64,000 nt of DNA from Shimia aestuarii (lineage in GTDB: Bacteria; Pseudomonadota; Alphaproteobacteria; Rhodobacterales; Rhodobacteraceae), in assembly GCF_900114635.1 (NCBI RefSeq), contig NZ_FOTQ01000001.1, forward strand, positions 186,001 to 250,000, written 5' to 3'. Of the stretch, positions 1 through 64,000 are shown one piece after another. The position numbers were made by a program, and so were the translations under genes. A model generated the notes under the pieces. The model saw nothing but the letters and a program-made list of their open reading frames with translations, was not told the DNA's origin and made no database searches. Numbering within the stretch: position 1 is the stretch's first letter; every line of letters begins with the position of its first letter.

Positions 1-63
1 CGGTCATCCAAATGTCAGATTCTCACGTAACTTGAAGATACCAACGCCAACAGGAGATTCATC

Positions 64-993
64 ATGCTGAAAACACCCGCCCTTTCACGCCGTCACGTCC
101 TGCTGGGCGCGGCAGCCCTTCCACTGGCCGCCGCTGCCACCCGCCCTGCGCTTGCCGGGGCCGAGATGATGGGCATCGGCGCGACCCGGTTCAACCGCAT
201 GAAACTAGGGAATTTCGAAGTCACCACTCTCCTCGCAGGCACCCGTACGGTGGAAAGCCCGCAAGCCATTTTCGGCATGAACGCCACCCCGGCAGAATTC
301 GCCGCCGCCTCGAACGCGGCCAATATTCCGACCGACGCTGCCCAGTTTTTCTTTACTCCGACGGTGGTTAACACCGGCGCCGAACTGGTGCTGTTCGATA
401 CCGGCCTCGCGCCCGACGCCATGACTGCCGCGCTGGCCGCTGCCGGCTACAGCCCCGAGCAGATCGATGTCGTGGTCATCACCCATATGCATGGCGACCA
501 TGTCGGCGGCGTCGCCGGAGACGCGGGCATGACCTTCCCCAATGCGCGTCACGTCACCGGGTCGACCGAATTCGACGCATGGGCCGCCACCGACAAGAAC
601 AAGGCCTTCGAGGCCAAGATCCGCCCCAACGCCGACCGGTTCGACATGATCGCACCGGGTGATGCGGTGGTTTCAGGCGTCACGGCGATGAACGCCTTTG
701 GCCACACGCCGGGCCACATGGCCTACATGATCGAAAGCGAGGGCAAGCAGCTGGTCATCGCCGCCGATTTCGCCAACCATTACGTCTGGTCCCTGTCCTA
801 TCCGGACTGGGAGGTGAAGTTCGACATGGACAAGACCGCCGCCGCCGCCACCCGCAAGAAGATGCTGGACATGATGGCCACCGAACGCCTGCCCTTCATC
901 GGCTACCACATGCCGTGGCCCGCCGTCGGCTATGTCGAAACCCGCGACTCGGCCTTCCATTATGTCCCGGCCAGCTACCAGCTGATGCTCTGA
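64..993 (+). CDS. Tat-exported MBL-fold metallohydrolase
   Basis: A 309-residue metallo-beta-lactamase-fold hydrolase. The zinc motif HxHxDH is seen at residues 141-146 (THMHGDHVGG) with a further HTPGH near residue 214 and an AADF Asp near residue 236. The N-terminus carries a twin-arginine signal (SRRHVLLG, then a hydrophobic Ala/Leu stretch ending near ALAG), so the folded, metal-loaded enzyme is probably exported to the periplasm. Family members include lactonases and related hydrolases; substrate cannot be told from sequence. The start is supported by AGGAG 8 bases upstream. It is monocistronic and convergent with nadE. Confidence 0.85.
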   Translation: MLKTPALSRRHVLLGAAALPLAAAATRPALAGAEMMGIGATRFNRMKLGNFEVTTLLAGTRTVESPQAIFGMNATPAEFAAASNAANIPTDAAQFFFTPTVVNTGAELVLFDTGLAPDAMTAALAAAGYSPEQIDVVVITHMHGDHVGGVAGDAGMTFPNARHVTGSTEFDAWAATDKNKAFEAKIRPNADRFDMIAPGDAVVSGVTAMNAFGHTPGHMAYMIESEGKQLVIAADFANHYVWSLSYPDWEVKFDMDKTAAAATRKKMLDMMATERLPFIGYHMPWPAVGYVETRDSAFHYVPASYQLML

Positions 994-1051
994 CACCCCG
1001 AAAAGGGCTTGCAGGCGGGGCGTGCCCCCAGCGTTCGACCCGCCTCTTTCT

Positions 1052-1107
1052 TTTTCCGGAAATACCCCGGGGGAGTCGCCGCGTGCGGCGGCGGGGGCAG
1101 CGCCCCC
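1052..1107. repeat. Intergenic GC-rich dispersed repeat, copy 1
   Basis: A T-rich lead-in, then AATACCCCGGGGGAGT, a GC hairpin, and GGGGGCAGCGCCCCC (6-bp stem, 3-base loop). A closely similar block lies at 29724-29780. Both sit between convergent genes (here the metallohydrolase and nadE), which suits a bidirectional transcription end or a REP-like element. Function is inferred. Confidence 0.55.
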
Positions 1108-1114
1108 ATAAGCC

Positions 1115-2773
1115 TCAGCTCGGATCGCGGAACCGGTTCACGATCGGATAACGCCGGTCCAGCCAGAACGCCTTTTTCGACAGACGTGCCCCCGGCGCGC
1201 TCTGGAAGCGTTTGTATTCACTGATATAAACCAGATGCTCCACCCGTTTGACGGTCTCCCGGTCAAACCCCGCTGCTACGCAATCGGCCACCGACTTCTC
1301 CTGATCCACGAGCATCAGCAGGATCGCGTCCAGCACCTCATAAGGCGGCAGGCTGTCCTCGTCCTTCTGATCCGGGCGCAGCTCGGCGCTTGGCGGTTTG
1401 TCGATGATCGCAGGCGGGATCACCTCGCCGCCCGGCCCATACATCCAGTCGCGATGCACCTGATTGCGCCAGCGCGAGGTCTCGAACACCCGCGTCTTGT
1501 ACATATCCTTGATCGGGTTATAGCCCCCCGCCATGTCGCCATAGATCGTGGCATAACCCACCGCCACTTCGGACTTGTTGCCGGTGGTCAAAAGCATCTC
1601 GCCAAACTTGTTCGACAGCGCCATCAAGAGCAGCCCCCGCAGGCGCGACTGGATATTCTCCTCGGTCAGCCCCGGTTCGGTGCCTTCAAACAGCGGCGCC
1701 AGCGTGTTGGTGATCGCCTGCCGCCCTTCCTTGATCGGTACATAGTCATAGCGCACGCCCAACCGGTTCGCGATATCCTCGGCATCGTCCAGCGACCCTT
1801 GCGAGGTATATTCCGAGGGCAACATCACACAGCGCACATTCTCCGCGCCCAGCGCATCCACCGCGATCGTCGCCACCAGCGCGGAATCAATCCCGCCGGA
1901 CAGGCCCAGAAGCACCTTCCTGAACCCGGTCTTGCCCATGTAATCGCGCAGGGCCTCGACACAGACCCGGTAGTCCTGCTCCTCGCCAGCCGGCAGAACG
2001 GCCTTTTCGCCCTCGCCACAGCGCCAGCCCCGGTCGGTGCGGGTGAACTCCACATGCGCCACCGCCTCGTCAAACACCGGAAGCTGCATCGCCAACTCCC
2101 CGCCGGGGTTCAGCACGAACGACCCACCGTCAAACACCTGGTCATCCTGCCCGCCCACCATGTTGAGATAAACCAACGGCAACCCGGTCTCGACCACCCG
2201 CGCGACCATGTGGTTCATGCGGCGGTCGAACTTGTCCCGGTAATAGGGCGACCCGTTGGGTACCACGAGAATCTCCGCCCCGGTCTCTTCCATGGTCTCG
2301 GGCACATCCTCGAACCACGCATCCTCGCAAATCGGCGATCCGATGCGCACGCCGTTGACGTCATAAGGGCCACCCAGCGGCCCTTGATCAAACAGGCGCA
2401 CCTCGTCGAACACGGTGTAATTGGGCAAATGGTGCTTCAACTGGCGATGCACCACCTTGCCCGCCTTGAGGATGAAATAGGCGTTATACAGCTTGTCGTC
2501 GTGCACATAGGGCCCGCCCACGGCCACAACCGGCCCATCCGCACACTCCACCGCCAGCCGCTCGATCACGTCCATCGCGGCGGCCTGCAAGGCAGGCTTC
2601 AGGATCAGGTCCTGCGCATTATAGCCCACGATGAACATTTCCGGGAACGCCACCATGTCCGACCCGGCGGCCTTGGCCTCTTCCCAGACGGCGCGCACCT
2701 TGGCGGCATTGCCCTCGAGGTCCCCCATCGTGGGGTTGGCCTGTGCCATCGTCAGGCGGAAAGTGTCAGCCAT
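1115..2773 (-). CDS. nadE: Glutamine-dependent NAD+ synthase
   Basis: About 552 residues, two domains as in glutamine-hydrolysing NAD synthetases. The N-terminal nitrilase-type amidase domain has the Glu (FPEMF), Lys (RQLKHHLPN) and Cys (SPICEDAW) active-site contexts; the C-terminal synthase has the PP-loop GLSGGIDSA near residue 288 and TGNKSEVAVGY. It makes NAD+ from deamido-NAD+ with ammonia channelled from glutamine, in the cytoplasm. I place the start at the ATG at 2773 because AGGAGG lies 5 bases before it; an in-frame ATG 18 bases upstream lacks such a site. Confidence 0.95.
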   Translation of the reverse strand: MADTFRLTMAQANPTMGDLEGNAAKVRAVWEEAKAAGSDMVAFPEMFIVGYNAQDLILKPALQAAAMDVIERLAVECADGPVVAVGGPYVHDDKLYNAYFILKAGKVVHRQLKHHLPNYTVFDEVRLFDQGPLGGPYDVNGVRIGSPICEDAWFEDVPETMEETGAEILVVPNGSPYYRDKFDRRMNHMVARVVETGLPLVYLNMVGGQDDQVFDGGSFVLNPGGELAMQLPVFDEAVAHVEFTRTDRGWRCGEGEKAVLPAGEEQDYRVCVEALRDYMGKTGFRKVLLGLSGGIDSALVATIAVDALGAENVRCVMLPSEYTSQGSLDDAEDIANRLGVRYDYVPIKEGRQAITNTLAPLFEGTEPGLTEENIQSRLRGLLLMALSNKFGEMLLTTGNKSEVAVGYATIYGDMAGGYNPIKDMYKTRVFETSRWRNQVHRDWMYGPGGEVIPPAIIDKPPSAELRPDQKDEDSLPPYEVLDAILLMLVDQEKSVADCVAAGFDRETVKRVEHLVYISEYKRFQSAPGARLSKKAFWLDRRYPIVNRFRDPS

Positions 2774-2951
2774 AATAGCCTCCTGTCGCATCGCATGTGC
2801 GCAGATTTAGCAGAACCCGCGCCGGGGAAAAGCGTAAAGCAGCAAAACCCGTTGCCCATGCCTGCCCCATGCCCTAGAATTTGCACAAAAGCCGCAACAG
2901 GCGGCGGGGCGAACAGACGCGGTCGGACGCGAACCCATGGGGACCGAAAAC

Positions 2952-4337
2952 ATGAGCAGAACTCAGGCACTTACCTTTGCTGTCCTGATGGCCGCCACCG
3001 CGGCGCTGGCACAGGACGGACAGGTCCTCACCAAGCAATATGACGATGGCGGTGTTTACGAAGGCACCTTCAAGGGCGGCCTGCAACACGGGCAAGGTAC
3101 CTATCGCCTGCCCAACGGGTATGAGTATTCCGGCGAATGGGCCGAAGGCGAAATCAAGGGCAAGGGCATGGCGCGCTTTCCCAACGGGTCTGTCTATGAG
3201 GGCGAATTCGCCAAGGGCAAACCGCACGGGTTTGGCAAGATCACCTTTACCGATGGCGGCACCTATGAAGGCGAATGGGCCGAGGGCAAGATCTCCGGAC
3301 AGGGCGTAGCGATCTATGCCAACGGGGTGCGCTATGAAGGCGGCTTCCTGAACGCCATGCACCATGGCAAGGGCGTGATGCTCTCGCCCGGCGGCTACCG
3401 CTACGAAGGCGACTGGCTCAACGGGGTCAAGGAAGGTCTGGGAAAGATCACCTATGGTGACGGCACCGTCTATGACGGCGAGATCGTTGCCGGAGAGCGC
3501 GCGGGCGAAGGTACGCTGACCATGCCGGACGGGCTGGTCTACTCGGGCACTTGGGCCAATGGCCAGATCGAGGGCCAGGGCACTCTGACCCAACCCAATG
3601 GCGACGTTTATGTCGGCGATCTCGTCGGCGGCCAACGCCAAGGCATGGGCCGCGTAACCTATTCCAACGGCGACATCTACGAAGGCCAGTTCGAGGCCGA
3701 CCATCGCCACGGACAGGGCACGTTTACCGGAGCGGATGGCTATGTCTACGTAGGAAGTTGGGTCAACGGCCATATCGAGGGCAACGGCACCGTCACCTAC
3801 CCGGATGGCTCTGTCTATGCGGGCCAGTTCAAGGACGACCTCGCCGACGGTCAGGGCCTGATCACCTATACCGATGGCTCCACCTATGAAGGCGACTGGA
3901 AGAACGGCGTGATCGATGGCACGGGCAAGGCGGTCTATGCCAACGGTCTGGTCTATGAAGGTGAGTTCGCCAATGCCCGCAACCACGGCCATGGTGTGAT
4001 GACCTATTCGGACGGCTACCGCTACGAAGGTGAATGGATGGATGGCCATCGTCACGGCATGGGCAAGGCGACCTATGCAGACGGCACCATCTATACCGGC
4101 CAGTTCGTCAAGGGACAGCGCGAAGGCATTGGCGAGATCGTCATGCCCGACGGGTTCAAATATTCCGGCGAATGGCGCGCGGGTGAAATCGACGGCGTCG
4201 GCGTGGCCACCTATGCCAATGGCGATGTCTACGAAGGCACGTTCAAGGCGGGCAAACGTCAGGGCGAAGGCACCATGCGCTATGCCAGCGGCGAAGAGGC
4301 CAGCGGCAACTGGGACAACGGCACGCTCCAGAACTAG
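2952..4337 (+). CDS. Exported MORN-repeat protein
   Basis: About 461 residues. A short signal peptide (hydrophobic stretch ending ALAQ) is followed by about 18 tandem 23-residue MORN repeats of the form Y-E-G-x-[WF]-x2-G...G-x-G, with a degenerate last unit. MORN arrays form elongated beta sheets and in bacteria are mostly of unknown role, often at the envelope. The first ATG (2937) is possible, but the ATG at 2952 has GGGGA upstream and begins the signal peptide directly. No partner gene is adjacent. Specific function unknown. Confidence 0.8.
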   Translation: MSRTQALTFAVLMAATAALAQDGQVLTKQYDDGGVYEGTFKGGLQHGQGTYRLPNGYEYSGEWAEGEIKGKGMARFPNGSVYEGEFAKGKPHGFGKITFTDGGTYEGEWAEGKISGQGVAIYANGVRYEGGFLNAMHHGKGVMLSPGGYRYEGDWLNGVKEGLGKITYGDGTVYDGEIVAGERAGEGTLTMPDGLVYSGTWANGQIEGQGTLTQPNGDVYVGDLVGGQRQGMGRVTYSNGDIYEGQFEADHRHGQGTFTGADGYVYVGSWVNGHIEGNGTVTYPDGSVYAGQFKDDLADGQGLITYTDGSTYEGDWKNGVIDGTGKAVYANGLVYEGEFANARNHGHGVMTYSDGYRYEGEWMDGHRHGMGKATYADGTIYTGQFVKGQREGIGEIVMPDGFKYSGEWRAGEIDGVGVATYANGDVYEGTFKAGKRQGEGTMRYASGEEASGNWDNGTLQN

Positions 4338-4376
4338 GGCCGAGCCGCAATCACCCTCTCCCCGAGGCCCTTTCCC

Positions 4377-5312
4377 TCAGGCCTCGTCCACCACCGCCGG
4401 TGCCTGCCGCAACTTTCCCTGCGCTTGCAACAACTCCCAGAAAAGCTGCGCAGCGGCGTTTTGCGTCTCCTGTCGGCGCGACAGGCAGATGTTCCAGAAC
4501 AGCGGCGTGTCAATCGGCACTGGCTGGGCGAGTCCCGCAGCCTCAAGGTCTCGGAAATGCTCCGGCATTCCGGCAAGAACCGCGTCGCTTCCGTCGATCA
4601 GATCACATAGCAACGCGTAGTCGTCGCATTCAACGTTTGGCAGGCGTTCGACGGCCCATTCCGCCTCCTCTCCTCCCCCCATCGCCGCCGTAAGGCGGGC
4701 ACGCCAGAACCGGGGCATGTATGGCGATAGGAAAGGATACCGAAACAGGTCTTTCAACCGGTTCGGCCGGCCAGTCTGAAGCGGATGCCCCGGGCGTGTC
4801 ACAAAACGCACTTCGCGGCGGCGCACCACATGGATATCCAGCCCCTCGACCCCGCTCGTATGGCTGAGATCGCCCACAAAGATATCGACCTCGCCCCGGT
4901 CCAGCAGGCGGATCGGTTCCGCCAGCGCCTGCACCTGTACAGACAACCGCGTACCCGGCATCTGTTCGCGGAACGCGCGGATCACGGGCGTCAGCAAAGA
5001 CCGTGTCGCCAGCGGGCCACAGCCAATCCGCAGGTGTTCCTGCTCACTGCTGCGCAATTCGCTGACCCGCGTGGCAAACCGGGCCATGTCATCATCCAAC
5101 CGCTTGGCCAGCGGCAAGAACGCCCGCCCCTCGGGCGTCAGATCACATCCCGTGTTCCCCCGCCGGAACAGCACAAAGCCAACCTCGGATTCGGCCTGTT
5201 GCACGTGGCGTGACAGCGACGCGTTCGACACGCCCAAATCCCGCGCCGATTCCTGGAAACTTCCCGTCTTCGCAAGGCTCATCACGGCCTTGAGGGCTTT
5301 TTCAGAGATCAT
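4377..5312 (-). CDS. LysR-family transcriptional regulator
   Basis: About 311 residues: an N-terminal winged HTH (residues 1-60, with SLAKTGSFQESARDLGVSNA) and a LysR substrate-binding domain. I chose the ATG at 5312 over the more upstream 5375 start because GAGG lies 5 bases before it and the HTH then starts at the usual distance. No divergent partner is immediately adjacent, so its target is not evident. Convergent with the MORN gene. The effector is unknown. Confidence 0.85.
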   Translation of the reverse strand: MISEKALKAVMSLAKTGSFQESARDLGVSNASLSRHVQQAESEVGFVLFRRGNTGCDLTPEGRAFLPLAKRLDDDMARFATRVSELRSSEQEHLRIGCGPLATRSLLTPVIRAFREQMPGTRLSVQVQALAEPIRLLDRGEVDIFVGDLSHTSGVEGLDIHVVRRREVRFVTRPGHPLQTGRPNRLKDLFRYPFLSPYMPRFWRARLTAAMGGGEEAEWAVERLPNVECDDYALLCDLIDGSDAVLAGMPEHFRDLEAAGLAQPVPIDTPLFWNICLSRRQETQNAAAQLFWELLQAQGKLRQAPAVVDEA

Positions 5313-5579
5313 TTTTGCCTCGGTTTCAATTTTTGCAGCAGTATGATCAGAAAATGAAATCAATGCACGGCCCATTTGGCCTCATGCGCTGAAACCCGCC
5401 TTGCCCCCGCATCACACCCGCGCCGCTCTCAAGGCGCTGCAGAAACGTGTCGGCGCCCAACAGAACGGCCAAGCGCCGATCCGCGCTATCCGGTCCCACG
5501 TCCGGTACATGTTGCCCATGCGCGCATTGCCGCTAGTAGCGGCGCGATCTTCTTGGGGTGGTGCGGCACCTTTTGCGTC

Positions 5580-6242
5580 TCACCACGGTACCGCCTTCCC
5601 GGCCCAGTCAAAGAATTGCCCGGTATCGCGCGGATCCAACCCGTCCATCACCCGCACAAGGTTGGCCGCCGCCTGCGGCGCGGCCACCTTGTCATGCCCC
5701 GGATACTCTGCCGTGAAGGCCGTCGCCACCGTACCCGGATGCAACGCCACACAGATCGCCTCGCGATGTGTGCGCCCCAACTCGATTGCGCTGCTATGCA
5801 CGATCTGGTTCACCGCCGCCTTGGACGCCCGGTAGGAATACCACCCCCCCGCCCGGTTGTCGCCAATCGAGCCGACCCGCGCCGACAACACCGCAAACAC
5901 CGATCGCCCCTTGCGTGGCAACAACCGGGGCGCATGACGCAACACCAGAGCCGGGCCAATCGCGTTCACCGCAAATTGCGCCGCCAACTCCTCGGCGCTC
6001 ACCTCTCGCAACGATTTCTCCGGCCTCTCCCTCGTCGACACCAATTGCCCCGAGGCCACGAACACCAAATCAAACGGACCTGTCAGCGCCGTCAGATGCC
6101 GCGCCACGCTCTCGGGGTCGGTGATGTCAAACTCGTCGCCCCGACGCGACAGCCCCGTCACCGCGACGCCCCGCGCAGCAAGGTTTTCCGCCAGCGCCGA
6201 CCCGATGCCGCCGGACGCGCCAATGATCAATGCATTTTTCAT
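5580..6242 (-). CDS. Short-chain dehydrogenase/reductase
   Basis: 220 residues, a compact classical-type SDR. It has the dinucleotide motif GASGGIG at residues 8-14 and the catalytic Tyr-x3-Lys as YRASK around residue 142. The short length and domain arrangement resemble the CsgA/C-factor subgroup. It uses NAD(P)H; the substrate is not deducible. It lies upstream-to-end against the TetR gene (31-base gap) on the same strand, so it may be cotranscribed with the cytochrome c/TetR pair. Confidence 0.8.
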   Translation of the reverse strand: MKNALIIGASGGIGSALAENLAARGVAVTGLSRRGDEFDITDPESVARHLTALTGPFDLVFVASGQLVSTRERPEKSLREVSAEELAAQFAVNAIGPALVLRHAPRLLPRKGRSVFAVLSARVGSIGDNRAGGWYSYRASKAAVNQIVHSSAIELGRTHREAICVALHPGTVATAFTAEYPGHDKVAAPQAAANLVRVMDGLDPRDTGQFFDWAGKAVPW

Positions 6243-6273
6243 GTAGGGACTACGCCTGAAATCCGTCCCCGGA

Positions 6274-6858
6274 TCAGCCGCGCCCGAGCAACAACCCGAT
6301 CAGACGAACGCCCTCGGTCTGCAAATCAAACCCCCGCGCCTCAAGCGACCAGCGCATCGCCAGCCCCTGGATCGTCGCCAGCACCAGCGCCGCCAGATCG
6401 TCGGCCGCAACGGTCTCCGACACTTGCCCCTTGTTCTGCGCCGCCCCGATCAGGCGCGCAAACATGCCCCGGCGCGCGGTCATCACACGCTCGAAATGCG
6501 CCCGCAACGCCTCGTTTTCGGCATGCAGTTCCCGAGAAAACAGGATCGCCGGGATCGCCGGATTTGCCATGATCTGCCCGAGATAGCGCGCCACCAGTGA
6601 CTCCAGCAGCCCAAGCGGATCATCACCGGGATCAGGCAAAGCGCCCATCTCCATGCCCGAGGTGATCGCCGACCCCACCGCCTGCCAGATATCCGGCTTG
6701 GTCGGAAAATGGCGAAAGATCGCGGGCTGGCTGACCCCGACCGCATCGGCCAGCGCCTGAGTTGTCACCCGGTCCGGGCCCAACTCGCCCGCCAGCCGGA
6801 TCGCCACCTGAACGATCTCGGCCTTGCGGTCCTCTGCCGATTTTCTCTGTCGCGCCAC
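6274..6858 (-). CDS. TetR/AcrR-family regulator
   Basis: 194 residues with an N-terminal TetR HTH (DRVTTQALADAVGVSQPAIF, then RHFPTKPDIW) and a helical ligand-binding C-terminal part. It is 3 bases downstream of the cytochrome c gene, so the two form an operon read from the promoter at 7410. A 16-bp palindrome overlaps that promoter's -10 region and is the natural operator for autoregulation. The ligand is unknown. Confidence 0.85.
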   Translation of the reverse strand: MARQRKSAEDRKAEIVQVAIRLAGELGPDRVTTQALADAVGVSQPAIFRHFPTKPDIWQAVGSAITSGMEMGALPDPGDDPLGLLESLVARYLGQIMANPAIPAILFSRELHAENEALRAHFERVMTARRGMFARLIGAAQNKGQVSETVAADDLAALVLATIQGLAMRWSLEARGFDLQTEGVRLIGLLLGRG

Positions 6859-6861
6859 GCC

Positions 6862-7347
6862 TCAGAGGTCCCCGTCGATGCCTTCCACACCCAGACGATA
6901 CCCCGCATGACACCCGGTGCACGCCTCCATCGCCTCGCCCATCGCCCCCAGCACCACCAGCGGATCATCCGTCGTCAGCGCCAGATCCGCGAGATCATCC
7001 ATCGCCTTGTGGGCGCTCATGCCCAGTTGCAGGAAATCCAGCGGCAGCTTCGCCATCAAGGCCGGGCTTTCCCCGTCCGCCGCTGCCATCCCCACGGCGC
7101 GCGCCTCGGCGGCCACGGTTTCCATATCCCCAACCACGGCGGCCTGCGTGATGCCCTTGGCCGCTTCCAGCAGCCCCCGCATCTCGGCCAGCACCCGGTT
7201 GCGCTCATCTTCGCTCAACAAAACCACCGTGCGCCCATCCTCGGAAGGCACCGTATGCCCCTGAACGATCAGCTTATATCCCCCGATCACAATCACCCCG
7301 GCCAGAACCGCCGAAACGCCCCACCCTGCCTTACATGCCAAACTCAT
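6862..7347 (-). CDS. Membrane-anchored cytochrome c (cytochrome c'-like)
   Basis: About 161 residues. An N-terminal hydrophobic segment (WGVSAVLAGVIVIGGYKLIV) is an uncleaved anchor or signal. The single heme site CTGCH lies close to the C-terminus near residue 145, the arrangement of cytochrome c' / c556 four-helix proteins. I prefer the ATG at 7347 (AGAGGG 8 bases upstream) over the GTG at 7356. First gene of a pair with tetR. It probably handles electrons or binds small gaseous ligands in the periplasm. Confidence 0.75.
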   Translation of the reverse strand: MSLACKAGWGVSAVLAGVIVIGGYKLIVQGHTVPSEDGRTVVLLSEDERNRVLAEMRGLLEAAKGITQAAVVGDMETVAAEARAVGMAAADGESPALMAKLPLDFLQLGMSAHKAMDDLADLALTTDDPLVVLGAMGEAMEACTGCHAGYRLGVEGIDGDL

Positions 7348-7374
7348 CGCGAACACCCTCTTCTCAAATGACGC

Positions 7375-7410
7375 TAATAATTAGTTATTACTCACTTACT
7401 AAAGAGTCAA
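7375..7410 (-). promoter_or_regulatory. Promoter and palindromic operator of the cytochrome c-tetR operon
   Basis: Leftward promoter: -35 TTGACT (7410-7405), 17-base spacer, -10 TAACTA (7387-7382). The 16-bp inverted repeat TAATAATTAGTTATTA (7375-7390) covers the -10 box, an ideal place for TetR repression. Confidence 0.65.
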
Positions 7411-7456
7411 TTCTCCCACCCAACGTTTTTTGTCTTTAACTTCGCGACCCAGCGCC

Positions 7457-7462
7457 TATAAC
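7457..7462 (+). promoter_or_regulatory. Probable -10 box of the leuA transcript
   Basis: TATAAC at 7457-7462 would start RNA at about 7469, almost exactly at the leader-peptide ATG (7471), so the leader peptide could be translated from a leaderless end. I see no convincing -35 at 17 bases. Confidence 0.35.
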
Positions 7463-7470
7463 ATGCTCTC

Positions 7471-7560
7471 ATGACCATTCGGCCACATATCGCCCCCATG
7501 ACTTCGTGCATCCGCGCGGCGATTCCGGCTGGCCTCCTGCTTCTCCTAGCCCGCCTCTGA
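7471..7560 (+). CDS. leuL: Leucine leader peptide of leuA
   Basis: A 29-codon open frame ending in ...GLLLLLARL. Codons 22-26 are five consecutive Leu codons (CTC CTG CTT CTC CTA, 7534-7548), with a sixth Leu just before the stop at 7558-7560. This is the hallmark of a translation-coupled attenuation leader, placed 80 bases before leuA. A second in-frame ATG at 7498 could also serve as start. Known mechanism class; the call here is from sequence alone. Confidence 0.8.
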   Translation: MTIRPHIAPMTSCIRAAIPAGLLLLLARL

Positions 7561-7616
7561 GCGTGCCGATGTCTGGCGCGACCGCTCAGAGGATGCCGCT
7601 TCGCGCCTAGGCTTTT
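7554..7616 (+). promoter_or_regulatory. leu attenuator (antiterminator/terminator hairpins)
   Basis: Hairpin A pairs CCTCTGAGCG (7554-7563, overlapping the leader stop codon) with CGCTCAGAGG (7583-7592), a perfect 10-bp stem. Hairpin T pairs GGCGCGA (7575-7581) with TCGCGCC (7601-7607), followed by a short T run (7613-7616). The two interlock and cannot coexist. A ribosome stalled on the Leu codons leaves the left arm of A free, A forms and T is blocked; a ribosome reaching the stop covers that arm and T can form. Confidence 0.65.
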
Positions 7617-7640
7617 GGAGAACAAGAAAAGAGACCCGAC

Positions 7641-9212
7641 ATGACTGAGACTGCACAAGACCGCGTTGTCATTTTCGACACGACCCTGCGCGACGGCGAA
7701 CAAAGCCCCGGCGCAACCATGACCCATGACGAGAAGCTGGAAATTGCCTCCATGCTGGACGAGATGGGTGTGGACATCATCGAGGCCGGTTTCCCGATCG
7801 CCTCCGAGGGCGATTTCGCGGCCGTGTCCGAGATTGCCAGGAACGCCGTGAACAGCCGCATCTGCGGTCTGGCCCGCGCCAACTTTGCCGATATCGACCG
7901 CTGCTGGGAGGCCGTGAAACACGCCGAGAAGAATCGGATTCACACCTTTATCGGCACCTCGCCGCTGCACCGCGCCATCCCGAACCTCACCATGGACGAG
8001 ATGGCCGACAAGATCCACGAAACCGTCAGCCACGCCCGCAACCTCTGCGAAAACGTGCAATGGTCGCCCATGGATGCCACCCGCACCGAATGGGATTATC
8101 TCTGCCGCGTGATCGAAATCGCGATCAAGGCGGGCGCCACCACGATCAACATCCCCGACACGGTGGGCTATACCGCCCCGGCCGAAAGCGCGGACCTGAT
8201 CAAACGCCTGATCGAAACCGTGCCGGGCGCGGATGACGTGATCTTTGCCACCCATTGCCACAACGATCTGGGCATGGCCACGGCCAACGCGCTGGCCGCC
8301 GTCGCGGGCGGCGCACGCCAGATCGAGTGCACCATCAACGGTCTGGGCGAACGCGCGGGCAACACCGCGCTGGAAGAAGTCGTCATGGCGCTCAAGACCC
8401 GCAACGACATCATGCCCTGGACCACCGGCATCGACACCACCAAGATCATGGCCATCTCGCGCCGTGTCGCCACCGTGTCGGGCTTTCCGGTGCAGTTCAA
8501 CAAGGCCATCGTCGGCAAGAACGCCTTTGCCCATGAAAGCGGCATCCACCAGGACGGCATGCTCAAGAACCGCGAGAATTTCGAGATCATGCGCCCCGAG
8601 GATATCGGCCTCTCGGGCACCTCGCTCCCCTTGGGCAAACACTCGGGCCGCGCCGCGCTGCGGGACAAGCTCGAAACCCTCGGCTTCGAGGTCGGCGACA
8701 ACCAGCTCAAGGACATCTTCGTCCGATTCAAGGAACTGGCTGACCGCAAGAAAGAGGTGTTCGACGATGACATCATCGCGCTTGTGCGCGTGGGTGAAGA
8801 TGCCGAGAACGACGCGCTCAAGCTGGTCTCGATGAAGGTCATCTGCGGCACCGGCGGCCCCGCCGAGTCGACCGTCGAAATGGAGATCAACGGCAAGGAT
8901 GTCTCGGCCACCGAAACCGGTGACGGCCCCGTCGATGCCACCTTCAAGGCCATCCGCGCCCTGCACCCCAACGCCGCGCATCTGCAGCTTTACCAGGTGC
9001 ACGCCGTGACCGAGGGCACCGATGCACAGGCCACCGTGTCCGTGCGCCTTGAGGAAGATGGCATCATCGCCACCGGCCAGTCGGCCAACACCGACACCGT
9101 GGTCGCTTCGGCCAAGGCCTATATCCACGCCCTCAACCGCCTTCTCGTGCGCCGTGGCAAAATGGGCGAAGGCGCCGACTCGCGCGAGATCTCCTACAAG
9201 GATCTGACCTGA
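7641..9212 (+). CDS. leuA: 2-isopropylmalate synthase
   Basis: 523 residues, the first committed enzyme of leucine synthesis: acetyl-CoA + 2-oxoisovalerate to 2-isopropylmalate. The HMGL-like TIM barrel has DTTLRDGEQSPG at residues 14-25 and the metal-binding HCHND (THCHNDLGMATAN). The C-terminal third is the LeuA regulatory dimerisation domain used for leucine feedback. Preceded by the leu leader and followed by an intrinsic terminator, so it forms a single-gene transcription unit controlled by leucine supply. Confidence 0.96.
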   Translation: MTETAQDRVVIFDTTLRDGEQSPGATMTHDEKLEIASMLDEMGVDIIEAGFPIASEGDFAAVSEIARNAVNSRICGLARANFADIDRCWEAVKHAEKNRIHTFIGTSPLHRAIPNLTMDEMADKIHETVSHARNLCENVQWSPMDATRTEWDYLCRVIEIAIKAGATTINIPDTVGYTAPAESADLIKRLIETVPGADDVIFATHCHNDLGMATANALAAVAGGARQIECTINGLGERAGNTALEEVVMALKTRNDIMPWTTGIDTTKIMAISRRVATVSGFPVQFNKAIVGKNAFAHESGIHQDGMLKNRENFEIMRPEDIGLSGTSLPLGKHSGRAALRDKLETLGFEVGDNQLKDIFVRFKELADRKKEVFDDDIIALVRVGEDAENDALKLVSMKVICGTGGPAESTVEMEINGKDVSATETGDGPVDATFKAIRALHPNAAHLQLYQVHAVTEGTDAQATVSVRLEEDGIIATGQSANTDTVVASAKAYIHALNRLLVRRGKMGEGADSREISYKDLT

Positions 9213-9233
9213 TCCCACGTGGTCAATCAAATC

Positions 9234-9262
9234 AAAGGGCCGCCCTCAGGGGTGGCCTTTTT
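9234..9262 (+). terminator. Intrinsic terminator of leuA
   Basis: AAAGG-G-CCGCC ... GGTGGCCTTTTT: a GC-rich stem with one bulge running into T5, 22 bases after the leuA stop. Confidence 0.85.
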
Positions 9263-9380
9263 GTTTGACACGCTCAGCACAGCAACGACGACCTCCCACG
9301 GCTCAAAACGCTGGTGGCGAACGACCATGGCAAATCGCTGCAAAGATTGCAGTTCGGTCAAATCCGCCTTTTGCCCGTGT

Positions 9381-10148
9381 TCATTTTCTTCCGCTGAAAA
9401 CGTAACGGTTGAGCGAAAAGAAAAACCCTTGGCTTTGGTCCAGTAGCTGTTGATCCTCCAGCCAACTCATTTGCTCTTCAGCACTGAAGTCTGGCGACCC
9501 CTCCATGATTGCCGTCGCAAACCCCGCGGTTTGTTTCGCATATGTGTCGTCTCCAAAGTCAGTGTTCAGGACGACAAAGCTTTCCGTGGTAACATTCGAG
9601 AAACCCGACGAAATAAGCCTTTGCCCAAGCGATTTTGGCAAGTGGGCGTCAGCATAAACCGTCCTGTAGGCAACCAACATCCGGGACATCAGGTCAGGCT
9701 TGTTGTTCCGCCAAACAAGGGTATCCCAGTCAGTGTCGAGAATGACAATGCGCCCTCCGGGTCTAAGCACACGAAAAGCTTCTCTCAAAGCCTGATCTAC
9801 ATCCCCCAAGAAACAGAACAATTGCGCCGCAACCACAGCATCAAAAGTCGCATCTTCAAAGGGCAAGGACTGGGCATCACCCAGAAGAAATTCACCCTGC
9901 GGGCAAAGATGCTGTGCCATCGCGTTGATCGCTTCCGAGGAATCCAATCCAACCACACGACCGCTCGCCCCCACGCAATCGACCAACTCACGCGCGAATA
10001 TCCCATTGCCCGAGCCAAGTTCCAAAATATGTTCGCCGGTCCTCGGCGACAGCACGCGCATCAACTCCGAGCGTTGGTGCACCATGTCCTTGGTACGTGC
10101 CATGCGCTCTTGCTGGGCCGCCATCTCTTCATTGTAGAAGTCGCTCAT
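9381..10148 (-). CDS. Class I SAM-dependent methyltransferase
   Basis: 255 residues with the SAM-binding glycine-rich motif (ILELGSGNGIF, about residues 41-51), an acidic motif II (VVGLDSS) and FDAVVAAQL / LRPGGRIVILDTDW as motifs of UbiE/methyltransf_11-type enzymes. Substrate unknown. The gene is richer in A/T and in AT-ending codons than its neighbours, a hint of horizontal acquisition. Preceded by AAGGCGGC. Confidence 0.8.
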   Translation of the reverse strand: MSDFYNEEMAAQQERMARTKDMVHQRSELMRVLSPRTGEHILELGSGNGIFARELVDCVGASGRVVGLDSSEAINAMAQHLCPQGEFLLGDAQSLPFEDATFDAVVAAQLFCFLGDVDQALREAFRVLRPGGRIVILDTDWDTLVWRNNKPDLMSRMLVAYRTVYADAHLPKSLGQRLISSGFSNVTTESFVVLNTDFGDDTYAKQTAGFATAIMEGSPDFSAEEQMSWLEDQQLLDQSQGFFFSLNRYVFSGRK

Positions 10149-10300
10149 GATGCCGCCTTTCGCCCCCTCCCTTACACTTGGAAGCGTACCATTTTCGGCC
10201 CGATTTTGCGACCACCTTGGGCTCGAACACGCTGATCGCCACTACCGTCATGAAAGTACCCTTGCGACCACAAGCTCCGTTGAAGCCAAAAGGCCCCGCC
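10149..10300. other. Short spacer between methyltransferase and dioxygenase
   Basis: About 150 bases. A 40-codon leftward open frame (ATG near 10251) crosses it and runs into the methyltransferase start; it has no recognisable domain or good ribosome site and I do not call it a gene. Confidence 0.3.
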
Positions 10301-11206
10301 TCACCCCGCCGCCGCAACCACCTCCCGCGCCGCCGCCAGCCCGTCCGCGTCCGTCATCGAACAACACACGCTCACCAGCGTGCGCGGCTCGGAATAATCC
10401 CACGCCCGCCCGCGATGCAGCACGGCGCGTTGATCCCAGATCAGCACGTCGCCCACCTCCCATTTGTGGGAGTAGGTAAATTTCGGCAGCGTGCAGAACG
10501 CCATCAACTCAGCGATCAATGCCGCGCCCTCTTCGCGCCCCATGCCTTCGACCTCGTAGACATGGCTGGCAATGAACAGCCCCTCACGCCCGTTCACCGG
10601 GTTCGGCCACACGGCGGGCCAGCGCTGCGCTCCCCACTTGGTAAACTGCGCCTGTTGCGCCAGTTCCGGCGAAATCATCTCGCGCGAGCGGATGAAATTA
10701 TGCCCCAGTACGCGGCCCCTGATCCGATCCTTCAGTGCCTCCGGCATCTCGGCCCAAGCCGCGCGGGTCGAGGCAAGCTCGGTCTCGCCGCCGGTCTTGG
10801 TGACGACCTTGCCCATCAGGATATTGCACAGCGCCGGCACCGGCAGGAACGTGCTGTCGATATGCCACAACTGGTTCGCCTTGAGGTTCAGCGTGTGCAA
10901 ATCCATCTCGCCGGTCACGCCGCCCTCCTCGGTCTCATTGCTCACCGGGCGCACCGGCGCCTTTTCGCCTGGCTTGCGCTTGTCCGCTTCCCGGTCCTCG
11001 ATCGGTCCGAACATCTCGCCAAGCCGCAAATGCGCCTCCGGGCTCAGGTCCTGCCCCTTGAACAGCAACGCCGAATGTTCCTCGAACAACATCCGCAGCG
11101 CTCCAAATGTCGCCGCGCTCACATCCGACAGATCAACCCCTTCGACGATCACACCAAATGTCTCTGTCAACGGGGTGGTTTTCAGGGCATCCATGTCACC
11201 TGTCAT
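10301..11206 (-). CDS. TauD/TfdA-family Fe(II)/2-oxoglutarate dioxygenase
   Basis: 301 residues. The iron-binding HxD is WHIDSTF (His about 113, Asp about 115), the distal His is in VLHRGRAWDY near residue 261, and the 2-oxoglutarate-binding Arg follows in EPRTLVSV near residue 271. Family members hydroxylate taurine, 2,4-D, alkylsulfates and others, coupled to oxidative decarboxylation of 2-oxoglutarate. It is divergent from a LysR gene 97 bases away, which probably controls it. Confidence 0.85.
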   Translation of the reverse strand: MTGDMDALKTTPLTETFGVIVEGVDLSDVSAATFGALRMLFEEHSALLFKGQDLSPEAHLRLGEMFGPIEDREADKRKPGEKAPVRPVSNETEEGGVTGEMDLHTLNLKANQLWHIDSTFLPVPALCNILMGKVVTKTGGETELASTRAAWAEMPEALKDRIRGRVLGHNFIRSREMISPELAQQAQFTKWGAQRWPAVWPNPVNGREGLFIASHVYEVEGMGREEGAALIAELMAFCTLPKFTYSHKWEVGDVLIWDQRAVLHRGRAWDYSEPRTLVSVCCSMTDADGLAAAREVVAAAG

Positions 11207-11302
11207 CGCGCCTCTCCCTCACTCAATAGCTTTCGAGAACCATACCACCCCGATATTCGCGGGAAACTTGCGGTCTTTCTATCCATTGCATAGCTTGAGA
11301 CT

Positions 11303-12235
11303 ATGCCAAGCCGCTTTCGTCGCATCCAGACCCTGCTCACCCCGCTCCGTGTATTCGAAGCCGCTGCCCGCCTTGGCGGCTTTACCCGCGCCGCGCAGGA
11401 ACTCGGTATGCGCCAGCCCACGGTCTCGCGCCATATCGCCAATCTCGAAGCGGACCTCGGCGTCGCCCTGTTCCGGCGGGATCACAACAAGCTCACCCTG
11501 ACCGAGGCCGGGCGCGACCTTGCCCACGCGGTCGATCTCGGCCTCTCGCACATCCAGACCGCCGTGCACAGTGCGTCGGCCCGCGCCCCGCGCGGCGGGC
11601 TGACGCTGGCCTGTTCCTTCAGCTTTGCCCATGGTTGGCTCCTGCCGCGCTTTTCCGACCTGCGCCGCGCCGCCGGGGACACACCGATCCACTTGGTCGT
11701 CTCCTACTGGCTCGAAGACGTGAAGCTTGACGATGTCGACCTGATCGTGAACTGGCGCGGCGGCGGCTGGACCGATTGGCCCCGCCTCGCTCTCTTTGAC
11801 GAGGTGGTCTATCCGGTCTGCGCCCCGGCCTATCTCGATCACCACCCTCATCTCACCCAAGGCCCCGATGCCCTCAGCGCAGAAGACCTCCTGCATTTCG
11901 AGGAACGCGACCATGAGTTTGTCAGCTGGGATGAGTGGTTCGCCCAATCCGGACGCCCCACGCCACAGGCCCCCGACAGCTACCGCCATTCCAACTACCA
12001 TTTCATGATTCAGGCCGCGATGGATGGCGAAGGCGTGGCCCTTGGCTGGCACCACCTTGTCTGTGATCAGATCGCCTCGGGTCGCCTCGTGCGGATCGGT
12101 GCTCCGCTCCACGCCCGCTCGGGTGCCTACTCGCTGGAATACCGCCCGGATGTCGGCCCCCCCGACCTGCGCGAGTCGGTGCTCGGCTGGTTCCGCGATC
12201 AGGCCGCGACTCTGCCCCCTGCCCCAAAGTCCTGA
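11303..12235 (+). CDS. LysR-family regulator, GcvA-like, divergent from the dioxygenase
   Basis: 310 residues. The N-terminal HTH (VFEAAARLGGFTRAAQELGM, then RQPTVSRHI) and the overall form match LysR proteins of the GcvA/AmpR type. Its divergent position against the TauD-like gene, with a 96-base shared intergenic region, is the standard layout for a local activator. The inducer is unknown. Confidence 0.85.
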   Translation: MPSRFRRIQTLLTPLRVFEAAARLGGFTRAAQELGMRQPTVSRHIANLEADLGVALFRRDHNKLTLTEAGRDLAHAVDLGLSHIQTAVHSASARAPRGGLTLACSFSFAHGWLLPRFSDLRRAAGDTPIHLVVSYWLEDVKLDDVDLIVNWRGGGWTDWPRLALFDEVVYPVCAPAYLDHHPHLTQGPDALSAEDLLHFEERDHEFVSWDEWFAQSGRPTPQAPDSYRHSNYHFMIQAAMDGEGVALGWHHLVCDQIASGRLVRIGAPLHARSGAYSLEYRPDVGPPDLRESVLGWFRDQAATLPPAPKS

Positions 12236-12287
12236 CCACCCCGCAAACCCGGCGCGCGTTGGCTTCATCGGGTCATTTCGCGCGTCC

Positions 12288-12320
12288 ATACCGACGCAAT
12301 ACCGACGTGATACCGACGCA
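12288..12320. repeat. Three tandem 11-bp units ATACCGACNNN, locus 1
   Basis: Perfectly phased units at 12288, 12299 and 12310, with a decayed fourth (AAACCGCAAGC) at 12321. The same array occurs at 31956-31988. It lies between convergent LysR and rlmJ genes. Confidence 0.7.
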
Positions 12321-12413
12321 AAACCGCAAGCACTTTTCCCTGTTAACCAAGGGGTTTGGGACCGATTCGCGCCCCGAATAGAGCACCCGACCGCGCGCAG
12401 GCCCGCGCGATCG

Positions 12414-13199
12414 TTAACTTTTCAACGCCGCGAATTTCCGGCTCAGCCACTTGGCCTCGTCCTCAAGCCCGAAAGGCGCGTTCACGATGAACATGCCAGA
12501 CCCGACCATGCGATGCCCTTCTTTTGCTGGGGGAAAGCGCACCTCGTGATGCAGCACCTTGGCAAGCCCCTTGTCCTTGAGAGCGCCGGTCATGCCCTTG
12601 TGGCTCCCGTCGCTCAGGATGGGATACCAAAGCGCGATGACACCCACATTCCACTTGCGATGCAGCTTCCCGATAAACTCCGGTATCGCCTTGTAATCGC
12701 TCTTTATTTCATAACTCGGATCAATCAGGCACAGCCCCCGCCGCGGCTCGGGCGGACAGACGCCCATCACCATTTCGAACCCGTCCTGCTGATGGATTTT
12801 TGCCCCGGACCCGCGCATCGCCACCCGCAAAGCTTCGCATTCCTGCGGGTGCAGCTCGGCCAGCTTCATCCTGTCATCGTCCCGCAAAAGCGCCCGCGTC
12901 AGCACTGGTGAGCCCGGATAGGACACCGCCCCATGCTTTGCGCGCACAGTGGCAAGTGCTTGGGAATAAGGATGTTTTTCGTCAAACCATCCTTCGGCCA
13001 CGCCAATTCCCGCCGCGGCTTCCCCGGTCTTGAGCGCCGCGTCATCATCAAGTTGATAAAGCCCCCGCCCAGCATGAGTCTCCAGATAACTCATCGGCTT
13101 GGGCTTTTGCCCCATGTAATCCAGCATCACCGCCAAAAGCGCATGCTTGTGCACGTCCGCCAGATTGCCCGCGTGATAAATATGCTGATAGCTCAACAT
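12414..13199 (-). CDS. rlmJ: 23S rRNA (adenine-2030-N6)-methyltransferase
   Basis: 261 residues. The start MLSYQHIYHAGN...DVHKH is typical of the RlmJ/YhiR family, with ETHAGRGLY as the SAM-binding region and a DPSYE catalytic motif (N6-adenine methylase DPxY type). It modifies A2030 of 23S rRNA. I chose the ATG at 13199 (AGGGG 8 bases upstream) over an ATG 75 bases further out, since the family starts at this point. Confidence 0.92.
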   Translation of the reverse strand: MLSYQHIYHAGNLADVHKHALLAVMLDYMGQKPKPMSYLETHAGRGLYQLDDDAALKTGEAAAGIGVAEGWFDEKHPYSQALATVRAKHGAVSYPGSPVLTRALLRDDDRMKLAELHPQECEALRVAMRGSGAKIHQQDGFEMVMGVCPPEPRRGLCLIDPSYEIKSDYKAIPEFIGKLHRKWNVGVIALWYPILSDGSHKGMTGALKDKGLAKVLHHEVRFPPAKEGHRMVGSGMFIVNAPFGLEDEAKWLSRKFAALKS

Positions 13200-13383
13200 C
13201 TTGCGTCCCCTTGTCCTCTCCAAGAGATGCTCATCTTTTGACCTTGTTTGCAAGGCTTTCGGGCATCCATCCATGGCGCGGCGGATTCACGCGCATTTGC
13301 CCCGTGATGGCCCTTTCACAAAGCGTCCGCACTCCATATAAGAAGGTCGGCCCGCTGGCATCAGAGTCGCGGGCCCTTTCTGA

Positions 13384-14445
<1,062 letters not shown>

Positions 14446-14517
14446 CGCGCGGTTTGGACCGCGCGCGGTGGCGTGCTACATCTAACCCGTTGAACCTGAA
14501 CCACTCCCGGGGGCAAG

Positions 14518-15411
14518 GTGGCCAGAGACCGCAACCAAGGCGAAGACTACACAGGCCCGCTCAAACGCTTGTTTCTGGGCGTGATCCTGCTGTGCCTGCT
14601 GGGAATCTTTCTGCTCTGGCGCATCGACAGCCCGCGCGTGGAACGCTTCCGGGCGCAAGTTACCGACCGCATCGTCCCCAGCTTCGATTGGGCCATGGCC
14701 CCGGTGACAGGGGCCGTGAACCTGATCCGCGACTTTCAAAGCTACCAACGGATTGTCGAGCAAAACCAAGAGCTTCGCCGAGAGCTTCAGCAAATGAAAG
14801 CATGGAAGGAAGCCGCGCTTCAACTTGAACAGGAAAACGCGCGACTGCTTGATCTCAACAACGTGCGCCTTGATCCACGCCTGACCTACATCACCGGCGT
14901 CGTGCTGGCCGACAGCGGCTCGCCCTTCCGCCAATCCGTGCTACTGAATATCGGTGCCCGCGATGGCGTCGTTGATGGCTGGGCCACGATGGACGGGATC
15001 GGTCTTGTCGGGCGCATCTCGGGCGTGGGCAAGACAACCGCCCGCGTGATCCTGCTGACCGACAGCTCCAGCCGCATCCCTGCCCTGATCCAGCCCTCCG
15101 GCCAGACCGCGCTGATTGTCGGGGACAACTCGGTTGCGCCCCATGTCGATTTTCTCGAAACCCCTGATCTCGTGCGTCCGGGCGACCGGGTTGTGACCTC
15201 AGGAGACGGCGGCGTCTTTCCCGGTGGTCTTCTGATTGGGCAAGTCGCCACCGACCCCGGCGGTCGCCTGCGCGTGCGGCTTGCGGCGGATTACGAGCGG
15301 CTTGAATTCCTGCGGGTGCTGCGCCATCACGGTCAGGAACAGGTCTCGACACCGGGTCAGATCGTTCTTCCCGACGCCGCTCCTAATCCCGGAGAAGCCA
15401 GCGATGGCTAG
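14518..15411 (+). CDS. mreC: Rod-shape determining protein MreC
   Basis: 297 residues, GTG start. One transmembrane helix (about residues 22-40, LFLGVILLCLLGIFLLW), a coiled coil (about 75-110), then the periplasmic beta domain. It links MreB and PBP2/RodA across the inner membrane. Its 3' end overlaps mreD by 8 bases. Confidence 0.94.
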   Translation: MARDRNQGEDYTGPLKRLFLGVILLCLLGIFLLWRIDSPRVERFRAQVTDRIVPSFDWAMAPVTGAVNLIRDFQSYQRIVEQNQELRRELQQMKAWKEAALQLEQENARLLDLNNVRLDPRLTYITGVVLADSGSPFRQSVLLNIGARDGVVDGWATMDGIGLVGRISGVGKTTARVILLTDSSSRIPALIQPSGQTALIVGDNSVAPHVDFLETPDLVRPGDRVVTSGDGGVFPGGLLIGQVATDPGGRLRVRLAADYERLEFLRVLRHHGQEQVSTPGQIVLPDAAPNPGEASDG

Positions 15412-15940
15412 CGGTCTGATCCCCCGCAAGTGGTTGATGCGGCTAGGATATGCTGCGGTCTGCCTTGCCATCCTGTTCCTGCAGCTCCTGCCGCTGGAAA
15501 CCACGCCCCGCCGTTGGGCCGGGCCGGATCTGCTGGTGGTTGTGACGGTGGTTTGGGCGGCTCGCCAGCCGAAATTTACCCCGCCCCTTCTGGTGGCACT
15601 GGTTTTCCTTCTTGCCGATCTTCTGCTCATGCGCCCACCGGGCTTGATGGCAGCCGTCATGGTGCTTGCGGTCGAGGTCCTGCAACGTCGCGCGCCTTCC
15701 CTCAGAGCCTCGACCTTTGCCATCGAATGGGCCACGGCGGCGGCGGCAATGCTAACGATCATGCTGGTCTATCGCCTTGGTCTCATGGTGTTTTTCGTCG
15801 AACGCGCCTCGCTCGGCCTGACCCTGATGCAGACCATCATGAATATCTCGCTCTATCCGTTGATCGTCATGCTGTCCTCGGGACTGTTCGGCGTGCGCCG
15901 CGCGCCGGTGCGCGAAACCGGCATGGGGGCAGCAACATGA
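15404..15940 (+). CDS. mreD: Rod-shape determining protein MreD
   Basis: 178 residues, strongly hydrophobic with about five membrane helices, as in the MreD family. Start at the ATG at 15404 inside the mreC 3' end; a longer reading of the frame exists but the family begins here. Translationally coupled to mreC and overlapping mrdA by ATGA. Confidence 0.9.
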   Translation: MASGLIPRKWLMRLGYAAVCLAILFLQLLPLETTPRRWAGPDLLVVVTVVWAARQPKFTPPLLVALVFLLADLLLMRPPGLMAAVMVLAVEVLQRRAPSLRASTFAIEWATAAAAMLTIMLVYRLGLMVFFVERASLGLTLMQTIMNISLYPLIVMLSSGLFGVRRAPVRETGMGAAT

Positions 15941-17880
15941 GGAAATCGCCTGCGGAAATCGGCGAAAGCCATGTGCGCCTGTCCCGCCGCGCCCTGCTGC
16001 TTGGCGGCGCCCAACTGGCCTTTGTCGGCGGTCTCGGCTTGCGCATGCGCTATCTACAAGTGGAACAGGCCGATCAGTTCCGCCTACTGGCCGAAGAAAA
16101 CCGTATCAATATCCGGCTGATTCCCCCGGCTCGTGGCGAATTGTTCGACCGGAACGGAATCGTGCTGGCCCGCAACGAGCCCTCTTATCGCATCACCATC
16201 GTGCGCGAGGATGCGGGTGATGTGGACGCGGTGATCGGGCGGCTGGCGACGCTGGTCGAACTTGATCCGGATGACCTTGACCGCGCCATGACCGAGATGC
16301 GCCGCTCGCCCCCCTTCCTGCCGGTGACACTGGCCGACCGGATCAGCTGGGAAGAGATGAGCCGGGTCGCCGTCAATGCTCCGGCCCTGCCGGGCATCAC
16401 CCCCGAAGTGGGCCTGTCACGCTATTATCCCCTGAGGGGCGACCTTGCACACGTGGTCGGTTATGTCGGCCCGGTCTCCGACTACGATCTCTCCAAGATC
16501 GAGGACCCCGACCCTCTTTTGCGCATCCCCCGCTTCCAGATCGGCAAGGTCGGACTCGAGGCCAAGCTCGAAGACAACCTGCGCGGCAAGGCCGGATCAA
16601 AACGGGTCGAAGTCAATGCCGTGGGCCGCGTCATGCGCGAACTGGACCGGCGCGAGGGCCAGCCAGGCGACGATGTGCAATTGACCATCGACCAGCAACT
16701 GCAATCCTACACCCAAGCCCGGCTGGGCGAAGAAAGCGCCTCAGTCGTGGTGGTGGATTGCCGCTCCGGCGATCTCCTGACCGTGGCCTCCTCTCCCACA
16801 TTCGACCCAAACCTCTTTGTCGAGGGCATTTCGGTTGCCGACTACCGCGCCCTGACCGAAAACGACCACCGCCCGCTCGCCGCCAAGTCGGTACAGGGAA
16901 CCTATCCGCCCGGATCGACCTTCAAGATGATCACCGCGCTTGCGGCGCTACAGGAAGGCATCGTCAATACCGAGGACACGGTCTGGTGTCCCGGTCATCT
17001 CGAAGTCTCCAACCGCCGGTTCCACTGCTGGAAACGCGCCGGGCATGGACATGTCGACCTTGGCCAGGCCCTGCGGGAAAGCTGCGACGTCTATTTTTAT
17101 GAGCTGGCGCTGGAAGTGGGAATCGACAAGATCGCAGCCATAGCGGAACAGCTTGGCCTTGGCGTGCGGTATGACCTGCCCATGTCGGGCGTGGCGCGCG
17201 GGCTCAATCCGACTCGCGGCTGGAAGGAAACCGTGCGCGGCGAAAGCTGGGTCATCGGCGACACGGTGAACGCCTCGATCGGACAGGGATTTGTTCTGGC
17301 CTCACCGCTTCAGCTTGCGGTGATGACGGCACGGCTGGCCACCGGAATGAACATCTCCCCGCGCCTCGTCAAATCGCTGAACGGGATCGAGCAACCGGGC
17401 GTCACACCCGACAAGCTCGACATCAACGAGAACCACCTGCGCCAGATCCGGCGGGGCATGTACGCGGTTTCCAACCACCGGCGCGGCACCGCCTATGGCA
17501 GCCGCATCATCGAGGACAATTACCGCCTTGCCGGCAAGACCGGCACCAGCCAGGTACGCAACATCACCGCCGCCGAACGCGCCCGGGGCGTCACCCGCAA
17601 CGAAGACCTGCCCTGGGAACGCCGTGACCATGCGCTGTTTGTCAATTTCGCACCTTACGAAAACCCCGAGGTCGCCGTTGCCGTGGTGGTCGAACATGGC
17701 GGCGGTGGCTCCAAGGCAGCCGCCCCCATCGCCCGCGACGTCACGCTTCAGGCGCTCTACGGCGGAACGCCGCCTCTGGCCGCTTACCCGTCCAAGGACC
17801 GGGGCCGCATCCGCACCCAGCAGGAAGCGCTCGAAAAACTTGTTCCAGGACGCGAGATCACCCGGAGGGACCGGGCATGA
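15937..17880 (+). CDS. mrdA: Penicillin-binding protein 2 (elongasome transpeptidase)
   Basis: 647 residues. A single membrane anchor near residues 22-42, the PBP dimerisation domain, and a transpeptidase domain with the SxxK nucleophile STFK (Ser about 327), SCD (about 382) and KTGTS (about 534). It crosslinks peptidoglycan during rod elongation together with RodA, the next gene. The correct start is the ATG at 15937 in the ATGA overlap with mreD. Confidence 0.96.
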   Translation: MRKSPAEIGESHVRLSRRALLLGGAQLAFVGGLGLRMRYLQVEQADQFRLLAEENRINIRLIPPARGELFDRNGIVLARNEPSYRITIVREDAGDVDAVIGRLATLVELDPDDLDRAMTEMRRSPPFLPVTLADRISWEEMSRVAVNAPALPGITPEVGLSRYYPLRGDLAHVVGYVGPVSDYDLSKIEDPDPLLRIPRFQIGKVGLEAKLEDNLRGKAGSKRVEVNAVGRVMRELDRREGQPGDDVQLTIDQQLQSYTQARLGEESASVVVVDCRSGDLLTVASSPTFDPNLFVEGISVADYRALTENDHRPLAAKSVQGTYPPGSTFKMITALAALQEGIVNTEDTVWCPGHLEVSNRRFHCWKRAGHGHVDLGQALRESCDVYFYELALEVGIDKIAAIAEQLGLGVRYDLPMSGVARGLNPTRGWKETVRGESWVIGDTVNASIGQGFVLASPLQLAVMTARLATGMNISPRLVKSLNGIEQPGVTPDKLDINENHLRQIRRGMYAVSNHRRGTAYGSRIIEDNYRLAGKTGTSQVRNITAAERARGVTRNEDLPWERRDHALFVNFAPYENPEVAVAVVVEHGGGGSKAAAPIARDVTLQALYGGTPPLAAYPSKDRGRIRTQQEALEKLVPGREITRRDRA

Positions 17881-19016
17881 GCTATCTCGAATACACCGTC
17901 AAACACGTGCCCACCGGCCTGCGCAAGGTGCTTCACCTGAACTGGCCGCTGGTGCTTTTGCTGACCGCCGTCACCGGGGTTGGCTTTCTGATGCTCTATT
18001 CGGTTGCGGGCGGATCGTTCACACCATGGGCCGAACCCCAGATGAAACGCTATGCGCTGGGTTTGGTACTCATGCTGATCGTGGCAATGGTGCCGATCTG
18101 GTTCTGGCGCTCGGTCTCGGGTGCGGCCTATCTAGCAACGCTTCTCTTGCTGGTACTGGTCGAGGTCATGGGCTCGGTCGGCATGGGGGCGCAGCGCTGG
18201 ATCGATCTTGGTTTCATGCGCCTGCAACCCTCCGAGTTGATGAAAATCACACTGGTGATGAGCCTTGCCGCCTATTACGACTGGCTTCCCGCACGCAAGA
18301 CATCCAAGCCGCTCTGGGTGCTGCTCCCGGTGCTGATGATCCTGATCCCAACGGCGCTCGTCCTGCGGCAACCCGATCTTGGCACCTCGATCCTGCTGAT
18401 CACGGGCGGGGCGATCGTGATGTTCATGGCGGGGGTCCATTGGGCCTATTTCGCCGCCGTGATCGGTCTGGCCACCGGCACGGTCGTCGCGGTGTTCCAG
18501 TCGCGCGGCACGGACTGGCAGCTGCTCAAGGACTATCAGTACCGGAGGATCGACACGTTTCTGGACCCGTCTTCGGACCCGCTGGGCGCGGGATATCACA
18601 TCACCCAGTCCAAGATCGCGCTAGGCTCGGGCGGCTGGACCGGACGCGGCTTCATGCAGGGCACCCAAAGCCGTCTGAACTTTCTGCCTGAAAAACACAC
18701 CGACTTCATCTTCACCACGCTGGCTGAAGAGTTCGGCTTTGTCGGCGCGGCCTCCCTTCTGTCGCTCTACGTGCTGATCATCCTGTTCTGCATCGCGTCG
18801 GCGCTGGCCAACCGCGACCGCTATTCCGCGCTGCTGACACTCGGCATCGCCGGGGCCTTCTTCCTGTTCTTTGCGGTGAACATGTCCATGGTCATGGGGC
18901 TGGCCCCGGTTGTTGGCGTGCCGCTGCCGCTGGTCAGCTATGGCGGTTCGGCCATGCTGGTCCTGATGATCGCCTTCGGCCTTGTGCAAAGCGCGCACGT
19001 TCACCGCCCGCGCTGA
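17877..19016 (+). CDS. rodA: Rod-shape peptidoglycan glycosyltransferase RodA
   Basis: 379 residues, a SEDS-family polytopic membrane protein with about ten helices. The conserved region GSGGWTGRGFMQGTQ and EKHTDFIF, including the catalytic Asp context, is seen in the large loop. It polymerises glycan strands from lipid II in complex with PBP2. Overlaps mrdA by ATGA and closes the operon. Confidence 0.95.
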   Translation: MSYLEYTVKHVPTGLRKVLHLNWPLVLLLTAVTGVGFLMLYSVAGGSFTPWAEPQMKRYALGLVLMLIVAMVPIWFWRSVSGAAYLATLLLLVLVEVMGSVGMGAQRWIDLGFMRLQPSELMKITLVMSLAAYYDWLPARKTSKPLWVLLPVLMILIPTALVLRQPDLGTSILLITGGAIVMFMAGVHWAYFAAVIGLATGTVVAVFQSRGTDWQLLKDYQYRRIDTFLDPSSDPLGAGYHITQSKIALGSGGWTGRGFMQGTQSRLNFLPEKHTDFIFTTLAEEFGFVGAASLLSLYVLIILFCIASALANRDRYSALLTLGIAGAFFLFFAVNMSMVMGLAPVVGVPLPLVSYGGSAMLVLMIAFGLVQSAHVHRPR

Positions 19017-19185
19017 CACGGGGTACTCCCGCCCATTCCAGCCGCCGCTTGCGCGGCTGCTGTTCCGGTTGGGCGTGGCCGGACGGCGCGCCCGAGCGGG
19101 CGCTGGCCCGGTGGGGCCACGTCTTGCAAATCCATACGTAGAATGCCAGCAACGGGGGACAGGGAATGAAACGGAAAGGCGCGCC

Positions 19186-20115
19186 ATGATCAACGTGTTA
19201 TTCGCAGCCAAGGCGGAACGTTGGGAGACCTACGAAGCAACGCTCAACGAGGCTTTTGCCGAAATGGGCCTCACGGTCGACCTACGCACCAGCTTCGCCC
19301 CGGAAGAGGTCGACTATATCGTCTATGCGCCCAATAGCGACGTGCAGGACTTCACCCCCTACACCCGCTGCAAGGCCGTTCTGAACCTCTGGGCCGGGGT
19401 GGAAAACGTCGTCGGCAACACGACCCTGACGCAGCCGCTGGCGCGCATGGTCGATCCTGGCATGACCCAGGGCATGGTCGAATGGGTCACCGGTCACGTG
19501 ATGCGCCATCACCTTGGCATTGATCTTCATATCAAGGGCCAGGACGGCGAATGGCGCAGCTATGTCCCACCCCTGGCCAGCGAACGCCGCGTCACCATTC
19601 TCGGCCTTGGACAGCTGGGCATGGCCTGCGCCCGCGCCATCTCGGGGCTTGGCTTTCCGGTCACAGGCTGGAGCCGCACCCAGAAACAGACCGATGGAAT
19701 CACCTGCCTGCATGGTGAAGAAGGTTTGAACGTGGCACTCGGCAAGGCCGACATCCTTGTGCTCTTGCTGCCCAAAACCCCGGCGACCGAAAACATTCTG
19801 AACGCACAGTCACTCGCCCTCCTTCCAACGGGCTCCTTCATCATCAATCCGGGGCGTGGACCGCTGATCGACGACGACGCACTTCTTGCCGCGCTTGATG
19901 CGGGCCAGATCGCCCATGCCACGCTTGATGTCTTCCGCGTTGAACCCCTTCCCAAGGATCACCCGTTCTGGGCGCATCCCCGCGTCACGGTCACGCCGCA
20001 TATCGCCTCGGAAACCCGCGCCCGCACTGCCAGTCAGGTGATTGCCGAAAACATTCGGCGCGGCGAAGCAGGCGAGCCGTTCCTTTATCTCGTCGATCGC
20101 AGCGCCGGGTACTGA
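19186..20115 (+). CDS. ghrA: Glyoxylate/hydroxypyruvate reductase A
   Basis: 309 residues, D-isomer 2-hydroxyacid dehydrogenase of the GhrA type. NAD(P)-binding GLGQLG near residue 140, the catalytic Arg context NPGRGPLID, Glu in VEPLP and His in PHIAS. It reduces glyoxylate and hydroxypyruvate. I take the ATG at 19186; the open frame extends 200 bases upstream but without the family's N-terminus. Convergent with the sseB-like gene (1-base gap). Confidence 0.9.
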   Translation: MINVLFAAKAERWETYEATLNEAFAEMGLTVDLRTSFAPEEVDYIVYAPNSDVQDFTPYTRCKAVLNLWAGVENVVGNTTLTQPLARMVDPGMTQGMVEWVTGHVMRHHLGIDLHIKGQDGEWRSYVPPLASERRVTILGLGQLGMACARAISGLGFPVTGWSRTQKQTDGITCLHGEEGLNVALGKADILVLLLPKTPATENILNAQSLALLPTGSFIINPGRGPLIDDDALLAALDAGQIAHATLDVFRVEPLPKDHPFWAHPRVTVTPHIASETRARTASQVIAENIRRGEAGEPFLYLVDRSAGY

Positions 20116-20116
20116 G

Positions 20117-20908
20117 CTAGCGCAGTTTTGGCGGATTGTCGGGATCGCTTCCCGGCGGCGCGGGGGCGTAGTCCTGCGGCAACTCCGGTTCGGGCAGGTC
20201 AAAGCGCAGCCCCGATCGGGCGAGGTGCCCGGCAACCGGATCAGAGGCCGCGAAGAACCCCACATCCAGCGCCCCGGCTTCGATCCCGGAAAAGGTCAGC
20301 GCTTCGTTGACCGCCTTGGCAAGTGCCGACTGCGCCTCGGGAAGCGCGTCGACGAAGCCCAGCAGGTGTGATTTCGCGCCGCTGTCATAGGTGATCCCTA
20401 CCAGATAGGCCATGCGGGCAAGCCCGGCGGCCGTGCTCAACTTGGCATCCAGCGCCGTCAAAAGAATATCCGGCAATCCGGCAGGCGCCGAAAAACTCTC
20501 CGGGCGCGCTTCGACCTCATCGGGAGTATGGGTCAGGGTTTCGCGCAACCACCCCACCGCCTCGGGCGGGATCAGGATCGCACTTGGGGCCACTTCCGGA
20601 TTGACCGCGAGGCCGATCCCCTGGCCAGCCAGCATACCGGCGATGATCCGCCCGGACATGGCCGCATAGGCCGCGACGCGACCGACGAAGGTCGACAGGC
20701 GTTCCTCCGTATCGAAGACCAGCACGAAAGACGCATCCGAGGTTTCGAAGACCTCGGGTGAGATATTGTCGTCCTCGATATCCTTTTCCAGAAGCAGGAA
20801 CAGTTCGGCATCCGCCAGTCGTTCATAGAACCGCAGCCGCGCGCCGTCATCTTCCGGCGAGGCCTCCATCGCCGCGAATGCGCGGTCCAGTGGGGTTGCT
20901 TCACTCAT
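20117..20908 (-). CDS. SseB-family protein
   Basis: 263 residues. The N-terminal half fits the SseB N-domain (FYERLADAELFLLLE...FVLVFDTEERLSTF) and the C-terminal half the SseB C-domain, ending in an acidic/proline tail. The family's molecular role is not settled. Start at 20908 in an ATGA overlap with the uracil-DNA glycosylase gene upstream, so the two are cotranscribed. Confidence 0.8.
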   Translation of the reverse strand: MSEATPLDRAFAAMEASPEDDGARLRFYERLADAELFLLLEKDIEDDNISPEVFETSDASFVLVFDTEERLSTFVGRVAAYAAMSGRIIAGMLAGQGIGLAVNPEVAPSAILIPPEAVGWLRETLTHTPDEVEARPESFSAPAGLPDILLTALDAKLSTAAGLARMAYLVGITYDSGAKSHLLGFVDALPEAQSALAKAVNEALTFSGIEAGALDVGFFAASDPVAGHLARSGLRFDLPEPELPQDYAPAPPGSDPDNPPKLR

Positions 20909-21486
20909 TCCAGCACCTCCTTCAGGCGCCCACGCAGCGCGGGCAAGAGTTCGTCTTCGAACCATGGGTGTTTCTTCAGCCATGCCGTATTGCGCCAGGA
21001 CGGATGAGGCAAGGGAAAGACGTCGGGCGCATGGTCGCGCCATGCCGCGACAGTTGCCGTCACACCCGCCTTGCCCCCCAGGTGCCACTTCTGAGCATAA
21101 CCGCCCACCAGCAACTTCAGGCGCACATTCCCGAGCGCCGCCATTGCCTGATCGCGCCATGTACGTGCGCAGATGGGCGGTGGCGGCAGGTCGCTGCCCT
21201 TGGAGTCATAGCCCGGAAAACAGAAGGCCATTGGCAGAATGGCAAACCGCTCCCGGTCATAGAAGGTGTCCCCGTCCACGCCCAACCAGTCCCGTAACCT
21301 GTCGCCGGAAGGGTCCGTAAAGGGCCGCCCGCTCTCATGCACCCGCGCACCGGGGGCCTGCCCGACGATCAGGACACGTGCGCTGGCGCGGAACCAGACT
21401 ACCGGGCGCGGTGCATGCGCGGTGGCCGTGGCCGCAAAACGCGCCTCGCATAGCCGACAGGCCCGGATGTCTTCGATCACTCCCAT
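20905..21486 (-). CDS. Uracil-DNA glycosylase-family protein
   Basis: About 193 residues from the ATG at 21486. Superfamily motifs: VGQAPGARVHESGRPFTDPS near the N-terminus and LPHPSWRN towards the C-terminus (H-P-S motif). The form with a leading CRLCEARF segment matches the small family 4/5-related proteins, though I do not see a full four-Cys Fe-S set. It is expected to remove uracil or related lesions from DNA. Confidence 0.8.
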   Translation of the reverse strand: MGVIEDIRACRLCEARFAATATAHAPRPVVWFRASARVLIVGQAPGARVHESGRPFTDPSGDRLRDWLGVDGDTFYDRERFAILPMAFCFPGYDSKGSDLPPPPICARTWRDQAMAALGNVRLKLLVGGYAQKWHLGGKAGVTATVAAWRDHAPDVFPLPHPSWRNTAWLKKHPWFEDELLPALRGRLKEVLE

Positions 21487-21509
21487 GCGCCTTCCTATAG
21501 CTTGCGCCA

Positions 21510-21574
21510 ATTATTTCGACAATTTTCGAAATAATACTTGCGCAAACCTGATATTTCGATATTTCTAGAAATAT
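21510..21574 (+). promoter_or_regulatory. Two palindromic operators of the ArsR-permease operon
   Basis: ATTATTTCGA...TCGAAATAAT (21510-21535, 6-base loop) and the perfect 16-bp palindrome ATATTTCTAGAAATAT (21559-21574). The second overlaps the ArsR start codon (21573). The AT-rich dyads are typical of ArsR/SmtB binding sites and indicate autoregulation. Confidence 0.7.
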
Positions 21575-21917
21575 GAAACATGATGATCTAACCGATATCT
21601 CCCTTGAAGTCGCCGCCTCAACCTTTGCCGCGCTCGGTTCTGAACAACGGCTTTCGGTCCTGCGGTGCCTTGTGCGCGCGGGCAATGACGGCCTGTCGAT
21701 CGGAGAGCTTGGTCAGCGTACTGGCGTGACCGGTTCTACCCTGACCCACCACATGAAGATTCTCGCGCAAGCGGGGCTTGTGCGGCAGGAAAAACAAGGC
21801 CGCTCTATCATCTGTGCCGCCGTCGCTTATGACGCGGTTCACCAGCTATCGCACTTCCTGCTCAGGGAATGTTGCGCCGACTCCTCCCAGCCCGACAAGG
21901 ACCACGATCATGGCTGA
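21573..21917 (+). CDS. ArsR/SmtB-family repressor
   Basis: 114 residues with a winged HTH (LVRAGNDGLSIGELGQRTGV, GSTLTHHMKILAQAGLV, REKQGRSI-type wing). A Cys pair near the C-terminus (ECC) could bind metal or metalloid. No Shine-Dalgarno is visible before the ATG, which lies inside an operator palindrome, so translation may be leaderless. Overlaps the permease gene by 8 bases. Confidence 0.85.
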   Translation: MKHDDLTDISLEVAASTFAALGSEQRLSVLRCLVRAGNDGLSIGELGQRTGVTGSTLTHHMKILAQAGLVRQEKQGRSIICAAVAYDAVHQLSHFLLRECCADSSQPDKDHDHG

Positions 21918-22944
21918 AACAACCCATACCCACACATCACCGGGCAGCCGGTGGGGACGCATCGACAAGGCGTGGGGGGCACTGATCCTCATCCTCGTTG
22001 CCCTCGCCATGCTGGATCGCGGCCAACTCTTCCCCACGGTACAATTCGCCACCCGGGCGCTTCTGAATACGGCCCCCTTCATCCTGTTCGCGGTCTTTGC
22101 CATTGGCTATCTCAAGGCGACGGGCGCGGAAAACCTGCTGGCCAAGGCCTTTGAAGGGCGCGAGACCCGCATGATCCTGTTCGCGGCCCTGCTGGGCGGG
22201 CTGGCGCCCTTCTGCTCCTGCGAGGTCATCCCCTTTATCGCGGCGCTTCTGGCGGTGGGTGCACCCCTGTCCGCGGTCATGGCCTTCTGGCTGGCCTCGC
22301 CCTTGATGGATCCGGCCATGTTCGCGATCACATCCGGCACGCTGGGCTTCGACTTCGCACTGGCCAAGCTGATTGCCGCGGTCGGCCTTGGTCTGATGGG
22401 GGGCTTTGGCACGATGCTGCTCAAGAACACGCCCGTCTTCACCGATCCTCTGCGCGAAAAACCCCAGGTCGGCGGCTGTTGCGGTGTGAAAAAACCCTTC
22501 TCAGGCAAACCAGTGTGGAAATTCTGGACCGAGACTGATCGCCGCGACACCTTCCGCGACGCGACCACGGAGAACTTTCTGTTCCTGCTCAAATGGCTGG
22601 CGCTGGCCTATGTGATCGAGGCGCTCATGATCCACTATGTCCCGGCAGACTTGATTGCAGGCGTGCTGGGCGGCACCGGGCTCATGCCGATCCTTCTTGG
22701 CGCACTGGTCGGCGCTCCAGCCTATCTCAATGGCTACGCCGCTGTGCCGATGGTGGATGCGCTTCTGGAACAAGGCATGTCTAACGGTGCGGCAATGAGC
22801 TTTGTCCTCGCTGGCGGCGTGAGCTGCATCCCCGCCGCCATCGCGGTTTGGGCACTAGTGAAACCTCGGGTATTCTATGCCTATCTCGGCTATGCCATGC
22901 TCGGCGCGTTGATTGCCGGGGTAGCATGGCAGGCTGTCGCCTGA
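21910..22944 (+). CDS. ArsP/YraQ-type permease
   Basis: 344 residues with about eight membrane helices, two repeated halves. The conserved segment FCSCEVIPFIAALLAVGAPL with its Cys pair and a central GGCCGVKKP loop place it in the DUF318 permease family, which includes the organoarsenical exporter ArsP. Its coupling to an ArsR repressor supports metal or metalloid export. The exact substrate is not proven. Confidence 0.8.
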   Translation: MAETTHTHTSPGSRWGRIDKAWGALILILVALAMLDRGQLFPTVQFATRALLNTAPFILFAVFAIGYLKATGAENLLAKAFEGRETRMILFAALLGGLAPFCSCEVIPFIAALLAVGAPLSAVMAFWLASPLMDPAMFAITSGTLGFDFALAKLIAAVGLGLMGGFGTMLLKNTPVFTDPLREKPQVGGCCGVKKPFSGKPVWKFWTETDRRDTFRDATTENFLFLLKWLALAYVIEALMIHYVPADLIAGVLGGTGLMPILLGALVGAPAYLNGYAAVPMVDALLEQGMSNGAAMSFVLAGGVSCIPAAIAVWALVKPRVFYAYLGYAMLGALIAGVAWQAVA

Positions 22945-22957
22945 ACATCACACCACG

Positions 22958-22984
22958 GGCAAAGGCGGAATTGTCGCCTTTGCC
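22958..22984. terminator. Hairpin after the permease gene
   Basis: GGCAAAGGCG / CGCCTTTGCC, a perfect 10-bp stem with 7-base loop, 14 bases after the stop. No clear T run follows, so termination is plausible but not certain. Confidence 0.5.
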
Positions 22985-23072
22985 TGAAACACCTGCGGCA
23001 TGGGCGACCGTTGCCCATTGTGCATCTCTCCGCTAAGTCGACATGCAGACTTGAATTCAGGGAGGAGAATTC

Positions 23073-24320
23073 ATGTATCGTGTCTGGGGGTTTCTCACCG
23101 AGTATTCGCTCCTGCTGATCATCGGCGCAGCAATTGCCCTGATCTGGGCAAATCTCGACTATGCCAGTTATCACCATTTCGTCGAGTTCACGCTTTGGGA
23201 TCACGCCCCCATCGGGCATCTGCACGACGGGCATCGCACCCTGACGTTGCATTATCTCGTCAATGATCTGCTCATGGCCCTGTTCTTTGCCATCGCGGCC
23301 AAGGAAGTCTGGGAAGCCGTGATCCTCAAGAACGGAAGCCTGCGTGGCAAAAAGGCTGCCACACCGCTCTTTGCTACTGCGGGCGGCATGTTCGGGCCGA
23401 TCGCGGTGTATCTCGGTCTTGCCATGATCCTCGGATCCGACACCTACAACGCCGTCTCCAATGGCTGGGCGATTCCGACAGCGACGGACATTGCCTTTTC
23501 CTACCTCGTGGGGCGGCTTGTGTTTGGGGCGGGGCACCCGGCGGTGCGTTTCCTGCTGCTTCTTGCCATTGCCGACGACGCCGCCGGTCTGATCATTCTC
23601 GCGATTTTCTACCCCTCCGGTGATCTCGCCCCCCAATGGCTGCTGCTGTCGCTCTGCGCCGCGCTCGCCGTGTTCATTCTCGCGAACTGGTTGCCGCGAC
23701 GGCTGGACAGGGGCAACCAGCTGCGCCCGAACTCCACCTGGGTGCGCCGCAAACTGCATTTTCTCCCCTACTTCATCGCGGCCTGCATCAGTTGGTACGG
23801 CTTCATGCGCTCGGGCCTGCACCCGGCGCTGGGTCTTCTGCCGATCGTACCCACCATACCGCATGCCGACCGCGCCTTTGGCATCTTTGCCGAGGCCGAA
23901 ACCTATCTGCATGACCTCCTGAACGTGATTGAACACGCGCTCAAGCATCCGGTCGAGATCATTCTGTTTTTCTTCGGCCTGTGTAACGCCGGGGTACAGT
24001 TCTCCTCCATGGGCAACGCGACCTGGCTTGTCCTCGCGGGTCTCCTGATCGGCAAACCGATCGGCATTCTCTTGATGGGGTGGATCGCAGCCGTACCGTT
24101 GAAACTGGGCATTCCCGCCGGCATGCGGATCATCGATCTTGTGGTCATCGGCTGTGTCGCTGCCATCGGCTTTACCGTGTCGCTCTTCGTGGCGTCGGTC
24201 GCCTTTGAAACCGGCCCGGTTCAGGATGCTGCCAAGATGGGCGCCCTCTTCAGCTTTGCCGCCGCCGCAATCTCGCTGATCGCGGGCAAGCTGTTCAGGG
24301 TGCAGAAACAAACGCTCTAA
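23073..24320 (+). CDS. nhaA: Na+/H+ antiporter NhaA
   Basis: 415 residues with about twelve membrane helices. The ion-binding Asp pair is in LAIADDAAGL (near residue 168) and the TATDIAFS motif precedes it. It exchanges Na+ or Li+ for protons, fitting a saline habitat. Good ribosome site (GGGAGGAG). Ends before an intrinsic terminator. Confidence 0.95.
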   Translation: MYRVWGFLTEYSLLLIIGAAIALIWANLDYASYHHFVEFTLWDHAPIGHLHDGHRTLTLHYLVNDLLMALFFAIAAKEVWEAVILKNGSLRGKKAATPLFATAGGMFGPIAVYLGLAMILGSDTYNAVSNGWAIPTATDIAFSYLVGRLVFGAGHPAVRFLLLLAIADDAAGLIILAIFYPSGDLAPQWLLLSLCAALAVFILANWLPRRLDRGNQLRPNSTWVRRKLHFLPYFIAACISWYGFMRSGLHPALGLLPIVPTIPHADRAFGIFAEAETYLHDLLNVIEHALKHPVEIILFFFGLCNAGVQFSSMGNATWLVLAGLLIGKPIGILLMGWIAAVPLKLGIPAGMRIIDLVVIGCVAAIGFTVSLFVASVAFETGPVQDAAKMGALFSFAAAAISLIAGKLFRVQKQTL

Positions 24321-24347
24321 AGGCGAATTCACCCCCCGAAACAGGAG

Positions 24348-24374
24348 AAAACCGATGCTCCTGCTCCGGTTTTT
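24348..24374 (+). terminator. Intrinsic terminator of nhaA
   Basis: AAAACCG...CGGTTTT with an inner GAG/CTC pairing and a T5 tail. It overlaps the start of the small open frame at 24355. Confidence 0.65.
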
Positions 24375-24477
24375 CTTGTTTCTCGCCCTATTCTTGCCCC
24401 AGAGAGTTGCTAAACCGACCTGCAATCCGACATATTGGCCCAAAAGCGCCGACAGAGCGTTAAGGGTTTCGGTGTAA
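24355..24477 (+). CDS. Possible 40-residue secreted or membrane small protein
   Basis: ATG preceded by AGGAG at a 7-base spacing, the best ribosome site in the area. The N-terminus is a strong hydrophobic run (MLLLRFFLFLALFLP) followed by a polar tail with Cys, Tyr-Trp-Pro. It ends 31 bases before kpsT. It is too short for database-free assignment and overlaps the nhaA terminator, so it may be chance. Confidence 0.4.
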   Translation: MLLLRFFLFLALFLPQRVAKPTCNPTYWPKSADRALRVSV

Positions 24478-24508
24478 GGTAACGGCAGAGCAGCCCCAGG
24501 AGCAGTCA

Positions 24509-25168
24509 ATGCTCGAGTTTGAAAATGTCAGCAAGTCCTTCTGGACCGGCACGCAGCGCAAGGTGATCCTTGACCGCGTGTCTTTCCGTGTGGAACTGGG
24601 CAACTCGCTGGGCATTCTTGCGCCGAACGGCACGGGCAAGACCACGCTGATCAACATGATGGCCGGACTTGAAAAACCCGACGAAGGCGCAATCCGCCGC
24701 GAATGCCGGATTTCCTTCCCGCTCGGCTTCATGGGCGGCGTCGTGAGCAAACACACAGCTGTTGAAAACAGCCGCTACATTGCCCGGCTCTACGGGCTTG
24801 ACCCGGATTATGTCGAGGCGTTCTGCCGCTGGCTCTGTGGCCTCGGGGAGTATTTCGACCAGCCGCTTGGGACCTATTCGTCGGGCATGCGCGCGCGTTT
24901 CACCTTCGCGCTCTTGCTGGCACTGGATTTCGACATGTATCTGATTGACGAAGGCATGCCCTCGTCGACAGACGTGGACTTCAACAAACGCGCCGGCGAA
25001 GTGCTTCGCGAACGCCTGCGCACAACGACCATCGTGATCGTGTCGCACCAGCCGCAGGTGCTGGAAAAATTTGCCCGCTCGGCCGCCGTGCTGCTGAACG
25101 GGAAATTGTACATGTTCGACACCTTGGAAGAGGCAAAGCAGCTCTATGACTACCAAACCCAAGGCTAA
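24509..25168 (+). CDS. kpsT: Polysaccharide export ABC ATP-binding protein, KpsT-like
   Basis: 219 residues. The signature YSSGMRAR and the LIDE Walker B match the KpsT/CtrD/BexA group that exports group 2-type capsules. The Walker A reads APNGTGKT (residues 38-45), with Ala in place of the usual first Gly. Start supported by CAGGAG. Its membrane partner KpsM is not adjacent. Overlaps the next gene by 23 bases. Confidence 0.9.
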   Translation: MLEFENVSKSFWTGTQRKVILDRVSFRVELGNSLGILAPNGTGKTTLINMMAGLEKPDEGAIRRECRISFPLGFMGGVVSKHTAVENSRYIARLYGLDPDYVEAFCRWLCGLGEYFDQPLGTYSSGMRARFTFALLLALDFDMYLIDEGMPSSTDVDFNKRAGEVLRERLRTTTIVIVSHQPQVLEKFARSAAVLLNGKLYMFDTLEEAKQLYDYQTQG

Positions 25169-26807
25169 GAAGTTTCGAATCCGCCGCTCCCTGCCCGCAA
25201 CGGGGACAGAGGGCGCTACGGCCGTTGCGCGCACCGGTGATCCACAGCCGCCCACCACGCCTCAAACCCCCACCACACCCCAGGCACGCCCCCGCGCCGT
25301 GCCGAACCTGCCGCCGCGTGATGCCGCCACCGGCAAACCGCCTGCCCCCGGCCAGGCAAAATCAGCCGAGCAGGAAATCGACGATATCAAGCGCGAAGGC
25401 CTGACCGGGCGCCAATTGCGCATGGCGCGCCGAATGGCGCAGAAAAACGGACTTGCCGCCACATCCGACTATGACGCCGTGCGCCTTTTGCGCTCCGCAG
25501 GGATCGACCCGTTCGAGCGTGCCAACATGCTCGAACTTGTCGGTCAGCAGGAACAGGCCGCGACCCCCGCCAAGGTTTCGGAAAACCGGGTGCAGCTGCC
25601 CCAGACCATGCCGGTGGACAAGAACACCCTGCCCTCGACTGAAACCCGCTCTCCGGCCGAGATGCGCGCGATCGAGATTGGGGAAATCCAGAAAGATATC
25701 GCCCGCCGCCGCCGCCGTCGTCTCATGCTCATGCTGGCGCGCCTGTCGGTCTTTGTCTTCCTGCCCACCATGTTCGCCGCCTGGTATTTCTACTCGGTGG
25801 CCACGCCGATGTATTCGACAAAGTCCGAATTCCTCATCCTGCAGGCGGACAATACCGGCGGCACCGGGCTTGGTTCCTTGCTGTCGGGCACACAGTTCGC
25901 CACCAACCAGGACAGTATCGCAACCCAGAGCTATCTTGCCTCCAAGGATGCGATGGTGCGTCTGGATGCCGATGAGGGGTTCAAGAATGTCTTTGCCGAC
26001 CCGACCATCGACCCGATCCAACGCCTGCCGCAGAATGCCAGCCATGAACAGGCGTACAAGCTTTACAAGAAATACGTGAAGATCGGCTATGACCCGACCG
26101 AAGGCGTGATCCGGATGGAGGTTTCGGCCCCCGACCCGGCTGTCTCCGCCGGGTTCTCGCGCGCGCTGATCGGCTATGCCGAAACCCGTGTCGACGACCT
26201 CTCGCAACGCAAACGCGAAGACCAGATGCGCGATGCCCGGCTCAGCCTCGAAAAAGCCAAGGATGACCGCCGCGCTGCTCAGGCCGCCCTTGTGGCACTT
26301 CAGGAAAACTCGGTGCTCGACCCCGAAGGACTCATCGTGTCGCTGCGCAACCAGATTTCCAATGTCGAGATCCAGCTCCAGGAAAAAGAACTGCAACTGG
26401 CCGCGCTCAAGGACAACCCCCGCCCCAACCGCGCCCGCATGGCCGGGGTTGAAGGCGACGTGCGCCGCCTCAAGGACCTGCTTGAACGGCTGCGCGACAA
26501 GATGACCGAGGCGACGGCCGGCGAAAGCTCGCTGGCCCAGCAAACCGCCCAGATCCAGATGGCCCAGGCTGATCTGGCAACGGCTGACCTGTTGATGCAA
26601 TCGGCGCTTCAGACCTTGAAACAGACCGAACTCGAAGCCAATCGTCAGGTGCGTTACCTGACCACCTCGGTGGAACCGGTGGCCTCGCAGGATCCCTCCT
26701 ATCCGCGCAGCTTCGAAAACACCGTCTTGGCCTTTCTCATCTTTTCGGGCATCTATCTGATGATTTCGCTGACCGCGTCCATCCTCAGAGAACAGGTGTC
26801 CTCGTAG
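25146..26807 (+). CDS. Capsule export inner-membrane protein, KpsE/CtrB-like
   Basis: 553 residues. About 195 mainly cytoplasmic, Pro- and Arg-rich residues come first, then a membrane helix (about 198-220), a periplasmic Wzz-type region with a long coiled coil (about 355-480), and a second helix near the C-terminus (VLAFLIFSGIYLMISL). This is the PCP-3 arrangement of KpsE/BexC/CtrB, which link KpsMT to the outer-membrane channel. The N-terminal extension is much longer than in E. coli KpsE. Confidence 0.85.
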   Translation: MTTKPKAKKFRIRRSLPATGTEGATAVARTGDPQPPTTPQTPTTPQARPRAVPNLPPRDAATGKPPAPGQAKSAEQEIDDIKREGLTGRQLRMARRMAQKNGLAATSDYDAVRLLRSAGIDPFERANMLELVGQQEQAATPAKVSENRVQLPQTMPVDKNTLPSTETRSPAEMRAIEIGEIQKDIARRRRRRLMLMLARLSVFVFLPTMFAAWYFYSVATPMYSTKSEFLILQADNTGGTGLGSLLSGTQFATNQDSIATQSYLASKDAMVRLDADEGFKNVFADPTIDPIQRLPQNASHEQAYKLYKKYVKIGYDPTEGVIRMEVSAPDPAVSAGFSRALIGYAETRVDDLSQRKREDQMRDARLSLEKAKDDRRAAQAALVALQENSVLDPEGLIVSLRNQISNVEIQLQEKELQLAALKDNPRPNRARMAGVEGDVRRLKDLLERLRDKMTEATAGESSLAQQTAQIQMAQADLATADLLMQSALQTLKQTELEANRQVRYLTTSVEPVASQDPSYPRSFENTVLAFLIFSGIYLMISLTASILREQVSS

Positions 26808-27641
26808 ATGAAACATGTTGATATCGCCGGACTGACCGTTGGCAATGACTGCCCGCTCACGGTCATCGCCGGCCCCTGCCAACTCGAAAGCGCAGACCAC
26901 GCTCAGATGATCGCCGGGCGCATGAAAGAGGTGTGCGATGCCGCAGGCGCGCAATACGTCTTCAAGGCCAGCTATGACAAGGCCAACCGCACCTCCGTTT
27001 CGGGCAAACGCGGCCTTGGCATCGAAGAGGGACTGTCCGTTCTTGCAGGCGTGCGCAAGGAGATTGGGGTGCCTGTCCTCACCGACGTTCACACAGAGGC
27101 CCAGTGCGCCCCCGCGGCTGAAGCCGTCGACATCCTTCAGATCCCAGCATTCCTGTGCCGCCAGACCGATCTTCTTCTGGCAGCCGGCGAAACCGGGGCC
27201 GCGATCAATGTGAAAAAGGGGCAGTTCCTTGCGCCTTGGGACATGGACAATGTCGTCGCCAAGGTCGAAAGCACCGGCAACTCCCGCATTCTGCTGACCG
27301 AACGCGGTACGTCTTTTGGTTACAACACCCTTGTGGCCGACATGCGGGCTTTGCCCCGCATGGCCCAAACTGGCTACCCGGTCGTGATGGACGCGACCCA
27401 TTCCGTGCAACAGCCCGGCGGCCAGGGCGGCAGTTCTGGCGGCCAACGTGAATTTGCGCCTGTCATGGCCCGTGCTGCCGTTTCACTCGGAATCGCCGCC
27501 GTTTTCATCGAAACGCACGAAGATCCCGATAACGCGCCCTCAGACGGTCCAAATATGATACAGCTTGACCAGATGTCTGCTTTGATTGAAACCCTGATGG
27601 CCTTTGACCGCCTTGCCAAGGCAAACCCGATCAACCTTTGA
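26808..27641 (+). CDS. kdsA: 3-deoxy-8-phosphooctulonate synthase
   Basis: 277 residues, KDO-8-phosphate synthase: phosphoenolpyruvate + D-arabinose 5-phosphate. Motifs include AGPCQLES, FKASYDKANRTS and the DATHSVQQPG metal/active-site region. It abuts the KpsE-like stop codon directly. Kdo is needed for lipopolysaccharide and for the Kdo linker of group 2 capsules, consistent with the operon. Confidence 0.95.
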   Translation: MKHVDIAGLTVGNDCPLTVIAGPCQLESADHAQMIAGRMKEVCDAAGAQYVFKASYDKANRTSVSGKRGLGIEEGLSVLAGVRKEIGVPVLTDVHTEAQCAPAAEAVDILQIPAFLCRQTDLLLAAGETGAAINVKKGQFLAPWDMDNVVAKVESTGNSRILLTERGTSFGYNTLVADMRALPRMAQTGYPVVMDATHSVQQPGGQGGSSGGQREFAPVMARAAVSLGIAAVFIETHEDPDNAPSDGPNMIQLDQMSALIETLMAFDRLAKANPINL

Positions 27642-27671
27642 ACGACCCCCAAATAAAAGAGATTATTTGCA

Positions 27672-29168
27672 ATGACCCGTCCAATTTACGACGTCGCTCC
27701 GAACACCTGGGAATTCCTGCGCGATCCGATGATCAAGCCGACCGGCTTTCGCGAATATGATGCGCGGTGGAAGTTCCCGGACGAAATCAACCTGCCCGGC
27801 ATGACCGCACTGGGCCTGGGTCTGGGCACGCAGATGCGTCGGCGCGGCATCGACCCGGTCATCGCCGTGGGCAACGACTATCGCGACTATTCTCTGTCGA
27901 TAAAACATGCGCTGATCCTTGGCCTGATGCGCGCCGGGATCACGGTCAAGGATATCGGCCCGGCAGTCTCGCCCATGGCTTACTTCTCGCAATTCCACCT
28001 CGATGTGCCCGCCGTGGCCATGGTCACCGCGTCGCACAATCCCAATGGCTGGACTGGGGTCAAAATGGGATTTGACCGCCCGCTGACCCACGGACCGGAC
28101 GAGATGGCCGAACTGCGCGACATCGTCCTGAACGGCGATTTTGAAGAAGCACCCGGTGGCGCCTATGAATTCGCCGAAGGCGTGAAAGACGCCTATATCG
28201 ACGATCTGGTGGGCGACTTCAAAATGTCCCGCCCGCTCAAAGTGGTTTGCGCCACCGGCAATGGCACGGCGGCCGCTTTCGCGCCCGAGATTTTCGAACG
28301 CATCGGCGTCGAAGTCGTGCATTCCCATACCGAGCTTGACTACACCTTCCCCAACTACAACCCCAACCCTGAAGACATGCACATGCTGCATGACATGGCC
28401 GACACACTCAAGGCCACAGGCGCCGACCTGGCACTCGGTTTTGACGGGGATGGCGACCGCTGCGGCGTGGTCGATGACGAGGGTGAAGAGATCTTTGCCG
28501 ACAAGGTCGGCGTGATCATGGCCCGCGATCTCTCCAAGATCTACCCCAACGCCACTTTCGTCGCCGACGTGAAATCCACCGGTCTTTTCGCCGCCGACCC
28601 CGAGCTTCAGGCCAACGGCGTCACCGCCGATTACTGGAAAACCGGCCACAGCCACATGAAGCGCCGGGTCAAGGAAATCGGCGCCCTGGCAGGATTCGAG
28701 AAATCCGGCCACTACTTCCTCGCCGAACCCATCGGGCGCGGCTATGACTGCGGCATGCGCGTCGCCGTCGAGGTCTGCAAAATGCTCGACCGCAATCCGG
28801 ACAAATCCATGTCCGACCTGCGCAAGGCCCTGCCCAAGACGTGGTCCACACCCACCATGTCCCCCTATGCCGCCGATACCGAGAAATACGACATCCTCGA
28901 ACGGCTGGTCGCGAAACTGGTGGCGAAACACGAAGCGGGCGAAACCTTCGCCGGTCGCGCCATCAAAGAGGTCGTCACCGTCAACGGCGCCCGCGTCATC
29001 CTCGACAATGGCTCATGGGGCCTGGTGCGCGCCTCGTCGAACACCCCGAACCTGGTCGTGGTCTGCGAAAGCGCCGAAAGCGAAGCCGAAATGCGCGCCA
29101 TCTTCGACGCGCTGAACGAGGTGATCCGCACCGAACCCGGCGTCGGCGAATATGACCAGACGATCTGA
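27672..29168 (+). CDS. Phosphomannomutase/phosphoglucomutase
   Basis: 498 residues, alpha-D-phosphohexomutase family. The phosphoserine loop is TASHNPNGWTG, the magnesium loop DGDGDRCG and the sugar-binding loop EKSGHYF. It interconverts hexose 1- and 6-phosphates for nucleotide-sugar synthesis and probably feeds surface polysaccharide. 30 bases after kdsA on the same strand. Confidence 0.92.
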   Translation: MTRPIYDVAPNTWEFLRDPMIKPTGFREYDARWKFPDEINLPGMTALGLGLGTQMRRRGIDPVIAVGNDYRDYSLSIKHALILGLMRAGITVKDIGPAVSPMAYFSQFHLDVPAVAMVTASHNPNGWTGVKMGFDRPLTHGPDEMAELRDIVLNGDFEEAPGGAYEFAEGVKDAYIDDLVGDFKMSRPLKVVCATGNGTAAAFAPEIFERIGVEVVHSHTELDYTFPNYNPNPEDMHMLHDMADTLKATGADLALGFDGDGDRCGVVDDEGEEIFADKVGVIMARDLSKIYPNATFVADVKSTGLFAADPELQANGVTADYWKTGHSHMKRRVKEIGALAGFEKSGHYFLAEPIGRGYDCGMRVAVEVCKMLDRNPDKSMSDLRKALPKTWSTPTMSPYAADTEKYDILERLVAKLVAKHEAGETFAGRAIKEVVTVNGARVILDNGSWGLVRASSNTPNLVVVCESAESEAEMRAIFDALNEVIRTEPGVGEYDQTI

Positions 29169-29173
29169 TCCCC

Positions 29174-29692
29174 TTGGACAGCTCGTGGTTGCTCCTCGCC
29201 CCTGTGGTGCTTCTCGCGGTCCTGCTTCTCGCCAGGGCCGCGTTTCGCCGCAAACCCACCCGCCGCAGCACCCCCGCCCCGCGCATCCTGATTGACGGCT
29301 CGAACGTCATGCACTGGGCGGGCGACGGCGCCGATCTGGCCGTGGTGCGCAGCGTGGCCTGGGCGCTCACCGATCACGGCTATGAGGTCGGCGTGATCTT
29401 CGACGCCAATGTCGGCTACAAGATCACCGACCGCTACATGAACGAAGCCACCCTCGCCGGGGTCCTTGGTCTGAAGGACGAACAAATCATGGTCTCGCCC
29501 AAGGGCCAGCCCGCCGATGGCTTCCTCCTGCAGGCCGCCCGCGACATGGACGCCCCCGTCGTCACCAACGACCGCTTCCGCGACTGGCAGGACGATTTCC
29601 CCGAATGCGCCGCCCCGGGCCGCCTGATCCACGGCACATGGCACGACGGTGCCCCTCAGCTGCGGATGTCGAAAGGCAAACCGCAAACCTGA
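29174..29692 (+). CDS. Membrane-anchored NYN-domain ribonuclease-like protein
   Basis: 172 residues, TTG start. One N-terminal membrane helix (LLLAPVVLLAVLLLARAAF) is followed by a NYN/PIN-fold domain of the Zc3h12a type. The acidic residues expected for metal binding are in LIDGSNVMHW, IFDANVGYK, PADGF and TNDRFRDW. It probably cleaves RNA at the inner membrane. Five bases after the phosphohexomutase gene. Target unknown. Confidence 0.75.
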   Translation: MDSSWLLLAPVVLLAVLLLARAAFRRKPTRRSTPAPRILIDGSNVMHWAGDGADLAVVRSVAWALTDHGYEVGVIFDANVGYKITDRYMNEATLAGVLGLKDEQIMVSPKGQPADGFLLQAARDMDAPVVTNDRFRDWQDDFPECAAPGRLIHGTWHDGAPQLRMSKGKPQT

Positions 29693-29723
29693 TCGCCGAT
29701 CACGCCCGCCCTCCCTGTCTTCC

Positions 29724-29780
29724 TTTTGCCTCAAATATCCCGGGGGAATCGCGGCTTGCCGCGATGGGGGCAGCGCCCCC
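29724..29780. repeat. Intergenic GC-rich dispersed repeat, copy 2
   Basis: Same organisation as 1052-1107: T-rich lead, AATATCCCGGGGGAAT, hairpin TCGCGGC-TT-GCCGCGA, then GGGGGCAGCGCCCCC. Again between convergent genes. Confidence 0.55.
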
Positions 29781-29861
29781 TCCCAGGCTCAGCTTTGCTG
29801 AGCCACGCCCAACCGGGCCGCTTGCATCTTCGATGCAATCCAGACCGGGCGGGAGAGCCCC

Positions 29862-31874
29862 TCAGGCCGCCAGGCCCCGCCCCTTCAGCAAGGCCTCCAC
29901 ACCCGGCAGCCGTCCCCGGAACCGCACGTACAAATCATCCGCCTCGACAGACCCACCGTTCGACAGGATATGCGCCTCCAACGCCTGCGCCGTTTCCGCA
30001 TCAAAGGCATCCCCGGCCTCGGTAAAGGCCTCGAACGCATCCGCATCCATCACCTCGGACCACATGTAGCTGTAATACCCGCTCGAATACCCGTCCCCGG
30101 CAAAAACATGCGCGAAATGCGGCGTGGCGTGGCGCATGGTGATCGCACGCGGCATCCCCAACGCTTCCAGCACCTCTGCCTGTTTCGCCATCGGATCGGC
30201 AGGCGCTGCACCCTCATGAAACGCAAGGTCCACCAGCGCCGAAGCCACGTATTCGACCGTCTGGAACCCCATGTCGAAATTCGCCGCCCCCAACACCTTT
30301 TCCAGCATCTCCTGCGGCATCGTTTCGCCGGTTTCCGCATGGGTCGCGAACTCGGCCAGCACCTCCGGCACCTCCAGCCAATGCTCATAAAGTTGGCTGG
30401 GCAGCTCCACGAAATCGCGCGCCACCGACGTGCCCGAAACGCTTTCATAGGTCACATCGCTCAGCATCTGGTGCAGCGCATGACCGAACTCATGAAACAG
30501 CGTGCGCGCATCGTCATAGCTCAAGAGCGCCGGTTCGCCCTTTGCAAAATTGCAGACATTGATCACCACCGGCGCTTGTGTTTCGGGAAATTTCGCCTGC
30601 CCCCGCATAGCCGAACACCACGCGCCCGACCGCTTCGACCCGCGCGCAAAGTAATCCCCAATGAATACCGCCACATGGGCGCCCTCCCGCGTCACCTCCC
30701 ACGCCCGGCAATCGGGGTGATACAGCGGCACATCCAGCGGTGTGAACTCCAGACCAAACAGCCGGTTTGCACAGGCAAACGCCGCCTCGATCATCCGGTC
30801 GAGTTGCAGATACGGCTTCAGCGTCGCCTCATCCAGATCATGCTCCGCCTTGCGCCGCTTCTCCGCATAGTAACGCCAGTCCCACGGCTCCAGCGGCCCG
30901 TTCACTCCGTCCGCCTGCATCATCTCGGTCAACACGGCCGCATCCGCCTCGGCCCGCGCCTTGGCAGGTTCCCAGACCGCCATCAACAGGTCCCGCACCG
31001 CGCCGGGCGTCTTGGCCATCTCGGTTTCCAGCTTGTAGTCGGCAAACGTGTCATAGCCCAAAAGCTTGGCCCGCTCCTCGCGCAGCGCCAGAATCTCCGC
31101 CGCAATCGCCCGGTTGTCGGTCTCGCCCCCATTGGCGCCCCGAGCCCCCCAAGCCTGAAACGCCTTTTCCCGCAAATCACGGCGCGGCGAGAACTGCAGG
31201 AACGGCACGATCAGCGACCGTGACAGTGTCACCACAGGACCGCCCGCGCCCTTTTCCTCTCCGGCTGAACGCGCCGAATCCACCACGAAGCCAGGCAGCC
31301 CCTCAAGATCGGCCTCCGTCAGTTCCATGAACCACTCGCGCTCATCCGCCAACAGGTTCTGGGTGAACTCGGTGCCCAACACCGCCAGCCGCCCCTTGAT
31401 TTCCTGCATCCGCGCGTCCTGATCCCCGGTCAGCGCCGCGCCCCCGCGCACGAAGCCGCGATGGGTCAGCATCAGCACCCGCGCCTGCTCGTCGGTCAGA
31501 TCCAGCCCATCACGCGCCTCCCAGACCTCGGCAATTCGCGCGAACAAAGCCTTGTTGGAGGCGATTTCCGCCGAATGCTGCGCCAGTTTCGGCGAAAATT
31601 CCCGCTGCAATGCCTGCCGTGCCGGATTGCTGTCTGCACCCGCCACGGTGAAGAACACCGACAATACCTTGTCCAACGCCACGCCCGCTGCCTCCAGCGC
31701 CTCTACCGTGTTGGCGAATGTCGGTGGTTCGGGATTGTCGGAAATCGCCGCAATCTCGGCCTTGTGCGCGCTCAGCGCCTCTTCAAAGGCAGGCGCAAAA
31801 TCCTCGTCCGAAATCGCTGAAAATGGTGCCAGTTGAAACGGGGTCGTCCAGTCGGACAAAAGCGGGTTGGTCAT
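29862..31874 (-). CDS. M3-family metallopeptidase (dipeptidyl carboxypeptidase/oligopeptidase A type)
   Basis: 670 residues, the usual length. Zinc motif HEFGH in LFHEFGHALHQM near residue 463, with the second-helix Glu region about 25 residues on. Cytoplasmic degradation of short peptides. Whether it is Dcp or PrlC cannot be settled here; the length favours Dcp-like. 102 bases downstream of moeB on the same strand, separated by the second 11-bp repeat array. Confidence 0.92.
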   Translation of the reverse strand: MTNPLLSDWTTPFQLAPFSAISDEDFAPAFEEALSAHKAEIAAISDNPEPPTFANTVEALEAAGVALDKVLSVFFTVAGADSNPARQALQREFSPKLAQHSAEIASNKALFARIAEVWEARDGLDLTDEQARVLMLTHRGFVRGGAALTGDQDARMQEIKGRLAVLGTEFTQNLLADEREWFMELTEADLEGLPGFVVDSARSAGEEKGAGGPVVTLSRSLIVPFLQFSPRRDLREKAFQAWGARGANGGETDNRAIAAEILALREERAKLLGYDTFADYKLETEMAKTPGAVRDLLMAVWEPAKARAEADAAVLTEMMQADGVNGPLEPWDWRYYAEKRRKAEHDLDEATLKPYLQLDRMIEAAFACANRLFGLEFTPLDVPLYHPDCRAWEVTREGAHVAVFIGDYFARGSKRSGAWCSAMRGQAKFPETQAPVVINVCNFAKGEPALLSYDDARTLFHEFGHALHQMLSDVTYESVSGTSVARDFVELPSQLYEHWLEVPEVLAEFATHAETGETMPQEMLEKVLGAANFDMGFQTVEYVASALVDLAFHEGAAPADPMAKQAEVLEALGMPRAITMRHATPHFAHVFAGDGYSSGYYSYMWSEVMDADAFEAFTEAGDAFDAETAQALEAHILSNGGSVEADDLYVRFRGRLPGVEALLKGRGLAA

Positions 31875-31955
31875 GCATCAAACTCCTTTGACGCCAACCT
31901 AAGCACGACCCGCACGAGCCGCAATCGTCCGTCTGCGAATTTGATCACCGATGCA

Positions 31956-31988
31956 ATACCGACAGGATACCGACGTTATACCGACGCC
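31956..31988. repeat. Three tandem 11-bp units ATACCGACNNN, locus 2
   Basis: Units at 31956, 31967 and 31978, with a decayed fourth (TCACCGATGCA) at 31945. The array contains the moeB stop codon (31976-31978). Same unit and period as 12288-12320. Confidence 0.7.
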
Positions 31989-33034
31989 GCCAAACGGCCT
32001 TTTTCCGCGCCACAGACCGGGCAATCCTCGCGCCGCCTCAGCCCGATCTTGCGGGTTTCGCCCCAAAGCGCGTCATAGATCATCATCTCGCCCCTGAGCG
32101 CCGCCCCGGCCCCGGTGATTACCTTGATTGCCTCAACCGCCATCATCGTGCCCACCACGCCCGGCAACGGCCCGATCACCCCCGCCTCGGCACAGCTCGG
32201 CGCCAGCCCCGCGGCCGGGGCTTCCGGGAAAATGCACTGATAACAAGGGGCTCCCGAAGCCGGATCAAAAACGCTCAATTGCCCTTCCCATTGCGACAAA
32301 GCCCCGGAAATCAAGGGCACGCCCTGCTCCACGCACACGCGGTTCACCAGATAACGCGTGTCGAAATTGTCGGTTCCGTCCAGCACCAGATCGTATTCCG
32401 CGATCAACGCCCCGGCCTCATCCTCGGCCAATCGGCGATGATAGGGCCGGACCTCGACAAAGGGGTTCTGCGCAATCATTGCCTCGCGGGCCGAAAACAC
32501 CTTGGGCGTGCCAATCGCATCGTCGCAATGAATGACCTGCCGCTGCAGGTTCGAATTGTCGACCTCGTCGTCATCCACGATGCCGATCGTGCCGACACCT
32601 GCGGCCGCGAGATAAAGCAGAGCAGGTGAACCGAGCCCCCCTGCGCCAATCACCAAAACCTTGGCATCCTTCAGTTTTTTCTGACCAAGCCCGCCCATTT
32701 CCCGCAGCACGATATGGCGCGCATAGCGATTGAGCTCCGTGTCGGAAAAGGGGCCAGCCGGCGTTTCCGCAGCGTCAGGCTGCGCGCGACGACGCAAGGC
32801 CCGCAATCCCTGCCGATAGATCAGGATCGCCGCCACGGCCCCGCCGATCATCAACCATAATGCAAGACTGCCCCCAGTGGCACTGCGCAGCGAACTGGCT
32901 TGCGGCATCGCGGCCTGCACGCCCAATACGGCGACATAAAGCACACCGATCATCATCCAGCGCGCGTGTTTGGGCGCGCCCATCAACGCGCCAATCCCCC
33001 AAAGGAATGCGGCCAATCCAAGAACCAGAAGCAT
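31976..33034 (-). CDS. MoeB/ThiF/HesA-family adenylyltransferase with membrane anchor
   Basis: 352 residues. The first ~85 residues form two or three membrane helices; the rest is an E1-like ThiF domain with GAGGLGSPALLYLA, the Arg-finger region NLQRQVIH, DGTDNFDTRYL and two CxxC zinc pairs (CYQC and CPVC). Such proteins adenylate the C-terminal Gly of sulfur carriers in molybdopterin or thiamine synthesis. Coupled to dut by a TGATG overlap. The membrane anchor is the odd part. Confidence 0.85.
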   Translation of the reverse strand: MLLVLGLAAFLWGIGALMGAPKHARWMMIGVLYVAVLGVQAAMPQASSLRSATGGSLALWLMIGGAVAAILIYRQGLRALRRRAQPDAAETPAGPFSDTELNRYARHIVLREMGGLGQKKLKDAKVLVIGAGGLGSPALLYLAAAGVGTIGIVDDDEVDNSNLQRQVIHCDDAIGTPKVFSAREAMIAQNPFVEVRPYHRRLAEDEAGALIAEYDLVLDGTDNFDTRYLVNRVCVEQGVPLISGALSQWEGQLSVFDPASGAPCYQCIFPEAPAAGLAPSCAEAGVIGPLPGVVGTMMAVEAIKVITGAGAALRGEMMIYDALWGETRKIGLRRREDCPVCGAEKGRLAASV

Positions 33035-33501
33035 CAGCTCACCCCGGTCGAGCCAAATCCGCCCGTACCACGCGCGGTCTCGCCAAGCGCTTCTGCCATG
33101 GTGAAATCTCCCCGCACCACCGGTGCCACCACCAGTTGCGCCATGCGCATACCGTGTTCGACATGAAACGGCGCGTCCCCCGCATTGAGCACGATCAAGC
33201 CAAGCGGTCCGCGATAGTCGCTGTCGATCGTGCCGGGCGTGTTGAGCAGGGTGACCCCGTACTTGAGCGCCAGCCCGGACCGCGGCCGCACCTGCACTTC
33301 GTAACCTTCGGGAATCTCCATGCGAAGCCCAGTCGGGATCAACGCGCGCCCGCCCGGCTCCAGAATAACGCCAGAGCGCTGATCTGGCGGGAAATTCGCG
33401 CGCACATCCGCCCCCGCCGCGCCCTTGGTCTCGTAGCCGGGCAGCGGCACGTCACGATCCGCCCCCTCCAGCCAGGCCAGCTTGATCGGCACAGCGCTCA
33501 T
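33034..33501 (-). CDS. dut: dUTP diphosphatase
   Basis: 155 residues, trimeric dUTPase. The conserved motifs are all visible: [27 protein letters not shown] (motif III) and the C-terminal [10 protein letters not shown] (motif V). It hydrolyses dUTP to dUMP and pyrophosphate. In one operon with coaBC upstream and moeB downstream. Confidence 0.95.
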
Positions 33502-33528
33502 GTCACGTCTCCCATGTCTTTCAAAGAC

Positions 33529-34743
33529 TTACCCCAGCGCGGCCGCGATCCGGACCGCCAGTTGATGCGCCACCTCGTCCTTACCCATGCGCGGCCAGCT
33601 CTCGGCGCCGTCCTCGGTGATCAGCGTCACCGCGTTTTCGGACCCGCCCATGATCCCCGTCTCCGGGCTCACGTCATTGGCCACGATCCAGTCGCACCCC
33701 TTGCGCAACCGTTTGGCCGTGGCATTGGCAATCACATCATCCGTCTCGGCCGCGAACCCGACCACAAGGCGGGGCCGTCCCTCCGTCATCTGACTCACGG
33801 TGGCAAGGATGTCAGGGTTCTCGGCAAATTCCATGCTCGGAATCTGGCCCTTGTCCTTCTTGATCTTGCTGTCCGACGCGCTGGCCACCCGCCAATCCGC
33901 AACAGCGGCCGCGAACACTGCCGCATCAACCGGCAATACCGCCTGCACCGCTTGGAGCATCTCTGCAGCGGTCTGCACCTCGACAACATGCACCCCTTCC
34001 GGGCGCTCTGCATCTGCCGGTCCCGTGACAAAGACAACATCGGCCCCCATCACGGCCAGCGCGCGCGCAATCGCCGTGCCCTGCGCCCCGGATGACCGGT
34101 TCGCGATATAGCGCACCGGGTCAATCGGCTCGTGGGTCGGCCCGGATGTCACCAACACCCGCCGCCCGGTCAGCGGCCCTTCCGCCAGCGCTGTTTCAAT
34201 CGCTGCCACGATCTCCAGCGGTTCAGACATGCGCCCCGGTCCAAACTCACCACAGGCCATGTCCCCTTCATTCGGACCCACAACAGAAATCCCGTCACCG
34301 CGAAGGCGCGACACGTTGCGCCGCGTTGCCGGGTGTTCCCACATCCGCACATTCATCGCCGGCGCGATCAGAACCGGCGTATCCGTGGCCAGCAACAACG
34401 TGGAGGCAAGGTCGTTCGCCATGCCGTTTGCCATTTTCGCCATCAGGTCCGCCGTGGCTGGCGCAACGACAATCAAATCCGCCGAACGCGACAGCTGGAT
34501 ATGGCCCATTTCGGCCTCGTCCGTCAGGTCGAACAAGTCACGATAAACCTTTTCACCCGCGAGAGACGACACCGACAGGGGCGTGACAAATTCCTCACCT
34601 GCGCGGGTCAGAACCGGTGTTACCCACGCGCCGCGTTCCCGCAGCCGCCGGATCAGGTCCAGCGATTTGAAGGCGGCGATCCCCCCGCCAATGATCAGCA
34701 AAATCCGCTTGTCTGTCAGCAATTTGCGGCCCTCCAAAGCCAA
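33529..34743 (-). CDS. coaBC: Bifunctional phosphopantothenoylcysteine decarboxylase/synthetase
   Basis: 404 residues. The N-terminal flavoprotein CoaC half has GGGIAAFKSLDLIRRL, PAMNVRMWEHP and ACGEFGPGRM; the C-terminal CoaB half has VTSGPTHEPIDPVRYI. It carries out two consecutive steps of coenzyme A synthesis from 4'-phosphopantothenate. Start at or near 34743; an internal ATG is less likely since the N-terminus fits. Confidence 0.95.
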   Translation of the reverse strand: MALEGRKLLTDKRILLIIGGGIAAFKSLDLIRRLRERGAWVTPVLTRAGEEFVTPLSVSSLAGEKVYRDLFDLTDEAEMGHIQLSRSADLIVVAPATADLMAKMANGMANDLASTLLLATDTPVLIAPAMNVRMWEHPATRRNVSRLRGDGISVVGPNEGDMACGEFGPGRMSEPLEIVAAIETALAEGPLTGRRVLVTSGPTHEPIDPVRYIANRSSGAQGTAIARALAVMGADVVFVTGPADAERPEGVHVVEVQTAAEMLQAVQAVLPVDAAVFAAAVADWRVASASDSKIKKDKGQIPSMEFAENPDILATVSQMTEGRPRLVVGFAAETDDVIANATAKRLRKGCDWIVANDVSPETGIMGGSENAVTLITEDGAESWPRMGKDEVAHQLAVRIAAALG

Positions 34744-34792
34744 ACCGCCCCAAACTTAGGCTGCGGCGCGCCCCGACACAAGCAAGCTTGCG

Positions 34793-35584
34793 CTACTGAA
34801 ACGCCTTGCAGGGGTCTTCACGCTCGGCGGGGTCCGTAATGATCCAGAAATCATGGGGCTGTCCGGGATCGGGCGCGATTTCCAATTGGGCCACAGACAC
34901 CACATCCAGCGTGTCAGGCAACAGGGCTGGCGCCCCCCAATCGGTCCGCGCATGACCATTTCCGGTGATCACCACAACCGGCCCACCCGTTTCTTCCAGC
35001 GCCTGCGTCACTGCACGGGCCAGCGTCGCATCGCGCAGCCGCTGAACCATGACCATGCCCGGCAACATCGTCTCGGGTAAAGCATCGCAATGCGCGGCCT
35101 TCTGCAATGCCTCGCGCGCCGCTTGCTGCGCCTCGGGCAAGGGGGCGGTCAGGCCGAACAGGGCGGCGTCATCGCCGAACCGTGCGGCTACGCCATCGCC
35201 CATAACCGCAGCCCGCGCCACGTCACGTGGCACCTGTGCGCCGTAGACAGCCGCCCTGCCCCCGGCTTGAAACACCGGATAATACATCGCGAAATCCGGC
35301 CAACCGCTTGTCGCCCATTCAAGAGTTTCTACCATCTTTTCAGCATCTTGAAGCAAATCCGAAGTAACAAGCGCCGCCTTCTGGGACGTCAGCATCTCAT
35401 AAACCACCGCCGCAGGGTGCAAGGCTTTCACACCCTCTGCCTGATTGGCATGGTGATGCGGGTTGTCGTGCAACTCGCCAAGGAAAATCACATCCCGGTC
35501 GGCAAAACTTGCCAGACGATCCGGGGTAATCTCTTCCGCATATAGCGGCGCGGCAATCAGGGTCAGGGCCAGAACAGTTCTCAT
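34793..35584 (-). CDS. ChaN-family heme-binding lipoprotein-like protein, exported
   Basis: About 263 residues. A short signal peptide (MRTVLALTLIAAPLYA) is followed by the ChaN/DUF399 domain with FLGELHDNPHHHANQAEG and GNGHARTD. Family members bind heme or act in iron uptake. I start at 35584 because the signal sequence begins there. There is no lipobox Cys here. Divergent from cobU. Confidence 0.8.
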   Translation of the reverse strand: MRTVLALTLIAAPLYAEEITPDRLASFADRDVIFLGELHDNPHHHANQAEGVKALHPAAVVYEMLTSQKAALVTSDLLQDAEKMVETLEWATSGWPDFAMYYPVFQAGGRAAVYGAQVPRDVARAAVMGDGVAARFGDDAALFGLTAPLPEAQQAAREALQKAAHCDALPETMLPGMVMVQRLRDATLARAVTQALEETGGPVVVITGNGHARTDWGAPALLPDTLDVVSVAQLEIAPDPGQPHDFWIITDPAEREDPCKAFQ

Positions 35585-35690
35585 GGTCTCACAAATGCCA
35601 TCCCGGTAGGCCCGTTTCAACCCGCGCCACCGCTTGCGCTCCTTCACGAATTTGCGCAGTCTCCCTTAGGAAACAGGCAACAGGAAGCCG

Positions 35691-36212
35691 ATGCTTGCAA
35701 AACTCTCACTGATCCTTGGCGGGGCGTCCTCGGGCAAATCCGCCTTCGCGGAAACCCTCGTGGTCAACTCGGGCGCACCGCGAGTCTATGTCGCCACGGC
35801 ACAGGCGTTTGACGACGAGATGCGCAACAAGATCGCCGCCCATCTCGCCATGCGCGGCGATCAGTGGCGCACGGTTGAAACCGCCCTTGGAGCAGCGGAC
35901 GCCTTGGCCGAGGTCGCGCAGGACGAAGTGGTCTTGCTGGATTGCGCAACTATGTGGCTCTCCAATCACTTGCTGGCCGACTCCGATCTGGAACTGGAAA
36001 CCCAATCGCTTTTGTTGGCACTTGAAAACTGCCTTGGGCGGGTCGTTGTCGTGTCCAACGAAGTCGGCCTTGATGTCGTGCCCGACAACGCGCTGGCGCG
36101 GCGGTTTCGAGACGCACAAGGCAAGCTCAACCAACAGATCGCCGCCCGTGCCGATCTTGTTGCTCTGGTCGTCGCGGGCCTTCCGATAACCCTCAAAGGC
36201 GCCTTTTCATGA
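35691..36212 (+). CDS. cobU: Adenosylcobinamide kinase/guanylyltransferase
   Basis: 173 residues. P-loop LILGGASSGKS at residues 7-17, LLDCATMWLSN and VSNEVGLDVVP are diagnostic of CobU/CobP. It phosphorylates adenosylcobinamide and transfers GMP in late cobalamin synthesis. AGGAAG precedes the start. Overlaps the next gene by ATGA, forming a small cobalamin-salvage pair. Confidence 0.94.
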   Translation: MLAKLSLILGGASSGKSAFAETLVVNSGAPRVYVATAQAFDDEMRNKIAAHLAMRGDQWRTVETALGAADALAEVAQDEVVLLDCATMWLSNHLLADSDLELETQSLLLALENCLGRVVVVSNEVGLDVVPDNALARRFRDAQGKLNQQIAARADLVALVVAGLPITLKGAFS

Positions 36213-36787
36213 CCACGCTTTACCTTGTCCGCCACGGCCCCACCCACGCCAAGTCCATGGTCGGCTGGTCCGATCTGCCGGCCGACCTGTCAGACACTGC
36301 GGCCATCGCGCGGCTCTGCGAATTTCTGCCCCGCGACGGCACGGTGATCAGCTCCGACCTCAGCCGCGCCAGCGCCACCGCAGACGCCATCCAGCAGGAC
36401 CGCCCGCGCCTGCCCCATGACCCGGATTTGCGCGAAATCCACTTTGGCGACTGGGAGCTGAAAACATTCCAAGAAATTGAAGCCGCAGATCCCCATCGCA
36501 TCCGCGCCTACTGGGAAAACCCCGGCGACGTGCGCCCGCCAGGTGGAGAAAGCTGGAACGAGACCAGCGCGCGCGTCGACGCCGCGATCGACCGCCTGAT
36601 CGCCGCACATCAGGGGCGCAACCTCATTGCCGTGGCCCATTTCGGCGCGATCCTGACCCAGATCCAGCGCGCCGAACAATTGACCGCATCGGAAGCCTTC
36701 TCTCACAGAATCGACAATCTGTCGGTCACGTCGATCTCCATCCGCCCGGACGGCTGGACGCTGGGGCATATCAATCACATTCCGTGA
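36209..36787 (+). CDS. Histidine phosphatase, CobC-like
   Basis: 192 residues with the phosphoglycerate-mutase-like RHG motif (YLVRHGPTH, residues 5-13), DLSRASATA and HFGAILT. Coupling to cobU suggests the alpha-ribazole phosphatase role of CobC, though general phosphatases share the fold. Confidence 0.8.
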   Translation: MTTLYLVRHGPTHAKSMVGWSDLPADLSDTAAIARLCEFLPRDGTVISSDLSRASATADAIQQDRPRLPHDPDLREIHFGDWELKTFQEIEAADPHRIRAYWENPGDVRPPGGESWNETSARVDAAIDRLIAAHQGRNLIAVAHFGAILTQIQRAEQLTASEAFSHRIDNLSVTSISIRPDGWTLGHINHIP

Positions 36788-36845
36788 TGATCATCGTCAA
36801 AACCTTTGTCTTTGGCGATTAACCATGTCTTGCTAGCCTCGCTGC

Positions 36846-37712
36846 ATGACATATCAGCTTCTTCTCGGCGATTACGCCTATTCCTCGTGGAGCTTGCGTG
36901 GCTGGCTCCTTTTTGAAAAATTTGGCATTGCGCGCACGTCGCAGATGCTTGATTTCTCGCAACAATCCGTGGCCGAGCAACTGGCCCGACATGCCCCGGC
37001 GCGCACGGTTCCCACGATGATCACCCCCGAAGGCGCGATCGTCTCCGAAAGCCTCGCTATCGCCGAGGAACTCGCCAGCCGCCATCCCGAAGCCGGGATC
37101 TGGCCCGCCGATCCCCGTGCGCGCGCCACCGCGCGCACGCTTGCCGCCGAGATGCATGCCGGTTTCGGAGCCCTGCGCAATGACTGCCCGATGAACCTGC
37201 GCCAGAGCTTTGTCGACACACAGCCCTCCGACGCGGTTCTCGCCGATCTCGACCGGCTGGAAACCATCTGGGACCACGCACGTGCCTCCTGCGAAAGTGA
37301 TGGCCCGTGGCTTTTTGGCGCCTACACGGCGGCGGATGCGTTCTTTGCTCCCGTCGCGGCCCGGATTGCCGGTTACAGCCTGCCCGTGGGCGCCCCGGCC
37401 CAAGCCTATGTCGACGCCCACCTGAACGACGACGCATTCCGGCGTTGGCGGGCCATGGGCCTTGTGCATGGCGCAACCCTGACCCGGTATGCGAAACCGT
37501 TTGAAACACGCCCCTGGCCCGGTCCAGCCCCCCTCACGGCGACAGTGGTAGAAGGCCTTGGCGCTGAAAACGCCACCTGCCCCTATTCCGGGCGCCCGGT
37601 GACGCATGTTATGGAATTGCAAGGTCGACGCTTTGGTTTTTGCAATGCGTTCTGCCGGGACAAGACCGCCGCCGATCCCGCCGCATGGCCCGCCTTCATG
37701 GCACTTTTGTAG
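36846..37712 (+). CDS. Glutathione S-transferase with C-terminal Cys-rich module
   Basis: 288 residues. The thioredoxin-like N-terminal domain has the SSWSLR active-site region near residue 14 and VPTMITPEG; an all-helical C-domain follows. The last ~45 residues add CPYSGRPV...FGFCNAFCRDK, with four Cys spaced as in YHS-like/treble-clef metal sites. That tail is not part of a normal GST and looks like a fusion. The gene ends 10 bases before the left att repeat of the mobile element. Confidence 0.8.
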   Translation: MTYQLLLGDYAYSSWSLRGWLLFEKFGIARTSQMLDFSQQSVAEQLARHAPARTVPTMITPEGAIVSESLAIAEELASRHPEAGIWPADPRARATARTLAAEMHAGFGALRNDCPMNLRQSFVDTQPSDAVLADLDRLETIWDHARASCESDGPWLFGAYTAADAFFAPVAARIAGYSLPVGAPAQAYVDAHLNDDAFRRWRAMGLVHGATLTRYAKPFETRPWPGPAPLTATVVEGLGAENATCPYSGRPVTHVMELQGRRFGFCNAFCRDKTAADPAAWPAFMALL

Positions 37713-37722
37713 AGTCGCGTTT

Positions 37723-37735
37723 ACCTTTCGCTAAC
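37723..37735 (+). other. attL core
   Basis: ACCTTTCGCTAAC, identical to 53612-53624. It lies 10 bases after the GST stop codon, so the host GST gene is intact. No tRNA gene is involved. Confidence 0.75.
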
Positions 37736-37744
37736 TTCGCCACC

Positions 37745-37845
37745 TGAGTAAAAGTGCTGAAAGTCCTTATTTTACTGACTATTTGCATTACATGGATTAC
37801 ATTGATATAGCGTGAATTACTCTAAATTTACTCAGGATTTACTCA
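37745..37845 (+). other. Probable integrase arm-binding repeats, left
   Basis: TGAGTAAAA (37745-37753, inverted), AATTACTC (37815-37822), ATTTACTCA (37826-37834) and ATTTACTCA (37837-37845). The same T/A-TTACTC word recurs at the right end (53552-53570), as expected for arm-type sites of a lambda-type integrase. Confidence 0.5.
37783..37811 (+). promoter_or_regulatory. Weak promoter for the integrase
   Basis: TTGCAT, 17-base spacer, TATAGC. It lies among the arm repeats, so integrase binding would repress it. Confidence 0.35.
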
Positions 37846-37846
37846 C

Positions 37847-38839
37847 ATGGCGTCATACCTCAAGGTTAAGAGCGGTTGGAGAGCACTAGTAGCGCGGCAA
37901 GGTGTACGCCGCTCTAGGACGTTCCCTAACAAGACTTTGGCGCAGCGTTGGGCGGCTGAGGAAGAGCGTAAAATCTTCGAAGGTGAAGCCACACAAGACG
38001 ACGCTAGCCGCATGTCGGTAGCGGAGTTGCTAGAGAAGTATCGCCAAGAGGATAGCGGCAACTGGTCTGAAACCAAGAGCAATATGGTACGCCGAACGGC
38101 TGAGCTATTTGGCGACATGCGCGTAGACGAATTGACGCTTGCGAGTATCAAGAAGGTGGTGACGACAACTGAGCTTTATAGCGCAAGTACCTGTCGGGTT
38201 GTGCTGCAAACCCTTGCAGGAGCGTTGCGCCACGCTCGTATAGGGTGGGGTATGATAGTACCTTCTGAGGCTGTCAAAGATGCGCAGAAGGCATTGGAGA
38301 AAACAGGGCATTTATCGAAACCAGAAGAGCGCGACCGTAGGATAACGCCAGAAGAGGAAGCGGCGCTTGTGGAGCATTGGGTCAGCAATCTTGTTCCGTC
38401 TGACGTGGTGGCGTTCTTGATAGATACGCCTATCCGCTCCGGTGAAATGTGCGCCCTAACTAGGGATGATATCGAAGGCGGTATTATCACAATCCGCGAT
38501 AGGAAAGACCCAACTAAGCGGCACCGCATAGATCGCGTTCCGCTCGTAGGGCGCTCTGCTGAAATCATGGAACGCCGCTTGCGCGGCGATACGCTGCGAC
38601 CGTTCCCGTTCTCACAAGCACGGGTGTATGACGCTATCCAATCTGCGGCGGCGGCGGCGGGGTTAGACGATCTACATGTGCACGACTTGCGGCATGAAGG
38701 TATCTCTAGATTGTTCGCGGCGGGGTGGCAGGTTCCACATGTGGCGCTGATTACAGGCCACAAGCGGTGGGAAACCTTGAAGCGATACACGCACGTCACC
38801 GCCGAAGAAGTGTTGGCTAAGGTCCGTTCCCCAAGTTAG
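37847..38839 (+). CDS. int: Tyrosine recombinase (element integrase)
   Basis: 330 residues. N-terminal arm/core-binding region, then a catalytic domain with Arg (TPIRSGEMCAL), HDLRHEG (H-x-x-R), a GHKRW box and the nucleophile Tyr in KRYTHVT near residue 316. The only recognisable rightward protein besides the 32-residue frame. AGGA precedes the ATG by about 10 bases. Its stop codon lies inside repeat copy 38831-38840, and another copy is inside the gene (38455). Confidence 0.95.
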   Translation: MASYLKVKSGWRALVARQGVRRSRTFPNKTLAQRWAAEEERKIFEGEATQDDASRMSVAELLEKYRQEDSGNWSETKSNMVRRTAELFGDMRVDELTLASIKKVVTTTELYSASTCRVVLQTLAGALRHARIGWGMIVPSEAVKDAQKALEKTGHLSKPEERDRRITPEEEAALVEHWVSNLVPSDVVAFLIDTPIRSGEMCALTRDDIEGGIITIRDRKDPTKRHRIDRVPLVGRSAEIMERRLRGDTLRPFPFSQARVYDAIQSAAAAAGLDDLHVHDLRHEGISRLFAAGWQVPHVALITGHKRWETLKRYTHVTAEEVLAKVRSPS

Positions 38840-38863
38840 GGAATAGTTCTAACGCGTTATAAG
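38831..38863 (+). promoter_or_regulatory. Composite palindrome pair E1
   Basis: CCAAGTTAGG (38831) followed by TAACGCGTTA (38850), start-to-start distance 19 bp. It covers the int stop codon. Confidence 0.6.
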
Positions 38864-39183
38864 AGGATAGGTGGCCGGGACCGAAAAACCGACCGAGCAA
38901 CCGGGTCGGAAAGGGGGCAACCGCTCGATCTCCGGCGATTTCAGGGGGGTCCGGCTCACCTGATGATCTGACCCCTTCTAGAAAACTCGCAAGGCCGTGC
39001 GAGGGCAATCTTATAACGCGTTATAGACGTTCCCTAATTAGGGTAGAACATCGCTCACCTCACTCGCCTTATGGTGTAGGCTCGGCAATTTGCGCCGAAC
39101 GTCTAGACGTATGAACGAATCAATATATAGTGGTACGCCAATGGGAGGGCCATACGCAAGTCAATGCGACAAAAGGAGTCACT
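38840..39183. other. 344-base noncoding region after int
   Basis: No gene supported. It holds a CCGACC/GGTCGG hairpin (38889-38909), a CTCGCA/TGCGAG hairpin (38986-39003), composite pairs E1 and E2, and the 12-bp palindrome ACGTCTAGACGT (39099-39110). A 34-codon rightward frame at 39111 overlaps the small membrane-protein gene and has no ribosome site. Confidence 0.5.
39012..39043 (-). promoter_or_regulatory. Composite palindrome pair E2
   Basis: TATAACGCGTTATA (core TAACGCGTTA at 39014) and CCCTAATTAGGG (core at 39033), again exactly 19 bp apart but in reversed order relative to E1 and E3. Confidence 0.6.
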
Positions 39184-39282
39184 ATGGACTTAAACACACT
39201 CGCAGAAGTGAGTAACGTAATCAGCGCAATTGCTACGGTAATGATGCTGCTAATAATGCTCACTACTGTGTTAGAGCAGTAG
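39184..39282 (+). CDS. 32-residue single-span membrane protein
   Basis: Short rightward open frame: an N-terminal polar segment with Asp and Glu, then a hydrophobic helix rich in Met, Leu, Ile and Thr ending VLEQ. AAGGAG sits 5 bases before the ATG, an excellent ribosome site. It is followed by a hairpin terminator. Candidates include a holin-like, toxin-like or superinfection-exclusion peptide. Function unknown; existence inferred from the ribosome site and hydropathy. Confidence 0.5.
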   Translation: MDLNTLAEVSNVISAIATVMMLLIMLTTVLEQ

Positions 39283-39294
39283 CAGAATTGAAGG

Positions 39295-39338
39295 GGGGTA
39301 CGGTCAACGGCCCAATTAGGAAAAGCCTACCGTACCCC
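39295..39338. terminator. Bidirectional hairpin between convergent transcripts
   Basis: GGGGTACGGT (39295-39304) pairs with ACCGTACCCC (39329-39338), a perfect 10-bp stem. The 24-base loop contains the repeat copy CCCAATTAGG (39311). It separates the rightward small gene from the end of the leftward operon. Confidence 0.6.
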
Positions 39339-39381
39339 TCACACCTGCGCGACGCCCCCCAGCGCCCGCATGCTATCTCAA

Positions 39382-39750
39382 TCACCCAATTGGGTAAGTC
39401 ATATGCACCGCCTGCTCTTCCCAACCGCTGTCCTTCAAGCGTCGTAGAAACCCTCTGCGCCCGGTGAAGGTGAGACGATCACAATTCAATGCTTTTGCGT
39501 TCTGTGTGATAATCTCCTGCAACTCTAGCAGGGCGTCAGTAGTGCCGCCTGCTAGAAAGCAATGATAGGCATTGAAGCGCGGGTACTGCTGGATTTCCAT
39601 TATGGCGAAATCGTTTCCGCTAGGATAAAAATGCAGCTGTCCAGTAAGAACGCCGCGCACAATGTCATCGAAGCTATGCGAGTAGTCCGCATGGGACAGC
39701 GCCGCTTCAATCGCGTCCTTATACCCAATTAGGGAAGCGGTGATACTCAT
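39382..39750 (-). CDS. Phage protein, possibly GNAT-fold
   Basis: 122 residues, last gene of the leftward structural operon, overlapping the preceding gene by ATGA. The pattern of a central FAIMEIQQY strand, a helix (ALLELQEIITQNAKAL) and RRGFLRRLKDSGWE near the C-terminus recalls GNAT-like small phage proteins found next to ejection proteins. Assignment is weak. It contains repeat copies at both its ends (39385 and 39724). Confidence 0.55.
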   Translation of the reverse strand: MSITASLIGYKDAIEAALSHADYSHSFDDIVRGVLTGQLHFYPSGNDFAIMEIQQYPRFNAYHCFLAGGTTDALLELQEIITQNAKALNCDRLTFTGRRGFLRRLKDSGWEEQAVHMTYPIG

Positions 39751-41372
39751 CTACCAAAGATCGCGTCGTAGCCTGCTGCGGCGGCTCCACCACCTGCTGC
39801 AAGTGCAGGAGCGCTACCTACCGCTTTAGCCGCCAACCGCGCCGCTGTGCCGCTGTCACCAGTGCGGCGGCTATTCAAATACGTTACCGTGTCCAGCACT
39901 TGTGCAAACTCGCTCGTATCCTTGCCGCTTGCGTAGCGCCTATGTGTCTTGGCGTAGTTGTTGCGGAACGTAGACGGGTTGATAATGCCGCCGGGATCAA
40001 CCGCGCGGCCACGCTGTAGCGACTTGATGATCCCGTACTTTTTGCGCGCCTGCTTAAGCTCTACCGCCGCGCCCGGTCGCACCTTCTCTGCTACCGCTAC
40101 GATAGCGTCATTGAGCGTGGTTCGCACGGCGCTGTAGGCGCTGCCAAGTTCGTAGTTGCCAGCGTCAAAGGCGGTCTTAGTGCGCTTCTCCAGCAAGTTC
40201 ATAAGCGACGTAGTAGCTTGCTTATCCAGTTCGCCGTTTTTAGTAAGGCTCTCAACGTCTTTGGCGAGCTTGGCTAGCTGCGCCTCACCAGTAGGGCCGA
40301 TTTGCTCTGCCATGTCCGCTACATCGTCAATAAGCGTACCTGCTGGAATAGGCGCGTCTAGCTCGTCAATGTTCTCTTTGAAGACTTGTTGCGTTTCTTC
40401 GAGCAACTGCCCAAGGCGGCGGTTTGTGAGCGTATCTACGTTAGGTTCATCCAGAATATCACCGATGTAGCTGGTGAACGCTTGGCGGTGATCGTCGCGT
40501 GACCACCTGCTGACAAGATCGCTCCCTTGAAATGGCGTCCCTGTGATCTGAGTGCTGGAGATAAGGTCTTCGCGGTCACGCGCGCGGTTTGCTGCGGCGA
40601 GTTCGTCTGCGCTGGTGGCGTTTAGAGCGCGGGTTTCTCCCGGTGTCAGTCGGAACCCTAGCTCTTTGGCGCGCTCTGGCGTGATAAACCCTTCCAGTTC
40701 CCGCGCGGTGCGCTCAAACGTGGGGTCTGCTACGCGCTGAGCGTTGACGCTATCAGTACGGCGGCTTCTTGTCGTGATAGCGCGCGCCATTTCTACGCCC
40801 TTACGTACTCCCGGTGATGTCGCTCTTGCAGCTTTAGCAGCAGCAGAAACGCCCAAGTTGGCGGCACCGCCGATAGTGCCACCAATCGCCGCTCCCCTAA
40901 TTGGGTTATCGGGATCGCGCATAGCTCCAAGCGCCGCGTCGATACCAACTGCGGTCTTGATCCCCCTGCCAAAACCACCTGCGGCAAGTTCAGGAAGTAA
41001 CTCCCCTACCGCACTCGTGACAGGCTGCGCTTCGCGTAGGCCGCGCTGCGTAGGGTCATTGTTGGTACGTAGACGCTCACCCGCCTGAGTGATGTTCCCT
41101 TGATCCGGCGCAGTTGCGGCGATACGCGCGGCGTCTTCTAGGCTCATGTCGCCTTCGCGTGGGATTGCCGCTGTGCCAGTGGAGCCAATACCGCCTGCAA
41201 GCCGCATAGCGCCGCCTACAAGGTCTTTGACGCCTTCAACAGCGCCACGCCCTAGCGCCTCAATCGGCCCTGCTTTAGCGGCCTCGTATTCCTCTTTCGA
41301 GACTTCTACCCAACCGGGAGCGCCAACAGGTCGAATGACGTAGCGCCCGTCTTTAGTGCGTCCTGTTCTCAT
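39747..41372 (-). CDS. Internal virion/DNA-ejection protein candidate
   Basis: 541 residues. Ala/Gly-rich hydrophobic stretches in the first half (VKDLVGGAMRLAGGIGS, PIRGAAIGGTIGGAANLG) and a helical Glu/Lys/Asp-rich second half with further small-residue segments near the C-terminus (GSAPALAAGGGAAAAGYDAI). This profile is typical of podovirus ejection proteins that form a membrane channel. No enzymatic motif is visible. Assigned by position and composition. Confidence 0.55.
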   Translation of the reverse strand: MRTGRTKDGRYVIRPVGAPGWVEVSKEEYEAAKAGPIEALGRGAVEGVKDLVGGAMRLAGGIGSTGTAAIPREGDMSLEDAARIAATAPDQGNITQAGERLRTNNDPTQRGLREAQPVTSAVGELLPELAAGGFGRGIKTAVGIDAALGAMRDPDNPIRGAAIGGTIGGAANLGVSAAAKAARATSPGVRKGVEMARAITTRSRRTDSVNAQRVADPTFERTARELEGFITPERAKELGFRLTPGETRALNATSADELAAANRARDREDLISSTQITGTPFQGSDLVSRWSRDDHRQAFTSYIGDILDEPNVDTLTNRRLGQLLEETQQVFKENIDELDAPIPAGTLIDDVADMAEQIGPTGEAQLAKLAKDVESLTKNGELDKQATTSLMNLLEKRTKTAFDAGNYELGSAYSAVRTTLNDAIVAVAEKVRPGAAVELKQARKKYGIIKSLQRGRAVDPGGIINPSTFRNNYAKTHRRYASGKDTSEFAQVLDTVTYLNSRRTGDSGTAARLAAKAVGSAPALAAGGGAAAAGYDAIFGR

Positions 41373-41375
41373 GGC

Positions 41376-42299
41376 TTAGTCCTCAATTACATCGTCGTCA
41401 GATACGCCGCCTGCATACGGCGCGACAACGAACCTATCTGGATTGTCGATAGTCCACTGTGTTTCGCCGTAGCCACGGTTAAGCCGCTCAACAACGGAAC
41501 CCGCTTTTTCGAGTTCCTCTTGTACTGTCTGCGCGTCGTCTCGACTGCGGCGGCGGTACTGTTCGGCGGTTTCATTCCAGCGGCGGCGCGGTTGGTCTGT
41601 GAAAGTCGGATACGCTTCACGCAACTGCTGCAAAACAGCCGGGGGCGGCTCAGCTTCGCCGTACACTTGACGCTTGTACTCGTAGAAAAGTTGGTCGTCG
41701 ATTTCGCTCAGTTCGAACAAGAGCGCATTGCGCTGCTCTGGAGCGAGAACGCCGCCAACTTTACCTTGTTCGTTCAAGACGTCTACAATTTCGAGAGCGC
41801 GATTACGCATTTCGATGTTGTTGTTAAACGGCGCTACCGCTTCTTCTAGCGCGGTCTGCGTGGCCCAGAATGTCTCGTCGTTCTTGCGCCATTGATCGGC
41901 GTCGTAGGTAGCGCGCTTGTCGTCACGATCTAGCATGTTTTCGGTAGATTGATGTTGGCGGTTCGCTTCTGCTTCACCGGAACGCCACGCGCGGTCTACT
42001 TCTGCGTTGCGGTTCATAAGGTCATACTGCTGGTTCATACGCTGCATTTCTTCGAAGAAATCGCGGCTGCTGGCGGCGTCCTCAAAACCGATATTGGCGA
42101 ATGTCTCAGGGGTCAGCAAACCGCCGCGCATAAGCGCTTCGCGCTTCTGATCAATGTTGGCGTTGGGGTCTAGCTCATCCAGAATACCGCCTGCTTTCTT
42201 ACCACGGCGGCGGTGGTATTCAGGGATCGCGTAGCCGTGAACCAAGGCTTGTGAGCCTAAGCCTGCGGCTAGGATACCTGCTAAGATTGGGAGTACCAT
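41376..42299 (-). CDS. Internal virion protein candidate
   Basis: 307 residues. A hydrophobic N-terminus (PILAGILAAGLGSQALVHGY) is followed by a long, charged, largely helical body rich in Glu, Arg, Asn and Gln. It lies between two other ejection-type genes. Ribosome site GGAAGGAG immediately after repeat copy 42312. No recognised domain. Confidence 0.5.
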   Translation of the reverse strand: MVLPILAGILAAGLGSQALVHGYAIPEYHRRRGKKAGGILDELDPNANIDQKREALMRGGLLTPETFANIGFEDAASSRDFFEEMQRMNQQYDLMNRNAEVDRAWRSGEAEANRQHQSTENMLDRDDKRATYDADQWRKNDETFWATQTALEEAVAPFNNNIEMRNRALEIVDVLNEQGKVGGVLAPEQRNALLFELSEIDDQLFYEYKRQVYGEAEPPPAVLQQLREAYPTFTDQPRRRWNETAEQYRRRSRDDAQTVQEELEKAGSVVERLNRGYGETQWTIDNPDRFVVAPYAGGVSDDDVIED

Positions 42300-42323
42300 G
42301 TTCGCTCCTTCCCCAATTAGGGA

Positions 42324-42995
42324 TTACTTGTATCCGAAACCGAACCGTGCGCTTTTTTCGTTCGACCAGTTCTCGCCGCGCGCGGTGTCGATACCGATAC
42401 CCTCTGACTGCTGTGATTGCAGGATCGTAGGATCGCCCAACAGCCCTTGCAGCGCTTGCAGCGGCGCGAATTGCGACTGAATAGCGGTGTTGAGTAGTTG
42501 CGGCGCTCCTGCCATTGCAGCGGTGTTAGCGTTGATCGACTGACGCTGAGCGTTAGCCATGATATCGCCGTAACCTTGTGTGTACGCTTTGCCGATTTCG
42601 CCGCCCAAAGCGGCTTCTGTCAGGCCGTGACGCGCACCGCCGAAAGCACCAGCGCTTATAGCATTGTCGCCAATTTGACCGCGCCCTTGCGCGTAAATGT
42701 CGTCCAGACCGCTACGCAATCCCGTCAACTGAGCGCCTACTACCTCATTCGGGTTCCCTAGTCCCTGTAGGTTCGTAAGCGCCTGTTGTGCGGTATCTTG
42801 CGCAGCGCCGCCTGCAGCGTCGATGACAGGCTGTGCTGAGCTATACCGTCCAAGCGACATTTCGCGTAGCTGGTTCAAGAACGGCTGCTGGTTCGGGTCG
42901 ATATAGGAACCGCCTGTGCTCTGGTTATAGTTCAAGGCGTCACGGTTGCTGTAACCGTAGGAGTTACCTTTTGAAGCGCTACCACCAATAGACAT
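42324..42995 (-). CDS. Gly/Ala/Gln-rich virion protein candidate
   Basis: About 223 residues starting at the ATG at 42995 (GGAGGA 6 bases upstream, 2 bases after the preceding stop). Low-complexity Ser/Gly/Tyr/Asn N-terminus, then helical Ala/Gln-rich repeats and a region ISAGAFGGARHGLTEAALGG found in tail- or ejection-associated proteins of podoviruses. Exact role not known. Confidence 0.55.
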   Translation of the reverse strand: MSIGGSASKGNSYGYSNRDALNYNQSTGGSYIDPNQQPFLNQLREMSLGRYSSAQPVIDAAGGAAQDTAQQALTNLQGLGNPNEVVGAQLTGLRSGLDDIYAQGRGQIGDNAISAGAFGGARHGLTEAALGGEIGKAYTQGYGDIMANAQRQSINANTAAMAGAPQLLNTAIQSQFAPLQALQGLLGDPTILQSQQSEGIGIDTARGENWSNEKSARFGFGYK

Positions 42996-42997
42996 AG

Positions 42998-43567
42998 TTA
43001 TTCCTCCCATCCGAGTTGTTGGGCTTGTTCTGTGACTTGTTGGCGCGTTACCGGGCCGATAGCTGAGGCTAGGAAAGTCGCCAGCGGTACAAACAAGTCA
43101 GGATCAGGGTCAGCATCAATATCAAACCCGATTGTCCAGACGCCAGCTCGTAACCAATAGGTGACGCCTGTAACTGTAGAGAATGGTCCGTAAACGAGTG
43201 GCAAAATCTCTGTAAGCGTAGCGTCAGCTAGGAAGTATCCGATAGCGCCTGTAAGCACGATATCAGGCGCAGATACGGTAGCAGTCTCAGTAGCCGCTTC
43301 TGTTTCCGCCGCTGTTGCTAGGTTCGCAAGTGCTGTCGCCAAAGCTGTCTCACCTACGGATAAGAAGCCGTGATCAATCTCTACGTTGTTTGCGTAGTAC
43401 GTCAGTCGGATTGAGTATCCATCTGGCACAGGATCAGGTAACGCCGCCCCGTCTGCTGTGATTGTGTTTGCAGTGATCTTGCGGCGGTTCGGCACCAAAT
43501 ACTGAGCATTCGCATTATGCGGCGTGAGCGCGGTCAATGATCGCTGCTTATGTCGGATAAGTGCCAT
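42998..43567 (-). CDS. Phage protein of unknown function
   Basis: 189 residues, mostly beta-strand-like in pattern, with a short Ala/Glu/Thr helix in the middle (TALATALANLATAAETEAAT). Good ribosome site (AGGAG, 7 bases). Position between adaptor and ejection genes suggests a virion or tail-related component, but I recognise no family. Confidence 0.6.
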   Translation of the reverse strand: MALIRHKQRSLTALTPHNANAQYLVPNRRKITANTITADGAALPDPVPDGYSIRLTYYANNVEIDHGFLSVGETALATALANLATAAETEAATETATVSAPDIVLTGAIGYFLADATLTEILPLVYGPFSTVTGVTYWLRAGVWTIGFDIDADPDPDLFVPLATFLASAIGPVTRQQVTEQAQQLGWEE

Positions 43568-43569
43568 TG

Positions 43570-44196
43570 TTATCTCCTACTCGCTAAGACGCGGCCACGC
43601 GGGTTGTTGATGACGCCCCTTGCGCGCTCGTGCGCGTCCTCTTGCAACGCTACTTTCAGAGCGTCGGTAAATAGGCTGTTCCAAAGCGGTAGGCGCTCGT
43701 CTTCTCGTAGGAACATGACCGTTTGGCGCAATACGGCGTAGACGTAGAGGTTCAGAAAATCGTCAGCTACCCAACTGGCGTCGGTGTCTTGGTAGTCAGG
43801 GATTTTGTCATAGTAGACGATCTGGAAAGCTGTCGGAGTGGTGTAATCACCGCTCAGAAGGAGCGTAGAACCCACCAGCGAATAAACCGGGCGGCTCCCT
43901 AATTGGGGAGCGTTGACGCGGTTTTTGTAGAGTTCCGTAGGCGGCACATAACCGTAGGTTTCGGCAACATTGGTGAGGCGGGTCAGATCGCGGATACTGC
44001 GGTAATCTGAGGGCAATTCGAAGTCTTGGTTATCGACTGAAATAGTCGCGGTCTTAAGGCGCTGCTGCACCTTGAATAGCTGGTTCAATTCCGCGTCGGC
44101 CATCTGGATCAAGCTATCCAGATTATCAATCAACACTTGATCGTTATCTTTCCAAAGGAAAGTAGCGAGATAGGTTTTAAATTCATCGTAAGTCAT
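43570..44196 (-). CDS. Head-tail adaptor-like protein
   Basis: About 208 residues, starting at the ATG at 44196 one base after the preceding stop codon. The sequence MTYDEFKTYLATFLW, then helix and DFELPSDYRSIRDLTRL and VYDKIPDYQDTD-like segments, resembles phage adaptor proteins located after the capsid gene that connect the portal to the tail. A longer open frame upstream overlaps the 69-residue gene and is unlikely. Confidence 0.6.
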   Translation of the reverse strand: MTYDEFKTYLATFLWKDNDQVLIDNLDSLIQMADAELNQLFKVQQRLKTATISVDNQDFELPSDYRSIRDLTRLTNVAETYGYVPPTELYKNRVNAPQLGSRPVYSLVGSTLLLSGDYTTPTAFQIVYYDKIPDYQDTDASWVADDFLNLYVYAVLRQTVMFLREDERLPLWNSLFTDALKVALQEDAHERARGVINNPRGRVLASRR

Positions 44197-44197
44197 G

Positions 44198-44407
44198 TCA
44201 CCGCACCCGATACTTTTGGAGTTCGCCTGTAAGAATTTCCTTCTTAAGCGCTTCTGAGCGCTCTTGACGGTTCTTGGATTTGAGAGCGGGGTTTTTAGCG
44301 GCGAGCTTGTCAAACTCGGCGTTAGGTACTTGAACGCCTTCATTGAAAGCCGTGCGCGTTAGCGCACGACTTCCTTTTGCGACGTATGGGCATGGAAACT
44401 TTGCCAT
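44198..44407 (-). CDS. Small basic phage protein
   Basis: 69 residues, 13 bases after the capsid stop. N-terminus FPCPYVAKGSRALTRTAF, then a Lys/Arg/Glu-rich helical C-terminus. The ribosome site GGGGA overlaps the right half of repeat copy 44416. No family recognised. Confidence 0.6.
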   Translation of the reverse strand: MAKFPCPYVAKGSRALTRTAFNEGVQVPNAEFDKLAAKNPALKSKNRQERSEALKKEILTGELQKYRVR

Positions 44408-44420
44408 ACTGGTTCCCCAA

Positions 44421-45464
44421 TTAGGTAGTCACTGCTTGGGCAGGGTCGATATCCAGAAGGACGCGGCCAGCATCGCGGTTGAGAGCGCAAATAGTGCCAT
44501 TTGCGTGCATCAAGCGCTTATCGGCCAGACCAGTCTTCGCCAGCGGATCGACGGTAAAACCCGTAAGCCAATCAATGCTCAGGTAGGACGGGTCCAACAG
44601 GAACACGGCGGCGGCTGGTGCTGGTGTGCCATCGGTGTCGGTGTAGGTCTGCTGCAAGCGGTTCGGCACAAAATCAATCGTCATGCCAAAATCCGAGATA
44701 AGCACGTTGACGCTGCTCATTGCTGCGGCTGCGCCACCTTTACCGACGCCCTGCGTTTCGCGGGTCAGCGTTGCGATACGGCTGTCGCTGGTGAACATGT
44801 ACTGAGACAGGTTCTTGATGATCGCCGGGACCGACATGAGTGCAGAAGGCTGCGCCCCATCGTTGTAGGCGGCTTCAAGCGCGTCTTGGATCATGGTCAG
44901 CGTCAGCGCTACACCGGAACCGGGGGTAATCGCAGTCCAAGTACCGCCGCTGAAACCGCCACCAGTCGCACCGGAACCTGTATCGTACTGCGTAAGCTGT
45001 GCAGCAAGCCCAGCGGGATTGCCGGGAGTGACGCCATCGCCGCTATCTGCGACGTTGCCTTGGATACCAAGAAACGCGGCTTCGAAGTTGCGGCGCAGTT
45101 CTTTCTGACGCTGCATCACCTGATAACCGAGTGAGCCAATCGAACCAATGGAGTCGGCGTCCTGTGCGGCCTGCGAAACCTTCACTTCGCGGGTCTGGAT
45201 ACCAGTGTGATTGCCCAGACGAACACCCAAAGAGGTGTTGTCCTGATCGCTGTCTGCGCCATCTGCAACCCACGCTACAGAAGGATCGGCCAAGGCGTCC
45301 TCAACCCATTCGTGGTAGTGGTTATCCGCAGAGCCGGAGCCGACCATATCCATGAGCGGGAGCGGGAAATCAGAGATGTCCCAGATAGCATTCATCACGT
45401 CTTCGTGGATCGTGCCGTTGAAATCGACGGAGCTAAAGTCCGTATGTGTAGACGGGTTTGGCAT
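44421..45464 (-). CDS. Major capsid protein, SU10/DUF5309 type
   Basis: 347 residues. The N-terminal THTDFSSVDFNGTIHEDVMN segment, TREVKVSQAAQ and the C-terminal VDPLAKTGLADKRL are characteristic of the DUF5309/SU10 capsid family found in podoviruses with elongated or small heads. It directly follows the scaffold gene and its stop codon lies in repeat copy 44416. Ribosome site AAAGGGC. Confidence 0.85.
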   Translation of the reverse strand: MPNPSTHTDFSSVDFNGTIHEDVMNAIWDISDFPLPLMDMVGSGSADNHYHEWVEDALADPSVAWVADGADSDQDNTSLGVRLGNHTGIQTREVKVSQAAQDADSIGSIGSLGYQVMQRQKELRRNFEAAFLGIQGNVADSGDGVTPGNPAGLAAQLTQYDTGSGATGGGFSGGTWTAITPGSGVALTLTMIQDALEAAYNDGAQPSALMSVPAIIKNLSQYMFTSDSRIATLTRETQGVGKGGAAAAMSSVNVLISDFGMTIDFVPNRLQQTYTDTDGTPAPAAAVFLLDPSYLSIDWLTGFTVDPLAKTGLADKRLMHANGTICALNRDAGRVLLDIDPAQAVTT

Positions 45465-45465
45465 A

Positions 45466-46392
45466 TCAATGCCCTTTCAAGATTGCGTCCACGGCGGCGG
45501 CTTTGTCTTTGTTGCTGCCAGCGCGGGCTTTGTTGAGCAGGTCTGCTGTACGGCTTGGCTTGACGCGTTTGCCTTGCGGCTTCTGAGAGCGCGGCGGCGT
45601 CTTGGTAGGTTCAAACTCCATGAGGGCTTTTAGCTGCCTCTTGGTGCTGATTAGCTCCTTGATCGCTAGGGCGATGCGGTGGTCACGAATAACGAGTTCA
45701 TGTGGCTTGAAGCCGAATTGCGCCATTGTTTCCGCTACATCGTTTCGGAACGTATCCAGCTTCGCGGGGTCTGTGAGTTCGGGCATGGCTTGTACCATGA
45801 GCGCCCGCTCTTTCGCTTCTGCTGTGTTTGTGCGTTCTTGTAGCTGCTGGAGCGTTTCAGGGGATAGTTTGCCTTTCAAGTCGTCATAGACAGAGTTGAG
45901 AAGCTGTAGATTTTCCAGCGTTTGCGCGTGTTGCGCCGAAAGCTGGTTTTCGCGCTCTACAATATCGCGCGTGGCCTCGTGCTGGCCTTTGTATTGGCTT
46001 TTCATTTCGGAGAGCGTGATGGTCTCCCCGTCGCCTAGGCCAATCTCTAGGCTCTCATACAGTTTCTTAGGAGTGGTCCCTAGTTGGGTAGCCAGCTCCT
46101 TGATAGACATGGTGCCGCCGCTTTCTGGTGCGCTGGCTTCACCGGATGCGGCGGCACCATCGCCGCTAGATGCAGGATCAGCGGCGTGTTGCCCTGTGTT
46201 CTGAGTGGCGTCGGTTCCCTCATTAGGTGAGAGAAGCTTGTTGATCTGTTCAAGCTTTTCCGACTTACTCAGCTTCGAAGAAGCATTCTCGGAATGCGGT
46301 TTCGACTGCGTTTGCTCGTTCTCGGATGCGCTCTGCGTCTGCGGGGTCTGCGCAGTTGAGCCACTCTTCAAAAGTCCTTCGTCGGTAGTCAT
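45466..46392 (-). CDS. Capsid scaffold protein
   Basis: About 308 residues, ATG at 46392 overlapping the portal stop (TGATG). A disordered Ser/Thr/Gln/Asn/Glu-rich first hundred residues, then a long helical coiled-coil region (SAQHAQTLENLQLLNSVYDD) and a basic C-terminus (KPQGKRVKPSRT), the normal profile of podovirus scaffolds. It should assemble the procapsid and leave. Repeat copies at 46079 and 46218. Confidence 0.75.
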   Translation of the reverse strand: MTTDEGLLKSGSTAQTPQTQSASENEQTQSKPHSENASSKLSKSEKLEQINKLLSPNEGTDATQNTGQHAADPASSGDGAAASGEASAPESGGTMSIKELATQLGTTPKKLYESLEIGLGDGETITLSEMKSQYKGQHEATRDIVERENQLSAQHAQTLENLQLLNSVYDDLKGKLSPETLQQLQERTNTAEAKERALMVQAMPELTDPAKLDTFRNDVAETMAQFGFKPHELVIRDHRIALAIKELISTKRQLKALMEFEPTKTPPRSQKPQGKRVKPSRTADLLNKARAGSNKDKAAAVDAILKGH

Positions 46393-46459
46393 CACGTATT
46401 TTCTCCAGCGTTGGTAGCGCGTTCTGCAGCGCCGTTTGTTCTTGCTTGTTGAGCTTCAC
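46265..46459 (-). CDS. Overlapping 64-residue gene candidate between portal and scaffold
   Basis: GTG start at 46459 with AGAGGGG 8 bases upstream. It overlaps the last 68 bases of portal and the first ~128 bases of scaffold in another frame. The product is a helical, charged protein with a RRTFEEWL-type core and an acidic end, and reads like a true protein, similar in type to small proteins often encoded after phage portals. Either it is a genuine embedded gene or the scaffold starts later. Confidence 0.45.
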   Translation of the reverse strand: MKLNKQEQTALQNALPTLEKIRDDYRRRTFEEWLNCADPADAERIRERANAVETAFRECFFEAE

Positions 46460-48437
46460 GTTGCTGCCCCTCTAGCTGCACCTTGTTCAGATCGGTGATG
46501 CCCTTAGCGACAATCTCCGCTTCTTTGGTTTCGGATTGCAGGCGGTCACTCCAATACTTGTAGGAAAGCTCGTCGTCGGCTTCCTTCGCCGCCTGCTGGA
46601 GCTTCGCCATTTCAAGCTGCATCTGGAGTTGAATAAGCTGCTGCTGCGCTTGTTGCTGCGCCTGTGCTTGCTGCTGCTGCGCTTGCACGTTCTGCTGCGC
46701 CGCCTGCTGTGCCGCCTGTGATTTCGGGTTGATTACGTAGCTGTCGCCATTGTCTAGGCCAGCAAAATTGCACCAATCCATGACCGTATTGTAGACGGTG
46801 GAAATATCCGCAAGGACGCCGTTTTGCCCTGCTTGGATCGCTTGTAGCTGGAAGCTGAGAAGCTGCTGCAAGGTGCGCTGCATATGTGTGCGCTCCCCTG
46901 CGGATAGGCCAGCTTTCACGCTGCATCGCTGTCGTGCGCGCCATTGCGTAGGATCAACGCTTGTCCACTCGCCAGCCATCTTTAGCTCTAGCGGTGCGTT
47001 GGAATAGGTCCGCATAAAGTAGTGCATGAGCAGGTAAATCGGGCGGATGAATGTTTCCGCTAGGTTCCTGCCCATGAACGTAACCATGAGTTCGCGCTGT
47101 GCGTATTGCCGCTCAATACCGTAAGCGGTTTCGCCTACTAGCTGCGCGTCTGCGCTCATCATGTCCAAGGCTGCGCCGCCCTTTTCTGTGCGGCGTTTGT
47201 CTTGGTACTCTAGGGCGGCGAGAATAGACGGACCCAAGTCGCGGTGTTCGACTTTGACAGGGATGCGGTTCATATCCTTGGTACGCACGGCGTTAGAGCC
47301 TTGCGCCATGTCGTCAAAGTTGTGGATATGCGGGTCGCCAATCCACGTCCCAAAGATCATACGCTGCTGGTTATCAACCCAATTGCGCATAAACTCTGTC
47401 TTGTAGTCCTGCACCGATTTCAGTCGGTCAAACAGGGATTCCCCGGCGATACGGTGACTTGATAGGAACGCCGTACCAACCGCGTAGGGGATCACTTCTG
47501 CGGGTTCGTAATCCAGCACGTAGTTAGAGGCGAGTAGGACGCGGTAGCGCTCTGCTATTCCATCATCGTCCAGATCGGCCATAACGTAGCACTCGTAGCA
47601 CTCAATATACTGCTGCGGTGTGGACGACGCGTAGCGCGTTTGCTGGTGCGACTTGTCGCGCGCCCGTGGCGTGATGTTCTGTTCGCCTGTGACGTGCTGC
47701 AACTCGTCTACGATTTGGCGCTTGTAGCCCATCTTGATAAGCTCTGAGCGCGTGTAATACAGGCGCTCAGCGAAGAAGCTTAGGTTTTGGATTTCGGTGT
47801 CTGTCGCGTTGGCGGTGTAGATGATGTTTTCGAATGGCACCGCGTCAAACAAGAACGCGCGGTCAGTTGTGGTGACAATGATCTTGTCTTTTTTCAGTTC
47901 CCGTCGCTCGTTAGGCGCGCGTGGGATCAGGAGCGCCGCAATCACCTCATTAGGGAATGGGTCGCCGTTGTCGTCAGTGAGTGGAATTGAACGCGTCGAT
48001 ACCTCGTCTTCCACTCGGATTTTAGCGGCGCAGTTGCGCAGTAGCAGCGCGTCTTTGATCGCCTCTTGCAGTTCAAGGAACCCGGCGTTCTGTTCGATGA
48101 TTACGTGATTGACCGCGTTGCTTTCCGCTCTGGCGTGTTCTTCGTCTTCCTTGCCTTTGGCTTCAAACTCTACCAGCGCGTCTGTGCTGAGCATCGGCGT
48201 CAGTTGTGCCAATACCGCGTTTACCATGTCGCCTACGTCAGTCGATACGATAGCGGCGCGGTCCTCTGGTACGCGCGGGTCTGCGTCCTGAGTACGTCCC
48301 GGCGCATTGCCAAAGTAGTAATTCAGCGCTTCCTCGTGCTGTTGCTGCATCGCCTGTTGATCGACGTTTTCAGCATTCGCAATCTCTTGCTGGAGGATGC
48401 CGCGTAGGTCTTCTTGTTTTTTGGTCTGCTTAATCAT
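46392..48437 (-). CDS. Portal protein
   Basis: 681 residues, in the size range of P22/SU10-like podovirus portals. Recognisable features: acidic N-terminal helix region, HVIIEQNAGFLELQEAIKDAL, RVLLASNYVLDYEP and a C-terminal Gln/Ala-rich coiled coil (residues about 575-620) that would form the barrel. It should form the dodecameric DNA channel. Overlaps the large terminase by 4 bases. Confidence 0.85.
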   Translation of the reverse strand: MIKQTKKQEDLRGILQQEIANAENVDQQAMQQQHEEALNYYFGNAPGRTQDADPRVPEDRAAIVSTDVGDMVNAVLAQLTPMLSTDALVEFEAKGKEDEEHARAESNAVNHVIIEQNAGFLELQEAIKDALLLRNCAAKIRVEDEVSTRSIPLTDDNGDPFPNEVIAALLIPRAPNERRELKKDKIIVTTTDRAFLFDAVPFENIIYTANATDTEIQNLSFFAERLYYTRSELIKMGYKRQIVDELQHVTGEQNITPRARDKSHQQTRYASSTPQQYIECYECYVMADLDDDGIAERYRVLLASNYVLDYEPAEVIPYAVGTAFLSSHRIAGESLFDRLKSVQDYKTEFMRNWVDNQQRMIFGTWIGDPHIHNFDDMAQGSNAVRTKDMNRIPVKVEHRDLGPSILAALEYQDKRRTEKGGAALDMMSADAQLVGETAYGIERQYAQRELMVTFMGRNLAETFIRPIYLLMHYFMRTYSNAPLELKMAGEWTSVDPTQWRARQRCSVKAGLSAGERTHMQRTLQQLLSFQLQAIQAGQNGVLADISTVYNTVMDWCNFAGLDNGDSYVINPKSQAAQQAAQQNVQAQQQQAQAQQQAQQQLIQLQMQLEMAKLQQAAKEADDELSYKYWSDRLQSETKEAEIVAKGITDLNKVQLEGQQREAQQARTNGAAERATNAGENT

Positions 48438-49723
48438 CCAAAACGCCTTCCTGAGCGCGGCTGGAATGCGCTAGGCAGTCTCCCCCAATTAGGGGAAACG
48501 GCTTGATGCATTCCGAGTACGTAAGTTTGAACGCTGTCGAAGTAGTGACTTTCCCACGAATGCAGCGGCGTCATTTTGTGGACGCGGCGCAACTCGTCGT
48601 AGTCGCTGCGATAACCGAATAGGGCTTCGACTAGCGTGGTTGTGTCCTCTTGATCGAACCAAGCGTGAGACAAGAAGTGCCGCACCTGCTCAATCGCTTC
48701 GTGTTTTTGGCGGCACCTTGGCGCAATCGTCACAGGAACGCCGCTAGCTTGCTCTACAATCTCTTTGCGCGTGGTGCCTGTGCTCAGGTCCGTCACGTTA
48801 CCGTCATGCGGTAGAATGATGTGATTAACCGGGAACGGCAGTGTTTCCCAATCCCGCACCATGTCGGATAGCTTCGTGTGCTGATACGCGCGGCAATAAA
48901 TGGCGCGGTGTTCGGTGCCTGCGTTCTGCCAGAATGTAGCAACCATGAGGTCTGACCAGCCAAGGTCTAGGCTTACAACGGTATCAAGGATGCTGTCGTA
49001 CTTGACTTGCGTGATGCGGCCCTGCTCTTGCGCCTGCTGCATTTCCTTGGCGAGATACGCGCCGCGAATAGCTGCATTGAAGCTGCACAAGAGTTCTTGC
49101 TGAAACTCTGCATCGCTCATTTCGCGCTGCATCGCTTTCACCTCATTAGGTGAGAGCACGTCAGTATCATGTACGGTTAAGATGTGGTGCGACCAGTCTG
49201 GATCGTCTTGTGTGCGCGCGTACTCGTATAGTTCAAAGAGCAGGTTGTGGCGTCCTGCTGGTGTGCCTTGGATAACGGCGCGTCCGTTGCGGTCTGCCAG
49301 CATCGGGCGAATGACCAGCTTCCAAGCTGGAGACGGGATCAACTGCGCTTCGTCCAGTACAACGCGGTCTGCATACTGCCCTCTGAGGCTGTCGTATGTT
49401 TCCGCTCCTAGAAGCTGGATGCGCGCGCCGTTGGGGAAATCGACGCGTAATTCTTGCTCATTGAATTGGATGGCTGGAATGTCGCGTGTGAATTGCTTGA
49501 TGTAGTCCCACGCAATGCGCTTCGCCTGCTTGAATGTGGGCGCGATATAGAAGCCGCGCCAATCACCTAATTGGGTAGTGAGCGCGTCTGCGGTTAACTC
49601 TGCGATTGCTTGAAAGGTCTTACCAAAGCGACGGTGAACAACTCTCACGGCGAAGCGCGCGGCTGTCGAATACAACCGCGCCTGCTCAGGTCTAAAGTTG
49701 ATCTGTACGTTTACGTCACTCAT
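48434..49723 (-). CDS. terL: Large terminase subunit
   Basis: 429 residues. Walker A variant VVHRRFGKT near residue 29, Walker B plus catalytic Glu VVLDEAQ near residue 121, motif III region IQGTPAG, and a nuclease domain beginning SLDLGWSD near residue 240 with further acidic residues. It packages DNA into the procapsid. Overlaps terS by 8 bases and portal by 4. Confidence 0.9.
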   Translation of the reverse strand: MSDVNVQINFRPEQARLYSTAARFAVRVVHRRFGKTFQAIAELTADALTTQLGDWRGFYIAPTFKQAKRIAWDYIKQFTRDIPAIQFNEQELRVDFPNGARIQLLGAETYDSLRGQYADRVVLDEAQLIPSPAWKLVIRPMLADRNGRAVIQGTPAGRHNLLFELYEYARTQDDPDWSHHILTVHDTDVLSPNEVKAMQREMSDAEFQQELLCSFNAAIRGAYLAKEMQQAQEQGRITQVKYDSILDTVVSLDLGWSDLMVATFWQNAGTEHRAIYCRAYQHTKLSDMVRDWETLPFPVNHIILPHDGNVTDLSTGTTRKEIVEQASGVPVTIAPRCRQKHEAIEQVRHFLSHAWFDQEDTTTLVEALFGYRSDYDELRRVHKMTPLHSWESHYFDSVQTYVLGMHQAVSPNWGRLPSAFQPRSGRRFG

Positions 49724-49982
49724 CGGGCGGCGGCTCCGGTTCTGAGGTCTTCCCTAATTGGGGATCGCCGCCGATTGTGACTGTGATCGTCGCGCCTTCG
49801 CCCGCTTGGTGCTCAACCGCTTTCAGTTTCGGGTGCGTGTATTCGATCAGCTTTAGCGCCAACTGGTCTTTCTTATCCCCGTCTAAAGCACTGTTGAAAC
49901 GCCGGGCAAGGTAACGCAGCGGGTCACACTCCATGCGCCGCAACACGTTTGCTGCACTCTCTCTACGCGGTCGTCCTGCCAT
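49716..49982 (-). CDS. Probable small terminase subunit
   Basis: 88 residues directly upstream of terL and overlapping it. Basic N-terminus (AGRPRRESAANVLRR), helical middle, and an acidic Pro-rich tail. Position and size fit a small terminase, which recognises the packaging site. First gene of the late operon, behind the promoter at 50037. Confidence 0.65.
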   Translation of the reverse strand: MAGRPRRESAANVLRRMECDPLRYLARRFNSALDGDKKDQLALKLIEYTHPKLKAVEHQAGEGATITVTIGGDPQLGKTSEPEPPPDE

Positions 49983-50008
49983 GACTTAATATCCTATAAA
50001 GCTCTGTT

Positions 50009-50037
50009 ATTGTTGCATAAATGCAACTGAATGTCAA
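50009..50037 (-). promoter_or_regulatory. Late promoter with internal operator
   Basis: Leftward -35 TTGACA (50037-50032), 17-base spacer, -10 AACAAT (50014-50009), start near 50002, 20 bases before terS. The dyad GTTGCAT-AA-ATGCAAC (50012-50027) sits between the boxes. Confidence 0.6.
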
Positions 50038-50091
50038 GTGCTTAATTTGTTAATTGGCGAGGCGGAAATCAACCGGGGGATGAATGGATAC

Positions 50092-50124
50092 CCTAGTTAG
50101 GTAATCTGTCTAACGCGTTATAAG
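50092..50124 (+). promoter_or_regulatory. Composite palindrome pair E3
   Basis: CCTAGTTAGG (50092) and TAACGCGTTA (50111), again 19 bp start to start, same order as E1. Confidence 0.6.
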
Positions 50125-50231
50125 CTCGATCTGGCGCGGCGCGGTCTTTCGAGCATTGACGCCTTATAGGGAAACGAAAGCCGGTCCTCGGGGGGAGGTC
50201 GGGAAGTAGGGGAGTTTCTAAGAAACTCTCT

Positions 50232-50288
50232 CCCTACCCTACTTCCCTACCACCCGCACGTTGGGACAGGTAGGGAAGTAAGGTAGGG
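50232..50288. repeat. 20-bp inverted repeat
   Basis: CCCTACCCTACTTCCCTACC (50232-50251) matches 50269-50288 in inverse with one mismatch; 17-base loop. Flanked by further GTAGGG words. Confidence 0.7.
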
Positions 50289-50340
50289 AATCCCGACCGC
50301 CTTCCCTACCTGCTAACCCATTGTTTTTAAAGGATATTTT

Positions 50341-51885
50341 TTATTCATCTGCGCCAGAGGTAGGGAGAGCATCGCTTTCCGTTACCCTAGTTAGGTAATG
50401 ATGCACCTCTTTACGCCGCTCAAAGGAAAGCGTCAGCGTACTACCGTCGCGCTCCAAAATTCCTTTGTTCTGTAGTCCTGTGAGCGTCTTCTTTATATCA
50501 CTCTTCTTGTGTTTGGCCTCTGATCTACCGGGCCAATCTTCAAGCATATGGTCAACTAACTCGTCATAATCTGGCGCGCGTTTTTGTGTGTGTAAGTATC
50601 CAAACACCACATCGACAATTCTGGCTTGGTTCTTACCCAGCGTCGTGTACCAGTCTGGCGCTTCCTGTGTCTGCGCGTCTTTCGGAGCGTCAGATTTGAG
50701 GCGCACACTATTTACCACTGGCGCTTCTGCGTATTTGGTTATCTCGTTACCATTTTCGTCAATCGACTGGTAAGCAAGCTCAGGGCAGTCGTTTACAATA
50801 ACCATATCGTACACGAGCGGATCGTAGCGAGCGCCGCGATACTTGGGATTTGGGTATGCCTCTACCTGTAGCGCCGTTTTACTAGAGCGCTTCTGTGTCG
50901 CCTGTCCGTCTGTAGCATCTACGACAACGCCAGCACCTTTAGGGACCATATACTTTTCATTATGATCTTCGCTGCTTTTAGTAGGGTGGCAGAGAATTTT
51001 GACGTGCGCCTTGTAGTATCTGGCAAGTACGAATGCGGCGTCTACAAACGGCTTCATAATATCGTCGCGGTTGCGATCCTCGTAGCTACTGTATGCCTGC
51101 ATCGTGTCGATGATGATTAGGTCGTAATTTGCAAACGGGTTAGCGGCTACGAACGCCTCAGCCGCTTCTGCATTTAGGATTAGCGAGCGGTCAAGGACGT
51201 GTATTTTGTCTCTCACCTCATTAGGGAAGTTGTGATAGTGTATTGTGGCATAAAAGCACGCCTTGACGTCCGAATAGTTCTCACCGGCGAATATGCAACC
51301 AGCGTTGAAATTGAGCGTCGGGTATTTAGGCGAAAGGTGACGCTTACTAGCGAACGTCAATAGCTCAAACGCGGCGACTGTAGTTTTGAACGAACCTTTA
51401 GGGCCAGTGTAACAGGTGACGTATCCGGCGATGTAGATGTTCTCTACGACAAACTCAGTAGTTATCTTCTCGTCAAGCACCTCTCCAAGCGTCCGCGCCC
51501 GTAGGTCCGGTTTTGCTCGTTCGGCGTCCTTCTTGCGTTGACGTTGACCAGTGAGTGTCGCTTGTATGTGGCTGGCCCATTGCTGCTGAAATTGTGGATC
51601 GTTGATCTTATCTGGCGGAACCATGTCTAACAGATAACGTGTGAACTCGGCATCGTCGGTAAAGTTCACTAAGTTATCAGGCGGCGGCGCTGTCGGTTCT
51701 GGCTCTGTGTGCGGCGCTGGCGGCGGTAGGTTAATTATCTCGTTTGCCTGCTCCATATAAGGCGCAAGCTCTTCTTCGGTGTACTCGTCGCCGTCGGCCA
51801 TAAAGACGCCCATTGCAGCTAGAGTTTTTTCCATTTCTTCTAGAGTGTCGTTCGTGCTCGGCGGAATTGATCCGTTATCTGGCAT
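50341..51885 (-). CDS. RepA-like RecA-fold ATPase (AAA_25 type)
   Basis: 514 residues. Central RecA-fold domain with Walker A TGPKGSFKTT near residue 165, Walker B DLIIIDTMQAYSS near 255 and ILCHPTKS motif; C-terminal winged-helix-like region. An acidic Pro-rich N-terminus of about 100 residues. Resembles RepA/hexameric helicase-like replication proteins of plasmids and satellites. I see no primase domain. Likely drives element replication. Ribosome site GAGG. Confidence 0.75.
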   Translation of the reverse strand: MPDNGSIPPSTNDTLEEMEKTLAAMGVFMADGDEYTEEELAPYMEQANEIINLPPPAPHTEPEPTAPPPDNLVNFTDDAEFTRYLLDMVPPDKINDPQFQQQWASHIQATLTGQRQRKKDAERAKPDLRARTLGEVLDEKITTEFVVENIYIAGYVTCYTGPKGSFKTTVAAFELLTFASKRHLSPKYPTLNFNAGCIFAGENYSDVKACFYATIHYHNFPNEVRDKIHVLDRSLILNAEAAEAFVAANPFANYDLIIIDTMQAYSSYEDRNRDDIMKPFVDAAFVLARYYKAHVKILCHPTKSSEDHNEKYMVPKGAGVVVDATDGQATQKRSSKTALQVEAYPNPKYRGARYDPLVYDMVIVNDCPELAYQSIDENGNEITKYAEAPVVNSVRLKSDAPKDAQTQEAPDWYTTLGKNQARIVDVVFGYLHTQKRAPDYDELVDHMLEDWPGRSEAKHKKSDIKKTLTGLQNKGILERDGSTLTLSFERRKEVHHYLTRVTESDALPTSGADE

Positions 51886-51915
51886 GTTTTACCTCAGTAT
51901 TTCTGAAAATTTCCC

Positions 51916-51944
51916 TTGACAAACAAGGGGTTATACGCTATAAC
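51916..51944 (+). promoter_or_regulatory. Rightward sigma70 promoter of a small RNA
   Basis: TTGACA (51916-51921), 17-base spacer, TATAAC (51939-51944): near consensus. The spacer and -10 contain the dyad TTATA-CGC-TATAA (51931-51943), a relative of TAACGCGTTA, so the promoter is probably repressible. Confidence 0.7.
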
Positions 51945-51950
51945 TAGGCT

Positions 51951-52020
51951 ATTACCTCACCTAGTTAGGTTACTAGGCCCGCCGCGCGTTTTTAGCCTTT
52001 TCGCGTAGCGGGCCTTTTTT
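51951..52020 (+). ncRNA. Predicted ~70-nt antisense regulatory RNA
   Basis: The interval from the promoter to a strong intrinsic terminator has no open frame. It lies antisense to the leader of rep, between rep (starts 51885) and the 73-residue gene. It includes repeat copy 51960. By analogy, satellite P4 immunity and many replicons use such counter-transcribed RNAs. Transcription is inferred only. Confidence 0.6.
51976..52020 (+). terminator. Intrinsic terminator of the small RNA
   Basis: GGCCCGC (51976-51982) pairs with GCGGGCC (52008-52014), inner CGCG/CGCG pairing, then T6. On the opposite strand no T run follows, so it works rightward. Confidence 0.85.
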
Positions 52021-52059
52021 CTCACTTAACCTATCAAGCGTGTATCGAAGTCCACACCT

Positions 52060-52281
52060 TTACTCCTTAACTTCGAAAGACGTGATGAAGATTGCATACA
52101 TACTGAGGTAGCCGCACACGCAGCATTCTTGCGCTTGCGTCAGCGGCTTTTTGGTATAGATCACCGCCTCTGATTTATCGTCTGGGATATGTATATCCGC
52201 GATGTTGATAGGCGATTTCGGTCTTCCGAAAAACCATGCGGCGTTCGCGATTATCTCGTCTGGTGTGTGTGGATTAGGCAT
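52060..52281 (-). CDS. Small element protein, 73 residues
   Basis: No family recognised. N-terminus PHTPDEIIANAAWFFGRP; a CCVCG cluster near residue 55 could bind metal. The ribosome site GGGGA is the right end of repeat copy 52292. Part of the early operon. Confidence 0.55.
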   Translation of the reverse strand: MPNPHTPDEIIANAAWFFGRPKSPINIADIHIPDDKSEAVIYTKKPLTQAQECCVCGYLSMYAIFITSFEVKE

Positions 52282-52292
52282 TTTTAGTTCCC

Positions 52293-52538
52293 CTAATTAG
52301 GTTTGCGTTTCTTTAGACAAGCGCCGCATTTCAATTCCATTTTGTTTTTGCGGCGCTTGAGCTTGTCGATTTGTGTGACGCATTCTTTTTTGCAGGCGTC
52401 ACAGGTGTAATGCGCTTCCATACGGCCTTGGTCGCCGCGCTTAAGCTCTACGTAGAGCAAGAGACGAGCGGGCCAGCCACTCCGCTCAAGCATACGCTTG
52501 AAGTAGTCAGGGCTTTTCTTGAGCGCATTAGTGACCAT
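52293..52538 (-). CDS. Small zinc-ribbon-like protein, 81 residues
   Basis: Two Cys pairs, CDACKKEC and KCGACLKK, in a basic Lys/Arg-rich C-terminal half form a probable zinc ribbon, suggesting nucleic-acid or protein binding. Its stop codon lies in repeat copy 52292. Overlaps the next upstream gene by TGATG. Confidence 0.6.
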   Translation of the reverse strand: MVTNALKKSPDYFKRMLERSGWPARLLLYVELKRGDQGRMEAHYTCDACKKECVTQIDKLKRRKNKMELKCGACLKKRKPN

Positions 52539-52861
52539 CAGTTGAGTTTGCGCTTGGATTGCAGTTGCGTCGCATTCTCAAGTTGTTGCTGCAAAGCGTT
52601 GATCTGGCGTTGCAGCTTACGAATGTCGTCATAATCTTGGTGGCCCCATTCGTTGAGGCGCGTTTCGATAGCGGTCAGCTTGTCGATGATAGCAAGCGAC
52701 TGTTTGCGTAGTTCGTCTTGGCCGCTGAGCAGGGCGCGTAGGAACGCTACCACTGTCTCTAGGCGCTCGTTGTACGCCTGCATCTGAGCGAGGAACGTAG
52801 TAGGTTCTTGGCCCTCAGAGGTTGCGAACAACATGTCGTATAATCCGACTTGTTTAGTCAT
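52538..52861 (-). CDS. Coiled-coil small protein, 107 residues
   Basis: Mostly helical with heptad-like Leu/Ile spacing over residues 30-100 and a Gln-rich end. No domain recognised. Early operon member. Confidence 0.6.
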   Translation of the reverse strand: MTKQVGLYDMLFATSEGQEPTTFLAQMQAYNERLETVVAFLRALLSGQDELRKQSLAIIDKLTAIETRLNEWGHQDYDDIRKLQRQINALQQQLENATQLQSKRKLN

Positions 52862-52875
52862 TGGGTTAGCCTTTC

Positions 52876-53139
52876 TTAGTGTTTGTCGTAGTACGGCGCA
52901 GCTAGTGCCGCTTCCAGCGCCGCTATTCGGTCCTCTTGAGCGCGGATCGTGTTCATAAGCTGCTCAATGATTGTGTTGTGCGAGTTGACGCCGTTGTTGA
53001 GCGTGGTCGCCGCCTTCGAAAGCTCGTTGATTTGAGCGTCTTGAGTTGAAAGCACGCCGCCTACTCGATCGACAAAGTGCATAACTTCGCCTTTGGTGGC
53101 GGGTTCGTTCGGGTCGTAACCTAATTGGGTGTCACTCAT
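52876..53139 (-). CDS. Coiled-coil small protein, 87 residues
   Basis: After an N-terminal TQLGYDPNEP segment, an amphipathic helix with regular hydrophobic spacing (IIEQLMNTIRAQEDRIAALE) continues to the end. Repeat copy 53120 lies in its first codons. Overlaps the HTH gene by 4 bases. Confidence 0.6.
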   Translation of the reverse strand: MSDTQLGYDPNEPATKGEVMHFVDRVGGVLSTQDAQINELSKAATTLNNGVNSHNTIIEQLMNTIRAQEDRIAALEAALAAPYYDKH

Positions 53140-53336
53140 ACCGCGATCCCCGCACTGTTGGTGCGTTCGCGCTCTGCTTCATATTCGAGAATGTCGCTCA
53201 GTCGGTACAACACCTTCTTGTGACCGAGTTTGATAAACTTCGGACCTGCGCCACGGCAACGTACTACCGCAAGCGAACCTACAGTCGTATGCCAGCGGTC
53301 GGCTAGCTCTTGAGTGGTGAGGAAAGTCTCTTTCAT
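53136..53336 (-). CDS. AlpA/excisionase-like HTH protein
   Basis: 66 residues. LTTQELADRWHTTVGSLAVV...KFIKLGHKKVLYRLSDI is the MerR-like HTH_17 pattern of AlpA and excisionases. First gene of the early operon. In P4-like satellites and PICIs such proteins activate integrase/excision and early genes. It is the only clear DNA-binding regulator in the element, although too small to resemble a CI repressor. Confidence 0.75.
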   Translation of the reverse strand: MKETFLTTQELADRWHTTVGSLAVVRCRGAGPKFIKLGHKKVLYRLSDILEYEAERERTNSAGIAV

Positions 53337-53460
53337 AATGCCACCATTCCCCTACTTAGGGGTTGTCGGCAGTGCCCGAGTTTGCCAGTGGTGCCGTCGT
53401 GTTTTGTTACGCAGTCTGAGGCGAATGTTCTGCGGGGGGCTATTCTTGCTAAGCTATTGT

Positions 53461-53489
53461 AATCTAACAGTAATTTACGATAATGTCAA
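53461..53489 (-). promoter_or_regulatory. Early leftward promoter
   Basis: TTGACA (53489-53484), 17-base spacer, TAGATT (53466-53461); start near 53454, about 118 bases before the HTH gene. GTTGCAAA words lie 20-55 bases upstream. Confidence 0.6.
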
Positions 53490-53551
53490 GCACTATTTTC
53501 GGAAATGACTTTGCAACTTTGCAACATTGGCTTTGCAAGTTAGCAAAAACA

Positions 53552-53570
53552 AATTACTCATATTTTACTC
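53552..53570 (+). other. Probable integrase arm-binding repeats, right
   Basis: AATTACTCA (53552-53560) and TTTTACTC (53563-53570) match the words next to attL. Confidence 0.45.
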
Positions 53571-53611
53571 GTCGTTAAGATTTTGTTAACCTTATTAGGT
53601 AGTTAGCCTTA

Positions 53612-53624
53612 ACCTTTCGCTAAC
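53612..53624 (+). other. attR core
   Basis: ACCTTTCGCTAAC, identical to 37723-37735. It lies 46 bases before comM, so the element sits between intact genes. Confidence 0.75.
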
Positions 53625-53670
53625 CACGCTGCGTTTACCAATCTTAACAGGAGTGGTGGAAGGAGCGGCC

Positions 53671-55185
53671 ATGGTTGCCCGCGCATACACGGTGGCGTTT
53701 GAAGGGGTGACGGCCCATCAGGTCGAGGTGCAATGCGCCGTGACCGCAGGTCTTCCCGCATTCTCCATCGTCGGCCTGCCGGACAAGGCCGTGTCCGAGG
53801 CGCGCGACCGGGTCCGCGCCGCACTGTCGTCGATGGCCATCGCCTTGCCCTCAAAGCGCATCACCATCAACCTTTCCCCGGCCGACTTGCCCAAGGAAGG
53901 CAGCCACTTTGACCTACCCATCGCGCTGGCCCTTTTGGCCGCGCTTGGGATCGTTCCAGAGGATGCCGCCGAAGGCACAGTATCGCTGGGAGAATTGTCC
54001 CTGGACGGCTCGCTTGTGCCCGTCACCGGCGCGCTGCCAGCGGCCATGTCCGCCGCCGAAGAGGACCGCATCCTGCTCTGCCCGCGCGCCAGCGGTCCCG
54101 AAGCGGCTTGGGTTGCCGCAACACAGGTGATTGGCGCTGCATCGCTCGCAGACGTGGTGCGCCACTATACCGGCCAATCGCCCCTGCCCCCCTCGGAACC
54201 AGGGGAGGTTTCCGAAACCGGCCATCTGCGTGATCTTCGCGAGGTCAAGGGTCAGGAACGGGCCAAGCGCGCCCTCGAAATTGCTGCCGCCGGAAGACAC
54301 CACCTCTTCATGGTCGGTGCGCCGGGGTCCGGCAAATCCATGCTCGCGGCGCGTCTGCCCTCGATCCTGCCCCCCCTCAGCCCGGCAGAGGCGCTGGAAA
54401 CCTCGATGATCCATTCCGTGGCCGGATTGCTGGACCAGGGCGGCATTTCCCGCACCCGCCCGTTTCGCGAACCGCACCACACGGCCTCCATGGCCGCGAT
54501 TGTCGGCGGTGGGCGGCGCGCCCTTCCGGGCGAAATTTCACTGGCCCACAATGGTGTGCTGTTCATGGACGAACTGCCCGAATTTGCCCGCCCGGTGCTT
54601 GAAACCCTGCGCCAGCCCATCGAGACAGGACAGGTGATGATCGCGCGGGCGAATGCCCACGTGACCTACCCGTGCAAGTTCATGCTGATTGCCGCCGCCA
54701 ACCCCTGCCGCTGCGGGCATATGTACGACCCCGAACGCGCCTGCGCCCGCGTACCGACCTGCGGTGAAGACTATCTCGGGCGTCTTTCCGGCCCCTTGCT
54801 GGATCGGCTTGACCTGCGCATCGAGGTTCCGCCCGTACGCTACACCGACCTTGACCTGCCCGCCGACGGGGACACGTCGGAAACCGTGCGCGCGCGGGTT
54901 CTGGCCGCCTGCGAAATACAAGACGCGCGCTTTGCCGACCACCCGGACCTGCGCAGCAACGCCGACGTCCAAGGCGCGTTGCTCGAGGAAATCGGCACGC
55001 CCGACTCCGAAGGGCGGGAATTGCTGGGCAAAGTGGCCGAACGCTTTGGCCTGTCCGCACGCGGTTATCACCGCGTGCTCCGGGTGGCGCGCACGATTGC
55101 CGACCTTGCGGGCAGCGACACGGTGCGCAAACCCCACGTGGCCGAGGCGGTCAGCTTTCGCCTCACATCCCCGCGCGAGGTCTGA
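53671..55185 (+). CDS. comM: Mg-chelatase-like AAA+ ATPase ComM/YifB
   Basis: 504 residues. N-terminal Lon-like fold region, Walker A GAPGSGKS near residue 218, Walker B VLFMDELPEF, and the C-terminal ChlI-type domain ending in RVARTIADLAG. ComM is a hexameric helicase promoting branch migration in natural transformation. Start at 53671 with AAGGAG 6 bases upstream. Downstream of the integration site. Confidence 0.94.
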   Translation: MVARAYTVAFEGVTAHQVEVQCAVTAGLPAFSIVGLPDKAVSEARDRVRAALSSMAIALPSKRITINLSPADLPKEGSHFDLPIALALLAALGIVPEDAAEGTVSLGELSLDGSLVPVTGALPAAMSAAEEDRILLCPRASGPEAAWVAATQVIGAASLADVVRHYTGQSPLPPSEPGEVSETGHLRDLREVKGQERAKRALEIAAAGRHHLFMVGAPGSGKSMLAARLPSILPPLSPAEALETSMIHSVAGLLDQGGISRTRPFREPHHTASMAAIVGGGRRALPGEISLAHNGVLFMDELPEFARPVLETLRQPIETGQVMIARANAHVTYPCKFMLIAAANPCRCGHMYDPERACARVPTCGEDYLGRLSGPLLDRLDLRIEVPPVRYTDLDLPADGDTSETVRARVLAACEIQDARFADHPDLRSNADVQGALLEEIGTPDSEGRELLGKVAERFGLSARGYHRVLRVARTIADLAGSDTVRKPHVAEAVSFRLTSPREV

Positions 55186-56121
55186 TCAGGCGCGCTTGGC
55201 CTCGATCGCCTGCCAGATTTTTTCGGCCACGTTGATCCCGTCGAACCGCTCCAGTTCCTGAATGCCGGTGGGCGAGGTCACGTTGATCTCGGTGAGGTAA
55301 TCGCCGATCACGTCGATCCCCACAAAGACCTGCCCCTTTTCGCGCAGAAGCGGACCAATCGCATCACAGATCTCACGGTCCCGCGCGCTCAGCGCGATCT
55401 TCTCAGGCCGACCGCCCACATGCATGTTCGAGCGGGTTTCACCCGCAGCCGGCACCCGGTTGATCGCGCCCACAGGTTCGCCATCCACCAGAATCACGCG
55501 CTTGTCGCCATTGCTGACATCCGGCAGGAATTTCTGCACGATCAGGGGCTCCCGGCTGAACCCGGTGAACAGCTCGTGCAGCGAGGTCAGGTTACGATCG
55601 TTGTGATCGAGCCGGAAAACCCCCGCGCCGCCATTGCCATAAAGCGGCTTCAGGATGACGTCACCGTGCTTTTCCTTGAACGCCTTGATGGTCGCCAGAT
55701 CCCGCGCGATCGTGGTCGGCGGGGTCAGATCCGGAAAGTCCAGAACCAACAGTTTCTCGGGGTAGTTGCGTACCCAGAACGGGTCATTCACCACCAGCGT
55801 CTCGGGCATCAACCGGTCCAGGATATGCGTCGAGGTGATGTAATGCATGTCGAACGGGGGGTCCTGACGCAGCCAAACCACGTCAAAATCCGCAAGGTCC
55901 ACATGAACCTCCGGCCCAAGATCGACATGGTTGCCCTGCTCGCGGCGCACCTGCATGTCGTGCCCCCGCGCGGTAATACGCCCTTCTTCAAAGGCCAGCT
56001 TGTCCGGCGAATAATAAAAAAGCTCATGGCCACGCGCCTGCGCCTCTTCGGCAAGGCGGAACGAGCTGTCAGCGTTGATGTCGACCGACTGGATCGGGTC
56101 CATCTGAAAAGCGATCTTCAT
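55186..56121 (-). CDS. gshB: Glutathione synthetase
   Basis: 311 residues, starting [16 protein letters not shown]-grasp fold with [13 protein letters not shown] and [10 protein letters not shown] metal/substrate motifs. It ligates gamma-glutamylcysteine and glycine. The ATG at 56121 has GAGG upstream; a TTG nine bases earlier is less likely. Convergent and abutting comM. Confidence 0.95.
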
Positions 56122-56185
56122 ATGGGGCAACCTCTGTTGATATCCCCACTACATGGCCCAAGCCCCGCCCGCTTGCAATGGCTGC

Positions 56186-56545
56186 TCAGGCTACCATCAA
56201 CGCGTTTTCAATGATTTTCACCGCGCCGGTGACATCCACCAGCGCCACGTCAAACCGCGCTTCGGTCAAAAGCCCGCGTGGCTCGCCACCAAGAAACTCC
56301 TCCCCGGCGGCCAACAGGCGCGCCATCTGGCGTGGTTGCAGGCGCTGGGCCGCGCGGTGAAAACTGCGGCTTTTCTTGACCTCGACAAAGATCACCTCGT
56401 CATCGCGCCGCAGGATCAGGTCAATCTCGCCCCCGCGCCCCCGCCAGCGCTGATGCACCACGTGCATCCCCTGTCGCTCGTATTCCCGCGCCACGTTCGC
56501 CTCGGCCGCCTGCCCCGCATGATAATTTGTCCCCGACATCATCAC
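56186..56545 (-). CDS. yraN: YraN/UPF0102 endonuclease-like protein
   Basis: 119 residues with the nuclease-fold core GGEIDLILRRDDEVIFVEVK (D and ExK acidic/basic residues). The family is commonly next to rsmI, as here (13-base gap). Biochemical role poorly defined. Confidence 0.88.
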   Translation of the reverse strand: MMMSGTNYHAGQAAEANVAREYERQGMHVVHQRWRGRGGEIDLILRRDDEVIFVEVKKSRSFHRAAQRLQPRQMARLLAAGEEFLGGEPRGLLTEARFDVALVDVTGAVKIIENALMVA

Positions 56546-56558
56546 GCCCTCCGCTGCT

Positions 56559-57416
56559 TCAATCCTTCTTCAGCTTAAGGGCCAGTTGATAAATTTTCCG
56601 TTTATGCGCCCCAAACGCCTGCGCCACCGCTTCCGAGGCATCGCGCACACTCATCGTTTCCAGCGCCGTGACCAGCGCCGCCTCGATATCGTCCTCCCCG
56701 GAATCCTCGCCGCGCCCGCGGTCAATCAAAACGACGATCTCCCCTTTGAAACTTCGCTCTTGCGCCGCACTGCTCAACTCGGACAGCGGCCCGCGCAGTA
56801 CCTCTTCGAATTTCTTTGTCAGTTCCCGGCAAAGCGCCGCCTCGCGGCCCGCGCCAAGCACTTCGGCGGCATCCGACAACATCGCGCCAACCCGCTTGGG
56901 GGATTCGTAAAACACCAAGGTCCCCGGCACGTCCCGCACCGCCTCAAGCGCGCTGCGCCGGGCTGATTTGGCATTGGGCAGGAACCCGGCAAAGAAAAAC
57001 GCATCCGTCGGCAACCCCGCCAGCGTCAGCGCCGTGGCGACGGCGGACGGTCCGGGCGCCGACGTCACCAAATGCCCCGCCTCTGCCGCGGCGCGCGACA
57101 AATGATAGCCCGGATCGGCGATCAGCGGCGTCCCCGCCTCCGAGGCATAGGCCACCGACCGACCATCGGCCAGAAACCCCAGCAGCTTTTCCCGCGCCCC
57201 GGCGCCAGAGTGATCGTGATAGGATATCAGCGGGCGATCCCCGAGCGGCACGCCATGAATCTCCAGCAACCGCCGCATTGACCGCGTGTCCTCGGCTGCA
57301 ATTACATCGGTCGAGGCCAGAACGTCCAGCGCCCTGAGCGTGATGTCGCGCGCCGTGCCGATCGGTGTGGCGACAAAGTACAAACCAGGTCGCAATTTCT
57401 CGGTCTTGTAATTCAC
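56559..57416 (-). CDS. rsmI: 16S rRNA (cytidine-1402-2'-O)-methyltransferase
   Basis: 285 residues, tetrapyrrole-methylase fold. LYFVATPIGTARDITLRAL, EDTRSMRRLL and GTPLIADPGY are family signatures. It methylates C1402 of 16S rRNA with RsmH. Cotranscribed with yraN. Confidence 0.94.
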   Translation of the reverse strand: MNYKTEKLRPGLYFVATPIGTARDITLRALDVLASTDVIAAEDTRSMRRLLEIHGVPLGDRPLISYHDHSGAGAREKLLGFLADGRSVAYASEAGTPLIADPGYHLSRAAAEAGHLVTSAPGPSAVATALTLAGLPTDAFFFAGFLPNAKSARRSALEAVRDVPGTLVFYESPKRVGAMLSDAAEVLGAGREAALCRELTKKFEEVLRGPLSELSSAAQERSFKGEIVVLIDRGRGEDSGEDDIEAALVTALETMSVRDASEAVAQAFGAHKRKIYQLALKLKKD

Positions 57417-57513
57417 CTCTGGACCCGCCTTTCGCTACGTTTATGATTGCACCCCATCGGGCGGCCGGATCAGAGTTGCGGACCCGACCCCAATGGGAGT
57501 GGAGATATTCGTG

Positions 57514-58686
57514 ATGTTTGCTTTTCTTAAACCCGCCCGCAAGCTTCTGAAAGGGGCCGCACTTGGATTGGCGAGTTTTGCGCTGTTCGCCTGTGAACCC
57601 ACCGGGCTGAGCACAGGACCGACCATCTCGACCAACGCTCCGGTGCCTGTGGCGCTTCTCGTGCCCATGGGGTCAGGCAATTCCGGCGATGCCCTTCTGG
57701 CGCAAAGCCTTGAAAACGCGGCGCGTTTGGCCATCGCTGACCTTCAAGGCGTGCAGATCGACCTGCGGGTCTATCCCACGGCCGGACAGGCAGCTACCGC
57801 ACAGGCCGCCGCCATTCAGGCGGTGAATGAAGGCGCCAAGATCATTCTTGGTCCGGTCTTTGCAGAGGCCGCGAACGCAGCGGCCAAGGCCGTGGTCAAC
57901 CGCAAGATCAACGTCATGGCCTTCTCCAACAACACCACGATTGCCGGCGGCAACCTCTTTGTGCTGGGCCCGACATTCGAAAACACCGCCGACCGCCTCG
58001 TTGGCTTCTCCAAGCGCAACGGTAGGGAACGCATCATGGTCGTGCACGCCGAAAACGTTTCGGGTCAGATTGGACGCAATGCCATCCTGTCCGCGATTTC
58101 GCGCAACAACGCGACCGAGGCGGGCACCGTGTCCTACCAGTTCTCGCAGGAAGGCGTCATCGCGGCCACGTCACAGATCAAGCTCAACGCCGATCAGAAC
58201 CAGGCCGACGCGATCTTCCTGACCTCGGACACCTCCGGCGCCCTGCCATTGCTGACACAGGTTCTGCCCGAGGCCGGTCTCAGCCCCGCCACCACCCAGT
58301 TTATCGGCCTGACCCGCTGGGACATCCCGGCCCAGACGCTCGAACTGCCGGGGGTTCAGGGCGGCTGGTTTGCAATGCCAGACCCTCAGCTGACGCAACA
58401 GTTCCAGACCCGCTACGCACAGGCCTATGGCGGCCTGCCGCACCCGATCGGTGGTCTGGCCTATGACGGGATTGCGGCGATCGGCGCACTGGTCAAGGCG
58501 GGCAAGAGCGATGCATTGACGACGGGCGCCCTCACCCAAGGCGCAGGTTTTCAGGGTGTGAACGGCATTTTCCGCCTTCGCGCCGACGGTACGAATGAAC
58601 GCGGACTGGCGGTGGCCACGATCCGTGACAAGAAGGTTGTAATCATTGACCCTGCCCCAACCCGATTCGGCGGTGCCGGCTTCTGA
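57514..58686 (+). CDS. LpoA-like penicillin-binding protein activator lipoprotein
   Basis: 390 residues. A signal peptide with lipobox LFAC (Cys about 27) precedes a periplasmic-binding type-1 fold domain (PVALLVPMGSG, LGPVFAEAAN, GLAYDGIAAIG). This matches the LpoA/YraM C-domain-only proteins of alphaproteobacteria. Divergent from rsmI, like LpoA-yraN neighbourhoods elsewhere. ATG at 57514 chosen over 57493, which has no ribosome site. Confidence 0.85.
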   Translation: MFAFLKPARKLLKGAALGLASFALFACEPTGLSTGPTISTNAPVPVALLVPMGSGNSGDALLAQSLENAARLAIADLQGVQIDLRVYPTAGQAATAQAAAIQAVNEGAKIILGPVFAEAANAAAKAVVNRKINVMAFSNNTTIAGGNLFVLGPTFENTADRLVGFSKRNGRERIMVVHAENVSGQIGRNAILSAISRNNATEAGTVSYQFSQEGVIAATSQIKLNADQNQADAIFLTSDTSGALPLLTQVLPEAGLSPATTQFIGLTRWDIPAQTLELPGVQGGWFAMPDPQLTQQFQTRYAQAYGGLPHPIGGLAYDGIAAIGALVKAGKSDALTTGALTQGAGFQGVNGIFRLRADGTNERGLAVATIRDKKVVIIDPAPTRFGGAGF

Positions 58687-61456
58687 GCCCGGCACGGATA
58701 TCGTCACACTGCCCAAGGACACGCTGATCTGCGATCCTGAACAGATCTTCGACCATAAATCCATCCGGGCGGATCTCGACGCCCTGGTTGAAGAAAAAAG
58801 CGATGACCGCGCCTTTCGGGGGGCGGTGGTCAAGCTGCTGTCGACCCGTCGCAAGGAAGGCATGGCCCGCATCGCGGACTCGTTTCGGGAAAAACCATTC
58901 GCCGCGCGGGAAATGACCCGCTCCTATACGTGGCTGACCGACTGCCTTGTCGGCTGCGCCTTTCACGTGGCCACGACCCAATTGCACCCGCTGCCGAACC
59001 CGACCGAATCCGAACGCCTGGCGCTCTTGGCAGTGGGTGGGTACGGGCGGGGCGAAATGGCACCGCAATCGGATGTCGATCTGCTGTTCCTGACCCCCTA
59101 CAAGATCACGGCCTGGGCCGAGAGCGTGATTGAATCCATGCTCTACATCCTGTGGGATCTGCGCCTCAAGGTTGGCCACTCAAGCCGCACCGTCAAGGAT
59201 TGCCTGCGCCTCGGGGGCGAAGATTACACCATCCGCACCGCGCTGCTGGAAAACCGCTTTCTCTGGGGGGACGAGGGTCTTGCCACCGAGTTGAACAAAC
59301 GTCTCCGGGCGGAACTGTTCACCGGCACGGAACGGGAGTTCATCGAGGCCAAGCTCTCCGAACGCGAGGCACGCCACCTCAAGCAGGGCGAACGCTATGT
59401 CGTCGAACCCAACGTGAAAGAGGGCAAAGGAGGTCTGCGCGATCTGCAATCGCTGTTCTGGATCGCGAAATACGTCTACCAGGTCACAGACGTTTCCGAA
59501 TTGGTCGCGCTCAAGGTACTGACCAAAGACGAACTCGAAAGCTTCATCGACGCCGAAAACTTCCTTTGGGCAGTGCGCGGACACCTGCACCTGATCGCCG
59601 GGCGCCCGGTCGAACAGCTGACCTTTGACGTGCAGGTCGAAGTGGCCGACCGGCTGGGATATGTCGACAGGGGCGGGCGCCGCGCGGTCGAACATTTCAT
59701 GCAGGATTATTTCCGCAAGGCGACCTCGGTGGGCGACCTGACCCGCATCCTTCTGACCAAGCTGGAAGCGGACCACGCCAAGGCCGCACCGCTGATGGAG
59801 CGCATTTTCCGCCGTCGCCGCAAGGTCAAACCCGAATATGTCGTGATCAACAATCGCCTCGCGGTGGTCGATGACGAAGCGTTTCTTTCCGACAAGCTCA
59901 ACCTGCTGCGTATCTTCGACGAAGGGTTGCGCACGGGGCTGCTGATCCACCCGGATGCCATGCGCCTTGTCACGGCCAATCTCGACCTGATCGACGACGA
60001 CATGCGCGCCAACAAGGAAGCGCGCAAGATCTTCCTCGGGCTTCTGCTGAAACACGGAAACCCGGAACGCGCCCTGCGGCGGATGAACGAACTGGGCGTG
60101 CTGGCCGCCTTCCTCCCCGAGTTCGAACCCATCGTGGCTATGATGCAGTTCAATATGTATCACTCCTACACGGTGGACGAACACACCATCCAGGTCATCG
60201 CCAACCTTGACCGGATCGAACGCGACGAACTGCGCGAGGAACTGCCGCTCAGCTCGGACATCATCAAGTCCGGCATCAACCGCCGGGTGCTGATGGTGGC
60301 ACTGCTGTTGCACGACATCGGCAAGGGTCGCGACATCGACCATTCTGTGCTGGGCGCCCAGATCGCCCGCCGTGTTGCACCGGCGCTTGGCCTGCCCAAG
60401 GCGGAATGCGAAACGGTCGAATGGCTGGTGCGGTATCACCTCCTGATGTCCGACACCGCCCAGAAACGCGACATCGCTGATCCGCGCACCGTGCGCGACT
60501 TTGCCAAGGCGGTGCAGACAGTCGACCGGCTGAACCTTCTGACTGTCCTGACCGTCTGTGACATTCGCGGCGTCGGGCCGGACACGTGGAACAATTGGAA
60601 AGCAGTCCTGATCCGCGCGCTCTACCGCCAGACCAAGCTGGTGCTGGAAGACGGAATGGAGGCGATCACCCGCGAAAACCGAGGCACCGAGGCCAAGAAA
60701 CTCCTGCGCAAAGAGCTGGCCGACTGGCCCGCCAAAGAGCTCAAACGCGAAACCGGGCGCCATTACGATCCTTACTGGCAGGGGCTGCATGTCACCGCGC
60801 ACAAGGTTTTTGCCGAACTGCTGCGCGACATACAGGACGACGAGGTGCGCATCGACCTTCACCCGGACGAAGATCGCGACGCCACCCGCGCCTGCTTTGC
60901 CATGGCCGATCATCCCGGCATCTTCAGCCGCATGTGCGGGGCACTGGCGCTGGTCGGGGCCAATATCGTGGATGCACGCACCTTCACCTCCAAGGACGGG
61001 TATGCCACGGCCGCCTTCTGGATACAGGACATCGAGGGACACCCTTTCGAGGCCTCGCGCCTGCCCCGCCTGCGCCAGATGATCGAAAAGACCCTGCGCG
61101 GCGAGGTACTCACCACCGAGGCCATCAAGTCGCGCGACGTGATCAAGAAACGCGAACGTGCCTTCCGGGTGCCGACAACCATCACCTTCGACAATGACGG
61201 CTCCGATATCTACACCATCATCGAAGTCGACACCCGCGACCGTCCGGGCCTCTTGTTCGACCTGACCCGGACTTTGGCCAACAACAACGTCTACATCGCT
61301 TCGGCGGTGATCGCGACCTTCGGGGAGCAGGTGGTCGACAGCTTCTATGTCAAGGACATGTTCGGACTCAAATTCCACTCCGAAGCCAAGCAGCGCACCC
61401 TAGAAAAGCGCCTGCGTGAAGCGATCGAAAAAGGCGTGGAAAGGGCGACCTCTTGA
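58646..61456 (+). CDS. glnD: Bifunctional PII uridylyltransferase/uridylyl-removing enzyme
   Basis: 936 residues. Nucleotidyltransferase domain with GGYGRGEMAPQSDVD near 131-145, HD domain (LLHDIGKGRDIDHS near 556) and two C-terminal ACT domains that sense glutamine. It controls PII protein modification and nitrogen metabolism. TTG start, 41 bases inside the preceding gene; the true start could be slightly downstream. Confidence 0.94.
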   Translation: MTLPQPDSAVPASEPGTDIVTLPKDTLICDPEQIFDHKSIRADLDALVEEKSDDRAFRGAVVKLLSTRRKEGMARIADSFREKPFAAREMTRSYTWLTDCLVGCAFHVATTQLHPLPNPTESERLALLAVGGYGRGEMAPQSDVDLLFLTPYKITAWAESVIESMLYILWDLRLKVGHSSRTVKDCLRLGGEDYTIRTALLENRFLWGDEGLATELNKRLRAELFTGTEREFIEAKLSEREARHLKQGERYVVEPNVKEGKGGLRDLQSLFWIAKYVYQVTDVSELVALKVLTKDELESFIDAENFLWAVRGHLHLIAGRPVEQLTFDVQVEVADRLGYVDRGGRRAVEHFMQDYFRKATSVGDLTRILLTKLEADHAKAAPLMERIFRRRRKVKPEYVVINNRLAVVDDEAFLSDKLNLLRIFDEGLRTGLLIHPDAMRLVTANLDLIDDDMRANKEARKIFLGLLLKHGNPERALRRMNELGVLAAFLPEFEPIVAMMQFNMYHSYTVDEHTIQVIANLDRIERDELREELPLSSDIIKSGINRRVLMVALLLHDIGKGRDIDHSVLGAQIARRVAPALGLPKAECETVEWLVRYHLLMSDTAQKRDIADPRTVRDFAKAVQTVDRLNLLTVLTVCDIRGVGPDTWNNWKAVLIRALYRQTKLVLEDGMEAITRENRGTEAKKLLRKELADWPAKELKRETGRHYDPYWQGLHVTAHKVFAELLRDIQDDEVRIDLHPDEDRDATRACFAMADHPGIFSRMCGALALVGANIVDARTFTSKDGYATAAFWIQDIEGHPFEASRLPRLRQMIEKTLRGEVLTTEAIKSRDVIKKRERAFRVPTTITFDNDGSDIYTIIEVDTRDRPGLLFDLTRTLANNNVYIASAVIATFGEQVVDSFYVKDMFGLKFHSEAKQRTLEKRLREAIEKGVERATS

Positions 61457-62997
61457 AGCCGATCCGGCTGATATCCGGCTTTCTGACCGTCGGCTTCTGG
61501 ACCCTGATGAGCCGGGTCCTCGGCTTTGCGCGTGAAATCCTGATTCTCGCCTATATCGGTCCGGGCAGCGCGCTTGACGCCTTCGTTGCCGCCTTCCGCC
61601 TGCCCAACATGTTCCGCCGCTTCTTTGCCGAAGGCGCCTTCAATGCGGCCTTCGTGCCGATGTTTTCCAAGAAATACGAGGCGGACGAGGACGCGGCAGG
61701 GTTTGCCCGCGACGCCTTCAACCTTCTGGCCATCTCCGTTCTGGGGCTGGCCGCGCTGGCCATGATCTTCATGCCCGCGCTGGTCTGGCTCACGGCAGAG
61801 GGCTTTTATGGCGATGAACGCTTCGACATGACGGTCGGCTTTGGCCACATCGTCTTTCCCTATATCGTCTTCATGTCCCTCGCGGCGCTGTTTTCGGGCA
61901 TCCTGAATGCCACCGGGCGCTTTGCCGCCGCTGCTGCGGCGCCGGTTCTGCTCAATGTGTTGGTGGTGCCCGCCCTGATCATCGGGGCGGCAGTGGGGGG
62001 CGACGTGGTCATGTGGCTGGTCTGGACCATCCCGATCGCCGGTGTCGCCCAACTGGCCTTTGTCTGGATCGCGACCCTGCGCGCGGGCATTTCCTTTCGC
62101 CCCGGCCTGCCCCACGTCACCCCCGACATGCGGCGAATGCTGGCGATTGCCGTTCCCGCCGCGCTGGCCTCGGGCGTCATGCAGATCAACCTTGTCGTCG
62201 GCCAGATCGTCGCCTCGGCCACTCCCGGTGCGGTGAGCTGGCTCTTTGCTGCCGACCGACTCTATCAACTGCCCCTCGGCGTGGTCGGCATCGCCGTCGG
62301 TATCGTGCTTTTGCCCGACCTTTCGCGCCGCCTGCGCGCGGGCGATGATGACGGGGCGCAATATGCCTTTTCCCGCGCCGGAGAGTTCGCCCTCTTCCTC
62401 ACCATTCCCTGCGCCGTTGCGTTTCTCGTGATCCCGCTGCCGTTGGTCTCGGTCCTGTTCGAACGCGGCGCCACCGGCGCGGATGACAGCGCCGCCATCG
62501 CCGTGGCCGTGGCGATCTACGGGCTCGGCCTGCCCGCCTTCGTGCTGCAGAAACTGCTGCAACCGCTCTATTTCGCTCGCGAAGACACGCGCCGCCCGTT
62601 CCACTACGCCGTCTGGGCGATGATCGTGAACGCCGCTCTGGCCTTTGGCCTATCCCCTTTCCTGAGTTGGATGGCCCCCGCCATTGCTGCCTCGGTTTCG
62701 GCCTGGGTCATGGTCGCACAGTTGGCTCTGGGTGCCCGCCGCTATGGCGCGGTGGCCAGGTTCGACAACCGCCTGCGCAGCCGCCTCTGGCGGATCTGCC
62801 TGTGTTCGGGGGTCATGGCCGCCGCCCTCTGGGGGGCCACGCTGATCCTCTCACCATGGCTCGGCATGCCCGGCTGGCGCTATGGCGCGCTGCTGGTCCT
62901 GATCGCGGCGGGAAGCGTCACCTACTTCCTATCTGCGCACATCACCGGGGCGTTCCGCTTCTCGGAACTGCGCGGGGCCGCGCGCCGGTCAGCCTGA
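61453..62997 (+). CDS. murJ: Lipid II flippase MurJ
   Basis: 514 residues, about 14 membrane helices, MOP superfamily. N-terminal SRVLGFAREILILAY and FRLPNMFRRFFAEGAFN are characteristic. It moves lipid II across the inner membrane for peptidoglycan synthesis. TTG start overlapping the glnD stop codon. Confidence 0.94.
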   Translation: MKPIRLISGFLTVGFWTLMSRVLGFAREILILAYIGPGSALDAFVAAFRLPNMFRRFFAEGAFNAAFVPMFSKKYEADEDAAGFARDAFNLLAISVLGLAALAMIFMPALVWLTAEGFYGDERFDMTVGFGHIVFPYIVFMSLAALFSGILNATGRFAAAAAAPVLLNVLVVPALIIGAAVGGDVVMWLVWTIPIAGVAQLAFVWIATLRAGISFRPGLPHVTPDMRRMLAIAVPAALASGVMQINLVVGQIVASATPGAVSWLFAADRLYQLPLGVVGIAVGIVLLPDLSRRLRAGDDDGAQYAFSRAGEFALFLTIPCAVAFLVIPLPLVSVLFERGATGADDSAAIAVAVAIYGLGLPAFVLQKLLQPLYFAREDTRRPFHYAVWAMIVNAALAFGLSPFLSWMAPAIAASVSAWVMVAQLALGARRYGAVARFDNRLRSRLWRICLCSGVMAAALWGATLILSPWLGMPGWRYGALLVLIAAGSVTYFLSAHITGAFRFSELRGAARRSA

Positions 62998-63075
62998 CGA
63001 AATCCAATTTTTCCTTGCCCTCTTCCCCGGATCGGTCGTTACTCGGGGCACAGACAGGACAATTGGAGAGCGAGT

Positions 63076-63594
63076 ATGTCTAACTGGATTATCATGATGC
63101 TGGTCGGCATCCTGTCCCTCGTGGCCGGGATCGTCGCCCTGCTCAACCCCTTTGGGGCCTCGGTCGTGGCCACACTGATCACGGGATGGAGCTTTTTCAT
63201 CCTCGGATTTCTGCAGCTTATTGCCGGGCTACGTGCCGAAGGGGCCGGCAACAAGGTGCTGGGCGCCTTGCTCGGCCTGATCGCATTGTTTATCGGCATC
63301 AACCTTGTCGCCGAACCGCTGCGCGGCATGATCACCCTGACGATGATTGCCGGGATCATGTTTCTGGCCTCGGGCATCTTCAAGGCATGGTTCGGCTTTG
63401 CCAATACAGAAGGCAGCCTGCGCGGTGCGATGATGATCTCGGGCCTGGTGTCGATTGTGCTGGGTGTAATGGTGCTGTCGAACTTCCCGCAATCGGCCGC
63501 AGTCGTGCTGGGCGTATTGCTGGGCATTGAGCTTCTGTCCAACGGCATCAGCGCCATCGCGCTCGCCATGATCGGCAAGAAGATCGAAACCTGA
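63076..63594 (+). CDS. HdeD/DUF308-family membrane protein
   Basis: 172 residues, six membrane helices in three similar hairpins, as in HdeD (linked to acid resistance in E. coli). Good ribosome site GGAGAGCG. Role in this organism unknown. Convergent with the rhomboid-like gene. Confidence 0.8.
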   Translation: MSNWIIMMLVGILSLVAGIVALLNPFGASVVATLITGWSFFILGFLQLIAGLRAEGAGNKVLGALLGLIALFIGINLVAEPLRGMITLTMIAGIMFLASGIFKAWFGFANTEGSLRGAMMISGLVSIVLGVMVLSNFPQSAAVVLGVLLGIELLSNGISAIALAMIGKKIET

Positions 63595-63597
63595 GCC

Positions 63598-64000
63598 TCA
63601 GTCGTGGCGGATCAGTTCCCTGATCCGCCGCCACCCGCCGGGAACCAGCAGGAATGACAACAGGAACCCGGCAATAAAGCCACAGACATCGGCAACCCAG
63701 CTCGGCGTTCCACCAAAGAGCAGGCCAAAGACCAGCTGGATCGCGACCAGCATCCCGATCAGAGTAAACGCCCGCGCCTGCGGCGCACCGATCACCCCCA
63801 GACGCACCCACATCAGAAAGGTGAACGCGCCGATCAACCCGTAGACGCCGGGATAAGACCCGATCAACGGCATCGACGCCCCGGTGATCAGCGCATAGCC
63901 CAGCGCCCCGACACCCCCCGAGAGGATGAACACGACCAGCGTGGCGGCCTGCGAAAACACTTCACCGACCATCTTGCCCATCGCCAGCAAAAGCACCGCG
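63598..64000 (-). CDS. Rhomboid-like membrane protein, 3' part only
   Basis: At least 132 residues; the gene runs off the window. The C-terminal helices follow the rhomboid plan, but the GxSG position reads GSYPG and the usual His before GGF is replaced by Asp (VADVCGFIAGF). If the alignment is right both catalytic residues are lost, making this an inactive rhomboid relative. Confidence 0.7.
   Translation of the reverse strand, partial: AVLLLAMGKMVGEVFSQAATLVVFILSGGVGALGYALITGASMPLIGSYPGVYGLIGAFTFLMWVRLGVIGAPQARAFTLIGMLVAIQLVFGLLFGGTPSWVADVCGFIAGFLLSFLLVPGGWRRIRELIRHD

What the first reader, a model, noticed from the sequence alone, without database searches (positions are those of the whole stretch)
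38455..53599. Twenty-five dispersed near-palindromic sites, frame-independent and oriented with transcription
The 10-mer CCYAAYKRGG (typical copies CCTAATTAGG, CCCAATTGGG, CCTAACTAGG, CCTAATGAGG) occurs 25 times in 15.9 kb. The pattern CCYAANNRGG would be expected about once per strand by chance. The 15 copies inside genes fall 5/5/5 in the three reading frames (reading P-N-E/W, Q-L-G, and P-I/L-I/L-T), so protein coding cannot explain them. Eleven of twelve asymmetric copies point leftward like the operon; the exception is in the rightward integrase gene. This resembles stoperators of cluster A mycobacteriophages, where a repressor blocks elongation at many sites, but the motif and element type differ. 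A counting-type silencing, partitioning or protection system is possible.
Basis: partly seen in the sequence, partly recalled or inferred. Interest (0 to 1): 0.92.

Follow-up and report, generated by a model that had tools for sequence, protein, structure and literature searches.

The report
Phage satellite carries its helper's password
A small virus-like parasite in a bacterial chromosome carries a short DNA password about every 650 bases, and related parasites carry different passwords; two of the three passwords closely match those written all over the genomes of two different full-size viruses, which suggests that each parasite copies the identity tag of the virus it depends on.

Summary
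The sites are real: 22 match CCYAAYKRGG exactly, 25 by weight matrix, all in a 15.9-kb integrated element. Thirteen exact palindromes lie in the element, 4 in the rest of the 4.23-Mb genome. Frames are 5/5/5. Facing bases do not covary, so these look like DNA sites for a dimer, not RNA hairpins.

The element is satellite-like: integrase, helicase, terminase, portal, capsid, adaptor; no tail hub, spike or polymerase detected. Two sister elements carry different palindromes; 5 of 8 sites of one map within 30 nt of sites here (p=0.0006).

A clade of uncultured LUZ24-like podophages carries such sites genome-wide (21-46 on five contigs over 16 kb), in both gene directions; spacing is clearly more even than chance in three of five. 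Codes cut across the trees: this element's matrix hits phage G1026 40 times (0.2 expected), five clade-mates 1-7 times; sister L018's hits phage G1048 39 times, five clade-mates never; portals are 20-23% identical. Six other named relatives lack it.

Stoperator-like polarity holds here (11 of 12) but not consistently in the phages. Best reading: a genome-wide label read by a helper-phage protein and copied by the satellite. Binder and effect are unidentified.

The parts
37723..53624 (.). integrated satellite-like element with its flanking 13-bp direct repeats (ACCTTTCGCTAAC at 37723-37735 and 53612-53624)
   Evidence: repeat; in a same-genus genome (L283) the two flanks are adjacent and overlap by exactly 13 bp (empty site)
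37847..38839 (+). tyrosine integrase
   Evidence: PF00589 5.5e-16
39382..39750 (-). 122-aa protein with homologues in code-bearing phages and satellites; two of six similar phage records call it acetyltransferase
39747..41372 (-). 541-aa protein, probable internal virion protein (inference)
41376..42299 (-). 307-aa protein, probable internal virion protein (inference)
42324..43010 (-). 228-aa protein with a homologue in the late region of G1026
42998..43567 (-). 189-aa protein
43570..44343 (-). SU10-type head-tail adaptor
   Evidence: PF24175 1.3e-17
44421..45464 (-). SU10-type major capsid protein
   Evidence: PF17236 4e-58
45466..46395 (-). scaffold
   Evidence: phrog_3927 1.6e-07
46392..48437 (-). 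SU10-type portal
   Evidence: PF23899 1.7e-132
48434..49723 (-). large terminase
   Evidence: PF03237 2.9e-11
49716..49982 (-). 88-aa protein in the small-terminase position (inference)
   Evidence: alignment with L017, L018, L016
50341..51885 (-). AAA_25 protein, RepA-like helicase (inference)
   Evidence: PF13481 3.7e-11
52060..53139 (-). four small early genes (73, 81, 107, 87 aa)
   Evidence: no Pfam family at gathering score
53136..53336 (-). AlpA-like HTH_17 protein
   Evidence: PF12728 0.0016 (below Pfam gathering score)
38455..38464 (+). dispersed site, in integrase, reversed polarity (L017 has one 24 nt away)
38831..38840 (-). dispersed site (CCTAACTTGG), at integrase stop codon
39033..39042 (.). 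dispersed site, intergenic between convergent genes
39311..39320 (.). dispersed site, intergenic
39385..39394 (.). dispersed site, end of g122
39724..39733 (.). dispersed site, start of g122 (L018 has one 18 nt away)
40896..40905 (.). dispersed site in g541
42312..42321 (.). dispersed site, g228/g307 junction (L017 has one 3 nt away)
43898..43907 (.). dispersed site in adaptor
44416..44425 (.). dispersed site at capsid stop codon (L017 has an exact same-code site at this junction, 8430)
46079..46088 (-). dispersed site in scaffold
46218..46227 (-). dispersed site in scaffold (L017 16 nt, L018 29 nt away)
47945..47954 (-). dispersed site in portal (L017 25 nt away)
48484..48493 (.). dispersed site, end of TerL
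49141..49150 (-). dispersed site in TerL
49566..49575 (.). dispersed site in TerL
49753..49762 (.). dispersed site at TerS/TerL junction, same alignment column in all three satellites
50092..50101 (-). dispersed site, intergenic
50386..50395 (-). dispersed site in the AAA_25 gene
51216..51225 (-). dispersed site in the AAA_25 gene
51960..51969 (-). dispersed site, intergenic
52292..52301 (.). dispersed site, overlaps gene end, 11 bp before the next start
53120..53129 (.). dispersed site, start of g87
53351..53360 (-). dispersed site CCTAAGTAGG, leader of the AlpA-like gene
53590..53599 (-). dispersed site CCTAATAAGG, just inside the right repeat

Best explanation
The sites form a genome-wide label: near-palindromic, fairly evenly spaced binding sites for a dimeric, sequence-specific DNA-binding protein that belongs to a clade of LUZ24-like podophages. 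The 15.9-kb element is a capsid-encoding, apparently tail-less satellite of such phages. Different phages use different versions (codes) of the site, and a satellite carries the code of a phage, most likely its helper, so that the helper's protein treats satellite DNA as phage DNA. Shown: the sites; their restriction, among what was tested, to this phage clade and these satellites; near-symmetry without pair covariation in most tests; placement in both transcription units; positional conservation between W (the window's element) and L017; code match of W with G1026 and of L018 with G1048 across a deep split in the portal and capsid trees; rarity in the host. Inferred: that a phage-encoded dimer binds; that G1026-like and G1048-like phages are helpers; that the effect is on the DNA as a whole (protection, organisation, packaging or replication licensing) rather than on single promoters.
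For: Enrichment. Satellites L017 (8 sites used, TCCCCTANNNTAGGGGA) and L018 (9 used, GTCCCCACYRGTGGGGAC) share the gene order with other codes. Positions: 5 of 8 L017 sites within 30 nt of W sites, null 0.78, p=0.0006; L018 3 of 9, p=0.026 at 30 nt. Protein identity to the sisters is lower at sites, 0.35 against 0.46 over 25 gene-site comparisons, p=0.023. No excess of facing-base pairs within sites (W p=0.16, L017 0.35, L018 0.74; 106 phage sites, four of five arm positions p>0.4). Phages: G1026 45 sites in 30 kb, G1036 46 in its first 40 kb, G1037 39, G1027 21, G1048 30. Spacing more even than random: G1026 0 of 20000, G1036 0 of 5000, G1037 p=0.02. Cross-code matrix: W matrix 40 in G1026 (0.2 expected), 1-7 in five clade-mates, 0-1 in six other phages; L018 matrix 39 in G1048 (0.4 expected), 0 in the other five clade phages, 0-1 in six others. 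Trees: satellites split from phages with support 1.000; portal identity W-G1026 20%, L018-G1048 23%, W-L018 59%. Homologues shared with G1026: portal, capsid and g122 in all three satellites, adaptor and g228 in W and L017; no homologue of its tail hub, collar, spike, DNA polymerase or helicase in the satellites' ORFs. The 4 sites elsewhere in the host stand alone.
Against: The binder is not identified: no non-structural protein common to the code-bearing phages and satellites was found, and the small-terminase profiles, both shallow, do not match. L017 has no exact phage match; its matrix hits G1036 10, G1048 8, G1037 7, G1027 4 and G1038 3 times. The W matrix also exceeds shuffles in code-B phages (G1037 7 against 0.8, G1027 5 against 0.0, G1036 4 against 0.2), so codes are not wholly separate. 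The W and L018 phage matches came from scans with those very codes, so ascertainment favours them; the same kind of scan with L017's code also gave an unrelated contig with three copies (L251), and L228 (two exact W-type sites in 4 kb) was not followed. Code A could be ancestral (L017 keeps two exact type-A sites, 8430 and 9432), making W-G1026 a shared retention. L016, without a recognised code, groups with W inside the satellites in the capsid tree, though outside them in the portal tree. In G1026 one of seven arm positions, the outermost, shows a positive left-right association (p=0.038, uncorrected). Spacing evenness is not significant in W (p=0.13) or G1048 (p=0.09) and borderline in G1027 (0.049 and 0.055). 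W's strong polarity is not explained. All phage contigs are uncultured and may be fragments; L018 lacks its early region, so absences there mean little.
Confidence: 0.5

Rival explanations
1. Stoperator-like silencing: a repressor bound at many sites blocks transcript elongation through the element and, in the phages, during lysogeny. (Rivals here are not mutually exclusive, so odds need not add to one.)
For: Dispersal, about 25 copies, 11 of 12 asymmetric copies point leftward like the operon and the 12th lies in the rightward integrase gene; L017 4 of 5 by my inspection of the sites; codes drift between relatives as stoperators do (PMC6550527 passages).
Against: Polarity is absent or strand-fixed in the phages and mixed in L018 by inspection; sites are near-symmetric and also stand in convergent intergenic DNA (39033, 39311); no repressor recognised besides a weak AlpA-like protein.
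Confidence: 0.2
2. Recognition sites of a strand-specific nicking system, like the localized single-strand interruptions known in LUZ24-like, phiKMV-like and T5-like phages.
For: Same broad phage group; there too dispersed short motifs, similar positions between relatives, consensus differing between phages, function unknown (PMC3517423 and PMC11780129); G1027 shows strand-fixed polarity.
Against: In the LUZ24-like phages described there the motif is non-palindromic, on one strand only, 8-14 per genome. Here sites are near-palindromic, 21-46 per contig over 16 kb, and without overall strand bias in G1026, G1036 and G1037.
Confidence: 0.12
3. Shared ancestry only: the code was inherited with the structural genes and W simply retains the ancestral version; no helper matching.
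For: L017 keeps two exact type-A sites; the trait was found only in this phage clade and these satellites.
Against: It needs code C as well as code A to be present on both sides of the deepest split in the portal and capsid trees; L016, on the satellite side, has no recognised code.
Confidence: 0.25
4. RNA hairpins or ribosome-binding-site structures acting on the transcripts.
For: Some sites end just before start codons (52292; 14 of 39 in G1037 and 7 of 46 in G1036 end 2-14 nt before a start codon).
Against: Arms vary independently in most tests, and sites lie in all three frames and far from starts.
Confidence: 0.03

Closest known systems
Stoperators of cluster A mycobacteriophages
   Same: Twenty to thirty short dispersed sites, code differing between relatives together with the repressor (PMC9283540, PMC6550527 passages)
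   Different: Stoperators are 13-bp asymmetric sites bound by a monomer and oriented with transcription; here sites are near-palindromic, without consistent transcription polarity in the phages, in another phage group, and shared between satellite and phage
Localized single-strand interruptions of LUZ24-like phages tf and Rembedalsseter, and of phiKMV-like and T5-like phages
   Same: Dispersed motif in related podophages, conserved positions, drifting consensus, function unknown (PMC3517423, PMC11780129)
   Different: In tf and its kin a one-strand, non-palindromic motif, 8-14 copies; here near-palindromic, denser, mostly without strand bias
Capsid-forming PICIs (cfPICI)
   Same: Small integrated satellite with integrase, AlpA-like gene, own packaging and capsid genes and no tail genes found (family features recalled; the family is named in the PMC11773190 and PMC10803314 passages)
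   Different: SU10/LUZ24-type podophage head genes, apparently a Rhodobacterales-type host (inference), and the genome-wide site code
Dispersed self-labels such as DNA uptake sequences or Chi (recalled)
   Same: Short sequence spread about once per kilobase over a whole genome
   Different: Near-palindromic dimer-type sites of one phage clade, with different codes in close relatives

Membership tests
Cluster A stoperator system | many dispersed sites in the element, few outside | tested here: met
Cluster A stoperator system | asymmetric site (bound by a monomer) | tested here: not met
   sites are near-palindromic with independent halves; the binding protein itself was not tested
Cluster A stoperator system | orientation follows transcription | tested here: inconclusive
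   met in W (11 of 12), not met in G1026, G1036, G1037, G1027
Cluster A stoperator system | encoded repressor with HTH and Stoperator domains | tested here: inconclusive
   none recognised among the element's ORFs by Pfam or PHROGs; whether those libraries hold the Stoperator domain was not checked
Cluster A stoperator system | blocks elongation in vivo | not testable with these tools
   needs transcription assays
Localized single-strand interruption motif | motif on one strand only | tested here: not met
   near-palindromic; no overall strand bias in G1026, G1036, G1037; bias present in G1027
Localized single-strand interruption motif | actual nicks in virion DNA | not testable with these tools
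   no native sequencing data
Capsid-forming phage satellite | integrated element with integrase and own head and packaging genes | tested here: met
Capsid-forming phage satellite | no tail genes | tested here: inconclusive
   no homologue of the G1026 tail hub, collar or spike; but PHROGs gives weak tail-type matches to the adaptor (0.00017) and to two small early proteins (0.0016, 0.01), and several proteins have no assigned function
Capsid-forming phage satellite | mobilised by a helper phage | not testable with these tools
   no infection data; helper inferred from code and structural homology

The most novel reading that the evidence does not exclude
A phage 'password' system: each podophage genome is labelled about every 0.65-1.4 kb with its own palindromic code, read by a phage protein that separates self from foreign DNA during infection (for example sparing it from phage nucleases, or licensing its replication or packaging); satellites parasitise the phage by carrying the same password throughout their own genes, and must rewrite the password at conserved positions when they change helper.
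Probability: 0.4. Interest if true: 0.92.

Novelty: categorically new. Interest (0 to 1): 0.84.

Why it matters
It would be a DNA self-identity label spread over whole phage genomes, with many codes, and a satellite trait that points to the helper from sequence alone. It makes two open matters testable: how a satellite's DNA is accepted by the helper's machinery, and what dispersed motifs in LUZ24-like phages are for. It also gives a simple way to propose pairs of uncultured satellites and uncultured helpers.

Tried and rejected
AlpA-like protein as binder: L016 has such an ORF but no site of these codes. Small terminase as universal binder: satellite and phage families do not match (shallow profiles). 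RNA hairpins: no covariation in most tests. A 120-aa HTH-like protein of G1027: no significant homologue among the ORFs of G1026, G1036, G1037, G1038, G1039 and the satellites (run before G1048 was found and without the last 1.4 kb of G1036). Host regulator: only 4 exact sites outside the element. In the family scan of 394 genomes the own genome had the highest count (12, control 2); the next, G257 (10, control 6), has its five listed sites scattered; place lists are capped.

Motif-finder false alarms and loose ends: in GC-rich or repetitive sequences it gives high scores that I read as codon bias without a further test (phiM5 43.7, L089 30.7, L016 26.3, L085 25.1, L024 25.1, L210 23.5). L268 (AACCCC-n10-GGGGTT, 8 sites, score 27.9) and phiM5 TGACAT-n11-ATGTCA (18 at two mismatches each) were not settled. 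L251 holds three exact copies of the L017 code, two of them in a repeated sequence of an apparently unrelated phage, and was set aside. L228, L196 and other contigs with few sites from the pattern scans were not followed as systems. Of 18 portal relatives, L275 and L276 were not tested for codes.

Rows dropped before counts: for the L017 matrix the palindromes at 8445, 12364 and 14277 and the two type-A sites were left out (8 used); for L018 the weak site at 3646 (9 used). In G1027, three of 23 scan hits are shifted copies (20 used; 21 found by the rule). In one search the G1036 pieces overlap by 1 kb, so its 50 may count sites twice; one search gives 46. The end of G1036 (40001-41407) was not. 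The 'typeB' rule finds only 1 L017 site because the centre differs.

Searches of print: (open-licence PMC library only; listings seen) showed no report of such palindromic codes in LUZ24-like phages or satellites; most subscription papers are not in that library.

Full report
1. Observation. The pattern CCYAAYKRGG matches 22 positions of the window, all at 38455-53129, against 1.93 strand-matches expected (35 observed). With a weight matrix there are 25 sites, including 38831, 53351 and 53590. The 15 sites within genes fall 5/5/5 in the frames. The own genome holds 13 exact palindromes in the element and 4 elsewhere in 4.23 Mb. Eleven of 12 asymmetric copies point leftward; the exception lies in the integrase gene.

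2. The element (W). It is 15.9 kb, flanked by a 13-bp repeat at 37723 and 53612. In a same-genus genome the two flanks are adjacent and overlap by exactly those 13 bp, an empty site. It encodes an integrase and a leftward operon of an AlpA-like HTH_17 protein (weak), four small proteins, an AAA_25 protein, probable small and clear large terminase, SU10-type portal, scaffold, capsid and adaptor, and five further proteins. Of 13 proteins of the related phage G1026 used as queries against the ORFs of this element and its sisters, tail hub, collar, spike, two internal proteins, DNA polymerase, helicase, exonuclease and the small-terminase-like protein had no match at E<0.1; adaptor, g122 and g228 matched, and the primase matched the L017 AAA protein at 5e-07. 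It looks like a capsid-encoding satellite; the host appears to be Rhodobacterales-like (inference from flanking genes).

3. Sister satellites. L017 (15.9 kb) and L018 (11.5 kb, early region missing) share its gene order (portals 57-59% identical). They carry dispersed palindromes with other sequences: TCCCCTANNNTAGGGGA (8 sites used) and GTCCCCACYRGTGGGGAC (9 sites used). Mapped through gene alignments, 5 of 8 L017 sites lie within 30 nt of a W site (0.78 expected, p=0.0006); for L018 it is 3 of 9 (p=0.026 at 30 nt, not significant at 60 or 100 nt). All three have a site in the same alignment column at the small-terminase/large-terminase junction, where the encoded peptide differs. L017 also keeps two exact W-type sites, one at the capsid/adaptor junction where W has one. 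L016, a more distant relative with an AlpA-like ORF, shows no site of these codes and no motif that I trust.

4. Nature of the site. Within sites, facing bases do not pair beyond chance (W p=0.16, L017 0.35, L018 0.74). For 106 sites of three phages, four of five arm positions vary independently; the fifth shows a negative association that I attribute to the selection threshold. In G1026 one of seven positions, the outermost, shows a positive association (p=0.038, uncorrected). On balance this is what a DNA-binding dimer with two independent half-sites would leave, and not what an RNA hairpin would.

5. The phages. Scanning viral contigs for exact codes led to G1026, a 30-kb podophage contig with 20 exact W-type palindromes (control 0) and 45 within one mismatch, and to G1027. 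The contigs G1036 (41 kb), G1037 (39 kb), G1027 and G1038, whose portals are 43-47% identical to that of G1026, carry a 19-bp code TTMCCCTNANTNAGGGKAA; G1039 (44%) has 4 in 6.7 kb. Of ten more distant portal relatives tried (24-28%), none showed these codes in the motif finder, and four of them and six named phages (phiM5, LUZ24, RHph_N3_2, Octadecabacter virus DB2, MW202711, MW202879) had 0 type-B sites and at most 1 exact type-A site. Sites cover both transcription units. Spacing is more even than random in G1026 (CV 0.58, 0 of 20000), G1036 (CV 0.54, 0 of 5000) and G1037 (p=0.02), borderline in G1027, not significant in W (p=0.13) or G1048 (p=0.09).

6. A prediction tested. If each satellite carries a phage's code, a phage with L018's code should exist. 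Cross-matrix: the W matrix scores 40 hits in G1026, 1 in G1048 and 2-7 in four code-B phages, where shuffles give 0-0.8; the L018 matrix 39 in G1048 and 0 in G1026, G1036, G1037, G1027 and G1038; the L017 matrix 10 in G1036, 8 in G1048, 7 in G1037, 4 in G1027, 3 in G1038, 0 in G1026; shuffles give at most 1.2. Portal and capsid trees separate satellites from phages with support 1.000; identity between code partners is 20-23% (portal) and 28-36% (capsid). L016, without a code, lies outside the three satellites in the portal tree but beside W in the capsid tree. Codes A and C therefore occur on both sides of the split.

7. Mechanism. I think a phage-encoded dimer reads the code over the whole genome, and that the satellite copies the code so as to be read too. 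The evenness and the indifference to gene direction argue for an effect on DNA as such. Which protein, and whether it protects, organises, packages or licenses DNA, is not known. Stoperator-like silencing remains a rival because of W's own polarity; nicking remains one because LUZ24-like phages carry dispersed nick motifs (PMC3517423 passages and Discussion; PMC11780129 passages). Shared ancestry of codes without helper matching is the most sober rival.

8. Papers seen: PMC9283540, PMC6550527, PMC11780129, PMC10803314 and PMC11773190 in passages; PMC3517423 in passages and its Discussion; the rest as search listings. Cluster A stoperators are 13-bp, asymmetric, oriented with transcription, bound by a monomer. 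cfPICI biology beyond its naming, DNA uptake sequences and Chi are recalled.

Noticed in passing
window 53506-53546; also near 37738-37852 and 53551-53568: Direct repeats with TTTGCAA beside the right repeat, and TTTACTC-type repeats near both ends (read); possibly excisionase and integrase arm sites.
   Followed up: no
L017:8430 and L017:9432: Two exact W-type sites in an element that otherwise uses another code: possible relics of a code change.
   Followed up: partly
L279:4652, 4867, 5425, 5660 (G1037): In the early region these sites end just before start codons, so that the right arm AGGGGA could serve as the Shine-Dalgarno sequence.
   Followed up: partly
L250 (G1027): Strong one-strand polarity of the 19-bp sites (right arm better in 17 of 21) across oppositely oriented gene blocks, unlike G1036 and G1037.
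   Followed up: partly
window 39382-39750: The 122-aa acetyltransferase-like gene has homologues in W, L017, L018, G1026, G1036, G1037 and G1048 and was not found in L016 (whose contig may end before it); but homologues also exist in phages without sites.
   Followed up: no
L268: Distant portal relative with 8 near-palindromes AACCCC-n10-GGGGTT in 13 kb; could be another code or chance.
   Followed up: no
window 50009-50037: Promoter-like TTGACA-17-AACAAT before the small-terminase position, possible late promoter (the promoter scan as a whole is not above shuffles).
   Followed up: no
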